Part shown: in pieces, positions 1-64,000 of the stretch
Layout of the letters: each line of letters starts with the position of its first letter
How positions within the stretch are numbered: position 1 is the stretch's first letter
Assembly (NCBI GenBank): GCA_947184155.2
Contig: CAMXCT020002032.1
Coordinates: 32,590-96,589 of the forward strand
DNA: 64,000 bases
From: Cladocopium goreaui
Lineage: Eukaryota > Sar > Dinophyceae > Suessiales > Symbiodiniaceae
Reading direction: 5' to 3'
Program-made: the position numbers and the translations under genes
The notes under the pieces: model-generated
Told to the model about the DNA's origin: nothing
What the model saw: the letters and a program-made list of their open reading frames with translations, nothing else
The model's database searches: none

Positions 1-1260
1 TTCTTTCAGCCCGACAATCTAGGTGCTCTTCCACACCTGTGGCTGCAGGCCAAGCTTACTATCTCCCTGACGTCTATGCAGGAAAAGTTTGCCCGCCTTT
101 TCATGTCAATTGCGTCAGAGCTGTGGCTGCGGGATGCGATCGATACCGTTGAGGAAGTATTTGCCCATGCTGCCCGTAGCTTCACGCTCCGGCTGGCTGA
201 GACACTTTCGCAGTACATATGCTCGCTCACTCGACGAGCTGAGGCTCTGGCTACTCCAGAGACGGAATGCCTGCTGTATGCCACATTTTGGTTTCGACCA
301 ATTCTCTCTGAGCTAATTGGGGCAGCCAAAGAGAGTGCAGAAGTGGACCGAAAACGTGCCCCCAGTGGCCCTGTGAAAGTTGTCGTCACCAACCAGCCCC
401 ACTCTCGGCGTCACACCGGGGTCGACCTGGTTAGTGGGATTTCGGCCTTACTGGCGTGGTTTCCGGCTAGCCGGGCTAGCAAGATTGCGCCGTGTTTCTT
501 AGGGGAAGAAGGCGGTGCCATCCAAGCCCCACAAGAAGTTTCCTTCTCTTGTCCCCATCGAGTTTTTGAGGGGCTGCAGAGAGAAGCGGTTGATCAAGTA
601 CTGCAGGCAGTCAAATTCACTGACAAAAACGCTCCAGGATTGAGTCTGGCCTTGGATGAGGAATTCCAAGCAGCTGACTGCTTTTCGGAACTCATCCGAG
701 GGTACACAATGGGGGTAGTAGAACCCTACATCATGATGGGCCTACAACCCACTGGACCCACTAGAGTCAACCTGGAAGTGATTGTACCATCCCCTCAAGG
801 ACTTACCCCTGCAATGTGGAAGGAGACAGCCACTCTGTGCCCGCTTGAGTGGCCGTCCAACTACAGCCTTTTGAGGTTGTGGCATACGCCCAAAAGTTTT
901 CACCAGTATGCCGCACAACTCAAACAGCAAGTACAACATCAACATATGTTCACTCACTGGGAAGTCAACCGCGTGAAGTTAGCAAGCAGGGTGCTGTTCC
1001 AACGACCAGCCCACTACTTGCCAGAAACGATTCTGCAACAGCACGTGCGAGAGCGTATCTTCCCTGACCGGAAACTGCGTAGAAGAGCACCAGATATTGA
1101 CGTGGTTGCTTTTCAGACCAAATGCAATGAGCTACGTCTCCTGGCTGCAGGGACAGAAAGGGCGAATCCTGTCTCCTTTGCAATTGGGAACAGCTGGAAC
1201 GATACTCTCCGAGCAGACAAGCAACACCACCTGGAATACACTACAAGAAGTCAGACATAG
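1..1260 (+). CDS. Hypothetical protein, 5' end outside window
   Basis: The reading frame is open from base 1 through 75 and on to a TAG at 1258-1260, so the internal ATG at 76 (394 codons) need not be the start. Bases 1-9 (TTCTTTCAG) look like a 3' splice site, so this may be a last exon of about 417 codons. The protein is mixed and globular in composition, without low-complexity tracts, signal peptide or obvious membrane segment. It has a tryptophan-containing middle (LLAWFP, MWKETATLCPLEWP) and a basic region near the end (RKLRRRAP). I do not recognise the family. Such long intronless frames in this kind of genome are often retroelement or retrogene derived, but nothing in the sequence proves that. 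Downstream DNA is pyrimidine-rich and has no convincing coding continuation. Confidence 0.55.
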   Translation, partial: FFQPDNLGALPHLWLQAKLTISLTSMQEKFARLFMSIASELWLRDAIDTVEEVFAHAARSFTLRLAETLSQYICSLTRRAEALATPETECLLYATFWFRPILSELIGAAKESAEVDRKRAPSGPVKVVVTNQPHSRRHTGVDLVSGISALLAWFPASRASKIAPCFLGEEGGAIQAPQEVSFSCPHRVFEGLQREAVDQVLQAVKFTDKNAPGLSLALDEEFQAADCFSELIRGYTMGVVEPYIMMGLQPTGPTRVNLEVIVPSPQGLTPAMWKETATLCPLEWPSNYSLLRLWHTPKSFHQYAAQLKQQVQHQHMFTHWEVNRVKLASRVLFQRPAHYLPETILQQHVRERIFPDRKLRRRAPDIDVVAFQTKCNELRLLAAGTERANPVSFAIGNSWNDTLRADKQHHLEYTTRSQT

Positions 1261-3597
1261 ATTTTTCGATTCCCTTTCCCCCCTGTCCATGTTTGGGTCG
1301 TCCCTCTCTCTCCTACTTTGCGTCCTCTTTGTCTGTTGTTTGTCTCTTTTGGCCCCCCTGCTACTGCTGTTTGGGGCCCTTTTTGCTCCGGTAGGGACCT
1401 ATATTTTGGCTCCTTTCTGCCCTGCAAGTCCCTCCCTTGTTTTTGACATCTTAGCTCTTGTACCTCAACTGGTGTGTCTGTCCATAGACGTGTCAGGTGC
1501 ACCAGCGTTTCACCCTCCCAATTGCATGTTTTCGAATTGCTTTTCTCGGTACTTGTGTGTCTGTCCATAGACGTGACAGGTGCACTCGTACTCTTTTACC
1601 TCATTTCATTGGTCTTGCTCCACCGTTTCGTGGACCTTTTCCTTGTACAATGTTTCAATTTAGCAGTCCACCTTTTACTAAGGTCAAGCGCACCACCCTA
1701 TCTAAACTGTGGCCTTACCGCCCTCTGTCCCTTTGGTGGTCGTGTGGTCCCATTGATGTGTTGCCCCTTGAGCTCTTGGGATCGCTTTTGTTTTGTGCTC
1801 CTGTCGGTACGTTTCGTTGTCTTCCTGTTTCTGTTGCGCTCCTTTCTGTGCTTGGTGAGGCCCTGCTTGTCCTGTCCTGGTGTTTGCTCTGTGGTTGGCG
1901 CCTCTCACTTTTGTTTGTTGGCTTCCCTCCCCCCGCGGTTTCCAGTTTGCTACGTTTGCTGGTACCTCCCTCTGGGTATCTGGTTGCAGCTGTGACGGCT
2001 CAGTTGCCCTGCTTCGTGCTGGGAGTGTGATTGTGCTCTGTCATCCCTCCGTCAAATGTCTCATGGCAACAAAGGCTCAGAGCCCTGTGTGGGGTTTTCA
2101 CCCTCTACACCATGTTGCAGATGATGTCTGGGAGCTTAGCTTGGCCACACTGAGGTATTCATCGGATGATGATCCAGGCCCCACATTGGACTCCGCTAAG
2201 CTGCCCTATTGCTATTCTAATGTGATTGGTGCAGCCTTCTCCGCCCCTGTCCTCCTCTGCCACCCCGGCACCTTCATCCTGGTTGCTTGTTGTTTGGTCT
2301 GCTTGTCCGGGTCTGTTCTTGTTTGGTCGCCCTTTTTTGTTTGCGTCTCTGGTTGGACTTTTGTGCCCTCCCTTGCTTGTCTACCCTCCCCTACTCTCAG
2401 TCAGGTATGAACGTATGGAGCTTAGCGTTGAGTGTATGAACATCGTTGACTTGTTTGATTCTGTTTGTCTACTCTAGGTACTGACTGGAAGAGGCACTGA
2501 CATAGCATCCGTGTGACCCACTGAGGCTACCCACTAAGGTTACTCAGGACGGCCAATTATTTTGGTGCCCTTGGGCCCGTATTTTTGCTTTGCCTTTCTT
2601 GCTGGCTTGACCTTTGTCTATTTAGGAGGCTCTTTCTCCGTCTGTTTTGAATTCGTTTGTTTTTTCTGGGCCTACTTGGTATTTCCTCTGTCTGGGTACT
2701 CTACATCGGTAGTTGCATCCATCCAAGAGGGGCGGTAGATAGCCGGCCGATGCCATGGACCAGACTGTGCTGCAGTGAGCTTCATCGGTGTAGTCCGGTG
2801 GTGCTCCCTGCAGGACTGGCTGGGGCGCCCGCGAGCAGCACAAGACTGCCAACATGGTTCGTCAATTGGTCGAGGAATTGTAGTGATTCTGCAGGCTGCC
2901 TATTCTGTGGGTGAGTGGCGCTACGGCTGTGGACTTACTACAATCTGCTTCTGTGCATACTGCAAAGCACTGCAGGGCTTTCAGGGACGATGACATCCTG
3001 AAATGGCCTGAACAGTTCTGTAGGTTGTATGATTTGCGAACCGGTATCAAAGAGAACTACACTGCCTGAGCCAGCACTTTTGTGGTGGAACTTGCGAACA
3101 CAAATTTGCAATGTTTTTGGTTTTGCATGCCTCTCGGCTTTGCGAGCGTTGCCTTGGAGCTTCACTGGCTGAGAGCAATCAATCAGACGGCGGCACTTTC
3201 CCCTATGAAACTAGGGGCATGCTGGATATTGGCGATGCTATTTCGGAAGCTTTTCCCTGGCCTACACTGCTTCCCGTACGCCATCGCTGTCCACCCCCCT
3301 CTGGGGGGGGATTTGACTCTTTCACCATCACGGCTTCGTGGCTACGGCTGACAGATATGGCTACGATTCTGTCTATGGAGGCCCTATGACGAGCTGATCT
3401 GAGAGGACGCTGAGAGAGGCTTAAAGTGTAGCCTTGCTTTCGTGTACAGCTTGGCACATGAGTGAGCAAACTTACACTAGCTCTAGGCCTCATGTTTGCC
3501 CGAAAGCCGTGATTTTAATTCATTTGGCACGTTTTTGCGAGTGATGCAGTGGAGAAGCCACTGCGTCTCACGGCAAATCGATTTTGTGGGTGTTCTG
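1261..3597. other. Pyrimidine-rich spacer, no convincing gene
   Basis: Several overlapping plus-strand frames are open here, but they are rich in Cys, Leu, Phe and Pro and run in more than one frame at once. That is the signature of C/T-rich non-coding DNA. A 31-bp direct repeat with one mismatch lies at 1472-1502 and 1555-1585 (core GTCCATAGACGTG). A 92-codon plus frame ending at 3389 has a more normal composition and could be an exon, but has no supporting context. Confidence 0.4.
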
Positions 3598-4385
3598 GTT
3601 GGGCTCTGGCCCCGTTTTTGTGGTGTTTTGTTGGTTTTGCTGTTTGCTTCGTCTCTCTGCTGGCGAAACGCAAGTCTGGCTGGGGGATTTGCAGGTCGTC
3701 GTGTTGGTGGGTTTTTTGCGTTTGTGTGTGATTTATCGATTTGCCTGGTTCACTGGACATGATTGTCCTTTGTACAAATATCTTTTCTGCTTATGCTCAT
3801 GTAAGGACCGAGCCTTCAGCGCGACATCGGCCATACTCGAGGAAAAAAAAAATGAGAAATGTTGAGGAAGGCTTCGGAGCCACGCTTAAGGTGCCTTCAA
3901 ACCTTTGAGGCCCCCTTAAGGTACCTTTAAAGCCTTCGCCAAGGCTTCCTTCGAAGACTTTGAAGGTAAAGGAGGCTTCAAAGAATTCGTCGAAGCCCGC
4001 TTAGGCACCTTCGAAGTCTTCGGCGAAGACGTTTATAGTAGTAGTAGTCGTAGTAGTAGTCGTAGTAGTAGCAATAGTGGTCGTAATAGCAGTAGTAGTA
4101 GTACAGTAGTAGTAGTAGTCGTGGTAGTAGCAGTAGTAGTAGTAGTCGTATTTTTTTTCCTCCGGATGGCCGATCACGCTCTAAGGCTCGGTCCTTACAT
4201 GAGACAAAGTTGTTGGTAAGAATGCGACATGGACGCCGGTGGTCACATGAAGCTTGCCAAATCATAACAGCCAAACAAAAAACACACCAAAAAGCAAAAC
4301 CAGGGCAAGACGCAGATCCCCCAGCCAGATTTGCGTCTCACCGTTCGAAACACGGCAAAGCAAGCCAACGGGGCCAGAGCCCAAC
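3598..4385. repeat. Fold-back element with arms around GTA repeats
   Basis: Two arms are imperfect reverse complements. GTTGGGCTCTGGCCCC at 3598-3613 matches the reverse complement of 4370-4385. A block with TCTGGCTGGGGGAT near 3676-3689 pairs with one near 4318-4331. CATGTAAGGACCGAGCCTT from 3798 pairs with 4182-4201. The loop (about 3860-4180) holds diverged AAGGCTTCGAAG-like motifs and a run of GTAGTAGTC trinucleotides. A second GTA/GTC run lies just outside at 4397-4462. The layout fits a fold-back or MITE-like insertion; I did not find a target duplication. Confidence 0.6.
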
Positions 4386-4504
4386 AAGAAAAATGCACTA
4401 GTAGTAGTCGTGGCAGTAGTCGTGGTCGTCGTCGTAGTCGTGGTCGCAGTAGTAGTAGTAGTCCTTGGCAGCTGCACTGCGGCCTTGAGTCTCACTCGCG
4501 GACC

Positions 4505-4580
4505 AGCGGAGAATCAAATCACCACCCGGCAGTCTGTCAGCGACACAAGAATGTCGCGATACCAACTGAGCCACGAGGAC
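4505..4580 (-). repeat. Possible tRNA-derived SINE head
   Basis: Read on the minus strand, TGGCTCAGTTGG (4573-4562) fits the pol III A box exactly. About 40 bases on, GATTTGATTCT (4520-4510) is a weakened B box. A 6-bp hairpin (GCGACA/TGTCGC) sits between them where an anticodon arm would be, but with a 6-base loop. This is too damaged to be a working tRNA, so a SINE relic is more likely. Confidence 0.35.
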
Positions 4581-5167
4581 GACTGACCAGACGAAACGAA
4601 TCAGCTGCCTTAAAAATCAGGTTCAAGCAGCAACCGATATGCACCCCGCTTGCCCCCATGAAATAAAATCATCTGGAAAATAGCTTGCTCTCGACGGACT
4701 CAAGATCCCGAAAAGCTCAAAACCGGCTTCGCTCAAAAAGGGCCAGGGCCTCGAAAGGTAGTGCTGAATTGCTTCACTCACTCGACGGTGTGGCAATGTG
4801 ATGTTTGTGTTTGTGTGCTCTCTTTGTCTTGGTTCTGATGGCGGCTTTTTATATGCATTTAAGTTAATTTACCGGTTCTATGCAACATGCAGCTGAACGT
4901 GTGGAACGACCTGGCAAAAGCCAAGAGGCGTTGAAAAATTGAAGACCGCTGAAGGGCAACGGGCTCGGACAAAACAAAAAAGCATAATGCGTTTCAGTGA
5001 AGTGCATTTTGTATGCACTTGCACATGCATCATGTTTTTGATTTTGGTACTAGTTGAGGCTCTGCATGTTCAAAATCGTTTTCCTGATCCTCTGGAAATG
5101 ATGCTTGTGATTTTATGACGCATTGAGTTGATGTCTTTTAGCGCAGGGATTCCTCTGGATATTTTTT

Positions 5168-6600
5168 GTAATGTATGTAATGTATGTGATGTCTGTAATG
5201 TATGTAATGTATGTAATGTGTGTATATAATGTATGTAATGTATATAATGTATGTAATGGATGTAATGAATGCAATGAATGGAATGTATGTAATGTATGTA
5301 ATGTATGTAATGTATGTAATGTATGTAATGTATGTAATGAATGCAATGAATGCAATGTATGTAATGTATGTAATGTATGTAATGTATGTAATGTAATGTA
5401 ATGTAAAGTAATGTAAAGTAAAGTAATGTAATGTAATGTAATGGTATGTAATGCTATGTATGGTATGTATGGTATGTATGGTATGTATGGTATGTATTGT
5501 ATGGTATGTATGCATGGTATGTATGGTATGTATGTATGCATGTATGCATGTATGCATGTATGCATGTATGCATGTATGCATGTATGCATGTATGCATTGT
5601 ATGTATTGTATGTATTGTATGTATTGTATGTATTGTATGTATTGTATGTATTGTATGTATTGTATGTATTGTATGTATTGTATGTATTGTATGTATTGTA
5701 TGTATTGTATGTATTGTATGTATTGTATGTATTGTATGTATTGTATGTATTGTATGTATTGTATGTATTGTATGTATTGTATGTATTGTATGTATTGTAT
5801 GTATTGTATGTATTGTATGTATTGTATGCATTGTATGTATTGTATGTATTGTATGTATTGTATGTATTGTATGTATTGTATGTATTGTATGTATTGTATG
5901 TATTGTATGTATTGTATGTATTGTATGTATTGTATGTATTGTATGTCTTGTATGTCTTGTATGTCTTGTATGTATTGTATGTATTGTATGTATGTAGGTA
6001 TGTAGGTATGTAGGTATGTAGGTATGTACGTATGTATGTATGTATGTATGTAGGTATGTATGTATGTATGTATGTTGGTTTGGTTTGGTTTGGTCAGGTC
6101 AGGTCAGGTTTGGTTAGGTTATGTTATGTAATGTAATGTGATGTGATGTGGTGTGATGTGATGTGGTGTAATGTGATGTGATGTGATGTGATGTGATGTA
6201 AAGTAATGTAATGTAATGTATGTATGTATGTATGTATGGTAATGTAATGTATGTATGTAATGTATGTATGTATGTATGTATGTATGCATGGTAATGTAAT
6301 GTATGTATGTATGTAATGTAATGAAATGTAATGTAATGTAATGTAATGCAATGCAATGTAATGTAATGTATGTATGTATGTATGTATATATGTTTGTAAT
6401 GTGTGTAATGTATGTAACGTATGTATGTATGTATGTATTTATGTATGTATGTATGTATGTGTGTATGTATGTTTGCCTGTAATGACTGTAATGTAATGTA
6501 ATGTAACGTAATGTAACGTAACGTAATGTAACGTAATGTAATGCAATGTAATGCAATGTAAGTATGTATGCATGTAAATAAATAAATATATATATATATT
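5168..6600. repeat. TGTA-type microsatellite, several phases
   Basis: This is a compound tract. 5168-5395 is mainly 9-bp ATGTATGTA units. 5590-5990 is a very regular ATTGTATGT array of over 40 units. 6000-6080 is GTAGGTAT/GTAT. 6120-6550 is ATGTA/ATGTG pentamers mixed with GTAT. Long frames appear on both strands because the units have no stop codon; none is a gene. Confidence 0.95.
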
Positions 6601-9600
6601 TATGTATCTAAATATGAAAATATTTATATATGTTTTTATGTATATATGTATCTAAATGTGTATATATGTAAATATGTATATATGTATACATGTATATATG
6701 GATATATATATATAAATGTATAAATGTATATATGTATATATGTATATATGTATATATGTATATGAAATTAAATTTGTATATGTACAAATATATTTTACAT
6801 TGGTCTATATCTACACAGATATATGTATCAAAAATATGGAACCAGAGCGTGCTGCATGCTACGAAATTTTATTTGGTGATATGCCACAGGTATTTTTTTG
6901 GTCTTTGTTTGTAGATAGACGTGATGACATGCGTTGGCTTATCGTTTGTGAGTTGGGCTGTTTTGTTTGTGGCGTTTTTGAAGGAACAGTGTGCACCAAA
7001 AAAACCCAACACTGCAGTTGCAACGGCGGTAAACACAGGGGGTGAACTGCATTGTAATTTTTACGGTTTGTACCGGTGAGTGTGTTGGGTGTGGCTGCGT
7101 TTGCTTGCGTATGGTTCGCTATGGTTGCGCAACGTTGCGTTTGGTTGTGTATGGTTGTGTATGGTTGTGTGTGGATATGTATGGTTGTGTGTGTCTATTC
7201 ATGTCCTGGTTCTGGTCATTGTGGCGGTGGATGTCATGATTGTTGTGGCCGTGGTATTTTCCTTCGTTTTCGTTGTTGCTGTTTGCTTCGTGACCGTTTT
7301 GATCATCCCGTTTTGGCCTCCATGTGGTTGTGGTCGTCATGGTTGTTGTATTTGAAATGTCACCGTCTCCGTCGCTGTCGTGGCAGTGCTGGCTTTGGAG
7401 GCGGCGTGTGGTCTTTCAGATTGCTGTTGCAAGTCGTTGCAATTCATGCTCATTTTTCCTTGTCGAATGCTGGAGTGTTTGGCGCCGTTACCATTTTTTT
7501 TCGAATTGGTTTGACATTTTTTTTCACCGCCGTCATGCAATGATTAATTCCAACCACTTCAATAGTTCGTTCAAATCATTGTTCAAACCATTTCCACAAA
7601 CCGGAAATGGACCAGAAAACGCTCAGTGATAAAGACAATGTCAAATACGTTGGACGGGTTAAAATTTAAATTTTGTGAACCTAAACGCGTTGAATGGATT
7701 ATCCCAAGGACCAAAAATTGTTTGATTTCAATTCGGATGTTTGGAACTGGTGCATTACGAACCCGCGAACTTTGGAACCCTGGGATCTTTCCTGGGATCT
7801 TTCCTGCTGTTGGGGTGCACAATTGGACAAATTTGGTGTGGTTTTCAAATCACAGGACATTCGGGTGGATAAATTATGATATTCATGTTTTTCTTGCGAC
7901 ATATGGATTTTTGAACTGTGGTGCAATGTGAAAGATCAAAAAATGCTGAGTAGATGCTCGCCGTTGGCCCGGTTTGCATTGGAAACCATGTTACTCCAAA
8001 GAACGGTCAAAATGCCGCAGCGTTTGTCCAACAGTACATCATGAAACATGGAAAAAAACATTTGCATAACTCCAAACATAGTGATGTTCTGCTTGTGGTT
8101 GATGAAATTGGAAATAACATGTTGTGAACCTTCAAACTTTACAAAATTACCATCATTCTTGTTTGTGAATGTTTTTGGCCAGTAAATTTATAATTCAATT
8201 TCCAATTTTTTTTGTCAATGTCCGGAAAAAAATGATAAGAACCATGTAGGTTGCAGCATAAACTGATCAAAAGTTGTACTGTAGTATGGTCCTTGAACAT
8301 GGTGGCTGCAAGATCTTCGAAAAAAAACCGTAGGTCCAAAACGATTTTCCAGGCCGTCATGCGGTCGGTTCTTACAGCTGCCGCGGAGGCGCCGAAGATC
8401 CACACAATTGGTTACTTTCTACTATAATTACTGTTGAACCATCTGTTTAGCATAGACAATTATGACCTACATATAATTGGAACACATTGTTTTTTTTTGC
8501 ATTTGATGTCTAGTTGTGACGGTATGCATTTAGACTTTGGGTGAAATTAGTCTGAATCGACACATATTTTGGTTACACGTTCAACTTTATGCAGTTGTTG
8601 GAACCAACCGCCAGGTGTTTATCTTGCACAAACATCAAAAACCTGAATATATAAGCGTTTTGCGTTCACGATTAACAAAGGTGAAATCCAAAGAACTCAT
8701 CACCAGTAGGGCGTTGTTTTTTGTTGTCATTGTAACCAGGTTTCCTCATTGTGGAAATGGGTGCCTCTCAAGTATTTTGGGTGTGGTGATGTGATTTTGG
8801 TGGCCGGCGATTGGATTCTGGATGAGTTTCGGGTCAGTTGCAGGCCCTTTTATGGACCTTCGGCATTCGTCGAAGAAATGGCAAACGTCCGGGCAATGAG
8901 GGTGCACTTCTCAGTCCGACCAACAGAGATACCAAAACAAAACACAGTGTTTCGGCTGAAGCGTTTGAAATGTAATCCATGGGCAAAATATACGTACATA
9001 GTACATAGTGTTGTTTTTTTGTTTTCCAGCGACTTCATCAGTGTTAGATTTCAATGACTTTGGTTAAAACAGTATATGCAAATCAACATTTCAGAATGCA
9101 AAAGTCTCGATTTTGTCCTCTGTGCATTCATTGTCATGTCGGACATGCTTTTGCCTGCAACTTCTCGATTATAGGCCTTGCCCATCTTCCTATTTTGTTC
9201 CACCCCTGACCCCCCTCTCTGCACTTTCATCAGCAACAATTTTTCAAATTCATTATCCGAAAACAGTCTTCAACCAAGATTTCACGACAATATCTAAAAA
9301 TATCATTCAAACATATTCTTCAACAATGATTTCAAAACAAATTCAACACTAATCATCACAAGGTACAGTTTTGAAGATAAAACCTAGAGCAACAATCTCT
9401 GAACACATTTTTGGGAAGGTACCTAACCAAAATCATTCACTCAACAAGATACTCTTCGGTTTTTTTTAGGTACTATAGAAGTATTCTAGAAATTCAATCA
9501 CAAAACACTGAAAAAATCCAAAATATTGACCACGAAATAAGTTTACTTTGAAAATGCATTGAATTGAAAGAAAACAAAAACATCATGGATTGTCTTCATG

Positions 9601-11459
9601 TATATCAATAAACGTTTTGTTGAGGGCAGAACCTTGTTCAATTTGCAGGTTTCCGACTTTTCGTCCTCTACTTTGGTGTGGCTCACTACAATTTTCGAGG
9701 GATGTTTGACAAAGTAATGCCAGATATGGAACAATTGCCGCCAAACTTCATACCAAAGCTCTGATATTAATATAAAAAAATACTGGTAAAATTATTAGGA
9801 ACATCTTGCAAGTTCCCGTCGTCTATATGAGCAACCGTAAAAACCCCGGCAATACTAAATATGTATTCGACGGACATTGGTTTATGGAAATTGATGGAAA
9901 TTGTTTAAAACACGAGGTAAGCGATGGGACCTTCCCAAATTAGCGATACCCCTTTTCAAGGTTATGTCATCATATTTCTCTAATATCCACATTAGTGATA
10001 CCCAAATATCACATATTATTCATAGTTCATCACATATATATATATATAAATGCAGCAGTTTCCTGCAAGCGATACCCCCCAAGTTTACCATATACCATTA
10101 TTGTACAAACGTGTGGTAAGCGATGGGACCTTCCCAAATTTGTGGATGTCCTTTCCGTGAACCTAGGTTTTTCACAATCGCTCATATAGATATTGATGAT
10201 CTACCACTACAATTACAATTATTAGGTTAAAGCACGCTATTTTTCCCATGTATCAGTAATTTCAGTACCTGCCGATTGGGCTGTTATAGATGTCATTATG
10301 CTCCCCCTATTGATATTGATTTGAAGGCCACATCCACAAACGTTCAACACGTCACTGAACATGTACATATCAGATCATATCAGTATGTTTGTTTTGGATT
10401 GTTTTGGCCGAATTATTCTGTAGTTTGTACTCGTCAGTTTTTTTTCAAACTAAAAACCCATACATTTTGCATTGAAATCGTCATTTGTCACTAGTATATT
10501 GGACACACATTATTTTATTCAAATCCCTTTCCCTTCTCATTGCTTTCCGAATTCTTTCCCCATATATACTCTCGTATGTTCCAGGGGTTGCACATATTGA
10601 AAACAAAATCGTCAATGATACTAATGCTGCCTTACGCAGAACGACAAGTAGTGCAGTGAGATGCAGTGAGCAAATGACAATACTTCCGACTTTTTGAGTC
10701 TCCATTCATTGAAAAGTGTTGATTTTCAAGCAGTGACAAAACCAATTGCATTTGCGGTATGAACAACCTTGTATTTGATTTTGGTACTTAAAGTTGACTT
10801 GTTTGTTTTGGTGTATTTCCTACCTATCATAAATCTCCAACTTCATATTAACCTTCGGGATTCTCCGATTTTGTAATTTCATGAGATACATTCTATACGT
10901 ATCGTTCTTGGTTTACAGAAGCATTTATCACAGCACTATTGAAGTTAGTTTTCAATGAATTTTGTCAAATTACAATTCAAATTTCAACCAATGAAATGAT
11001 ATATTTTTCAATTCATTTGTGTCCTCCAGTAATTTCAATCTCTTGCATTTCTTCAACATGATACTATATGGTCAAACAGAATGGTCAGCGAAGGTTTCAT
11101 ATTCTTCGGTGTTTGTAAGTGGTTCGATTACTTGTGATTGTCTAGTATCAACAGTAAGAATGAATTTATTTTCCTTGTTTGCCTGTGACAACAGTTTTAT
11201 TCTCTGAGTATGTGCCTTGAAATCCAAAGTACGCCTCATCAAAATATCAAAACGCTATTACATCATGATCTAATAAAGGTTCTAACTTTATACATTTGCA
11301 AACTTATGCTAGGGAGTTTATTTATGGTCAAGGCTTTCCTTTAAACTCCTGCAATAACTTGTGAGTGGTTAAGAACACAAAGCTTCATAACATTTGATGA
11401 CCATATTTTGGCATGAACAACTTTTTGTCAGTGTCGGACACCTGACCTCTAATCATCAT
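6600..11459. other. AT-rich flank, only weak exon candidates
   Basis: No gene can be assembled here. 6600-6780 is ATATGT microsatellite. 7080-7200 is a TGGTTGTGTA repeat. A plus-strand stretch at 8749-8990 has a protein-like composition (VAGDWILDEF, RPFYGPSAFVEEM) and may be an exon. The stretch 10602-10697 (plus) follows a good acceptor, reads GVAHIENKIVNDTN and stops at TGA. 11030-11114 and 11482-11548 each lie between an AG and a GTAAGT. A 26-bp direct repeat (core TAAGCGATGGGACCTTCCC) occurs at 9916-9941 and 10115-10140. Confidence 0.35.
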
Positions 11460-11623
11460 TGTTTTTGTTGCTTTTCAACAGTTTCAACGACTTCATCAGT
11501 AGTATATTAATCCTTGCCTCTACTTCTGTATGTTCTTATGTTGGTATTGTAAGTTTTTCTTTGTGTTCTGCAGTATAATAATTCACACTGGGTAGATTAT
11601 TGTGGAAAACCCAATCGTTATAC

Positions 11624-11631
11624 CTTATACC
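11624..11631. repeat. Target site duplication, left copy (CTTATACC)
   Basis: CTTATACC sits directly outside the left terminus of the 25.3-kb element. The same octamer follows the right terminus at 36914-36921. In the uninserted copy at 39165-39172 it is present only once. Confidence 0.93.
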
Positions 11632-11646
11632 TGTTAATTTTCTTCG
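11632..11646 (+). repeat. Left terminal inverted repeat
   Basis: TGTTAATTTTCTTCG matches the inverted right end at 14 of 15 positions. Just inside, CTGTTTTTCA (11652-11661) is repeated exactly inverted near the right end (36877-36886). The AAGTGCTTT motif occurs at about 11669 and 11708. Confidence 0.85.
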
Positions 11647-13158
11647 GCCCTCTGTTTTTCATTGGAAGAAGTGCTTTCAACATGGCTGTGAAGCCCAGAT
11701 TCAAAGAAGTGCTTTTGTAATGGCCCCACCAGATCAAAAGCACTTATGTATACTTATGGAGATTAATGCGCTGTGTGTGGGAGTGTGTGTGTGTGTGTTT
11801 GTGTGCCAATTACAAGGCCGAAGCTACTTGTGGCGGTGGCCGACACTACTTAGCGGACGCGCGACGCGTGGCGTGGTCTAAATTACTTAGCTAAGACGCA
11901 GCGACGTATCCAAGAACCTCATCTCTCCTTCCTTCAGATGAAGCGGCAAACGTGCAAGGTAAAATGGGATTGGTCTGGGCATTGCCTTCTTCAGGTCAGC
12001 ATAGTGAGCAATGTTGAACCAATGACTCACAAGTCCATTATCATTGGTTTCATGTCATTTCAATGGCATCTCAACAACCATGTGCCAGGTGATTGATGTA
12101 CCTCAAAACCTGGATCTCTCACAACCATTATCGAAAATTCGAAAAGATGTAATTATGGCCTTTGCCGTAGTAATAGAATGTAAATTCATCCTCCTGTGAA
12201 TTTAAGGTAAAGGCTGTGTAACCATTTTGTAGTGAAGAAACGGTTTGCATAGCCTCAAGCTCTACTAAATGGATGTGCATGCATGATCGAATTTCACTAC
12301 TAAATGTGGGCCCTTGGTTCAGCTCTTCAGAAAATTCTCCGTGATTGTGGGGATTAAAAAATCCACATGGTTTCGATGATATTCAATGACCTGATTCAAA
12401 TTGGTCATGGGAAGTCTCGGTAAAATGAAATCATATCCCCATATCATATTGAATCAACATATTAACTATTAACATTCATGATCATGAGCTATGAGGCTCC
12501 TTTGAGGGGTACCAAACCTGAGTAAGTGATGGCAAAACAAACCATCAACCAACAAGTGGGGGATCTCCACTTTATCTATTTGGCACAAAATCACCATATA
12601 GGATAGGGCTTGACAAGTCATCCGAGATACAATGGACTGCGATCGAATATATCTGCGTTTGTAAGAACAATTAAATTACCCCAAATCCAGTGAGTAATAC
12701 AATCAAATATCATTATATCATGCTAAAATAATCTCACGAAGCCATTACCACGGCACGTTCATCACCCTTGTCGCCGTGTGTGTGTGTGTTTGTTTGTTTG
12801 TTTGTTTGTTTCTTTCTTTGTTTGTTTGTTTGTCTGTATGTATCGGCGTGTGCACGCGCAGGAGTACTACCCCTTTCCATGAACAAACTTCACGCAAAGG
12901 ACAAACGACAACCACAGCACAACACGAACACAGACATTGTTTTTTTCTGCTGCTGGTTCCTGATCTCAAGTCTGCCCCTCACACGACATTTGTTTTGTCG
13001 ATGGGCACTTCGCAGATCATTTCGATTTGCTTCAAATGTCTGTCTGTGGAGAAAGTCTTTAAATATATGGTCCCGTCCGGTCCGGTTGAGTTGTCGAACA
13101 GTTCCATGAAATGGCGTGGCTGGAAAAAAAACGCAACACACAACCTTCTAGTATTGCG
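11647..13158. other. Left subterminal non-coding region of element
   Basis: No gene is supported. It holds subterminal AAGTGCTTT motifs, a GTGTGTGT run near 11776-11800, a short GC-richer patch (11820-11880) and a TTTG/TGTG microsatellite at 12776-12840. Any 3' untranslated sequence of the leftmost gene would lie at the 13158 end. Confidence 0.5.
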
Positions 13159-16100
13159 CTACTTCTTTTGAAAAAGTGAGTCAATCCTCTGGCTTTTCAC
13201 AGGGACTGTTGCTGCTGTTCTAGTTGCAGGTTTTCTCTTCTTTTCATTCTCTTCCGAACTTGCCTTTGCCTTGGCTTTCGCTTTCTGGACTGCCTTTGTG
13301 GTCGGAGCGGCAGCCTTTGAACTTGCCTTTGCTGCTGCATCCGGGGCCGTCGCCTTTGGCCTCTTGGTCTTTGGCTCCGGCTCAGCTGTCAACTCTGCAA
13401 CTGCACCTGCACCCAAACAAGAACAATATCTACCCGGTACCCCCCAAGGTTGCCCAGACGGTGTTGAGTAATTGAGTATACAGAAAAAATGAAAAGGGGT
13501 AAACAAAAGTATTTTTGTTGGTTAACAGTCAATGGCCTCCTTCGAAAGTATTGGCACCAGATCCTGAAGAACCAACAATCTTCTTCTCAGCTGTCTCCTC
13601 AGGGTGATCAAGGATAGTTTCCTCGGTCTTCTCAGCCTGAACAGGTTCCCCAGGTGTGTCCTTGGTCTCAGCGATGTCGGGCTGGTGAACTTGTTCTTGA
13701 TCAGGTTGAGCAGGTTCCTGAGGTGTGTCCTTGGTCTCAGCGGTGTGAGGCATCTCCTTGGTCTCAGCGGCGTCGGGCTGGTGAACTTGTTCTTGACGAG
13801 GAGGTTGAACAGGTTCCCCAGGTGTATCCGTGGTCTCAGCGATGCCGGGCTGGTGAGGCGCATCAGCGGCGTCGGGCTGGTGAACTTGTTCTTGAAGAGG
13901 AGGTTGAACAGGTTCCCCAGGTGTATCCGTGGTCTCAGCGATGTCGGGCTGGTGAGGCGCATCCTTGGTCTCAGCGGCGTCGGGCTGGTGAACTTGTTCT
14001 TGAACAGGTTGAGCAGGCTCCTGAGGTGTGTCCTTCGTCTCAGCGGTGTTGGGCTGGTGAGGCGGAGGCGTGTCCTTGGTCTCAGCGATGTGGGGCTGCT
14101 GAACTTGTTCTTGAACAGGTTGAGCAGGTTCCTGAGGTGTGTCCTTCGTCTCAGCGGTGTTGGGCTGGTGAGGCGCTTCCTTGGTCTCAGTGGTGTTGGG
14201 CAGCTGCTGAACTGGTTCTTGAGGTGTGGAAACGGGCGGCACTGTTGTTGGAGAAGATCCGGTGTCAGCTGCAGGAAGCTGCTCACGTGGGGTCAGGTTG
14301 GCAGTGGCGGCAGTGGCTCCTGTCTCCGGCGCTGCTGCTGCTGGTGCAGGAAAACCAGTAATGCTCTCCTCCACGGCTGCATCTATTGCATCTTCCAATG
14401 CACCTTGAAGATCCTCCACATTCAGATCACCCCCTTCCCCACCAAATAGATGATCATGTTCATCTTTCAGTCGCACACCCTGCGGGGTTGAGTGCTGCTC
14501 AGTATCATCCTCCGCATCCTCCGCAACCTCCTGATCTGGCAAGGCCTGGAGAAGCAAGTCCAAGCCCGGTGACCCTTTTACCTGACAAGGGCGAACAATC
14601 TTGAACAAAAAGAAATCCCGCTGATCATAGTCACCATGAAAAGCATGATCATAAACTTGAAAACAATTAAAACTAAAACCATGTGTTCTGTATTTGCCTA
14701 GCCTGGTTTGATACCAGGTGAAAACTCTGGAGCGCCGCTGAAGAATAGAAGAAAACATTCATCCTGGATTGTTGTGCTGGTGGCGCCAAATAAATTGATT
14801 CAAGGGCGTTATGACTTGAATGGGGTGGCCTTAAGAAGGAAAACACAAAGGCAACATATGATTTCAAAACATTGAACTGTGCTGTGCTGGGTTGGGTGAA
14901 ACTAGAAGCATAGAATGTGTCCAGTCTTCAGTCAGTGCCCTGAGTGCCCTGGTCCTGAAAGCAATGGAGACATCTGTCAACGACTTCTCACAGAATACCA
15001 TCCCGCTGGGGACATACAACACGTCGCCCGTCTTCAAGAATCCAGCTACCAGTGACGGCATGCCTTGTGGTTGCTGATACCCTTATAGGATCCCACAGGG
15101 TCAAAACAATGACGGCCCCTTCATCTATAAAAGTGTAAACCCGGGTTGGCCTCTTAACGCTGAACTCAGAAACGAAAAACAACTCATCGGTACAAAAACT
15201 GCTAATCAAGTTTCAAGTTTCTCATCTCGTCCGGAAGTTGGGAAGCTGTCATTGCTTGCAACTTGTCTCGCGCTAGTTGCAATGACTCAGTTTGGAAGAA
15301 TGAGAAGCAGTCTTCCGCCAAAGCCATCACAATGATCTTCGTGCCACACACCTGGATGCAGGGCCGGGTATGTTCTCGAAAATGAAAAATGAGGGTGAAC
15401 TCAAACAGTCAGTATAAGAATGTTTAGTACATATGAACAAATGTCAAGTCAAGAGGAAGAAACATCCTCCAGCCAACCTCCAAACCAAACCCCAACTTGA
15501 ACTTGAACCGAAGCAACTTGAAGCCGGATGTTGCCGATAGACTGGTTCTCAATGCCATAGTAGCATGAGTGCTGCTTCATGCCACAAACGCAAAGTGAAG
15601 CAAGCTCCGTGGCGGCTTGCTGACTGTCACCAGAAAATCCTGGCATGAGTTTTTTGTAAGTGGGGTCAGCATCATGACTGGTCCTGAACACAATTATCCT
15701 TACGGAAAATTTTGGATGATGTGAACGGACAAGAGCTAGACAACTTGAAGCCTGTCACATCAATCAATATCATGAAAACTTTTGACTTTTGAGCGTGTAG
15801 AACTGTAGAACCTAATTTTCGACAGGTAAGTGATCAAACCTTGATCGAGGGTGCGTTCCAGCATCCTCTCGGAGACAAACACGCCATTCATCTTTGACTC
15901 CCACATTTCCTCAGGGAGGAAGTCGAATAGCCCACTTTCCATGGCCAACAGAGCTTTCTTCGCGTCGGGGTCTTCGCTCCCGTCAGGCGACTTGCAGTTC
16001 AATAAAGCCCTGGGTGAATGAAATTCAGTGAAATGTTGCAGAAATGTAAAAAAGACAAAGACAGCAAGTAAGTACACAATTTTGCTCACATGTTTGTGAT

Positions 16101-17450
16101 CTGCAAACCCCTCATTTTGTCTTGTCTTGCTCTACTCACCCCACATGAGACAAAAAAGTCCAAATAATTACAAAATACAAGCATCTAAACACCGAAAGTC
16201 CTTTTGTTACAGCCTAGGCACGAAAGACGATCAAGCTCAGATGACTTCGTCTTTTCCTTGAAGGTATCCACAATGTTGTCAAAGAACTTTCTTGTCGATG
16301 CTTCTTTGCAAATGGTGCCCAGTACGTTTCTCCCTTTGCGCACGATCAGTGGCTTCCCCAAATCGGTGTTGCCATCCATGTCCTTGACAACGTCCATGGG
16401 GCGTTTCGCGTTGACCAACCTGGATGACCAGTAAAGTAATCACAAACACAAACACAATGATATGCTTTATAACTTTGATTGCTCACATTCTCACATTAGA
16501 AAGAAAGTATAAGAAGTTTCACATTTATAACAACTTTGATTGCACCCCCTGTGCACACAATGCATCATGCGTGTTATCAAGAAAAAATATGTGCAACCAA
16601 GCAGCTTGAAGATCTTCAAGACTTCCGGGTCCGAGTCTGCCATGCTCTGCAAGTTGGGGCGTCCCTGCAGTCCTCCGTGGGTGACACTCTTTGGATTGCC
16701 AGTAGCCCTAGCCATTTGCTCTTGGAATCTCTCTCTCGCTTTGTTGGTAGACTTGACCATCTGGACAAAATCCAAAAGAGACCTTCGCAGTGAGGAGATG
16801 CAAGTCTTCACACCCTTGACCACTTTCATCAACTCTTCATGTTGGTTGTCGATGCAATCCTTTGTGTTCAATGACTCGTAGATTTTTTCCGGGTTCTTGA
16901 TGTCCACATATGCCTGCACTTCACCTTGACACTGTTCTGTCAGAAAGGGATCGCTTTGAATATGTTTCCTGGCGTTCTCAGTGCCATTGGATGGATCGGC
17001 GGAGCCACCCTCAAGGTCTGAAACATCCATGGAATCCGACCCCAAACTAAGAAACTGCAACAAGCGATGCCGGTCAAGAACATTGTACATCATCTTGACA
17101 AGTGCCGCATCGTCTCCAAGCTGCAGAGACTGATCAGAAAGGAGACGATCTTCTGAAACCCCAGAGCTCTTCAAGGAAAGGGCTTTGGTCTTGAAGTCTG
17201 CCTGCTCTTTGTAGAACTCTTTGACCTTGCTGTCCAGCTCCCGAAACGATGCCTGCAAAAACTTCAGGTGGGTGATCATCTTGGTAGCTGTTCTCAAACG
17301 GTATGTACCAACATCGACCTTTTTGCTGCTGCTGCTGCCAGCTTTGGAGGCGCTGCCCTTGTTCTTGTTCTTGCCGCTGTTACTCTTTCTGCCATTGCCA
17401 GAGCCAGCAGGAAGTGGAATGATGCAAGTCTCATCCGAAGTAGCCTCCAT
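13159..17450 (-). CDS. Large hypothetical with cupin-like patch and PIP-like tail
   Basis: Probable exons, 5' to 3': 17450-16603 (start MEATSDET; Lys/Ser-rich then helical), ~16420-16212, 16010-15824, ~15678-15526, 15351-~15217, perhaps ~15162-15095, ~15065-14910, ~14660-13534, and 13406-13159. The first intron seems to use a GC donor, which keeps the frame (IFKL joined to LVNAKRP). The ~15.0-kb exon reads FLKTGDVLYVPSGMVF. This recalls a cupin/JmjC strand (GDxLYxPxG) but without the usual metal-binding histidine. The next large exon encodes about ten imperfect AETKDTPQEP...QEQVHQPD repeats, likely disordered. The last exon is Ala/Lys-rich and ends SQRIDSLFQKK, close to a PCNA-interacting peptide but with Ser in place of the first Gln. 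The function is unknown; a nuclear, DNA-associated role is an inference. It could be two genes. Confidence 0.6.
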
Positions 17451-17650
17451 GAGAAACTCCGAAGACTTAGTAGGCGGAGGGAGGGCGGAGTCTCAATGTC
17501 GAAACGTGAAATAGCTAATTGGCTGAAAACTAAAACCCGCCACCAAATCTAATTTCAAACTATCCGTGCTCATCATCGTGAGTGAGCAAAGATACAGAAG
17601 CAGACAGGAAAAATGATAAATTATAAGAGGAAAATAATCTGGATATAGTA

Positions 17651-18685
17651 CTATATCAACCCAGTCCCAGAAGCTTTGAAGAAGGTCTCATCCGCAGACA
17701 TGGTCAAGAACGACAGGGTCCGTTGCTTTGCTGCCAAGGCAGCCTTGGTATTTGCTTCCTTGCTCTGCTCAACCACGGATGCTGACCGTTTGTCATCATG
17801 GATGAACTCTTTCGATTTCTTGATCTCAACCTGGACATAGACATGCTGAACTCTCTCCACACGACCGGTCTTGGCATCGTAGATGTCAATCATCTCCTGA
17901 TTGTTAAAAAATACAGGTTTAGACACAGATGTCAGTCCATGTCCAAACATATCCGTTTTTTTTTGTTTAAACTTGAAACACCTTTGTTGAAAGAAAACGA
18001 AAACCTTTTCACCCATGAAGTCAATCAACCAACCGCTGTCCTTCTCCGTGGCCGTGTTGCTTGGGTTCACATCACGAATCCATGCCTCTTGGGCTTGTTC
18101 TCGTGTCAATCTATCGCACTCCGGAACCTTCTGAGTATAGTGCTCTATGTAGACAGAATGCTTCATAGCTAGCCATCCAGCGCCAAGTTTTGATCGCTTG
18201 GTGGTCTCTGTCGTTTCCGAGTAAAGAACCTCGGATGGATGATGGATGACGGAAACATGTTGAAACTTGAAGTCTTAAACTTAAACCTAGACACCTTTAG
18301 ATACACAAAGAGAAGGGGGGTTGCGGGTGCCAACCCTGAATTAAAAAAAAATACTTTCACATTGATAAGTCCCAAGAACCGACCTGGGGTTGAAAGGCTG
18401 GCGCTGGTGACCCCGGCCAGTTTTTTTGCCACCAGCCGTCGAGCTCTCGTACTCTGCAAAGATTTTGCGGTACTTCTCTGGGTCCTCCTTTGACAAGTTC
18501 TGGAGGTACTTGCTGGTGGACTCGTCATCTTTGCTGCCCTCTGATCCTTTGCTAGCAGTCAAGATAGCACGTAGACCCAGGCTGCACTTTGGACAGTGGG
18601 CTTGATAGCGTGTGCTACGTCTTGATTGAAAGTCATCGTCAGAGAACTCAACCTGGCAAACAATGCAAATTTCTTTGGAAGCCAT
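17651..18685 (-). CDS. Two-CxxC (zinc-ribbon-like) small protein
   Basis: There are three exons: 18685-18384 (start MASKEICIVC), 18229-18005 and 17896-17651 (ends GTGLI, TAG), giving about 257 residues. Each intron begins GT and ends AG. The N-terminus has CIVC followed about 24 residues later by CPKC, a spacing that can chelate one zinc ion. A charged helical stretch follows (KYLQNLSKEDPEKYRKIF). The second exon reads REQAQEAWIRDV and the last is rich in charged helix. I recall similar CxxC proteins with an EQAxxxW-like segment as multicopy hypotheticals in dinoflagellates, but could not check. The gene lies just 5' of the large gene starting at 17450 on the same strand, inside the transposon. 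It may be a DNA-binding or accessory factor; that is inference. Confidence 0.7.
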
Positions 18686-19115
18686 TGTGTCAGCCAGTGG
18701 CCATGGCAAGTGAAAAAACCAGGCCGACCCTGTCAGGGACAGTTGAAAATGGAATGTTGGGCCATCAGGCGTCAAGTGAAGTGAAATAAATGGTTTGATC
18801 ATGCCTAGTGAAGGCTCAAGTTCAATCTCTTGATGGCCAGGAAGTCACCAACCCAAACTATTCAAACGGCTGCCTGAAACAAAACAAACCCGGTCATCAC
18901 CCGGCAATCTTTCCAGAAACATTTTCACTTCCAACTGCGCATGATTGTCCAATTTGTTTGACGCAACTTACTGGGAAAATGGAGAAAGGTAGGCCAGTAG
19001 CTAATTGGCTGGCTGGCTGGCAAGATTCACCTTTCTCTGATCTACCGGGCGCACATTTGAGCCACATCAAAAAAATGTCAGCAAAAGCTGAGAAGCTTCG
19101 CCAACTAGTTTAAGC

Positions 19116-22100
19116 TCATCCCTCATGTTCATCCTCCATGTCCTTGTCCCCATTCCCATCAGAGCCGTCCTCATTCTCGGATTCAGACAAAAAAACGTGC
19201 TTGGCCGAAGGAGCTAACACAGGACGAACGGTGGCTGGAATGGCCTCAAACTCGGCAGTGGGCATCACAAACGAAAGGGAGAAGGCCAGCAGAGCGGTCA
19301 TGCATCCCTGCTGGAAACTGTTGCCACTAAGACGCTTCTGGGCAGTGGTGGACACAATGCTGGCATCAAAGAACGGTTCTGAACATCCTGCAGCCTTCAA
19401 CGAATCTGGGTACATTGGAATGCCCTGCATCTCCAGCATCTCCTTCCAACAAGATTTGTAGTAAGGTCTGAAGATAATGAGAAGGTGACCAACAATGGAA
19501 TAAATGACTCATGATAAAGAACCATTTAATTTAGATAATGGAATGGCCAACAAAATATATGTGCAACATAGATGGGATACCAACAACATATACTAATTGG
19601 AAGATCGCGATCATCAAACTAGAACTGGAAGAGAGACAGAACAAAAAATAACAACCACACCGTAACAAACCGACCCCCGTGTCCTTGGGACAAAAGGGCC
19701 TTCCTTGCAAGATGCCCCAAATTGTGGTGCTCGATGCGAGCAGCACCGGAGCGATCTGGCCCAAGTGCTCTTGAACCAGCGGGTTCTGTGAAAGGTTGAT
19801 GGCCACCTCCCGACTATGTAAAAGCGCTTCCCTCACCTTTTCCATCCTGAGAGCGCTCTGGAGATGAACACTGGCAGCCACAGGAAGCAAGTCTGTCCAC
19901 GGAGATGTTGCTGCTTTTTTGGCCTTGCTGCCGGCTATAGGCTGTACACCCACCCATGTCTAGAAAGTCTTTGAGTTGGAGTCCGTTGGAGGTTCAGGAA
20001 GTAAAACATACCATAACTTTCTTAGGAAATCAAAATCAAAACAATCCATTCCACCGGCATGCGTGCCACAGGGAAACAAAATGACCAAAACCAAGGATCA
20101 TTCTGAGCCATTTGAGATCGCAGTAGCTGCACCTGCAGGTACAGTACAGTCAGGTACTACATTGACCGCAGTGACAACTAAAACCGATTAACACCTTTCA
20201 GAATTCAAACTTGATGCTCGAAAACTTGATGGATAGATACCTCATGACTCCCATCTTTACACATTACAAAAACAAAGTGGCACTGAAACATTTGTGTATT
20301 TCGCAAGTCTTGCCTCATCCTCTGGAGCTGCAAAGAATGCTCGGCAATCCATTCCAGGTGAAATGAACAACCTGTATATGTCATCCAATCCCCGAAGCAA
20401 AGTCATGTCCTCCCTGATCAAAAGACTGTAGAGCCTTGTTCTGCGGATGGGGAAGCCGTAGTCTGTTGGACGGGTGAGGATCGATTCACAACGGTACCCC
20501 GGAAAAAGGGCAGCAAAGATCTTTGCATCAAAGGTTTGAGTGCACTCGTGCACGAACACCCGTGGACGGGTCTTCCGCAGAACTGCACACATGATGGCGA
20601 AGGCCAGAACTGATGGACCCAGGAATCCGGTTCTTGATCCCATGCTGCTCCTCCAGGGATGCATGATGTTAAAGCGAAACTATGATCCCTTTGAGACTGA
20701 AGCCTTGGCACTGTACATGGTTACTAAAGTCACTAGTATGAACATGTTGATTGCTTAACAACAGACAACAGTCAACAGAAAAGAAAACTTGTTTTCAACC
20801 GCTTCAGTCCAGTCTTTGCATGTGCTCCCCACCACTGCTAGGAGCAACTCCAGCTCGGACAACTCCTTGAGGGATACCTCATAAGCGTGCCAAGTCAAAC
20901 CTGAAAATTCATGCAGTGACCATGTGAGGAAAACTTCTTTTGCCTAGTAGCCTAGCGGCTCCTGGAAGGCTAGCAACCCTAAGACCTTACTGACTGCATG
21001 TACTCTTTCTATCTCTTGCTACTAGATACGGCTCAACGGTTCAACTCTTATTTTGTTTGTTAAGTTAAATTAAACTGATTATGGTAACCACCACAGTGAC
21101 TGCCACATTGGTCCAAATCCCTTTTCACCCAGCCACTGGTGCATCGCCACCTGTTGAAACCGCATCTTTGAGCATCTTTTTCTTTTCGATCTCCTCAACC
21201 AAATCCCTAACCAACTGCTGCGCCATGCTTGCCAGCTCTTGCTTTGCACTTCGGACTGCCTTGGCTGCTTCCTTCTCAGCCTTCTCGGGGTCCACAAGGT
21301 CCTTCCCCTTGCCCTTGCGGCTTTTGGTGTTCTTCTTGCCGTGGGAAGTAGAAGCCGTTGGCTTTGCAGCCGCTGCAGACGGTTTGATATTCATTTTCTT
21401 GTAGAGAGATTGGCATTCACTTTTCTTCCGCTCGATCACCTCCAAAAGGCATTCTGCGCTTCCTTCTGTAAGGAAGTCCTCCAAAGAGTGGACCAAGAAG
21501 TCTGGAGCATCCTTGGTTGGGATCTGGGCTGGGCTGGTTCGAAACGATTTAGAAAATAGTTATTCGCATTATGGTCAAACAATCAAACCCGGCAAACCCC
21601 CAAAGTCTTGCAAAAGCAGGGGAAGCGGATGAGCAAAATGCAATTTTTCTTCATGCCATGATCAAGAATCTCGGTGGGCTTTCAGTACCCTTTGGCAGTC
21701 GGCATTGAAATCGCATGCCAATAGGTTCCTAGGCTTCGTGGGGTAGCCAACTTCCGACTCCAACTTATTCTTTTCCACATAGGAACGAAGAGCTGTGGTT
21801 GTCAGCGATGTTGCAATCTCTGCACCTCCAAGTCCAGAGTACAAAGGCAACACTGACAAAGACGACAGGTTTCTGGACAGCCTGCTCAACGGATCCAAAC
21901 CAAAATGTTTGTGGATCCTCTCCAAGTTCCGCATGGGGTAGGAGAACATCTCGGTCCTGCTTCGTGTGGCCTCTGGCAAAGATGGTTTCTCTGGGCTCGG
22001 TGGCAACTCATCATTGGCCTGAAAATCCAAGAAGGACTCCATTGATGGCCTTGGTTCTGGGCTGGAAGGTGCTGGTGCCAGCACTGGCTCCTCCTCTTCA

Positions 22101-22534
22101 CTCTTTACTTCTGCACTGGTTCCCTGTCCCTGTTCTGACTGTTGGCTCTTTGCTCTTTGCAACACAAGCTGGCCTCTCTTTCGCCTGGGTGGCTTCTCTG
22201 CATCTGAATCTCCAGTCTCTTCCGCTTTGACTCCCTGTACAGCCAACCTTTGCTGGCCTTCAGGCGGTGGCATGTCAAAAGGATTGGGCTCTTGTGCTCC
22301 ACTTGTTGCCTTGCTAGGCCTCTTCAACGCAGAGCGCCGACGCCGACGGCTGTGTGAAACCTGGCCATCTGGTGCAGCCTCTGCTCTCTTCTTTGCTGCT
22401 GGTCTTGACTTGGCTGCGGTCCTTTTGGGTGCTGCTTTTGCCTTTGCCTTTGATTTTCGAACTTTTGCAACTTTACTTTTTGCCGCAGTGCTGAGCTTGG
22501 CCTTGGCCAAAGCATCTGCTTTGGTTTTAGCCAT
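19116..22534 (-). CDS. C5 cytosine DNA methyltransferase-like protein
   Basis: Six probable exons: 22534-~21672, ~21537-21112, 20900-20800, ~20656-20290, ~19961-19677 and 19467-19116 (TGA), giving roughly 800 residues. The N-terminal 75 residues are Lys/Ala/Arg-rich, like a histone tail or nuclear-localisation region. Then come family motifs in the correct order. LPLYSGLGGAEIATS (about residue 230) is the S-adenosylmethionine motif I. LLACDFNADC is motif II. GSTCKDWTE at about 20.82 kb is a divergent motif IV, with the cysteine codon at 20818-20820. VFVHECTQTFD is motif VI, with the catalytic Glu in HEC rather than ENV. YGFPIRRTRLY is motif VIII. LSGNSFQQG in the last exon is motif X. The C-terminus is acidic. 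A charged helix-rich insert (second exon) separates motifs II and IV. Divergence at motif IV (TC for PC) leaves catalytic activity uncertain. Confidence 0.82.
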
Positions 22535-22818
22535 GGCCTGCTGGAGGCCTGGAAAATCCTAGACTTGAAATTTGAGCCAGGACTCAGAACGCGGGAGTCA
22601 GGAGTCTTGTTTCATGAGCCCATGGGTCATGAGTCATGAGCTGAGCTGTGGTCACTGTTAATGGTAACCTGGTTAAGGCTGCCTGTTACTTGCTAAACTC
22701 AAACTACATCACCTTCTGCTGTTTTTCCTGAAAAGAACAAAACAAAACCAGAACTGCTGCCTTTTCCCTTGTTGAAACACTGTGCTGTGGCTGGCCTGAA
22801 TGCGTCTGGAGTTTTGTT

Positions 22819-23215
22819 TCAAACAAATCCATCGCACACATTTGGCCAATATAGATTTAGCAAGGCTGACTCACAAGCCCTCTTGGAGCTGTAGACTTTG
22901 TCATCTCCCAGCCATACTGCGTTGCCACGGTCAGCAGCGACAGCTGATGACAGTGCTGCCCTAACATGTGGACGTCGGGCATCATCAGACTCAAGGCTAC
23001 CAGGATTGATTCCCAAATCAGAGAACCGTTGCCGGATGAATGGCAACAGTCTAAGACAAGCAGTACGCCTCTTCTTGCTGTGCCTGCCTGGATACAAGGT
23101 GTCTGCAGCTTCAGCATCAGTCCCATCAGAACTGCCAGAACTGGAACTTGAACTGGATGAAGACGAAGAACTTGAACCAGCCTCACCCCGGACAACATCA
23201 CCAGCAGCTTAAAGA
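22819..23215 (-). CDS. Terminal exon, serine-rich hypothetical
   Basis: After a CTTTAAG acceptor near 23211, the minus frame reads through a run of about twelve serines, then SDGTDAEAADTLYPG, a basic RHSKKRRTACLRLLPFIRQRF segment, and ends NVCDGFV at a TGA near 22819. The mixed composition and good acceptor support a real exon. It lies between the methyltransferase gene and the gene starting at 29357, on the same strand. It is probably the 3' exon of that upstream gene, across long introns filled with repeats, but it could also be a separate small gene. No function is recognised. Confidence 0.5.
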
Positions 23216-23689
23216 TGGTAAAAACAATGTGACCCTTGGGAAAACAAAGCTTTGAAAAAGCTAGGAACATAGAGGCAAGAATATTGAAAAAACAAAGGAT
23301 CGGAAGCTCAACGGAGAGCAGCATCCGTTGGGGTTCGGAGCAAGACAGTTTACAAGGGGATGAGGGGTGATACCGAGGAAGGAGTGGCGAAGGGTTGCAA
23401 AGCAAGGACAGTAATGGGTATAATACAAACACCATGATAAAGTAGATGAATGTAAGAAGAACATAGATGGGTATACAGGACGGTCCACATGTTGATAGTC
23501 TTGATATGTCCATGTGCCAGAGCTGCAGCATCACACAGTAGTGGCAGAAAAGTAGGTCAGAAGCAGGTGATATATACATATATATATATATACATATTAT
23601 GTATCTGGATTCCCTATCTACCATGAATTCAGCAAAAGTGGCTAGCCAAAAACACATGATTAAACTTGCTTCACCAGAAAAAAGGACGA

Positions 23690-25520
23690 ATGTAGGTCAA
23701 AGGCAAGTGAAGAAGAACTGGTGAAACCAGCAACTTTTCATACTTATATGTAAAGGCAGAAAGTAAGCGAAAAGTTGGTGAAAAGCTGGTGCATTCATCA
23801 ACTTACTGTAATTAACTTTAAGATCAGGAAGTAAGTGAAAAGTAGGTGAAAAGTAGGTGAAAAGTAGGCGAAAAGTAGGTGATGCCAGCAAGTTTAAATA
23901 TTTCCCATGTAGGCAAGATGTAAATGAAAAGTAGGTGAAAAGTAGGTGAAAACAAACATTTTTAGATATTTTCTATGAAAGCAAGATGCGCATGGAAAGT
24001 AGGTGAAAAGTAGGTGAAAAGTAGGTGAAAAGTAGGTGAAAAGTAGGTGAAACCAACCATTTTAAATATTTGCCATGAAAGCAAGATGTGCATGTAAAGT
24101 AGGTGAAAAGTAGGTGAAAAAGAGGTGAAACCAGCAATTCTGCATATTTACATGCCACAGCATAAAAGTAGGTGAAAACTGGACGAACAAGGGGTGAAAC
24201 CAGCAGTTTTGCTCATTTACATGTCAAAAGAAGGAAGCTGGTGAAAAGTTGGTGAAAAATATAAAATGATCACCTACTTTGTCCACAGCCCACAAAGTAG
24301 GTTAAAAGTATATGAATTCCACAATTTTTTTACTTCCTCTGTCCAAATGCAAGAAAGTAGGTGAAAAGTAGGTGAAAAGTAGGTGAAATCAAAAATCACA
24401 ACCCAGGAAGTGCTTTTGACCCAAGCTCTGGAGTCAAAAGGAAGTGGGTGAAAAGTAGGTGAAAAGTAGGTGAAAAGTAGGTGAAAAGTAGGTGAAAAGC
24501 ACTTATTTTGGTGAAACTTTAGGTGAAAAGCACTTAATTTTCACCAAAAACAAGGTCAAAAGCACTTCTTTGGTGAAAAGTAGGTGAAAAGTAGGTGAAA
24601 AGTAGGTGAAAAGTGTTTTGCAATCCCAGACAAAGCCACATGCAAATAATGCCACGAGAAATGGTAAAACAAGAGAAAGTAGGTGAAAAGTAGGTGAAAA
24701 GTAGGTGAAAAGCAGCAAACATATAAAATTCAACTTTTTAACCTTTTAAACAAAAAGTAGGTGACAAGTAGGTGAAAAGTAGGTGAAAAGTAGGTGAAAA
24801 GCAGCAAACATATTTTTTAAAAAAATAACATGTTAAACAAAAAGTAGGTGAAAAGTAGGTGAAAAATGGGTGAAAAGAAGCAAACATATAAAATTCAACT
24901 TTTTAACATGTTGAGCAAAAAGTAGGTGAAAAGTAGGTGAAAAGTAGGTGAAAAGTAGGTGAAAAGCAGCAAACATATAAAATTCAACTTTTTAACCTTT
25001 TAAACAAAAAGTAGGTGAAAAGTAGGTGAAAAGTAGGTGAAAAGTAGGTGAAAAGCAGCCAACATATAAAATTCATTTTTTGTACATTTGAAACAAAAAG
25101 TAGGTGAAAAGTAGGTGAAAAATAGGGGAAGAGAAGCAAGCATATAAAATTCAACTTCTTAACATTATAAACAAAAAGTAGGTGAAAAGTTGGTGAAAAG
25201 TAGGTGGAAACCAACCACTTTAAATATTTGCCATGAAAAGCAAAATGTGAGTGGAAAGTAGGTGAAAAGTAGGTGAAAAGTAGGTGGGAAAGAGGTGCGG
25301 CGCAGAAACCATAGAAAGTTTACCTTTTTAACTTTAAACAAAAAAGTAAGTGAAAAGTAGGTGAAAATTTGGCAAACTTGCACTTGCAGACTTTCATGTC
25401 AAAGCAGAAAGTAAGTAAAAAGTAGGTGAGAAGTAGGTGAAACCGACCTGTTGTTCACTATTTATTAAGTCAATATGTAAATGAAAAGTATGTGGAAAGT
25501 AGGTGAAACCAAGAAAATGT
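23690..25520. repeat. 11-bp minisatellite (GTAGGTGAAAA)n
   Basis: Runs of the 11-mer GTAGGTGAAAA, usually 2-6 units each, are separated by short spacers that themselves recur (for example AGCAAACATATAAAATTCAAC, followed by TTAAC(C/A)T). The block is therefore a higher-order array of arrays. Minus-strand frames reading PTFHLLFTYFS are repeat artefacts. The array lies inside the transposon, probably within an intron of the gene starting at 29357. Confidence 0.95.
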
Positions 25521-26407
25521 CATCTAATGTGTCGAAAATCGATAAAGTTGGAAGTTGGAAGAAGGTAAACAAAATCTAATTTTATATTGGTCAACTTTTA
25601 ACAATAATCCAGACAATAAATGAAAAGTTGGTGAAGCAAATATACATGGTAGATATTTGCACATATTATTATTACACCTGCTGTTGTCAGCATTGCCAAA
25701 AAGTAGCTGAAAAGTAGGAGAACCCACTTGCTGTACGAGTGGTCGTTTCACAGTCTTGCTTGTTTATTGGGTTTAGTTTAGTGTCATCCTGTCAGCCTGT
25801 CAATGTCCTCAATGTCCCAGTCCCAGCAAGACAAACAACAAGTCTTTCTCATCCGGAAATTCTTTTATATATTTAGCAAATGGCAAACGGTAAACCATCA
25901 GTAAATCTGTAAGTTTTAAATCCACATAAGTTCTCAGGATTCTACACTACACTATTCCCGTGGTAGATATTTTCCACTTAGTAAGTTGAAGTTGCTGCAG
26001 ACTGCAGACCTCTTCCACCACTGCGCTATCATGACTTCCGTGGTCCTGGCAAGCACCGCAACAAATGGGTCAAAGAGCAATGGGTAAATCATTGATAATA
26101 ACAACCATGGTTAACCAACAATAACGATGATGGGTATACTCATCATGTTTTTAGCTCAATAATAATGGAACCATCACCTATAAGGGATGATGATCAGTGA
26201 CCACGGTCTGGTATTTCCTGGAACACCTTTTCTTTGGGACCCACACAGGGAACAGCCAGCCAAAGATAATATGATTTCTTGATACCTCTGAACCTGGTAA
26301 CCTTGACTCTTGGGATCATGAATTCACCATTGTACATTCTGAAGCCATATCCTGTATAATCCTGTAGAATTACTTCTGCACATAGAGAGATAACTCCTGA
26401 CTACATG

Positions 26408-26530
26408 ACTTGTTTTTTTGCATGTGGTTGCGGTCCTCTTCTGCAGCAGCCTCATCGCCAACCAAAATATTGTTGTCGCCGTTGTCGAAGATGTCACCAC
26501 GAACCTGCGCGCACACTTGGAAGCAAGAAT
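26408..26530 (-). CDS. Possible internal exon of the 29357 gene
   Basis: The minus frame reads VRGDIFDNGDNNILVGDEAAAEEDRNHMQK with a normal acidic coding composition. It lies between two repeat arrays and is oriented like its neighbours. Splice sites are not clear. It is offered as an exon candidate only. Confidence 0.35.
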
Positions 26531-26547
26531 GCCGGCGGTATAGTGAT

Positions 26548-26715
26548 GGAGAGTAGGGATGTGGAGGGATTAGAGATGGAGAGAGTAGAGATGTGGAGAG
26601 ATTGGAGATGGAGAGAGTAGGGATGTGGAGGGATTAGAGATGGAGAGAGTAGGGATGAGGAAAGATCAGAGATGAAGGGAATAGGGATGTGCAGAGATTG
26701 GAAAGGGAGAGAGTC
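26548..26715. repeat. 32-bp minisatellite, about five units
   Basis: Units of the type GGGATGTGGAGGGATTAGAG followed by ATGGAGAGAGTA repeat with substitutions. They are purine-only over long stretches. Confidence 0.85.
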
Positions 26716-26959
26716 TTTTCAAGAGGCTCCGCCTAACTTTTCACTCCTGCTGGTGAATTATGAACAGATGATACAACATATTGTTAAACTGTTTTACTGA
26801 TTGACTGTTCTTAAATATCTATAATAAGTTTAATCACCCCAGCCCAGTGCATATCACTTAAATAGCCCTTTTGCCATTTGATGGTTTTTGTAAATTATTC
26901 CCATAGAGCCACTTGGCATGGGTGGTCCATGCAACCCCTTGCCTTTCCACAGAAATGAA

Positions 26960-27366
26960 AGCTGGTATCCAAAAAAAAAAGTTCTTATTTCTGATGTGCA
27001 CAGATATGTGTCTGATGTGTCTAATGTCTCAAAAATGGTAGTGACGAAAAAGTGGCCTCCTCCGCCAGAGCAGTTGGTAAGTCTGCAGCGTCTACAGGAG
27101 TACCAGGTTCATAGTCGGAGTCCATTGCCTTCACACAGGACGCAGAGTAAGGTAATATGATATACGCCTCTAGGTTTCAGAATCAAATTTGGTGGCTAAG
27201 ATATGTGACTGATTTGTCTATATGCTGTCTCAAAAGTGGAGGTCACAAAAGGTGGCCTCCTCCGCCAGAGCAGTTGGTAAGTCTGCAGCGTCTACAGGAG
27301 TACCAGGTTCATAGTCCGAGTCCATTGCCTTCACACAGGACGCAGAGTAAGGTAATATGATATACA
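26960..27366. repeat. 200-bp tandem duplication
   Basis: The block from TGGCCTCCTCCGCC through CAGAGTAAGGTAATATGATA occurs at 27053-27165 and again 200 bases later at 27253-27365, nearly identical. The less similar half of each unit shares ATATGTG..CTGAT..GTCT motifs. It contains AGTAAGGTAATATG, which resembles a plus-strand donor, but no coding frame is convincing. Confidence 0.85.
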
Positions 27367-27729
27367 CCTCCAGGCCTCTAGGTTTCAGATTCAAATATCT
27401 GGCTAAAGGGTTTCAGAGCTCCGTCAATTATGGAATTAAATCCAACTTGGATTCATACTTGTAGTGGGTCCCATACCTCTCTCAGTTGGATCAATCACTA
27501 CTGAAGAGTTGGAGGAATGCGCTCTAGTAAAAACCAGAAGGCAATCCCGACATCTTCAACCAAATTGATTGTAAACCAGTAATTTTTGGTTTGATGGTAA
27601 AATATTCCAGATTGAAAGAGCAGTAAGTGTAAGCTGAATCATCATGAACTTGGTGGATAAGGTTAAGGCCCTATTGGATTTAAACAAGTTCGCAATGTAG
27701 CTCGCGGTACCCAGAATGAGAAATGGTTG

Positions 27730-29357
27730 GTTGGCTGGTTGGCTCTAGCAACCTTTGCAGCGGTTGGTTTTGTTCATGCTGCCCTGGGCTGCCCAAAGGC
27801 CCCAGTAGCTTTTGGCAAAGTCAAAGAACGCCTTGGTTTGACTATGGCAGTTTGTTTATGTTTGTTTGTAAACATGCATGTATAGACTAAATGGAAAGAA
27901 CCAAATATAACATTTGAATGAAACCGGCCTGATATGGTATGTACAATATTCAGCTGTTGCATATGACATGTAAAAGTCTACAGTTGGGTCCAAGAGAGTA
28001 TGGATCAAAATAAAAAACATGGCTTTTGTTTCTACTAACCGACTGGCCAATACCAAGCAAATACCATTTTGTCTTAAGTCTGTGCCTGCAAAAACATTGT
28101 TTCTTTAAAGATATTAAACTGACTTGTTCCATCAGAACTGTATCCCTCAGACCAGAATCCTCCAGCTCACATTGGTTAATCACCTGATATATCACCATCC
28201 TGGAATGCCCTGGCATCGGCAGAATAGGAGACATTTTCAAATTATTCAACCCAACCCGCTGGACTCACCTTCTCCTCCTCTACTGTGTGGCTGACATTCC
28301 CCAAGTCCTGTCGGCGGAAGTGTTGAAAAATCCAACCAAATGCAACAGCATGGCTAATGGCCACTGTCCCACTGTCATTGTCCAGTCCAATAACGTGTTG
28401 TTGGTTGAGTCTGACTCTGGCTGTGCCCCTTTCAACAAGACTAGCATTCAAACAACGAACAAAAACCATGTTTGACCAGGACCAGGAATGAATAGGGAAT
28501 CTGGTGGCGTCATTCATGACTGACTGCAAGGTTTCTGCGAAGATTTCTTTTTCCAAAAGTTGCGGCAGAATGACTGGTGTGAATGTATACATTTTTTTGC
28601 TTGCCAACCTAAACTGTAAACGCAAATTTGGCATCTTTGGCAACTTTGGCACTGCTGCTGCTCTCAAAACTTCTGGTCAGAAATCGGGATGCTGGGAATC
28701 TGGTAGGGCTGGCGGATCCGAAAGGAATTTCCAAATTTCCCTTTCATCTTCTGTATCAGGGTCTGTTGCAGGAGGAAAAGGAGAATCATCAAGCTTCATC
28801 GTGTTCAAGAAAGGTTCATAATCTTCCAACTTGGGAGGCATTGGAACCCCGGCCGTATCTGGAGTTGAGGATGGAGTGGAAGTTTCCTCTCCTGCCTTTC
28901 TGAGAATGTCTTTGCTTGAGCTGCTTGAGTACTCAAACCTCAAAGGAAAGTCCTTCGACGTTGGGACTGGATTCAACTTTCGTTGGCCCGCAGCCAGATC
29001 GGCTGTATCAAAGACAAATGTTGCCCCAAGCCGAGAACGGATCTTCACCTCTGTCACATTGACAATTCCACGGTCAAGCATCTCTCGGTCAAGCTGGGCA
29101 GGCCAACTTGTGCTCCAGCCAATGAAAAAACACATGTCCATCCCTTTGCATGGAGATGGAGGTGATTCCGAAGGTACTGGAAGGGGTGTGATGACGCCGA
29201 TCAACTCGGAGCTGTTGACGGAACTCGATTCACTTGAGAGGCTTGACCAGGTTGGGTTTTTGAAGGCCTCTTCATATTCTTTCCGTTGCTTCTTTGCATC
29301 AGGCAGCTCTAGAGGTCCCCGATCATGATGATCATGACAATCATGACCAGTCTCCAT
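27730..29357 (-). CDS. Serine-rich hypothetical protein, 5' part
   Basis: The first exon begins with METGHDCHDHHDRG at 29357 and stays open to a stop at 28677 (226 codons), possibly spliced earlier. It is Ser/Pro/Asp-rich with a more structured centre (CFFIGWSTSWPAQLD, GATFVFDTADLAAGQ). Further minus exons are likely: about 28570-28500 (FAETLQSVMNDATRFPIH), 28440-28265 (ASLVERGTARVRLNQQHVIG, AISHAVAFGWIFQHF), about 28090-27950, and 27845-27735 (AFFDFAKSYWGLWAAQ). The frame at 28.0 kb is ambiguous. One reading contains WYLLGIGQ and HVFYFDPYSLG, faintly like an Ulp1 protease core, but the histidine-tryptophan pair is not in place, so I do not assign it. The gene probably continues left to the exon at 22819-23215. 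Confidence 0.55.
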
Positions 29358-29821
29358 TTAGAACCGAAAGCGATTCACAGGGCAAATGTGGGAGCTGGAC
29401 ACTGGCTACAAAAGGCTTATATATCCTGATCCAAGATTGCAGCTGGCAGCAACAACAGTTGTCAGTAGGCAAAGACTTCATAGATGATGACGTAAACCGT
29501 TCCGTAAACCATCTGATTATTGTGATGATTGGTCTGGTGGCTGGCCCCTGCAGAATCAAACTCCCCACCCACCTTTCATGAGACACTCTTTCACGTGGCC
29601 CCTAATTCCCATCCAGCGCTGCCCACAACCCACGCCTCCACCACCACCAAATCACTTTCTGAATGGTCATCACCGCCACCACCACCAGTGTCCTGCACGG
29701 ATATGAGACTCCTGTTATGGGTAGAAGTGTGAACTACTTGAAAGGGAAAGAAAGGGAAAGGGGATTAAAACAAAGAGGATTAAAATGATATCAAGAGATG
29801 AGTTGATAAGCGCCAGCTAAC

Positions 29822-32800
29822 TCAACAACCATCGCATCCTTGACCGCAAACTGCAACAGGGTCCTCTTTGGCCTGTTCATCTTCATCTACGTCAACAAAA
29901 TCAAAATTGGGAACCGAGGCTGCCGGGGCTAGCTCCTGTGACCGACAGAATCCGAAGGCCAACTTGAAACATTCACCCTTGGCCCCATTGCATCATAAAC
30001 CTGACTCTTGACTTCGCAGTCTAAGAAAGAAACAGAATTGCCTTGTAGCCTTGCAGTATGTGATTGAAAGGAAATATCAACCAATCGGATTTTTTTTTGA
30101 GTATTTCTGTGTATGACCACGCCTTGGAGCCTTCAAAGTCCAAGACAGTGAGAAACCCAGCTGCGGCGTTCTGGGTCTCAGACGCCGAAGCCTTTGTTGA
30201 CTGCAAATGTTTGGTCAACTTTTTGTAGACATCAGCTTTGCTCCCTGGCTCCAGCTGAGCTAGCTTGTCTGGGTCCTCCTTGGCCAATTGGATGGCTGCT
30301 TGGTAGAATGCTTCCAGCTGCCCATGGTACAATGTAAATCCCAAAGCGTGTAGGGCATCACAATTCAACAAACACAGCCAGTACCAGTAAGTGTCCTGGT
30401 AGAACTTCTTTTCCATCCCAGGTTGAACATATTCACGCTTCAATTTTGCAGTTGATTCTTGCCAATTTTCCCTGACCCAACCAGTCTTGCATAGATTCAC
30501 ATAAAGTTCCCATTGGGTCGGCCGGTTTCCTGGTTTCAAATTGAGACGGTCCAACTGGAAGGAGCTGCCAAGGCGTTGTTCAAAAACTGGCCGCGGCAAA
30601 GTCAAAACAAGCTGACAAGAGAAAACTGATGGAGCCAATTGCACAGACTGTCCATGTTTGGTGCGAACCAGGATAGACTTGTTGACCAAGTTGTCAATTG
30701 TTGCCAATTCTGCTTCAGAAGTCATTCCAGCAATGTCGTAGTGCGTGGAAGCACCAACAACAGCGCATGTACCAGCAACTTCCTCAATCAAAGAAAACTC
30801 TGACTCCCCTACAGAGCTGGGCTGAATGTTCATGCTGTGGTGAAGTCTTGATGCATGGGTCCATTGCAACATGCTCTCTACAAGCTCTTCGGTGTTGGCA
30901 CCTGCAAACAGTTTCACCAATGGAACTGTTGGGTGGTCCACAGCTGATACTGTCACAGATTGCGGGTTAGCATTTTCCACCTTGCAAATTCGAATGCAAA
31001 CATCATCCGTTGTCAAACTGTCTGCAAAAGACAGGGGCCTCTTCTTCAGTGCGGGTCGTTTGTCAGAGACTCGAAAAACAATCAAACCCGATGAATTTGC
31101 CGCAAATCGAACCATATCACGCGAGAGCATGTCTTGAGGCATGCATTGGGGCACTGATTGAGCCGAAGGGACTAGCTTAGCGGTGCTGCTAGAAGAGGGC
31201 TGAGCATCACAAGCACCAACCTCATTGTCCGAACCGGAGTCAAGCTCAATGACCTCAATCAGGTTGGGTTTTTTGATGATGCTGCTGCCAGCTTCGGAAT
31301 CTTGAATCGCAAGAAAGGGAACTACCTCTTGTGAAACAGAAGGGTTTGAGTCCTTCTGGATCCTCTCCCGGTCACTCAGCGGCAGTGCTGTATTGGCTTT
31401 GTCGGCTACTGGAAGAAGGGACTGGGATGTGTGTCCCAGAATTGCAAATGCCACTGCGTCTTCCAAAGGTCTCATTGGCCGTTCAGTAAACAGGTCCACA
31501 GGCAATGAATACCACCCCAATGGATTCATACAGTCTCGAAAATGTTGCTGCAAGAGCTTTGGTCTCACTCCATTGTCGTCAAGGGGTTTTGCATGCTTAC
31601 TCTTGTCCTTCATGCAAAGTGCAGCCATGCTGTTTTGCATCTCGGGTAGGGTTGTAGTCCCTGCTGAAAACTGAAGGTCTCTACCATAGAGCAACCGTCG
31701 CATCTCTTTGTAAGTGAGAGTTCGAGCTGGTTCCTGGGCCGGGGATTCTGGAATTGAAATTCGATAACAAATTCTCAATATTTGAAACTGTCAAGCAGTG
31801 TCAAACAGAAACCTGCATTGGCAATGCCGATATCGAAACCAAATTGCATGATGTCATGATATGTCAAGTGGGTCCCGTCCCGTCCCATCATGGAGCTGCC
31901 TCAAAAACAGAACATGTAAACCCCACTACAGGCCATGGGCCATGGGCCATGAGGCCATGAAGATCAGAAGGTTCAGAATCATTTTCCGAGAGGTATGTAT
32001 GGATTCCCTCTACGATAAAGTTGATATGTCTAATATGTCTCTTCTGAAAAGTAACAACCATACCCCCTTTCTGGCTTGTATAAAGTATAATCAGTACCAT
32101 TGTTGTATCTTAAGTGGATGGTCTGGCTAAGAGGCCAAGAGACAGTGATGGGTCGCGTTCACGGCCTCTAATATTATATAACTGATTTTGTTACTACAAG
32201 ATATTTTTCAAGCTGATTAGGCCACATCAAAAAATAGGAAATCGATATCAATATCCTGCCAGAACCTTTTCAATTCAAACACCAACAAATGGCTGCAAAA
32301 AAAGGCACCTTACTTCTGATTACCTTCGTTGATTGCTTGTTTGATCCAGGTTGTATCCGATTATCTAATCTAAGATCATCCACCCACATTACCCTTATGT
32401 CCAGTTTAAAAGAATCAATGTCAATGTTGCACACTTTTGAAACCCAACCCTCAAAACATGTGAAACCAACTGAACCACCTGCAGTCAAAAAACACAGTCT
32501 ATCCCACCAATCGCTTCAGCAACTGCCTCGCTGGCGCCTTGCTGGCCATTGAGCTTCTGATGTCTGTTTGCTGCACTCACCAATGCCTGAAGGAAGGGCC
32601 AATGAAGTAGAAATCAAGTCGGTTCTTTCCCAAAATTCTTATAAGTGGGGATTAGAACTGGGGTCAGTCAAGGGTCGGAAACAGAGGGTTTGTCGTTGGA
32701 AATTTTGAACTACTTCGGAAAGGCCAAGGAAATTAAAAGCAAAAAACTAAAACATCATATGAAATCTCTGGGCAAACCACCTGAGGATCCCCAAGAAAGT

Positions 32801-35800
32801 GATGGACCTCCTGTTGCCGGAGTTCAGTCGATATGTAGCTTACAGATGCATGTGGTGCACGATTGAGAGTCTGCTTGATGCCACGGTGCTGTCCCTGCAT
32901 CGTTGGGCTTAGGCGGCTTAGATGTGTATATTTCCAACTTCACCAAAACAAAACCCAGTAACCATGACACATTGCAGACATGCTGCCCAATTGAACTACT
33001 GAACCTGGATTATCCCGAATCCCCAATACGGATTATCAACATCATATCACTATCCTCTTTTGGGTCAGGAAAAAAATCCCAGTATTGGACGAAAACACAA
33101 ACCAAAATTAAAATGAGCTCACCTCTGTATCTCGCTCGCAGCATCTGAGAAGCCTCAGTGCACCAACCCACTGTCTCAGCCCATTGGCCCCAACGAAGTT
33201 TCGCAAAGGCACCCCATTGATGAAATCATCCACTTCTCTGTGTAGCCCTTGCTCACCAAAGTCCTAGATGTCACCAAGATCAAGACCCCAGAAGGCTTTG
33301 GGACCATGGGACCACCACTATAAAAGATCAAAGATACCGCTATCGGGTTTAAGACTATGTTATCTATCAGTTCAGTACTGTAGAGAGTATTGTTCTACAG
33401 TGGATAGCCCCAAAAGGAAGCCAAGACTGTTGCAGAAACCAAACAGTGACAAGTTGATCAAAGCAACTGGGTCGAAGAATCTGCGAGTGATTGCATGTGC
33501 TCCAGATGTGCCAGCTGGACCAACTGTTGATGCCACAAACAAAGCTCTGCACTCCCTTGCAACTTGGCGGGCCTCTTCAGGGTTTTCCGAGGCCATGCCT
33601 GCCAACCTCCAAGGGAGTATGCGCCAGAAGCCGCTCCGTAGGCTTGTCTGAGTCACAATCATGTCTGTAGCAGCCTGCCAATCTGAAAACAACTTGGTTT
33701 GGTCATCCTTAGGCACTTCCAATGATGCAGCAACAACACGCTCTCTGCCGGTTTTCAAGAGGTGCAAAACGAATCGCTCATATTCACCAGTGGCAAACTC
33801 ATGAGCCCTCCTCCCTTTGAGCTTGCAGGTGGCATGTTCGACCCTGCCTTCCCTGTTCACACCACGTGATGCTGAAGGAGCTGGCAAAACTGCAGCTGCG
33901 CCACCTTCAGATTCACCTTCTTCTTCTCCGGTAGCATCTCTGCGCAGCTTTTGCCCAACTGCTTTGATACGGGAACGATACCACTTGTTGTCTTTGAGAT
34001 CCAGTTCGTGGCAAGAACATCCTTCGGCCCAACTGGATTGAATGTCAATAGCCCCCGCTAGTGTTTCAATAAGCTGCGCGTAGCCCCAGAAAGTGCGACT
34101 GCGGATTGCCGTTGTCACCAAAGAGCAAATGTTGCTTGGATCTGTCACGCGCCCTGTGTCGTTGAACTTCTCAGCACTCCACCCTGCCAGGGTTTCGACC
34201 GAAAAAACTGCTTATGATCTAGATGATATTTTGTCAGCAACAAAGATTTTCTTTGTGCTTGAAATTCAGCAAGTTAGACAAATCCGGCAAAAAAAACACA
34301 GTTTCCACTATTAGGGCTTCAATAAGCGTACTGTACTTAAGAAATCTCGAAGTGTTTCGTTTAGTAAGTGATGATGAGTCACCCAACACACCCCTGAACC
34401 GAACAAACAGCACTGGCACCTAGCTAGTAGTGGACCCTTCCACCACCGTCACCCTCATGGCTATCACCTTTTACTTACAACCATCAACCATCATTCGACT
34501 AGTGGCTTTCCATTTGGCATTTGACCGAAGTTTCAAAATAGGAAACCTATAGGAGAGGTTGGTTGATGTGAATCACGGATTGCAGAGCGAATCCACTGAT
34601 GGACCGAAAGGTGGTTGGAGTTGTGTTTTTTGGGGTGGTTGCAATGGTTGCAGTGGTCACCTCACCCACAACTGCTGGATGTAGTGTGTAGCGAAGACCT
34701 ATCCAGTCACTTGTCAGTCACCTCATTTCGACATCTTACCAACCCTATTATTATGACCATGTTTGACCATAATACCACCATATCATATCCAAGTATTATA
34801 CCCATTTGACCATATTTTGCAAGCTGGCTGTGTACAATGACCAACTTGGTTCAACAATCCAAGTAACATTAAATGTGGGCAAAGCCCCCCACCTTTCTCC
34901 AAAGCTGTCTTCCTCAATAGGATTGCCTTGACACATTGTGTCACAGAACTCCAGCGCCAATGAATCAACGATCCACCTTCGAAACGATCCATAAGACCCC
35001 GGTACTCTGCAAGCGGGCCATCGGATTTGAAACAGGATTCCTGGCAAGGCAAGCCAGAGAGTAAGTTTTCCAATTTGTCAAGGTGGTTGCCCTCACTATG
35101 TTGATATGACAGAGAAAATAACTTGACAGACTTGACCCAGTAAGTTGCTTTACTAGTCTTAGCCTTGGCTGGGAGTCAGAGTAGTCCCAGAATTTCTGAG
35201 TTAGTCCCAACGCATCTGGTTTGTCTGCTTGCACAAACATAACCGTTGAGAGAAACTTCATACCCTGGATTTGCTTGGGTGCCAAGTAAGTCAAATCAAA
35301 TCAGAATAGTACCCTGGATATTGGCAATTGACCCAAATCAGAATCCCTGCTGATCAAGGCCAAGACACAACCAAGCGATCTCTATAGCCTTTGTTGTTCA
35401 GCAGGTTGACCATCGGGGCCAACATCTCCTTAATGTGTGCATGAACCATTTGACAAGGTTGGCCTTGAAACTCAACTCAAACCTTCCTAAATAACAATGT
35501 CTAACCAACCAACATGTGGATTGTTTTTCAACTGAATCCGTCAAGCTGCTGAGAACGTTGGGTACCAACTCAATTTTGACAGGGTGTCTTGCTGGATGTT
35601 GTCCATCATGTGCTTCACGCCAGGGACCAAGATACTGCCATTGATCGAAAATGTCTGCTCCTTCCCATGAATTTGAGGAACGTCCACAGGCAGATCACCC
35701 ATGCCATCCTCTGATCTGAATTGCATGCTTTGAAGCCCGCCAAATGAAGAACGCTTTCGCAACAATCCACCGGAGTCATCCACGTTCTGTGTCAAAACTT

Positions 35801-36635
35801 TATGGACTCGAATTGCTGGAGCCTAGTCAGGGTAAACATCCATCATGTTGAATTCAAAAATTCTGCAAACACCTCCCTGTCAAAAAGTTGATTGACAAAT
35901 GACAAGCTAATGAATAAAACTCAAATCTGGGAAAATAAAACCCTTGCAAAACCCATGGTGAGAATCCTGAGTCAGATGGCTCTCGACGCCAAAATCAGAA
36001 CAAAATCCGACAACAGATTCTCCATAAGCTGTCAAGGAATCAGGCCCCACGTCCAGCATAATGCTCCGCATGAGCAGCTCGAATTTGGAAGCCGTGTCGC
36101 TACGGCCACTGCCAACAACAAGAGGCGGCAATGTTGATGTCCGCAGGTTGTCTGATAAACTGAACTGCGCAAGCTCTTGCCGTGTGGCCTCTATGACCAT
36201 GCCAGGATTCCGAATTCGATCTTCGATTGTTACCAGAAAATCAAGCCCTTGTGGCGAACTGTCTGCGGAAAGGCACACAAAAATCTTTTCCGAACTTTGC
36301 TGGAGCCGTCGCCACTCCGATTTCCTGAGTTGCATCAGAAGAAGATCCAAACGGAGCCGGGCATGGGACAGTTGTGTGGCAGCAGGGATTTGCATTGTGC
36401 GTTGTTTGATTCGATCATTCACAGCAGAGGCTTCGTCTGACCCCAATGCAATCGCCACACTTCGGACCACAACCTCTTGCAAGCTCTCTGTCGAACGCAG
36501 CAGCCGCCCAACCAAAAGGCAGTCAATCAACTTGTGCAAAGGAATTGGGGCAGCACGTCGGGGCCGCTGCCGACCCCTTTGCACCACTGCAACATCGGCA
36601 TCATCAGCATTGGCATCTTCACTTGCGTTTTGCAT
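29822..36635 (-). CDS. Candidate transposase, large multi-exon protein
   Basis: The start is MQNASED at 36635, with an in-frame stop 39 bases upstream. Likely exons: 36635-~35945, 35788-35566, ~35465-35375, ~35283-35150, ~35060-34870, ~34230-33470, ~33260-33124, ~32870-32760, ~32540-32320, ~31770-30125 and ~29970-29822 (ends GQGCDGC, TGA), roughly 1,400 residues or more. Marker segments are FVCLSADSSPQGLDFLV, VVGFCSDFGVESHL, SILVPGVKHMMDN, FWGYAQLIETLAGAID, WAEGCSCHE, GFWRILPWRLAG and VPLRNFVGANGLRQW, with a C-terminal TQWELYVNLCKTGWVRENW. I recall this order of segments from a multicopy, unannotated dinoflagellate family. The Asp in ADSSPQ, the Asp in CSDFG and the Glu in AEGCSCH could form an RNase H-like DDE site with a C-x-C-H cluster; that is inference. 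It is the only gene in the element with transposase-like features. Confidence 0.65.
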
Positions 36636-36898
36636 GCTTGAGCCACTGGCATCAGCGGCATCATATTAATTACAATTATTTGGATACACCACATTATAAA
36701 ATCATTTGGTTGGTACACCCCATTGGTTAACCCCATTGGTGTCACATATTAGCACTATGGAAACCATCATGTGGGAACCTAAAACTTAAAGAAGTGCTTT
36801 CAACGCACCCCTCGGTCCCAAAAGCGAAAATTCAAGCCCCGAAAGGGTACAAAAGCACTTGTTGAAGCCAAATTTTTGAAAAACAGCAACGCAGCCCA
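36636..36898. promoter_or_regulatory. Right subterminal region and promoter side of transposase gene
   Basis: The 263 bases between the first ATG of the transposase-like gene and the right TIR have no coding frame. They must hold its promoter if the gene starts at 36635. They also contain the AAGTGCTTT-type subterminal repeats in both orientations, which are possible transposase binding sites. Confidence 0.4.
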
Positions 36899-36913
36899 CG
36901 AAGAAATTTAACA
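36899..36913 (-). repeat. Right terminal inverted repeat
   Basis: Read inwards on the minus strand this is TGTTAAATTTCTTCG, one mismatch from the left end. CTGTTTTTCA follows 12 bases further in. AAGTGCTTT motifs in both orientations lie at about 36791 and 36853, mirroring the left subterminal region. Confidence 0.85.
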
Positions 36914-36921
36914 CTTATACC
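36914..36921. repeat. Target site duplication, right copy (CTTATACC)
   Basis: This is identical to 11624-11631 and directly abuts the right terminus. From here the sequence is collinear with 39165 onwards. Confidence 0.93.
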
Positions 36922-37339
36922 ACTGATTTATGGTGATGTCGGGGATGGTTTATACTTGAATTTACTAGAGTAATATCATCATAGGTGCTTCTTCTGCATC
37001 CTCCTATTCGATTGTGGAAACCTAGTGTCAGTATATGTCTCTTGTTCTCTCCTCATCACTTCTTTTAAACACAAACAGTTTTGACACTATAAAAGTTAAA
37101 TCCCATTACTTCTCAACTGACTCAACTTATAGGCTCCGCTTTTAAGATCGTGATATTGCAAACACAGTTCTTTAATCCATTTGTATAAATCAGGTTTGTA
37201 GTTGGGTTTTTTCCCTTAAATTTAGGATGTAGTAACTTTCACCTTTACTTGGAAATTTATTCAAGGCTACACTGTCATTGAGGTTAGGTGTTTTGCCTCC
37301 ATATTCTGCTTGACAATTTGCTGATTCCCTAAGGTGCTT

Positions 37340-37600
37340 AAAGAATATTAATATATATATATATATATAATTTTATATTATATTACATTTTTATATATAT
37401 TATATTATATTATATTATATTATATTATCGTATATTATATTAGAGTATATCATATTATGGTATATTATATTATATAATCTTATATTTATTATTTGATATT
37501 ATATTATACATGATATTATGTTATTTCAAATTATATCATATTATATCATATTATATCATATTTATATCATATCATATTATATTATACTTTATTATTTTAT
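37340..37600. repeat. TATAT/TATTA microsatellite
   Basis: AT-only tract of pentamer and dimer units with no coding potential. It is repeated, slightly shorter, at 39600-39830. Confidence 0.9.
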
Positions 37601-37673
37601 ATTCTATAGTATTTATATGTGTATGTATCTACCATAGACCCAGCAGGTAGACTCATGAAATAAAGGAACCTAG

Positions 37674-37748
37674 CGGTTCCAACAGCAGGTGAACGAGACG
37701 GAGAAGATTCCGGAGATTGGGAAGTCGTGATGGACTCAGGTGGAACAG
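37674..37748 (+). CDS. Putative host exon (VPTAGERDGEDSGDWEVV)
   Basis: The stretch lies between CCTAG and an ACAG|GTTGAA donor. The plus frame reads VPTAGERDGEDSGDWEVVMD, acidic and well composed. It is preserved at 39908-39982 in the second copy. It probably belongs to a plus-strand host gene next to the insertion. A minus frame is also open here, so the strand is not certain. Confidence 0.4.
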
Positions 37749-37915
37749 GTTGAACTAGCCTTGGATACGATTTCCTCAACCCAGAAATATTTCTATCTAT
37801 TCATTAACTCTTAGATGGTTTCTATCCATCTACAGTATCTGTAAAAAAAACATCTAAGTATCCGTCTATCCAGCTACGTATTTTTTCATTTCAAGATCCA
37901 TTTTTCCATACACAG

Positions 37916-37991
37916 CATTTCACTATGTCATCCCCCGGAGTCCATACGATCTCAGACATGCAGCTTGGGAAGAGCATCAGCGAATTCTTGG
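37916..37991 (+). CDS. Putative host exon (SPGVHTISDMQLGKSISEFL)
   Basis: It follows a CACAG acceptor and ends CTTGG|GTGTGT. The plus frame reads HFTMSSPGVHTISDMQLG, then KSISEFLG. The same exon is at 40150-40225 in the second copy. No family is recognised. Confidence 0.4.
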
Positions 37992-38288
37992 GTGTGTGGA
38001 CAAACCCAGATATGGTACTGGTCATATGTCTCTATTTTTGTTGGTTGTGTATATATATATATATACATACATGCATATACATATCCCTAATTTTTACTGC
38101 GTAGAACTGCTATCTTTGATGGATAAGAAAGGTGATTTGATGGCTTTTGATAGTCACTTTTCTGGCGAAGAAATGCAACTTTTCTGGTTGCATATTTTTT
38201 TCTTGAGGTCAAGTGATGTTGAATCTCCATTTTTCATGGTGATATTCATATTATTCATATTCATATCATGTTCCACCCCATTTTTCAG

Positions 38289-38470
38289 TACATGAAATCC
38301 CCATTTTTTCCTGATCAAATCCTGTTTTTCTCCCCATGTCGGCTACCCGAAAAAGTCTGCCAAAAAGGAACCCTCCCAGTTGGTGGCCGGCCTCACTGGT
38401 GCGGCCTTGGCCTACTGGGCCTGGAACAGGTCAGATTTGGTACTGGCCCAGTACGCCGTACTGGGGATCT
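38289..38470 (+). CDS. Putative host exon, frame uncertain
   Basis: Two plus frames are open. One starts right after a TTTTTCAG acceptor and ends at GAACAG|GTCAGA. The other gives a more protein-like reading (KKEPSQLVAGLTGAALAYWA, then WNRSDLVLAQYAVLG) that could hold a membrane helix, but it has no clear acceptor. Both are conserved at about 40522-40704 in the second copy. Confidence 0.4.
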
Positions 38471-38807
38471 AGTGGGGATATCGTGGTTTTAGCGGGATAA
38501 ACATATATAAATTTGTACTATATAAAATGTATATTTATATTTAACTAAATTTAAATAATATAACACATATATGTATATGTAAATATTTAAGATAAAATAG
38601 AAATATAATATAATATAATATAATAGAATAGAATAAGAAAATATGATGAAATAAAATATAATAAAATACAATAAATTTTAAAAATATAATATAATATGAT
38701 TTAATATATAATATATATAAAAAAATAGATATAATATATGTAATATATATATAATATATGTAATATATCTAATATATATATATATATAGTATATAAATAT
38801 GCAAAAT

Positions 38808-38900
38808 CCGCCCGCACCGAAGGTGCTGGGGCGTGATCTTCCGGATGGCACTCGTAAAAGGTTACAGGTTTACCTGGGGGGGGGGGGGCCCCATTTTTCG
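38808..38900. other. Contig end unique to copy 1
   Basis: These 93 bases (ending in a 13-G run and CCCCATTTTTCG) are not shared with copy 2, which continues as AT-rich DNA. They abut the N gap and may be a real difference or a contig-end error. Confidence 0.6.
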
Positions 38901-39000
38901 NNNNNNNNNNNNNNNNNNNNNNNNNNNNNNNNNNNNNNNNNNNNNNNNNNNNNNNNNNNNNNNNNNNNNNNNNNNNNNNNNNNNNNNNNNNNNNNNNNNN
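38901..39000. other. Assembly gap, exactly 100 N
   Basis: A run of exactly 100 N usually marks a scaffold join of unknown length. Contig order across it is therefore not established by sequence. Confidence 0.99.
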
Positions 39001-41034
39001 TGTTTTTGTTGCTTTTCAACAGTTTCAACGACTTCATCAGTAGTATATTAATCCTTGCCTCTACTTCTGTATGTTCTTATGTTGGTATTGTAAGTTTTTC
39101 TTTGTGTTCTGCAGTATAATAATTCACACTGGGTAGATTATTGTGGAAAACCCAATCGTTATACCTTATACCACTGATTTATGGTGATGTCGGGGATGGT
39201 TTATACTTGAATTTACTAGAGTAATATCATCATAGGTGCTTATTCTGCATCCTCCTATTCGATTGTGGAAACCTAGTGTCAGTATATGTCTCTTGTTCTC
39301 TCCTCATCACTTCTTTTAAACACAAACAGTTTTGACACTATAAAAGTTAAATCCCATTACTTCTCAACTGACTCAACTTATAGGCTCCGCTTTTAAGATC
39401 GTGATATTGCAAACACAGTTCTTTAATCCATTTGTATAAATCAGGTTTGTAGTTGGGTTTTTTCCCTTAAATTTAGGATGTAGTAACTTTCAGCTTTACT
39501 TGGAAATTTATTCAAGGCTACACTGTCATTGAGGTTAGGTGTTTTGCCTCCATATTCTGCTTGACAATTTGCTGATTCCCTAAGGTGCTTAAAGAATATT
39601 AATATATATATATATATAATTTTATATTATATTACATTTTTATATATATTATATTATATTATAGTATATTATATTAGAGTATATCATATTATGGTATATT
39701 ATATTATATAATCTTATATTTATTATTTGATATTATATTATACATGCTATTATGTTATTTCAAATTATATCATATTATATCATATTATATCATATTTATA
39801 TCATATCATATTATATTATACTTTATTATTTTATATTCTATAGTATTTATATGTGTATGTATCTACCATAGACCCAGCAGGTAGACTCATGAAATAAAGG
39901 AACCTAGCGGTTCCAACAGCAGGTGAACGAGACGGAGAAGATTCCGGAGATTGGGAAGTCGTGATGGACTCAGGTGGAACAGGTTGAACTAGCCTTGGAT
40001 ACGATTTCCTCAACCCAGAAATATTTCTATCTACTCATTAACTCTTAGATGGTTTCTATCCATCTACAGTATCTGTAAAAAAATCATCTAAGTATCCGTC
40101 TATCCAGCTACGTATTTTTTCATTTCAAGATCCATTTTTCCATACACAGCATTTCACTATGTCATCCCCCGGAGTCCATACGATCTCAGACATGCAGCTT
40201 GGGAAGAGCATCAGCGAATTCTTGGGTGTGTGGACAAACCCAGATATGGTACTGGTCATATGTCTCTATTTTTGTTGGTTGTGTATATATATATATATAC
40301 ATACATGCATATACATATCCCTAATTTTTACTGCGTAGAACTGCTATTTTTGATGGATAAGAAAGGTGATTTGATGGCTTTTGATAGTCACTTTTCTGGC
40401 GAAGAAATGCAACTTTTCTGGTTGCATATTTTTTTCTTGAGGTCAAGTGATGTTGAATCTCCATTTTTCATGGTGATATTCATATTATTCATATTCATAT
40501 CATGTTCCACCCCATTTTCCAGTACGTGAAATCCCCATTTTTTCCTGATCAAATCCTGTTTTTCTCCCCATGTCGGCTACCCGAAAAAGTCTGCCAAAAA
40601 GGAACCCTCCCAGTTGGTGGCCGGCCTCACTGGTGCGGCCTTGGCCTACTGGGCCTGGAACAGGTCAGATTTGGTACTGGCCCAGTACGCCGTACTGGGG
40701 ATCTAGTGGGGATATCGTGGTTTTAGCGGGATAAACATATATAAATTTGTACTATATAAAATGTATATTTATATTTAACTAAATTTAAATAATATAACAC
40801 ATATATGTATATGTAAATATTTCAGATAAAATAGAAATATAATATAATATAATATAATAGAATAGAATAAGAAAATATGATGAAATAAAATATAATAAAA
40901 TACAATAAATTTTAAAAAATATAATATAATATGATTTAATATATAATATATATAAAAAAATAGATATAATATATGTAATATATATAATATATGTAATATA
41001 TCTAATATATATATAGTATATAAATATGCAAAAT
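39001..41034. repeat. Empty (uninserted) copy of the element's target locus
   Basis: 39001-39172 is identical, by eye, to 11460-11631. From 39165 the sequence follows 36914-38807. The two source segments overlap by the single octamer CTTATACC at 39165-39172. The 25.3-kb interval 11632-36913 is absent. This is the structure expected of a pre-insertion or precisely excised allele. Confidence 0.92.
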
Positions 41035-42230
41035 ATATAGAATTTAGAATATAATATATATATATATAATATAAAATAAATATAATACATAAAAAATATA
41101 ATATATATATATACAGATATGTTTTAATATATATATATAACATGTAATATATATAAAATATAGGAAATATATTTAATATATATATAATGTATATTATATT
41201 TATTATGTATACGATATATATATATATGTATATGTAATATTTAATATATAACAAATATCATAGAAATAATATATATGTACTTTATATAATATATAATATG
41301 TAAAACACATATGTAATATAATATATAATAAGAAATAAAATAAACAAAATAAACCATATTATAGTTTATTTTAGTATCATATCACTTTATGTAATACAAA
41401 ACAAAATAGTATAATTTAATTTGATATGATATGATATGTGATGAAATAATATAATAGGAAATATAAAATATAACCAAAGATAATTTAATATAATACAATA
41501 TGATATGATATGATATAATTTCATAAGATTTCATAAACTAGGATAAAATATGATACAACATAACATACTACAATATGATATAATATAATATGATATGATA
41601 TTATATAATAGTATAAATTATAACATAGCATAACATAATTGAAGATAATACAATACAATACAATGAAATATGATTTGATATGATATGTTATAATAGAGTA
41701 TAATATAACAAGATAAGAGATAATATACCATAACATTATATAATAGAACATAGTATGATATATATAATATAATATGATATGATATGATATAATAGAATGA
41801 ACATATAATTGGGTAAACTATAATATAGTAAAATACAATATAATATAGTATAATATCATGCTATATAGTATGGCAGGATAAAATATAATTTTACATAACA
41901 TAACAGAATATAATTTGATATGATATAATATTGTTTAATATAACATAACATAATATACTACAATGTAATATATTATAATATGATGAGATAATATAATGTA
42001 ATATACCATAACATAATATAGGCAATATAACATAATATAATATTATATGATATGTTAAAACATAATATTAATAATATACTAGAATACAATATCATACAAT
42101 ATGATATGATATGATGTGAGATAATAATATATATATATAATTCAATACAATTTAAAACAAATATGATATGATATGATTTGATATAATATAACATTAGATT
42201 ATATATATATATATGTGTGTATATGTACCC
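41035..42230. repeat. AT-rich ATATA/GATAT microsatellite block
   Basis: About 1.2 kb of TATAA, GATAT and AATAT units. Long minus frames rich in Ile and Tyr are artefacts of the repeat. Confidence 0.9.
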
Positions 42231-42231
42231 T

Positions 42232-42310
42232 AGGGCAAACTGCTCCACACAGATGTGCAAAACCCATGGGGAAAGCCATTTGGAAAATAGTCGACATTCA
42301 GGGTCTATAA
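42232..42310 (+). CDS. Possible short exon
   Basis: After a CCCTAG acceptor, the plus frame reads QTAPHRCAKPMGKAIWKIVD before a likely donor around 42300. The minus strand is also open here. It is followed at 42380-42470 by four or five 21-23-bp GATCTAACCAACAAA repeats. Confidence 0.25.
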
Positions 42311-42479
42311 ACACGATATTTCTGTAAACTTTTGCAGGAGGGTAACACAAAACTTGATTATGATAATAGTGGTTCTCACGGTGATTTCACCAATAAATAT
42401 GGTGATCTAACCAACAAACATAGTGATCTAACCAACAAAAATAGTTATCTAACCAACAAAAATGATTTGGTTAATGGGA

Positions 42480-44240
42480 CAATGGGACTATGGAATATAT
42501 AACCATCGATAATGGCAAGCTAATGGCTTTAAACCTTGGGATTAAGTAAACCTTGGATTAAGCACCAATGATGTGGTGTAGAGCAATAATGATTGTAATT
42601 TAACTATCAAAAGACGGTGACTTAACCAACACATATGGTGGTATCAGGAGGATATAGTGGGGATACAATTGGATATAGCACCCACCATAATATATACGTA
42701 CATATATATATATATGTAAATATATACATATATATACACTGATATATACATATATTTAATGTCTGAGGAATTTGTGGTTGGATTGGGGATGTGACTATTG
42801 GGGTCGCCTAGTGCTGAAAATAAATCAGAATGGGATATGTAAGCAACCAAAATTTGACTGGAAAAAGTTACGGAATATAACCAAACATGGCTATTGGGAA
42901 TATAATGAGGATATAAATATAGTGGGATACAGTGGGGATATAATGGGATATATAACCAACACAATGGCTATATAATGGCTATACAAAGGCTGTAACATGG
43001 GTCTTTGAACAGAGACAGGGTTGCTGCAGCCTATTTTTCAGGTACGTGAAAGCCATTTGTGGGGGAAAACAACCTTGAAAGGAGTCCCAATTTTCCTGAG
43101 TTGTTCCGAAATTTAGAACAATTAGAAGTACTTGGGAGGCTTTCATTTCCCTTCTTTTTCTTTTTTAACAACATCTAGTAAATCCTGAAATGTGATAGGG
43201 AGGGATTTATTGATTGATTGAACTCTCCAAATCCCAGTTTACCTTGAATTTAAAACGAATTTATTGACTATAATTCAAGTGTTTTAAAACATAAGTTCAC
43301 CAAAATTTTAGAAGCGATGTATTGAACTGAACTAACTATCTTAAAACCCCAGTTTAGCACAACATTTTTTTTTGGAAGGGATACATACTACTGACTAGTA
43401 CTAGTTACTAGTTGGTTTTATCGGAATTCGGATGATCCATCTATGCAGAGTCCTGAATTTTATCAGAGTTTGTGTCTTGAGACTGCAAGGTGTGGTGAAT
43501 TTTCAGAGGACAATAGTCTGACAGCAGATTCCCAACGGTAGCTCCACATCCCTTCTGGTGTCAGGATGCGTTCACAGGCGTTGGCCAATCAGAGCCCTGA
43601 GGCTTGGGAGTACTGCCATGGAATCCAGTAGGAATCCAAGGCATCAGAATTTCCAGAAGAGAATTTCCTATGGAAAGTGGAACTTTTTGGTGGGAAATTT
43701 CCATCGGTTTTTCCCATGGAAATTTGCAAAAAATACCTACTATGGCAACATGGCCATTTTAAGCCATCCATGGCTCTCAGGTGACACTGGCCCCGACGCT
43801 TGGCAGCGTAGAATGGCTACCTGAAAGTGTTGGGAAAACAGAAAAAGGGGTAGAAGATGGTAGAAGTCCAGATTTCCTGATGGTCAAATTCGAAGTTTGG
43901 TTTTAAGTTTGGTTTTTGAATGTTTTTGATGATATGTTCCAAATCCCCAAAAGATGTTGTTTCATTCAAGTTCACTCCCCATCTTACAACATGGGCCCCC
44001 CCCAAAAGCGTCCCCCCCAACGTGATTGTTGGTGGTTCAGATTTGCCCTTGAAAAACCTCGCGTTGACATATAGATACCTCCAATTACAGTGGATTCTCA
44101 TGATTTTCTCCTCAAAACAACATCTTCTTGTTGTGATATACCATGATCTACCTATTTCCACAGGGAAATCATGATTATTAGTATGATTTAGTATGCTCCA
44201 TGATACATTCCATGAAATATACACATCATCATTCCCATGA
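42480..44240. other. Intergenic or intronic DNA, no clear gene
   Basis: TATATA tract at 42690-42760, then unique sequence. 43430-43800 and 43850-44180 have short open frames on both strands with no consistent splice support. Confidence 0.4.
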
Positions 44241-44268
44241 TGTATCCATTGGTCGCTTGGCATCGCAG

Positions 44269-44400
44269 ACCCACGGTCGGTGGCCCAGGACCCGAATAGC
44301 TTTGTCCGAGTTTCTGCAGCTCTTGCGCTCCAATGCCGTCACCGTGTGGAAGCCCAGGACTCGCACGTGGAGAGGTGGGATGAAAAAGAAAAACCGAACG
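44269..44400 (+). CDS. Putative exon (SFVRVSAALALQCRHRVEAQ)
   Basis: The stretch lies between a CATCGCAG acceptor and an AACG|GTTGAG donor. The 132-bp frame reads PRSVAQDPNSFVRVSAALAL, then QCRHRVEAQDSHVERWDEKE. The coding composition is strong for its length, so it is a likely real exon of a plus-strand gene that continues right. Confidence 0.5.
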
Positions 44401-44418
44401 GTTGAGAGATATCCGGGG

Positions 44419-44419
<1 letters not shown>

Positions 44420-44458
<39 letters not shown>

Positions 44459-44462
44459 CATG

Positions 44463-44514
<52 letters not shown>

Positions 44515-44678
44515 CGATGACGATGATGATGATGATGATGATGATCATGAGGATGAGGATGATGATGATGATGATGATGAGGATGATGATGATGATGATG
44601 ATGACTATGATGATGAGGATGCGGATGAGGATGAGGATGTTGACGACGAGGATAACGAGGAAGACATCGAGGACGCCA
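44420..44678 (+). CDS. (GAT)n tract, probably coding poly-Asp at its 3' end
   Basis: A GAT/GAC/GAG trinucleotide array of about 220 bp runs without break into EDVDDEDNEEDIEDAS and then a strong donor (CCA|GTGAGT at 44679). Synonymous GAC and non-repeat GAG/GAA codons at the right end suggest selection for an acidic tail. The 5' edge of the exon is hidden in the repeat. On the other strand it would be poly-His or poly-Ile, which is unlikely. Confidence 0.45.
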
Positions 44679-45359
44679 GTGAGTGTCATGCTGATAGATA
44701 ATTTTCAATTAATGTGGATCAGTTGAAGCGCAGATGAACTGGGTTTTCTCGGCTTCAAGGGTGGGCACCTTTTTTCAGTGAATCTGCAGCAGCAAAGCAG
44801 CGTGCAGCGCAGCGTGAAAGTCGGCACGGCTCAGGCACCAGAGGATTCGAATTACCCTTTGAGTTTGTTGTACGCCACATTTCCCGCTGGCAAATTAGAC
44901 TCCAAACAATACCTGGTTCATGAAGAATAATGTGGTAAAGCAAATCATGAAACATCTTCGGTCTATGGCCTTGGGTCCCAAGTTGGCCTTCGGTATAAGT
45001 TTCTTCCATGATTCTCCTGCTGCTGAATTCATGTGAAACAAATTGCCAAGATGAGAGTTTACCAGTTCGAAGAAGCAGTTCTAACAAATTCAACTTTACA
45101 TTAAAAACCCAACTAAATGGTGGTGGTTTCAATCAATGGGGATACCCCCAAATGGATGGATGGTTTATTTCATGGAAAATCCTGTGTTGGATGAAATTGG
45201 ATGATTTGGGGGTACCCCCATGACTTAAGAAACCAAAGATCCATAAATGGTCATCAAACTGGTAGACCTCTTAAACTCCAACTATATATGTATATATATA
45301 TATACCATCTGGTTATTTAACAGTTTGCCATGGAAAATCACCATGCTATTAATAGGTAA

Positions 45360-45460
45360 ACCATCTATAAATGGGCCATATATATGTATATATACATATA
45401 TACATATATATATATACATATACATATATATACATATACATATATACATATATATATCTA
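45360..45460. repeat. TATACA microsatellite
   Basis: ATATACATATATA units immediately upstream of an exon candidate. Confidence 0.9.
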
Positions 45461-45474
45461 ACTTCTGGTTGGAG

Positions 45475-45528
45475 GCTGTGAGCTACTTGGCGGATCGTCC
45501 TCCAGCCGGTGCGCTGCTGTTGAAAGCG
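45475..45528 (+). CDS. Putative exon (AVSYLADRPPAGALLLKA)
   Basis: Eighteen codons between GGTTGGAG and AAAGCG|GTGAGC. Composition is good and the donor strong, but it is very short. Confidence 0.4.
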
Positions 45529-46540
45529 GTGAGCACGGCAGGCATCGCCGACATCACATCGCCATGGAAAAAGAGCATGTTTAATGGGACTTAATGGGAT
45601 TTCATGGGATTTAATGAAATGTAATGGGATTTCATGGGATTTAATGGGATTTAGCCTCTGGTAATCTAACATAGCTATAGAAAATGGATGAACATGGCCC
45701 ATTTATGTTTGATTTAGAATATTTTAGAATAATAGCTATGTTAGTCTATCAGAGGGTAAAGCGACCCAAGCCATTTTCCATGGCAAGGTGTTAGATTGCC
45801 AAAGGTAGCCAGATTTGACAGGGTAAAACCAAGCATTTCATGGGATTTCAAGGAATTTCATGGAATTTCATGGGATGTATTGACACGTATATATTTGTAA
45901 GCAACACCATATACTTGAGTTATAACGGCGTAACAAGCCGACATCACAAGAAATGATAGTTCATACAGGGGTAAGTGTCCCCAAATGGCCGAATCTTTCA
46001 AGTTTGTGAAGTTTTGTGATTTACCACATTACCACATTATTTAAAGGAGCCGATTTAACCGTTTGCCCCCATATTTCAACAAGTCTTCAACACCAAAAAG
46101 ATTGAGCAACGGCTCAAATTACCAAACTCTTCGCTAGGATTTTACTTGTTTGTATTTTTTTTTGGGGTTTCACTTTAGGACAATTTGTCTAGTGGCCATG
46201 AAAACTCGGATATCTTGAGATGGAACTAGGATGGGACGTAGTAATTTGAACAACGGGGTCAGTAGTTAAGTTGACGAGAAAATCTTTGGAATCACCAAAG
46301 ATGGGTGGGTCTCCTCATCTGAAGCTAGCAATTTTGCTGCAACGACTCGCTCCGCACTATCATTAGAAGGATGTCAGTTTAGTTTCTTGGAAGGTATGGC
46401 CCAACCAACGTTTTGTTGCTTCACATGGCTTTGTTGTTTTGTAGATTGATATGCCGATTCTTTATTGCTTCGCTCTCGAGTGTTTTTTGGTTAACATTCC
46501 ATGTCTTGTCGTTTTAGTGCTTCACATCCCATGTGTGGGT
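45529..46540. repeat. GGGATTTAATG repeats, then spacer
   Basis: At 45585-45660 and 45835-45875, units such as ATGGGATTTCATGGGATTTA recur. A similar ATGGGATTTAGTGGG phrase occurs at 48527. The rest (45900-46540) holds no gene that I can support. Confidence 0.5.
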
Positions 46541-46542
46541 AA

Positions 46543-46690
46543 GGGGGCCGGTATGGTTTAGTGGATAAGACGCATCCCTCATGCGTCAGACCCGAGTTCA
46601 ATACCCAGGTGCAACACTAGGCGGGCGGGTGGGCCAATACCCCACCCCTGCAGTTAAGGGGATGAGCTAGGGTGTGGTCCGTAAAAAAAC
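46543..46690 (+). repeat. tRNA-derived SINE-like element
   Basis: A tRNA-like head runs from about 46545 to 46611. The A box is TGGTTTAGTGG (46554-46564). The anticodon arm is GACGCA/TGCGTC around TCCCTCA (46569-46587). The B box is GAGTTCAATACC (46594-46605). T-stem and acceptor pairing are imperfect, and position 33 is C rather than U. The head is followed by a G/C-rich tail ending in GTAAAAAAAC. This fits a short tRNA-derived retroposon rather than a working tRNA gene. Confidence 0.55.
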
Positions 46691-46769
46691 ACTCACTCCA
46701 TGTGTAGTTAATCATTTGCTAAGACGCACATTCATTGACATGATATTTGTATGTAACAGATATGATATG

Positions 46770-46995
46770 TATGTATGTATGTATGTATATATATATATAT
46801 GTACCGTTGCATGCGTATATATATATATATACATATACGCACAAATGACACACTATTTATACATATATGTATATATATATATGTATTTGTATATGTATTT
46901 TTGTATATCTATATGTATATGTATGTGTATTTGTATATGTATATATGTATATATATATATTTACAGATATATATATAGATATATTCACATATATG
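46770..46995. repeat. TATG/TATA microsatellite
   Basis: GTATGT and ATATAC units; frames on both strands are artefacts. Confidence 0.9.
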
Positions 46996-47004
46996 TCTAG
47001 TTGG

Positions 47005-47043
47005 ACCACGGCCTTTATAACCACGGCCTTTATAAGGCCGTGG
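47005..47043. repeat. Perfect hairpin CACGGCCTT-TATA
   Basis: CCACGGCCTT-TAT-AAGGCCGTGG (47021-47043) is a 10-bp-arm palindrome, preceded by another copy of the left arm at 47005. A related hairpin lies at 48184-48204. A run of GGGGT units (47059-47090), able to form a G-quadruplex, follows. Confidence 0.85.
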
Positions 47044-47164
47044 TGTTTTGTACATATCGGGGGGGTGGGGTGGGGTGGGGTGGGGCATGTAATAACGTTC
47101 ATGTGAACTTGCGGATGTAATAACGTTCATGTGAACTTGCGGAGGAAGGACATGCTTGTCTGTG

Positions 47165-47760
47165 GCTACTGTGTATGAATTCTCTGGAACTTTCCACTCC
47201 TGCGTCATGCCACGCTATGTAAGTTCCCTGTAACTTTCCACTCATGCGTCATGCCACGTTACTGTAAGTTCTCTGGAACTTTCCACTCGTACCTCATGCT
47301 ACGTTACTGTAAGTTCTCTTGAATTTTCCACTCATACATCGTGCTAGGTTACTGTAAGTTCTCTGGAACTTTCCACTCATGCGTCCTGCCACGCTATGTA
47401 AGTTCTCTGGAACTTTCCACTCCTACGTCATGCCGCGTTACTGTAAGTTCTCTGGAACTTTCCACTCATGCGTCATGCCACGCTATTGTAAGTTCTCTGG
47501 AACTTTCCACTCATACGTCGTGCTATGTTACTGTAAGTTCTCTGGAACTTTCCACTCATGCGTCATGCCACGCTATCGTAAGTTCTCTGGAACCTTCCAT
47601 GCATACGTCATGCTACGTTACTGTAAGTTCTCTTGAACTTTCCGCTCATACGTCATGCTACGTTACCGTAAGTTCTTTGGAACTTTCCATGCATACGTCA
47701 TGCTACGCTACTGTAAGTTCTCTTGAACTTTCCACTCATGTGTCATGCTACGTTACACAA
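47165..47760. repeat. 45-bp minisatellite, about 13 units
   Basis: The unit core is TAAGTTCTCTGGAACTTTCC, followed by ACTCATGCGTCATGCCACGTTACTG. Some units lose one base, which breaks the 15-codon frame, so the 167-codon plus frame is not a good gene candidate. GGAACTTTCC-like dyads recur in each unit. Confidence 0.92.
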
Positions 47761-47859
47761 TATGTGTTCATGCGGTGCTGGCGTTGTACCTTAAACAATC
47801 CAGATCCGCAAAGGTTCTTGGAAGAACTCGAAGCGTTGCTGTGACCAACACAGGAATCA

Positions 47860-48125
47860 AAACATGTCAGGTTGAATATTTTGAGAATTCTCACAAACCC
47901 CAAAAATGGTAGTTTCGTCTAGGCGAAATGCTTGTTTTTGAAAATATGCACCAAAATAAGGGGTTAACGGCCTTAAAAACCACATCAAAACATGTCAGGT
48001 CGAATTAGTTTGGGAATTCTCAAAAACCTCAAACATGGTAGTTTCGTCTAGGCGAAATGCATGTTTTTGAAAATATGCACCAGAAAAACGAGGTTAACGG
48101 CCTTAAAAATCCCATCAAACAAAAT
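47860..48125. repeat. Tandem pair of about 125-bp units
   Basis: Two diverged copies share AAACATGTCAGGT, GTAGTTTCGTCTAGGCGAAA and AACGGCCTTAAAAA. GTTTCGTCTAGGCGAAA is itself a short dyad. Confidence 0.85.
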
Positions 48126-48183
48126 CCTATTGGCACCAGCACATCAAAAATCACCCATGATACACCGTTGATCACAAAAGACC

Positions 48184-48204
48184 CACGGCCTTCTAAAGGC
48201 CGTG
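48184..48204. repeat. Hairpin CACGGCCTT-CTA-AAGGCCGTG
   Basis: A 9-bp-arm perfect palindrome, almost the same as 47021-47043 apart from the loop. Together they bracket the minisatellite block and may be termini of a small non-autonomous element. Confidence 0.8.
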
Positions 48205-48337
48205 TTCCTAGTTACACACATATATATATATATTCATTTATATTTACGTATATGTATACATATACATCTAGATATACATGTATACACATACATATATATA
48301 TATATACACATGTATTTTACATACTATATACTCCCAG

Positions 48338-48464
48338 AATGAGCATCTGCTGGGCTTTCCCCACGCCCAGCTTTTGCCAGGTGTGGCCTTAGATTCTGCT
48401 GCCACGGTGCCGATGTCACAGGAACAGTCCATGGAGACGCTACTGATGTCGCTGGGCAAAATGG
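48338..48464 (+). CDS. Putative exon (ALDSAATVPMSQEQSMETLL)
   Basis: It lies between CTCCCAG and AAATGG|GTTGGT. The 127-bp frame reads EHLLGFPHAQLLPGVALDSA and goes on through ATVPMSQEQSMETLLMSLGK. Composition is clearly coding-like. It is probably part of a plus-strand gene shared with neighbouring exons. Confidence 0.5.
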
Positions 48465-48791
48465 GTTGGTAAAAATCCCAGGAAACCCAAGTAGAAAACG
48501 GATGAAAACAGATGAAAATGGGGATTACATGGGATTTAGTGGGAGTGAAAGTTAGTAAATGGAAAATAACATAGATTTGGAGTTTACCCAGCATGAATGT
48601 AGACAGTGTAACTCATTTTCCAGACGGAAAAACATGAACATGAATTTTCCACGTCTATGTTAGTTTACCCCAATGTATAAGTAGGGTAAGTAGGATGAGT
48701 CCAGTTGTAATTGGGGTGTTTTTATCCACTTACTAATTGGGATAGATCACCAGGTGGTCACATTTGTTTTTTTTTTCGAAGGTGGGCCCAG

Positions 48792-48836
48792 GTGGGCGAC
48801 TACTGCGAAGGTGCCTTCTCGCCTCAGTGTGCGAAG
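48792..48836 (+). CDS. Putative exon (VGDYCEGAFSPQCAK)
   Basis: Fifteen codons between GGCCCAG and GCGAAG|GTTCG. The upstream ORF context (RRWAQVGDYC) is also open, so the 5' edge is uncertain. Confidence 0.35.
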
Positions 48837-50459
48837 GTTCGTTTTTGGTGCGACGTCTCGTGGCGCTTCAAAGACTTGGCAGGCCCAGTATTGGGTGAAC
48901 TTGGAGGATGTTTTGAAAGGCTGAAACGGTTATTTGGTGAGACTGCATTTATTTTCGGATGTGGCGCCTGGTGCTTGTGTGGCATGGGCAGTGCTTCGGA
49001 TGCTTCGGCTTTGATTTTTCGTGGCAGGCGCAATACTTGACCTTATGTAAAATAAAAAACCGGATAACACATGTTTTATTTCATTTTGAGCTGTCATTTT
49101 GTCATTTCCCATGGTGTGCAGAGTCTGTGGTGAATTTGCACCACACCACATGTTTTTGGCGCTAATTCACCAAATTTTGTTCTTTCTCATGGCGAGAAAC
49201 GTTTTCATCAGCCGTAAACGATTGAATGATGTCAAACGTATGGTTTAGTGTAATTTAGTAGAGTTACAGATTCCTGGACCCCCTGCTGGAGGGAAGGTGA
49301 CACTCTTCCCAAAGATCCCCCAAAAAAATCGGAATGAGCGCCTCTCACTTTTGATCTTGTCAATAGACAAGGCACAATTCCGTGGATCAAAATTCATCCT
49401 TTCTGATATTGAATACGATCCAATAGGAGATCAAACATGAATATATCCAAAACATTCCACCAGGGGTTTCGGGGGTCTACTTGGTGATTTCTTAAACTGA
49501 ATCCCCAAGTCAAAAAGTGGGCTTCAATACTAAGTCATGGTCATGACGACTGGATGATAACTGGGGGTAACCCTCATGACTTAGGACACCTCCATGACTT
49601 AGGGTAGCTGCCAAGGCCCGGAAGTCACCAAGGCATCTTTGAGGACGAATCATCACAGTTACCGGCAGAAGTTGGGATTTAGTGGGTTCCGGAAAGCTGG
49701 GCGCCAAGTTGGTGTGTGATGGACACTGAAAAGATCCACTTGAACATTTCTATGCATGCCATGCTTAGGCTTCCTTTTATTGGGCGGATAGGGCCACAAT
49801 TTTCTTGTGATTTGCGAATGGTGAGGGGCAGATATCTATTGACAACCACAGCATCCTAGTCGAATTGGCCAGTGGGTTTGAGGGATAGTCTCTGATCATG
49901 GAACATGGTGCATTTGCACGCAGGATCAATTTACCCCAAAATGGGAATTGCCTGGTTCGATTACAAGGTAGGGCACAGTGACACTGACATGGTGTACGAT
50001 GTATTGTTCAGTCGACAGGGAATGGATGGCTGGTCCGAGCATGATCAGATTCTAAAAATTCTTATCAACCCATCTATCAACCCAACAACCCATCACGACG
50101 GGCCATGGGACCAGCAAACACAGCACCGGAGCCCGGAGTGACACGCCATGTGCAGCTGTAGCAGCTTTCTTCGTGGCTTGCAGCTGCTGAAAGGAGGGAT
50201 TTGACTGGTGCAGTCACATTTTCTCTAACTTTATTATATTAGTGTAACATATGCATATATATATATATATACGTACATATACACTGCACATGAAGAACTG
50301 TTGGTGCGTTTTGATGTTCGAAAAATTGGTTTGAGTCCATTGTTCGCTTTACTGCCTCTGAGGGACTTTTAAGGCACCGACCTTAGATGACCAATATGCT
50401 ACATCAAATAGATGTCTACAGTACCTAGATTTTTTTCGGCATTGGTATCCTTCAACCAG
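48837..50459. other. Spacer, no supported gene
   Basis: 48960-50150 holds unique, moderately AT-rich DNA with short frames only. 50245-50285 is a TATATA tract. Confidence 0.4.
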
Positions 50460-50592
50460 TGTTTGCTTGTTCTGCTTCGGCAGCAGTTGACTCCTGTCCC
50501 AGGAAGTATTCTGGGAGACGAGGAAGACGAGGCACCCGCTTCAAGACACAAGAAGTTGACTTGCACAAGTGATTCAGTCTGCATCCCGCAAG
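50460..50592 (+). CDS. Putative exon (PVPGSILGDEEDEAPASRHK)
   Basis: It lies between TTCAACCAG and CCGCAAG|GTTTTT. The 133-bp frame reads CLLVLLRQQLTPVPGSILGD and then EEDEAPASRHKKLTCTSDSV. The acidic/basic pattern and clean splice signals support it. Confidence 0.5.
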
Positions 50593-50639
50593 GTTTTTCA
50601 TTGCAGGTGGGCTACTGTAGTGAGCCTCCATATGTATGC

Positions 50640-50800
50640 ATACATATATATATATATTGTATACATATGTATGTATAATCATATAGATATATATAGTATA
50701 CATAATTGTTTTTGATTCAATAGATTATTTTGTATATATATATGACATACATTTATAGCTATATATATATATATGTATGTACGCATATTATGTAGACTCA
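50640..50800. repeat. TATATA microsatellite patches
   Basis: ATATATATAC and TATGTATG runs, non-coding. Confidence 0.85.
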
Positions 50801-51352
50801 TGCAGTATCTATGTATCATGTTGGCCTAGTTGAAAATTGTCCTGTCACCGCGAGGCACCACAGGTTTACGGAGATCGATATGCCGATGCCTTGGTTGTGG
50901 ACCAGTTAGGCGATTTTTATGGATTTTTCGTTGGATATGGTAAAATGATGGGTATCATAGTTGGTATATAGTTATTGGAAAACCGGGGATACGTTCTTCT
51001 TTATGGGGATACAAACTAGCAATTGATTCTTGGGTCTGAAAGCGGGATGTACCCTCAATTTGTGTTCATTAAGATATGGAGAACATGGTGATGAATAATC
51101 AAATGTTGGGTACCCTATTTAAACAAGGCCATATTGGGGATCCGATTGAACATCAGCAATTATATCCGGGGATTCCCACATTGCCGTTTGCAAAACCTGA
51201 TATTTGACTGCTAATACTTTCATAAGCTTGTTCCCTCTGACAAATGTAACAAACATGATATGACACCCCGGGCACAGTTTTTTTTAAACCTGAGATGGAG
51301 CGGCCTAGTAGATTGGAACTTATATCGGCAAATCTCTGTGCCATTTCTACAG

Positions 51353-51412
51353 CTGTCGCATAGATCCTGTGGATGTGTGCGGGCAAAGAGGAAGATTCTT
51401 GCATCAGAAACT
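51353..51412 (+). CDS. Putative exon (LSHRSCGCVRAKRKILASET)
   Basis: Twenty codons between a pyrimidine-rich TTTCTACAG acceptor and a strong ACT|GTGAGC donor. The frame is open further 5', so the exon may be longer. Confidence 0.4.
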
Positions 51413-51981
51413 GTGAGCGCACTGCAGAAAAAAATAATATGGGGAAGGGTCAAAACCTACTATTACCATATTTTTTGGGAATAAACATTCAGTCACCAGC
51501 TATGACTGAAGGTACCATGCGAATTTCCCCCCAATTTTGACTCATCAAATGACGACGCAGCCAGGCCGCGACGAGTTAATTCCTATAGTTGGATGTAGCC
51601 ACCATAAATCCAACAGCTATTTAGACATTCTAAAACCAATAAATCCAACAGTGATTGAAAATTATAAACCAACAGAAACCGATGGAACTTGCTAGACTGC
51701 CATGGCGATGGGTGTGTAGAATGGGAGCACGAACTTGATGCAGCAAGGCTGCTGTTTGGTGCATCTCGGAATGCTTTTCAGGGGTGGTCCCCAGAGTTAT
51801 GGGGGACACATTTATGGGTCAGTTTTTCATAGGGAAAATGCTGATAAACCTTGAAAAAAGGGATAGCCCATTTTTCAGACACTCCCATGTAAGTTGGCTG
51901 TGTAACCCGCAGTAACGAGTTTGATATGATACCAGAAACCCAACTGTTAACCTAGTGAAATAACCAACTTGGGACCACACC

Positions 51982-52692
51982 TTGGCTGTAGCCTGTTCGC
52001 AGCCACCAGGTATGTTTGCTTGGCCCTCTAACCGATGCTCGGTGAGAGTGGTAGTGCTTGTTGCGATCCTGGTGGCCATCAACTTTTTTCCGTTTGTTCG
52101 GCCAGGTTTTAGCTTGACCAAACTAGTCTTGAGCGTCGGGGAGACCAACATTTCTGGTGTCAGCTCCCTGACTCCGATTGACCCAACAATCGACCCGACC
52201 ATCAATCCGACACGACTTGAGATTGGCTTCTTGACCGTCACAAGCACAGAGTCACCCAACTTTCTGGCGCGCTCGTTTGAGGCCATTTTTTATCAAAGTT
52301 CCGAAGGTGTCAGTAGCTCAACACTGGGAGACACCACTCTCCGATCGGATCCCACAGTCTCCTTTGGTACTCCCAAGGTTGACAGCGGGAGTGAGCAGGC
52401 CACGAATCCAGGGCTTGCAACAGCAACCGAGGGTCCAGATTCCGACGAGGAGCCAGATTCCAATGAGGAGCCGGAGGAGCCGGAGGAGCCGGAGGAGCCG
52501 GAGCGGCCGGCTGCTGTAAGCGGATGGAGCGCCGTGGGCCCAGCAGCCAAGTATCATCAGTTGGGCTTCACCCCGCCTCAGCCAAACTTCGTCAAGAACC
52601 CGTGGCCGGTGAATGTGGCGATTAGGAACTCTTGTTGCTACAGTGGGATCAGATGCCAAAAAGCTGCACCGAGGTATAGTATCTGGGTTTGA
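51982..52692 (+). CDS. Putative single-pass membrane protein
   Basis: The frame of 236 codons begins MAVACSQPPGMFAWPSNRCS. A hydrophobic segment at about residues 22-37 (VRVVVLVAILVAINFF) could be a signal anchor. It continues with an outer-face-like region containing a short repeat (PTIDPTINPT), then an acidic EEPEEPEEPEEPE tract at about residues 163-177. The frame closes at 52692, but RCQKAAPR followed by GTATAGTATC suggests it may splice at about 52672. No catalytic motif is visible. The region is GC-richer than its surroundings, which supports coding. Whether it is joined to the exons at 44-51 kb is unknown. Confidence 0.5.
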   Translation: MAVACSQPPGMFAWPSNRCSVRVVVLVAILVAINFFPFVRPGFSLTKLVLSVGETNISGVSSLTPIDPTIDPTINPTRLEIGFLTVTSTESPNFLARSFEAIFYQSSEGVSSSTLGDTTLRSDPTVSFGTPKVDSGSEQATNPGLATATEGPDSDEEPDSNEEPEEPEEPEEPERPAAVSGWSAVGPAAKYHQLGFTPPQPNFVKNPWPVNVAIRNSCCYSGIRCQKAAPRYSIWV

Positions 52693-52778
52693 GCTAAGTC
52701 TGCCTCAGCATTTTCGGGTGGAAGCTGTTCCAAAAGTGCTGATTGGGATGATTATTACTTTTCCCAAAAGCATCTCCG

Positions 52779-52802
52779 ATGCTTGGGTTCTCGTTTAGTT
52801 GG
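52779..52802 (+). repeat. Left arm of 24-bp inverted repeat
   Basis: ATGCTTGGGTTCTCGTTTAG plus four bases matches the reverse complement of 55805-55828 at about 22 of 24 positions. The two arms enclose the 77-bp array and the following degenerate units. Confidence 0.75.
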
Positions 52803-55345
52803 ATTTGACGAGAGGGTGGACGGAGGGGAAACCGTGGGAAATAGCTTGGGGAGAGCTGCGTTGGAAGGGAACGGATGGAAGCGACGATTGGGTGGACGGA
52901 GGGGAAACCGTGGGAAATAGCATGGGGAGAGTTCTGTGGGGAAGGATCGAGATGGAAGCGACGAGAGGGTGGACGGAAAGGAAACCGTGGGAAATAGCTT
53001 GGGGAGAGCTCCGGTGGGAAGGAGCGATACGGGAGTGACGACAGGGTGGACAGAAGGGAAACCGTGGGAAATAGCTTTGGGAGAGCTCCGGTGGGAAGGA
53101 GTGATACGGGAGTGACGACAGGGTGGACGGAAGGGAAACCGTGGGAAATAGCTTGGGAAGAGCTCCGGTGGGAAGGAGCGATGCGGGAATGATGTGTGGG
53201 AAATAGCTTGGGGAGAGCTCCGGTGGGAAGGAGCGATACGGGAATGACGACAGGGTGGACGGAAGGGAAACCGTGGGAAATAGCTTGGGGAGAGCTCCGG
53301 TGGGAAGGAGCGATGTGGGAATGATGACAGTGTGGACGGAAGGGAGGCCGTGGGAAATAGCTTGGGGAGAGCTCCGGTGGGAAGGAGCGATACGGGAATG
53401 ACATAAGGTGGACGGAAGGGAAGCCGTATAGGAAATAGCTTGGGGAGAGCTCCGGTGGGAAGGAGCGATACGGGAGTGACGACAGGGTGGACAGAAGGGA
53501 AACCGTGGGAAATAGCTTGGGGAGAGCTCCGGTGGGAAGGAGCGATACGGGATTCGGGAGTGACCACCCTGACACGCCGTGGGAAATAGGTGGGGGAGTC
53601 CGGCGGGAAGGAGCGATGTGGGAATGACGACAGGGTGGACGGAAGGGAAACCGTGGGAAATAGCTTTGGGAGTGCTCCGGTGCGAAGGAGCGAGACGGGA
53701 GTGACGACAGGGTGGACGGAAGGGAAACCGTGGGAAATAGCTTGGGGAGAGCTCCGGTGGGAAGGAGCGATACGGGAATGACGACAAAGTGGACGGAAGA
53801 GAAACCGTGGGAAATAGCTTGGGGACAGGAATGACGACAGGGTGGACGGAAGGGAAACCGTGGGAAATAGCTTGGGAAGAGCTCCGGTGGGAAGGAGCGA
53901 CACGGGAGCGACAACAAGGTGGACGGAAGGGGAAGCCGTATAGGAAATAGCTTGGGGAGAGCTCCGTTGGGAAGGAGCGATACGGGAGTGATGAGAGGGT
54001 GGACGGAAGGGAAACCGTGTGAATTGGGGAGAGCTCCGGTGGGAAGGAGCGATACGGGAGTGACGACAGGGTGGACGGAAGGGAAACCGTGGGAAATAGC
54101 TTGGGGAGAGTTCCGGTGGGAAGGAGCTATACGGGAGTGGAGTCAGGGTGGACGGCAAGGAAATCTGGGAAATAGCTTGGGGAGAGCTCCGGTGGGAAGG
54201 AGCGATACCGGAATGACGACAGGGTGGGTGGAAGGGAAGCCGTGGGAAATAGCTTGGGAAGAGCTCCGGTGAGAAGGAGCGATGCGGGAATGATGACAGT
54301 GTGGACGGAAGGGACGCTGTGGGAAATAGCTTGGGGAGAGCTCCGGTGGGAAGGAGCGATACGGGAGTGACGACAGGGTAGACGGAAGGGAAACCGTGGG
54401 AAATAGCTTGGGAAGAGTTCCGGTGGGAAGGAGCGATGCGGGAATGATGACAGTGTGGACGGAAGGGACTCCGTTGGAAATATAGCTTGGGGAGAGCTCC
54501 GGTGGGAAGGAGCGATACGGGAATGACGACAGGGTGGACGGAGGGGAAACCGTGGGAAAGAGCTTGGGGAGAGCTCCGGTGGGAAGGAGCGTGCGGGAGT
54601 GACGACAGGGTGGACGGAAGGGACACCGTTTTTTAGAGGTTGGGGAGAGCTCCAGTGGGAAGGAGCGAGACAGGAATGACGACACGGAGGACGGAAGGGA
54701 CGCTGTGGGAAATAGGTGGGGGAGTCCGGCGGGAAGGAGCGATACGGGAGTGACGACAGGGTGGACGGAACGGAAACCGTGGGAAATAGCTTGGGGAGAG
54801 CTCCGGTGGGAAGGAGCGATACGGGAATGACGACAGGGTGGACGGAAGAGAAACCGTGGGAAAGAGCTTGGGAAGAGCTCCGGTGGGAAGGAGCGATGCG
54901 GGAATGATGACAGTGTGGACGGAAGGGACGCTGTGGGAAATAGCTTGGGGAGAGCTCCGGTGGGAAGGAGCGATACGGGAATGACGACAGGGTGGACGGA
55001 AGGGAAACCGTGGGAAATAGCTTGGGGAGAGCTCCGGTGGGAAGGAGCGATACGGGAGCGACAACAGGGTGGACGGAAGGGAAGCCGTATAGGAAATAGC
55101 TTGGGGAGAGCTCCGTTGGGAAGGGGCGATACGGAAGCAACGAAAGGGTGGACGGAAAGGAAACCGTGGCAAATAGCTTGGGGAGAGGTCCGAGGCGAAC
55201 GACCGACATGAAAGCGACGAGAGGGTGGACGGAACGGAAATTGTGGGAAGTAGCTTGGGGAGAGCTCCGACGACAGGGTGGACGGACGGGAAACCGTGGG
55301 AAATAGCTTGGGGAGAGCTCCGTTGGGAAGAAGCGACGTACTGAG
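52803..55345. repeat. 77-bp minisatellite, about 33 units
   Basis: The unit begins GGGTGGACGGAAGGGAAACC and continues through GTGGGAAATAGCTTGGGGAG, AGCTCCGGTGGGAAGGAGCG and ATACGGGAGTGACGACA. Adjacent unit starts at 53044 and 53121 give the period. Because 77 is not a multiple of three, all three minus frames read through alternately. The frames of 400-620 codons there (SYFPRFPFRPPCRHS) are therefore not genes. Confidence 0.95.
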
Positions 55346-55720
55346 AAGCAGAGCTGTCGGCACGGGTTTTCAGGACTAATTTCATCAATGGGATTGTCCC
55401 GAAAAACTGTACGCCCAAGACTTTTCAAGTGGTTTGCAAACGTTGGGCGATGTGACATGCATAGCTTCACTGGCAGGGAGAGGACAAACTTCATCAATAC
55501 GATTGTTGCGAAAAACTGTGCGCCCAAGAGCTGCCAAAGTTTCCAAACCCTGTGCCATGGGGCATGCATAGCTTCGTTGGCATGAGGCTAAAGGAGCAGA
55601 GCTGTTGGCAAGCATTTTTCAGGACAAATTCCATCAACGCGATTGTCCCCAAAAAAGTGTGCCAAAGACTTGTCAAACGGTGTCTAAACGCTGGGCAAAG
55701 GGACATGCCGGACATGCACG
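55346..55720. repeat. Three degenerate units of about 120-130 bp
   Basis: Each unit has GAGCTGT(C/T)GGCA, TTTTCAGGAC, TTCATCAA..GATTGT, AAAACTGTGCGCC and CATGCATAGCTTC in order, at about 55349, 55475 and 55593. They grade from the 77-bp array into the next array. Confidence 0.7.
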
Positions 55721-55804
55721 GGAAAATTTCTTTGCTGGAGGAGTTTTCATTTTGCTCGGCGTTCTGTCCGTCGATGCTTGGTTTTTGCTCCCTTTGCAGC
55801 GAAG

Positions 55805-55828
55805 CAAACTAAACGATAACCCAAGCAT
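55805..55828 (-). repeat. Right arm of 24-bp inverted repeat
   Basis: Pairs with 52779-52802. It is followed at 55858-55925 by a fused piece of the 77-bp unit (GGGGAAATAGCTTGGGAAGA) and the GAGCTGTTGGCACGGGTTTT start of the degenerate unit. Confidence 0.7.
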
Positions 55829-55927
55829 AGGATATGCATCAGCGTGAACGGACAGATGGGGAAATAGCTTGGGAAGAGCTCTGCTTGGAGGGAGCGGCAC
55901 TGAAAATGCGGAGCTGTTGGCACGGGT

Positions 55928-58545
55928 TTTACACAGAGCAGCTTTTACACAGAGGAGCTTTACACAGAGGAGCTTTACACGGCGGATCTTTTACACAGGG
56001 AAGCTTGTACACAGGGAGGGCTTTACACACAGAATCTTTTACACAGGAAAGGTTTTACACACAAAAGCTTTTACACAGAGAAGTCTTTTTACAGAGTAGT
56101 CTTGACACAGAGAAGCTTGCACTTACAGAGGCTTTTGCACAGAGAAGCCTTTTACACAGAGCAGCTTTTTCACAGAGGAGCTTTTTCACGGAAAAGCTTG
56201 TACACACAGACGCTTTTACACAAAGAAACTTTTACGCAGAGCAGCTTTTACACACAGAAACGTTTACACACAGAGGAGCTTTACACGCAGAAGCTTTTAA
56301 ACACAGAAGCTTTTACACGGGAAAGCCTTGACACAGAGAAGCTCTTACGCACAAGTTTTTACACAAGAGGGGTTGCACAGAAACTTTTACGCACAGAAGC
56401 TTTCACACACAGACGCGTTTACACAGGAGTGTTTACACACGGGTGCGTTTACACACAGAAGCCTCCACGCACAGAAGCTTTTACGCAGAGTGGCTTTTAC
56501 ACAGAGAAGTCTTTACACAGAGGAGCTTTGACACAGAGAAATCCTTCTTACACAGAGGAAATTTACACACAGAAACTTTTACACACAGACGTGTTTACAC
56601 ACAGGAAGTTTTACACACAGAAGCGTTTACGGCGCACTGAAACTTTTACACACAGAAGCTTTTACATAAAAAAGCCTTTACACAGAGAAGATTTTACACA
56701 CACAGAGGCTTTTGCACAAGGAAACTTTTACACAGGAAAGCTTTTACACACAGAAACTTTCACACACACAAGCTTTTTACACCGAGAAGTCTTACACAGA
56801 GGAGCTTTTACGCACAAACGGGTTTGCACAGATAAGTCTTTACACAGAGGAGTTTTTGCACACTAAGTTTTTACACACAAAAAACGTTTACGCACAGAGA
56901 AGCTCTTACACACAGAAGCTTTTACACTCAGAAGTTTTTACACCAAAAAGCCTTTACACAGAAACTTTTACACAGAAACTTTGACACACAAACGCGTTTA
57001 CACAGAGGAGCCTTGACACAAGGACGCGTTTACACACCGAAGCCTTTACGCACAGAAGCCTCTTTGCACAGAGTAGCTTTTACACAGAGAAATCTTTACA
57101 CAGAGAAGTCTTGACACAGAGAAGCCTGTACACACAAAGGCTTTTACAGAGAGAAGCCTTTTATACAGAGAAGTCTTGACACAGAGGAGCACACAGAAGC
57201 TTTTAGACACAGACACGTTTACACACAGAAGGTTTTAAAAATAGAGGCTCTTTCGGCGCACAGAAACTTTTCCACAGAGCAGCTTGTACACACAGAAGCG
57301 TTTACACAAAAACGCATTTACACAGAGAAGTTCTTGCACACAGGAGCTTTTGCACAAGGAAACTTTGACACACAGAAGCTTTTTACAACAAGGCTTACAC
57401 AGAGGAGCTTTTACACACAGACGCTTTTACACAGAGAAGCCTTTGCACATTTGAACTTTTACACACACAGAAGCCTTTTACGCACAAAACCATTTACACA
57501 AAGTAGCTTTTATCCAGAGAAGTCTTAGACAGAGAAGCTTTTACGCACAGACGCGTTTACACAGAGAAGTCTTTTCACAGAGGAGCCCTTACACACAGAC
57601 GCGTTTACAGCTTTTACGCACAAACGCGTTTACACAGAGAAGGGAGCTTTTGCACACAGAATCTTGTACACACAGACGTGTTCACACACAGAAGGTTTTA
57701 CAAACAGACAACTTTACGGCGCACAGAGCTTTTACATAGAGTAGTTTTTACGCAGCGAAGCTTGTACACACAGGGGACCTTTTATACACAGAAGCTTTTA
57801 CACAAATATTTGTTTTATACACAAGCTTTTACACACAGAAACTTTTACACACAGAAGCTTTTACACACAGAAGCTTTTACACAAAAAAAGCCTTTACACA
57901 GAGGAGCTTTTACACACAGGCGGGTTTACACAGAGGAGTCTTTACATACGGAGGCGTTTACACAGGGAAGCTTTTCCACACAGAAGCTTCTGCACAGAGA
58001 AGCTTGCACTCACACAGGCTCTTACACAGAGAAGCCTTTTATACGGAGCAGCTTTTACACAGAGTAGCTTTTACACAGAGAAGCCTTTTACACAGAGCAG
58101 CTTTTTCACAGAGGAGCTTTTACACAGAGGAACTTTTACACAAAGAAGCTTGTACATTCAGAGGCTTTGACACCGAGAAGTCTTTTACACAGAGAAGCTT
58201 TTACACACAGAAGCTTTTACACGAAAAAAACCTTAACACAGAGGAGCCTTTACACACAGAAGCTGGTACGCAAAGAAACTTTCACAATCAGAAACTTTTA
58301 TACACAGAGGGTGTTTTACACAGAAGCTTTTACACACAGAACAGAAGCTTTTACACAAAATAACCTTTACACAGAAGTGTTTACCCACAGAAGCTTTTAC
58401 ATACAGACGCTTTCACACATGAGTTTTTTTCACGATACTTTCACAGAGAGGAACTTTTACACAAAGAAACTTGTACGCACAGACGTGTCTACACACAGTA
58501 GTTTTTACGCATAGAAACTTTTGTACAGAGAAGTCTTTACCCATC
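55928..58545. repeat. TTTTACACAGAGAAGC minisatellite, over 150 units
   Basis: Irregular 15-19-bp units of the form CTTTTACACACAGAAG. A single-base slip every few units opens all plus frames in turn (FTQRSFYTEKLLHTEAF). None is a gene. Related direct repeats lie on both sides: about 55757-55830 and 58650-58725 share GTTCTGTCCGTC, GCTCCCT and GCGAAGCAAA. Confidence 0.95.
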
Positions 58546-59265
58546 TTTCATCATGTCTCATTTTTCATGATCATTCACCATCTGTCATCTTGATATCTTC
58601 GTTTTCATGCTCTTTTGGTCAACTCCCTCCGTCGTTTAGTTTTCATTTCGCACGGTGTTCTGTCCGTCCACGCTTTGTCCCCGCTCCCTCTGTGGCGAAG
58701 CAAATCAAGCGAGGACCCAGGAATAAATAGCGACTAGAAAAATGGGATAGAGTTAATTACATTAGCAAAAATAGCGACTAGAAGAATGTAGACGTAGCTG
58801 ACACAGCATGCTGTGGTAAATTGTGGCCCCTGATGCCATCAGTGCAGACGATGTTTCAGTAAAGATCTTACGTCGATTTCGTGCAGAGCACAGCTGCCCA
58901 CACCACAAGAGTTTTTTAAAAAAGGCGTGCTGTGTGCGGTCTTGCTTTTGGGTTCTCTGGCCCAACTTGTTTAAGATAGACCACACACGGCACTTCACGT
59001 GGGGTCCCTCACTGACACATCCTAGTTCCAGTGGGGGGATGATGAACTTTGCGCGTTTCCTTACCATTATTTCATACTTCCTTCCGTGGCAAAACCTCGG
59101 GTGATGGAAGAGTCTTGCTGACCAGACGTCTTTCTGTATCTGGGAAGGAAGTGGCTTTCCAGTCTTGAGAGGTCGCGTGAGTTCATTTTGAGCCCGCCTT
59201 AGGCATCTATGTCAGTTCGAATGGCGATCGCATTTACGCACCGCTGATTTCTACGGCTGTGGCAG
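58546..59265. other. Spacer before glycosyltransferase-like gene
   Basis: A 93-codon plus frame (58823-59101) may contain an upstream exon of the next gene, as it ends in a hydrophobic NFARFLTIISYFLPW stretch, but the splice link is not evident. Confidence 0.35.
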
Positions 59266-60774
59266 GTCTACGGCAGAGATCATCGGAGTGCAGATATGAA
59301 GTGAAGCAGTTCGTGGAGACCGGCAGGGAACAGCGAGGCAAGCAGTTCAAATCTGTGAACTTTCAGGCGGTCCAAGTCCGTGCTGGTGATGTCTGGATCC
59401 ACGTGGGGAAGATCTTGCAGTGGGAGTTCTTTCGTTATTGTCAGTCAACGTTGGCTCAGAAGCAGGTCTACTGCATCTTATACCAAAGTGATCCCTGGGA
59501 TGTGCTGACCAGTCCTGGGGTCTGTGAGATTTGGGAGTACACCTATGGCAACATCCCCTCAGCCCCGGTGGTTCGCACTTTACCCGCGGGCTTTTTGCCT
59601 CTGTGGGAACCAGAGCAGAACGACCGGGAAGCCATGAGGCGAATCTCTAAGTTCAACGTTGGGAAGATCGAATGGGTCTTCATGGGGCATCTGGTGCGGG
59701 GAAACCGGAGGAAACTTAGAGATTTGCTGAGTGTTTTTTTTTTCATTTTCCTACAGTCAAATCCGGCATGACTAGGAATAAATCTATAGGACATTTTTTT
59801 TTTTAGACAATATAATTTGGTTCCCTTTTCGTAATGAAATCTGAGGAAATGCTGGCGGCATTTGAGGCGTATGCCCGAGCTGCGGCATGTGAAATTTACA
59901 AATCACATCAGTGGCTTCGAGAAAAATGACTGGAAGAATCTGGCGATGCAGCCTGGCCCGAGCGCGAGCAAGCGCGCTTGCACGTACTTTTTGGACTGTG
60001 CAGCTGTCCAACTTGTGTTTCTTCATATTCTGCAGTACAAATTGGGAGGATTTGATTGTAATACACAGAAAGTGGACATGCTTCGATTATCTTCGATTTA
60101 CCTTTTCTTTTGACCAAAACGATCTCAGCATTGTTAGGAAACACAATGTGGTATTCTTGAACATGCACAAGTACTGCAACGCCAGCAACAGCTACGATCG
60201 TCTTGAGACCGTTCGACTCTCTTCGGTGTTGAGCTTTGGAGCTTTGATGATCTCGGAGCCGGTGAATGAAGTTGATACAGAAATCTTCAAGGTGGGAAGC
60301 TAAACTAAACAAAGGATTTGTTAAGGGCCGCTTTCAGCATCGGAGGGTCACCGAAAGGGGTTGGTTGAATCCCCATGTTAGTTAAAGGGACTTTTCTTTA
60401 GGAAACCTTTACATTTGGATCATGTGGAACTTAAATAACGTGGGGGCCAGAGAACTCCCCAGACTTGGATGAAAGAACTCTGGCTCTGGGTTGGAGGGTC
60501 GGTTGGTGGTGGTGGACCCATCTATTACGTTTGATCGGCTGTGATGCAATGTGAGGCGCCTCACTGTGCCTCACTGTTTGCCAACCGGAATATCCATTGA
60601 TGTCAAACCGGAATATCCATTCAGGACATTGTGATCTTTGAGAAGAATCTGTTTCACAGCTACTCTCACTGGAGCCCACAGTTGAAAGATCTGCTGGGAG
60701 ATAGTGCTCAGATCATTGCATTTCAGCGGCGCGCCTACGCCCTGTACAAAGAGAAGTTCGAGCCAGGAGATTGA
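59266..60774 (+). CDS. Glycosyltransferase-like protein, 3' exons
   Basis: Three clear exons: 59266-59730, 60129-60291 and 60625-60774 (TGA). More exons may lie between and upstream. The first reads DVWIHVGKILQWEF, YCILYQSDPWDV, GICEIW-like WEYTYGNIPS and VGKIEWVFMGHLVRGNRRKL. The second reads NVVFLNMHKYCN, then LETVRLSSVLSFGALMISEP. The last ends FQRRAYALYKEKFEPGD. The LNxHxxxxxxLExxRxxxxLSxGxxVISE pattern is typical of the C-terminal half of CgeB/GT-B-like glycosyltransferases of protists, where the Glu-Arg region contacts the sugar nucleotide. Exact substrate cannot be told. The strand is opposite to the transposon genes. Confidence 0.6.
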
Positions 60775-62220
60775 AACAAATCCAAGCAGGAAACGAAACA
60801 AACAGGAAAAACATGTTGACCAAATCCAAAAACGCGAGATTTATGACATTTGCATCTGAAAAAATCTTGAACACTTTGTCCCTGGCTCCAATTTAGTAAA
60901 CTAAGCTGCTGTAAGCGACTGAGCATTGCACCGAGTCATCGAGTCCAGGACGTCTTTTCTCTGACGCCGGAGTTTGGGACACGGAGCAAGGACGCGGGTT
61001 TTTGGGTGGCCAACTTGTGATGATGGTTCTGTAGCTTGGGACAAGAACTTGTTAATTAATCTTGTTATGTGATCTAATTATCACCACAAAGATACACAAC
61101 GAAATTCATGGTTCAAATTGGAACTACTTTTCTATCTTTTTAGGGAACACTAGACCTATCTATACCTTGTGATTAGGAGCTGCCTAGTCTTCATACAAGA
61201 AGACCGCACATGACCGGCTCTTGTTGGCTTTCCGTTACGGATCAGGAGATGTCTCCAGGTCTTCGAGTGGATATTGTACAATGATACACCACTCAATTCA
61301 TAGTGAGTGGCATCACATTCTAATTGTTTTCAGATTTGGTTCGGGGGGAAATCTATAGTAACTCCCTGTATTTAGGTGGATGTACCATGGTTAGCCATAT
61401 GGTTTCTCTATTTTTCCCTCAATCAATCCATTTGAGCCATGAACAATACCCCTCTTGATGGTTTCACATGGAGGATATGGAGGGTTGTACTGGCGTATCA
61501 AGGATTATGAACTAACCCATGATAGTATTTTCACAAAGCATCATTTCATGGGCTTTTCACCAGGACCAGGGGCCCCTCCCATGGCTTTCCGCATTCCATC
61601 GGACGCCAGGACCGAACTGCACCGGATGATCCGGTGATGGACGGTGATTCCAGCACAAAGCTGCTGGACCCAGCGCGACCTCCGGAGGGCGAAGCCCAGC
61701 GAAACGCTTTTCAAAAATGGGCCGATTGAGGTGGTAAGGATCGGTGGTTTTCCAAAGATCTAAAAAGTGAAGAGAATTTGGATAGGTAGTCCATTGAAAT
61801 GCCATGCTGAGACGTTTTTTGCTTGGTTGAGGCCGGTTTGCATAGTATTTCACCAATGTGGCTCTAGCTGGGATGGCACCGGTTCTCAATTGGTTTTCTG
61901 TCCGGAAATCTATCCTATTGTAGAGCGTTTTTCTTTTGAGACACCCAAAAAGCAGCAAAAAGTCGTGTCATTTTTCGTCACGAAAGATCAGAATGATTGA
62001 AGGCAAATGGATCTGAAAGTAGTTTTGCAAATCCGTGGTTTCTTTGGTAATGTGATAAACCTCCAATTGAGTATAGTATAGTTTATCAAACCCATGGCTG
62101 GCAACAATTGAGGTTGGCTTATGGTTTTGGCTTTACCGCGCCTGAGCAGTTTCAGAAACTCAAGTTTATAGTTTATTGGTCTTAACAACTACCCTTCATA
62201 CACTGGTTATCATGTTATCC
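60775..62220. other. Spacer with one weak exon candidate
   Basis: Mostly unique AT-moderate DNA. At about 61640-61730 the plus frame reads MDGDSSTKLLDPARPPEGEA with coding-like composition, but splice sites are not resolved. A short direct repeat (AACCGGAATATCCATT) occurs at 60584 and 60606. Confidence 0.35.
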
Positions 62221-62249
62221 ACTGGGAATCGGAAGAAAACGCAGCTCAG

Positions 62250-62351
62250 GTCCAAGTGAGGAGGGACCAGCCGCTGCCAGCTCTCTTGCAGCGGGTGGTC
62301 ACCGACATCACCGCCGTGCCGGAACTGTGTCGTGCGCAGGCGGGCTGTTGA
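62250..62351 (+). CDS. Putative terminal exon (VVTDITAVPELCRAQAGC)
   Basis: After AACGCAGCTCAG the frame reads VQVRRDQPLPALLQRVVTDI and ends TAVPELCRAQAGC at a TGA. The frame is also open 5' (WESEENAAQ). It may join the 61.6-kb candidate. Confidence 0.4.
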   Translation, partial: VQVRRDQPLPALLQRVVTDITAVPELCRAQAGC

Positions 62352-63050
62352 ACTTTCAGACGTGGGAGTTGTGGACCTCCATCTCTGATCAGAAAAAGAA
62401 ATCAGTCGGAGATTTTTCGGTCCACTTCTCCGAAGCAAACGCTTAGGGATTGGGTAGTTTTTCCATGTTTTTCCACTCCAAAATCCTTGGATTTTGGGGT
62501 TCTCGTTGGCTTCAAAATCCACCGGCAATTTTCCACAGAGTCTCAGGATCCCAAAATGTTCGTCTCAGCTGAGGCTTTTCGCAGATCTCGCAGGAGGGGA
62601 GTTGATCCTGAAAACGCCAGGCTTATGCCCCAGGAACCGTGTTCGCGAAGTTGGTTTTTACACAACATTTTGCGAATTAGGCTAAGATTGGGGTTTACGA
62701 TAATTAGATAGTTCATGATATTTCTATACAAGACATAATATGTACATATATAGTCTATAGTCATATTTACATAGTCATCTTGGAGTAGATAGAATATGGG
62801 ACATTTTCAATCCTGATTTAAACAAGATAAAAAATAGTTGGAGTATTGCAAAAAAGAAGTTTTTCAAATTTTTACGTCCCTGTTAAAACCACTTTTAGAC
62901 ACGGGTCTGGAGAAAACATATGGAAAAAACAACAAAATCAAAAAAACACAAAACATTAAATGGAATATCAAACAGATAGAATATTTCATCAAACCAGGTA
63001 GATGGAATATTTATCCCAAAAATTGAGAACAAAACCAGACACCCCAGCAG
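62352..63050. other. Spacer, no supported gene
   Basis: Short frames only; 62690-63010 is AT-rich and A-rich. Confidence 0.4.
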
Positions 63051-63109
63051 CTACTGCTCTGGGGGCTCCAGAAATACAATTCCAGATTCTATGTATCTGT
63101 CCACACAAG
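63051..63109 (+). CDS. Duplicated exon, copy 1
   Basis: It lies between CCCCAGCAG and ACAAG|GTATGA. The plus frame reads APEIQFQILCICPHK. It matches the exon at 63509-63635 (PEIQFHILCIYSRE). Confidence 0.4.
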
Positions 63110-63985
63110 GTATGAACCAGTCCTGTAACGAAATGTTGGCATTTTACGTGGAAAATGGGTTGTGGAGAACATCACTCGTGGGGGGGGACGCCTTTGTGGC
63201 GGAAAAAAAGGTGAGTTATATACAAAAAGTGGTAAGAAATCGGTCAGTTTGGGGAACCTGACCATTTTGAGTTGTGAGATAAGAAACCTTTTGAGCTACA
63301 CAAGAATTGTCCAGGACAGTTGTGTTGTCATGTTTCAAGTTTGTCTTCCCTTTTTTATTTTATATGAAAAACATCTGAAGCAATATCCTTGCAACTTAAC
63401 AGCCTCGAATTTCCTGACCTGGTACTGCAAAGTACTACTCACTTTCAGGTGCGGGGATGCTTGGCAGTTAGCTGGCAATAGTACACCGGTTGTATTGTTT
63501 TCTTTCAGTCAGCTTTACCCCTTCAGAAATGCACAAAAGGAAGGGGATATCGTGCTTTGCTGTATTTCCACTTCTGAAGCTGCCCAGGGGACTCCAGAAA
63601 TACAGTTCCATATTCTATGTATATATTCTCGCGAGGTAAAAACCACTCTTGTAACATCCTGTAACTGTAACGAAATGTTGGCATTTTACATGGAAAACGC
63701 ATTGTGGAGAACATCACTCGTGGGGGGACCCCTTTCTGGCGAAGAAAGGCGCTTTTTTGTATAGAAAGTAGTAAGAAATCGGTCAGTTTGGGGAACCTGA
63801 CCATTTTGAGTTGTGAGATAAGAAACGTTTTCAGCTACGCAAGAATTGTCCAGGACAGTTGTGTTTTCATGTTTTAAGCGTGTCTTCTCTTTTCCTTTGA
63901 TGAAAAGCCTCTGGAAATATTGCACTTAAATGTATATGTCCTTGCAACCTAACAGCCTCAAATTTCCTGACCTGGTACTCATCTC
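63066..63985. repeat. Tandem duplication, period about 526-553 bp
   Basis: CTCCAGAAATACA, CGAAATGTTGGCATTTTAC, AGAACATCACTCGTGGGGGG, GAAATCGGTCAGTTTGGGGA, GAATTGTCCAGGACAGTTGT and TTTCCTGACCTGGTACT occur in the same order in both units (from 63066 and from 63592). The second unit runs to near the window edge, so more copies may follow. Confidence 0.85.
63509..63635 (+). CDS. Duplicated exon, copy 2
   Basis: After TTTTCTTTCAG the frame reads QLYPFRNAQKEGDIVLCCIS, then TSEAAQGTPEIQFHILCIYSRE, and ends at GAG|GTAAAA. A longer plus frame starting at 63162 runs through here, but its upstream part is probably intron. No family recognised. Confidence 0.45.
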
Positions 63986-64000
63986 TGTGTTGCTGTGTGT

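Follow-up and report, generated by a model that had tools for sequence, protein, structure and literature searches.

The question raised by this locus is whether a 25.3-kb interval of Cladocopium goreaui DNA constitutes a single mobile element and, if so, of which kind. Within the 64,000-nucleotide stretch analyzed here (the window), the element occupies positions 11632-36913 (25,282 bp) and reads directly as one insertion bounded on both sides by CTTATACC, with the left copy of this target duplication at 11624..11631 and the right copy at 36914..36921, both on the plus strand. The octamer is found four times on the plus strand and once on the minus strand of the window, so that it is its exact position that counts. 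The termini form inverted repeats: the left repeat, TGTTAATTTTCTTCG (11632..11646, plus strand), is identical at 14 of 15 positions to TGTTAAATTTCTTCG, the reverse complement of the right end (36899..36913, minus strand), a level that none of 200,000 random pairs of 15-mers sampled from the window's first 38 kb attained. A subterminal CTGTTTTTCA is likewise inverted between the two element ends.

A copy of the target locus lacking the element lies at 39001..41034 (plus strand) and contains a single CTTATACC, at 39165. Its first 172 bp (39001-39172) are 100% identical to 11460-11631, and its remainder (39165-41034) aligns to 36914-38807 over 1,895 columns with 9 mismatches and 26 gap columns. 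This copy begins at the first base past a 100-N assembly gap (38901..39000), the sole N run in the window, and hence belongs to a different contig; it represents another haplotype, strain or duplicate. The earlier note had described a second copy of the locus in the window that lacks the interval; the single CTTATACC agrees with this description, which has to be amended in that the copy is located beyond a scaffold gap on a different contig.

A search of the organism's own genome (1.17 Gb in 6,202 contigs; all counts of end matches are lower bounds) returned at least 18 matches to the left end, including the element itself. Nine of the 17 others start exactly at element base 1, four start 3-6 bases further out and four start inside. 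The right end gave at least four matches: the element itself, two short copies and a 58-bp truncated end on contig C5327. The short copies, of 1,563 and 1,659 bp, possess both element ends and each has its own perfect 8-bp duplication, providing independent proof of the element ends. These two non-autonomous copies share with the element its left 222 bp (11632..11853, plus strand) and its right 139 bp (36775..36913, plus strand, 91%). Contigs C1985, C838, C6126 and C5882 share left-end pieces with it that reach about 695 bp in length. TGTTAA starts the ends in the window and in those 11 copies, of 12 fetched, whose start was placed by script, and all three copies with both ends carry an 8-bp target duplication (CTTATACC, GTCATAGT and CCCATAGT). 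The boundaries and these additional copies sharing the same ends, which the earlier note had suggested looking for, bear out its proposal of a complete giant DNA transposon with terminal inverted repeats and 8-bp duplications. This genome yielded a single full-length copy possessing both ends, and 30 kb of sequence downstream of four left-end copies showed no transposase, methyltransferase or right end.

The element is also distinguished by a repeated motif, AAAGCACTT/AAGTGCTTT, all nine sites of which in the window fall inside its boundaries, compared with a mean of 1.0 and a maximum of 3 in 60 simulated windows. Three sites are subterminal on the left (at 11669, 11707 and 11737, spanning 11669..11745) and two on the right (at 36792 and 36852, spanning 36792..36860), and four AAAGCACTT sites reside within a central array of 11-bp units (AAAGTAGGTGA) at 23741..25520. 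Both short copies retain this array.

The right-hand part of the element encodes a transposase on the minus strand. Its exons comprise 35910..36665, containing the first two candidate catalytic Asp residues (SADSSPQG and CSDFGVES; profile E 2.1e-21), 35544..35822 (E 4.2e-8), 34786..35175 with HWRW (E 1.6e-4) and 33375..34211 with SWAEGCSCH (E 5.5e-37). A further exon at 33123..33263 ends in CCERDTE, includes the candidate catalytic Glu and has a donor site split as GAG/GTGAGC; it would be spliced in frame, through an acceptor ending in GCAG, to the following exon at 32739..32894, and the joined product matches the family. A 589-aa open frame at 30024..31790 (minus strand), with co-linear relatives on contigs C1779 and C498, is either the C-terminal part of the transposase or an adjacent gene. 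In a 17-row family alignment, D207 (numbering of P0001) is invariant, D327 is nearly invariant, and ER...E (E736 and E740) is present in nine rows, the other eight being cut short or different there; counterparts of all of these are present in the window transposase. The aligned ranges are compatible with a pairing of this candidate D/D/E set with the catalytic residues of Hermes, D180, D248 and E572. The fold predicted for a transposase relative, an RNase-H core in which a large helical insertion precedes the final catalytic Glu, is of the hAT (Hermes) type. By sequence the family is undescribed in Pfam, and scans of the window exons and of 12 of 18 relatives gave no match to the Pfam hAT dimerisation domain or to a BED finger. 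Family matches occur on at least 28 contigs of the genome, 14 of 33 residing in open frames of at least 1,040 aa, and both relatives that carry organism names are from Symbiodinium, which makes plausible the dinoflagellate setting assumed in the earlier note. The window frames join poorly near 35.5 kb, through an unseen intron or a frameshift, and this copy of the element may thus be dead.

On the other side of the array, also on the minus strand, we identified a putative cytosine-C5 methyltransferase. It is divided among an exon with motif I (LYSGLGGAEIA, ACDFN; 21665..22558, 51% identical to C498), a linker exon (21128..21559, 30%), an exon with motif IV and the candidate catalytic Cys (VVGSTCKDWT, assigned by eye; 20758..20943), an exon with motifs VI and VIII (HECT, DYGFPIRRTRLY; 20260..20679, Pfam PF00145 E 0.0022, 49%), an exon at 19534..19959 (44% and 60%) and a likely last exon at 19119..19508, with a motif IX/X-like RLSGNSF recognized by eye only and no C498 counterpart found. 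Motifs I, IV (Cys), VI and VIII appear by eye in order both in the window element and on C498, and a profile of the hand-joined pieces matched C5 methyltransferases in 16 of 17 PDB rows. The best Pfam DNA_methylase score was 20.0 bits, below the curated cut-off of 22 bits; the C498 exons alone gave no Pfam methylase match, and a search of a large protein set with the methyltransferase returned nothing at E≤0.001.

The remaining minus-strand frames comprise two of 226 and 144 aa at 28245..29357, assigned to no family by domain scan, and further frames at 13162..18844 that include a Cys-rich N-terminus, a repeat-rich part and a weak JmjC/cupin-like stretch (14867-15082, domain scan). No PolB, RT, capsid or integrase family turned up among the 20 exon-like frames examined, or at E≤0.05 when the minus strand of the window was read through stops in all three frames, a scan that also missed the methyltransferase itself. 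The lack of polymerase B and reverse transcriptase reported from the sequence thus holds for these frames, with the read-through part being insensitive and confined to the minus strand.

A distant relative on C498 presents methyltransferase, array and transposase in the same order and on the same strand as the window element, at 27-60% protein identity and with DNA similarity in short stretches only. Its array, of a related 11-bp unit at the equivalent place, is interrupted by a 100-N gap (166929-167028) that separates the methyltransferase half from the transposase half; array repeats are present on both sides, and across the gap the linkage of the two genes depends on the scaffolding. The ends of C498 are not intact: at the left there is a match of 60 bp that lacks TGTTAA, and no right end was seen as far as 182500. 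No counterpart of the 13162-18844 frames was found there, and at a third transposase locus, C1779, no methyltransferase was seen in the 22 kb read. A second, distant element with the same apparent gene order suggests a large mobile element of a type not described before.

We consider it probable (roughly 80%) that the element is an autonomous-type, 25.3-kb, multi-gene cut-and-paste DNA transposon with its own diverged hAT-like transposase and an old, kept C5 methyltransferase. In the mechanism that we infer, the transposase, through an RNase-H/DDE core with a Hermes-like helical insertion, would bind the 15-bp inverted ends and nearby AAAGCACTT repeats, excise the element and insert it at a target whose two strands are cleaved with an 8-bp offset, a stagger that would yield the 8-bp duplication. 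The methyltransferase, as an old component and not a recent capture, probably methylates element DNA and may thereby tune transposition or silencing, while short derivatives keeping both ends and the array, which presumably has a function, would move in trans, possibly even at present. A further-reaching reading, which we hold only tentatively, is that of a distinct, ancient giant algal transposon superfamily split from hAT, with transposase, methyltransferase and 11-bp array as its core kit and with self-methylation making enzyme and array a built-in control device.

The methyltransferase and left-hand frames could instead be passengers without a role in the element, acquired when a hAT-like transposon recently captured host genes. 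Symbiodinium has a very large number of DNMT genes (PMC5890265), the C1779 transposase fits such a history, and the left-hand frames at least, with no C498 counterpart found, may be passengers; the order and strand kept on C498 at such divergence disfavour recent capture, an argument slightly weakened by the gap in the C498 array, and we regard this alternative as unlikely. Far less probable is an integrated element of viral origin, either Polinton-like or of a related type. Size and multi-gene content would suit it, and DNMT-bearing DNA transposons in marine viruses are mentioned in PMC5890265, but short inverted repeats, an 8-bp duplication and a hAT-like transposase speak against it, as do the lack of capsid, PolB and integrase matches in the 20 exon-like frames and in the less sensitive minus-strand read-through and the unconfirmed status, with one pattern searched, of a transposase relative in viral contigs. 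Least probable of all is a short transposon-end family adjoining a host gene cluster by chance, with two solo ends bounding the 25-kb unit: the excess of left-end over right-end matches and several left ends that apparently stand alone would favour it, yet the identical duplication and the element-free locus call for one 25-kb insertion, and C498 repeats the arrangement.

If the preferred reading of an autonomous-type transposon with a long-kept methyltransferase is correct, the element may mark its own DNA and would add a lineage beside hAT. Dinoflagellate genomes are very large, at about 1-250 Gbp (PMC11453091), and retrotransposons are the carriers of those Symbiodinium DNMTs that are known to spread (PMC5890265); a cut-and-paste transposon with its own methyltransferase would link genome methylation to DNA transposons too. 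Defined ends, short derivatives and an element-free target copy offer material for tests.

Among known systems, KDZ (Kyakuja, Dileera, Zisupton) transposons carry TET/JBP genes, and Zisupton makes 8-bp duplications (PMC12730594). By description, they resemble our element as DNA transposons with a DNA-modification enzyme and, for Zisupton, in duplication length, whereas the enzyme they carry, a dioxygenase, acts on methylcytosine and ours is a methyltransferase. SymbioLINE-Dnmt and SymbioDIRS-Dnmt3 of Symbiodinium are, like our element, dinoflagellate mobile elements with a C5 methyltransferase (PMC5890265). These are reverse transcriptase retrotransposons, in contrast to a DNA transposon in which no RT was found. 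Starships use a tyrosine recombinase. Together with ToxhAT (14 kb), they are large fungal transposons with other genes aboard, as here, and the opening text of the abstracts mentions no methyltransferase (PMC12506042, PMC11623301); our element differs from ToxhAT in its 25 kb and from Starships in its transposase. A literature search, mostly of titles and abstract openings, found no paper naming the element.

The closest comparison is with hAT elements, exemplified by Hermes, which are characterized by subterminal repeats, a target consensus of nTnnnnAn and inverted repeats with a C/TAGNG-like start. Our element shares the 8-bp duplication, short inverted repeats (14/15), subterminal repeats and, judging from the fold predicted for a relative, an RNase-H transposase with helical insertion. 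It departs from hAT in its 25-kb size, its several genes, its lack of a Pfam match and its TGTTAA start, and none of its three target sites fits both positions of the consensus. The new giant DNA transposon group suggested by the earlier note is supported in part, by a transposase family undescribed in Pfam, and tempered by the predicted Hermes-type fold and the 8-bp duplications. Such duplications are usual in hAT elements (PMC12730594), and together with the predicted fold they suggest that this element works like a known kind.

The giant element forms one uninterrupted unit of 25,282 bp (window 11632-36913) flanked on both sides by CTTATACC. Its inverted ends, in which 14 of 15 bases match, were equaled by none of 200,000 random 15-mer pairs drawn from the window's first 38 kb, and CTGTTTTTCA lies just inside both ends in inverted orientation. 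Furthermore, an element-free copy of the target at window 39001-41034 joins both flanks by a single CTTATACC; it is 100% identical to the left flank over 172 bp and differs from the right flank by 9 mismatches and 26 gap columns in 1,895 alignment columns. Together these observations establish insertion with an 8-bp duplication and bear out the earlier proposal that this duplication and the inverted ends bound a 25.3-kb unit. The accompanying claim of a second copy of the locus without the interval holds for the single CTTATACC joining the flanks, but a 100-N gap directly precedes this copy, which is therefore a separate contig that the scaffolder set beside the filled one. We interpret it as a duplicated locus or as the counterpart in the other haplotype or strain; since vegetative dinoflagellate cells are usually haploid, the term "allele" needs care here. 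Elsewhere, the window carries a large, strongly GC-skewed array of 77-bp repeats (52757-55336) and an array of diverged, AGCTTTTACACACAGA-like 16-bp repeats (55923-58544).

Searching the genome with the left end gave at least 18 matches, the window's own included; nine of the other 17 begin exactly at element base 1, four begin 3-6 bases farther out, and four begin inside. Stretches from 12 contigs with left-end matches were retrieved for closer reading. Two of these contain further copies with the same ends, whose absence would have counted against the earlier note's proposal: complete short elements of 1,563 bp on C132 (target duplication GTCATAGT) and 1,659 bp on C5911 (target duplication CCCATAGT). 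In each of these mobile derivatives, the left 222 bp and the right 139 bp enclose an array, the same one that occupies the center of the giant element (window 23741-25520). At least four right-end matches were found, namely the window, C132, C5911, and a truncated end on C5327. Left ends are thus far commoner than right ends (at least 18 versus at least 4). Contigs C1985, C5882, C838, and C6126 share left-sequence pieces of up to 695 bp, and the 30 kb downstream of these contained no right end and no transposase or methyltransferase exons. Left-end copies on C1985, C6126, and C5867 share a second region that contains 12/24-bp repeats (GCCAGAAGATAT) and may represent another subfamily's array.

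All nine window sites of AAAGCACTT, counted on either strand, fall within the giant element: three near the left end, two near the right end, and four in the central array. In 60 windows simulated with a first-order Markov model, the motif averaged 1.0 sites and never exceeded 3, a comparison that is not choice-free since AAAGCACTT was chosen after the ends were inspected. Its 8-mer core occurs two or three times within ~130 bp of the left end in 10 of the 12 retrieved contigs; C1779 has one core site near the left end and two displaced by ~500 bp, and C6127 has none near its left end. As sequence, these sites look like transposase-binding subterminal repeats and are candidates for that role.

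A related element with decayed ends on contig C498 matches the window element in gene order and in gene orientation with respect to the left end. It comprises a left-end fragment (154172-154231; 88%), methyltransferase exons (154882-159042; 30-60% identical to the window), an array of 11-bp units TTTCACCAGGT (165348-167276), a relative of the 589-aa frame (171812-173089; 31-32%), which in the window (30024-31790, minus strand) is a C-terminal transposase part or an adjacent gene, and transposase exons (175882-179993; 27-51%). By hand count, this 11-bp unit and that of the window, written TTTCACCTACT, agree at 8 of 11 positions. The C498 array is interrupted by a 100-N gap (166929-167028) flanked on each side by array repeats, so the connection across it depends on the scaffold; the same connection, from methyltransferase half to transposase half, is gap-free in the window element. 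Between the two elements we found no DNA similarity beyond short stretches, and the shared order, methyltransferase included, therefore looks old. No counterpart of the window element's left-hand frames (13162-18844) was found on C498. Within these frames, 99/111-bp repeats (13651-14222) would encode a Pro/Glu/Thr-rich repeat, and 14867-15082 gave a weak JmjC/cupin-like match (E 0.0026, under cut-off).

On C1779, the transposase and 589-aa frame are co-linear as in the window and C498, and no methyltransferase was detected in the 22 kb read, only ~4 kb of which lies beyond the gene on the expected side. Hence the methyltransferase was observed together with the transposase at two of the three loci whose surroundings were read (the window and C498, but not C1779), transposase matches being present on at least 28 contigs. 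Left-end fragments also lie between exon-like matches of the related transposase gene on C1779, a pattern that would fit insertion of a short copy into an intron. Some transposase relatives may lack introns, because those on C3446, C3541, C1748, C2219, and others each occupy one open frame, the longest 2,017 aa.

The window methyltransferase exons (22558-19119, minus strand) carry, in order, the motifs YSGLGGAEIA, LACDFN, GSTCKDWT, VHECTQTF, and DYGFPIRRTRLY. Library support for this gene alone is modest: Pfam DNA_methylase matched one exon (E 0.0022), 719 joined residues (E 0.0037), and a trimmed 286-residue join (E 5.2e-4), each below the curated cut-off. No homologue was found in a large protein set at E<=0.001, and no methylase match came from stop-read-through scans of the window's three minus-strand frames or from the C498 exons alone in Pfam. 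The hand-joined window and C498 pieces are 52% identical and both keep motifs I, IV, VI, and VIII. A profile of these two sequences matched 17 PDB sequences at E<=5 (best E 6.7e-4), 16 of them C5 methyltransferases, including 11 HhaI variants. The putative assignment is thus more strongly supported by both elements together than by the library matches of the window gene alone.

These features suggest a mechanism in which the transposase, whose family has candidate catalytic residues and is predicted to fold like hAT, would bind the terminal inverted repeats and AAAGCACTT repeats. The element would be excised via the hAT hairpin route, which is established for Hermes, and inserted at breaks with an 8-bp stagger. 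The 11-bp array likely acts in cis, because it is kept in gene-less derivatives. The methyltransferase may methylate element DNA; such methylation could keep host silencing in check, tie the timing of transposition to replication, or shield excised DNA.

A search of titles and abstract openings found no mention of a giant DNA transposon combining a hAT-like transposase with a cytosine methyltransferase. The nearest kinds are hAT elements, KDZ and other TET-bearing transposons, and the DNMT-bearing retrotransposons of Symbiodinium. Although we do not file the window element as a hAT member, because its target sites and ends depart from the hAT target and terminal consensus sequences and no hAT Pfam domains were seen in its scanned exons, it most likely works like a hAT element.
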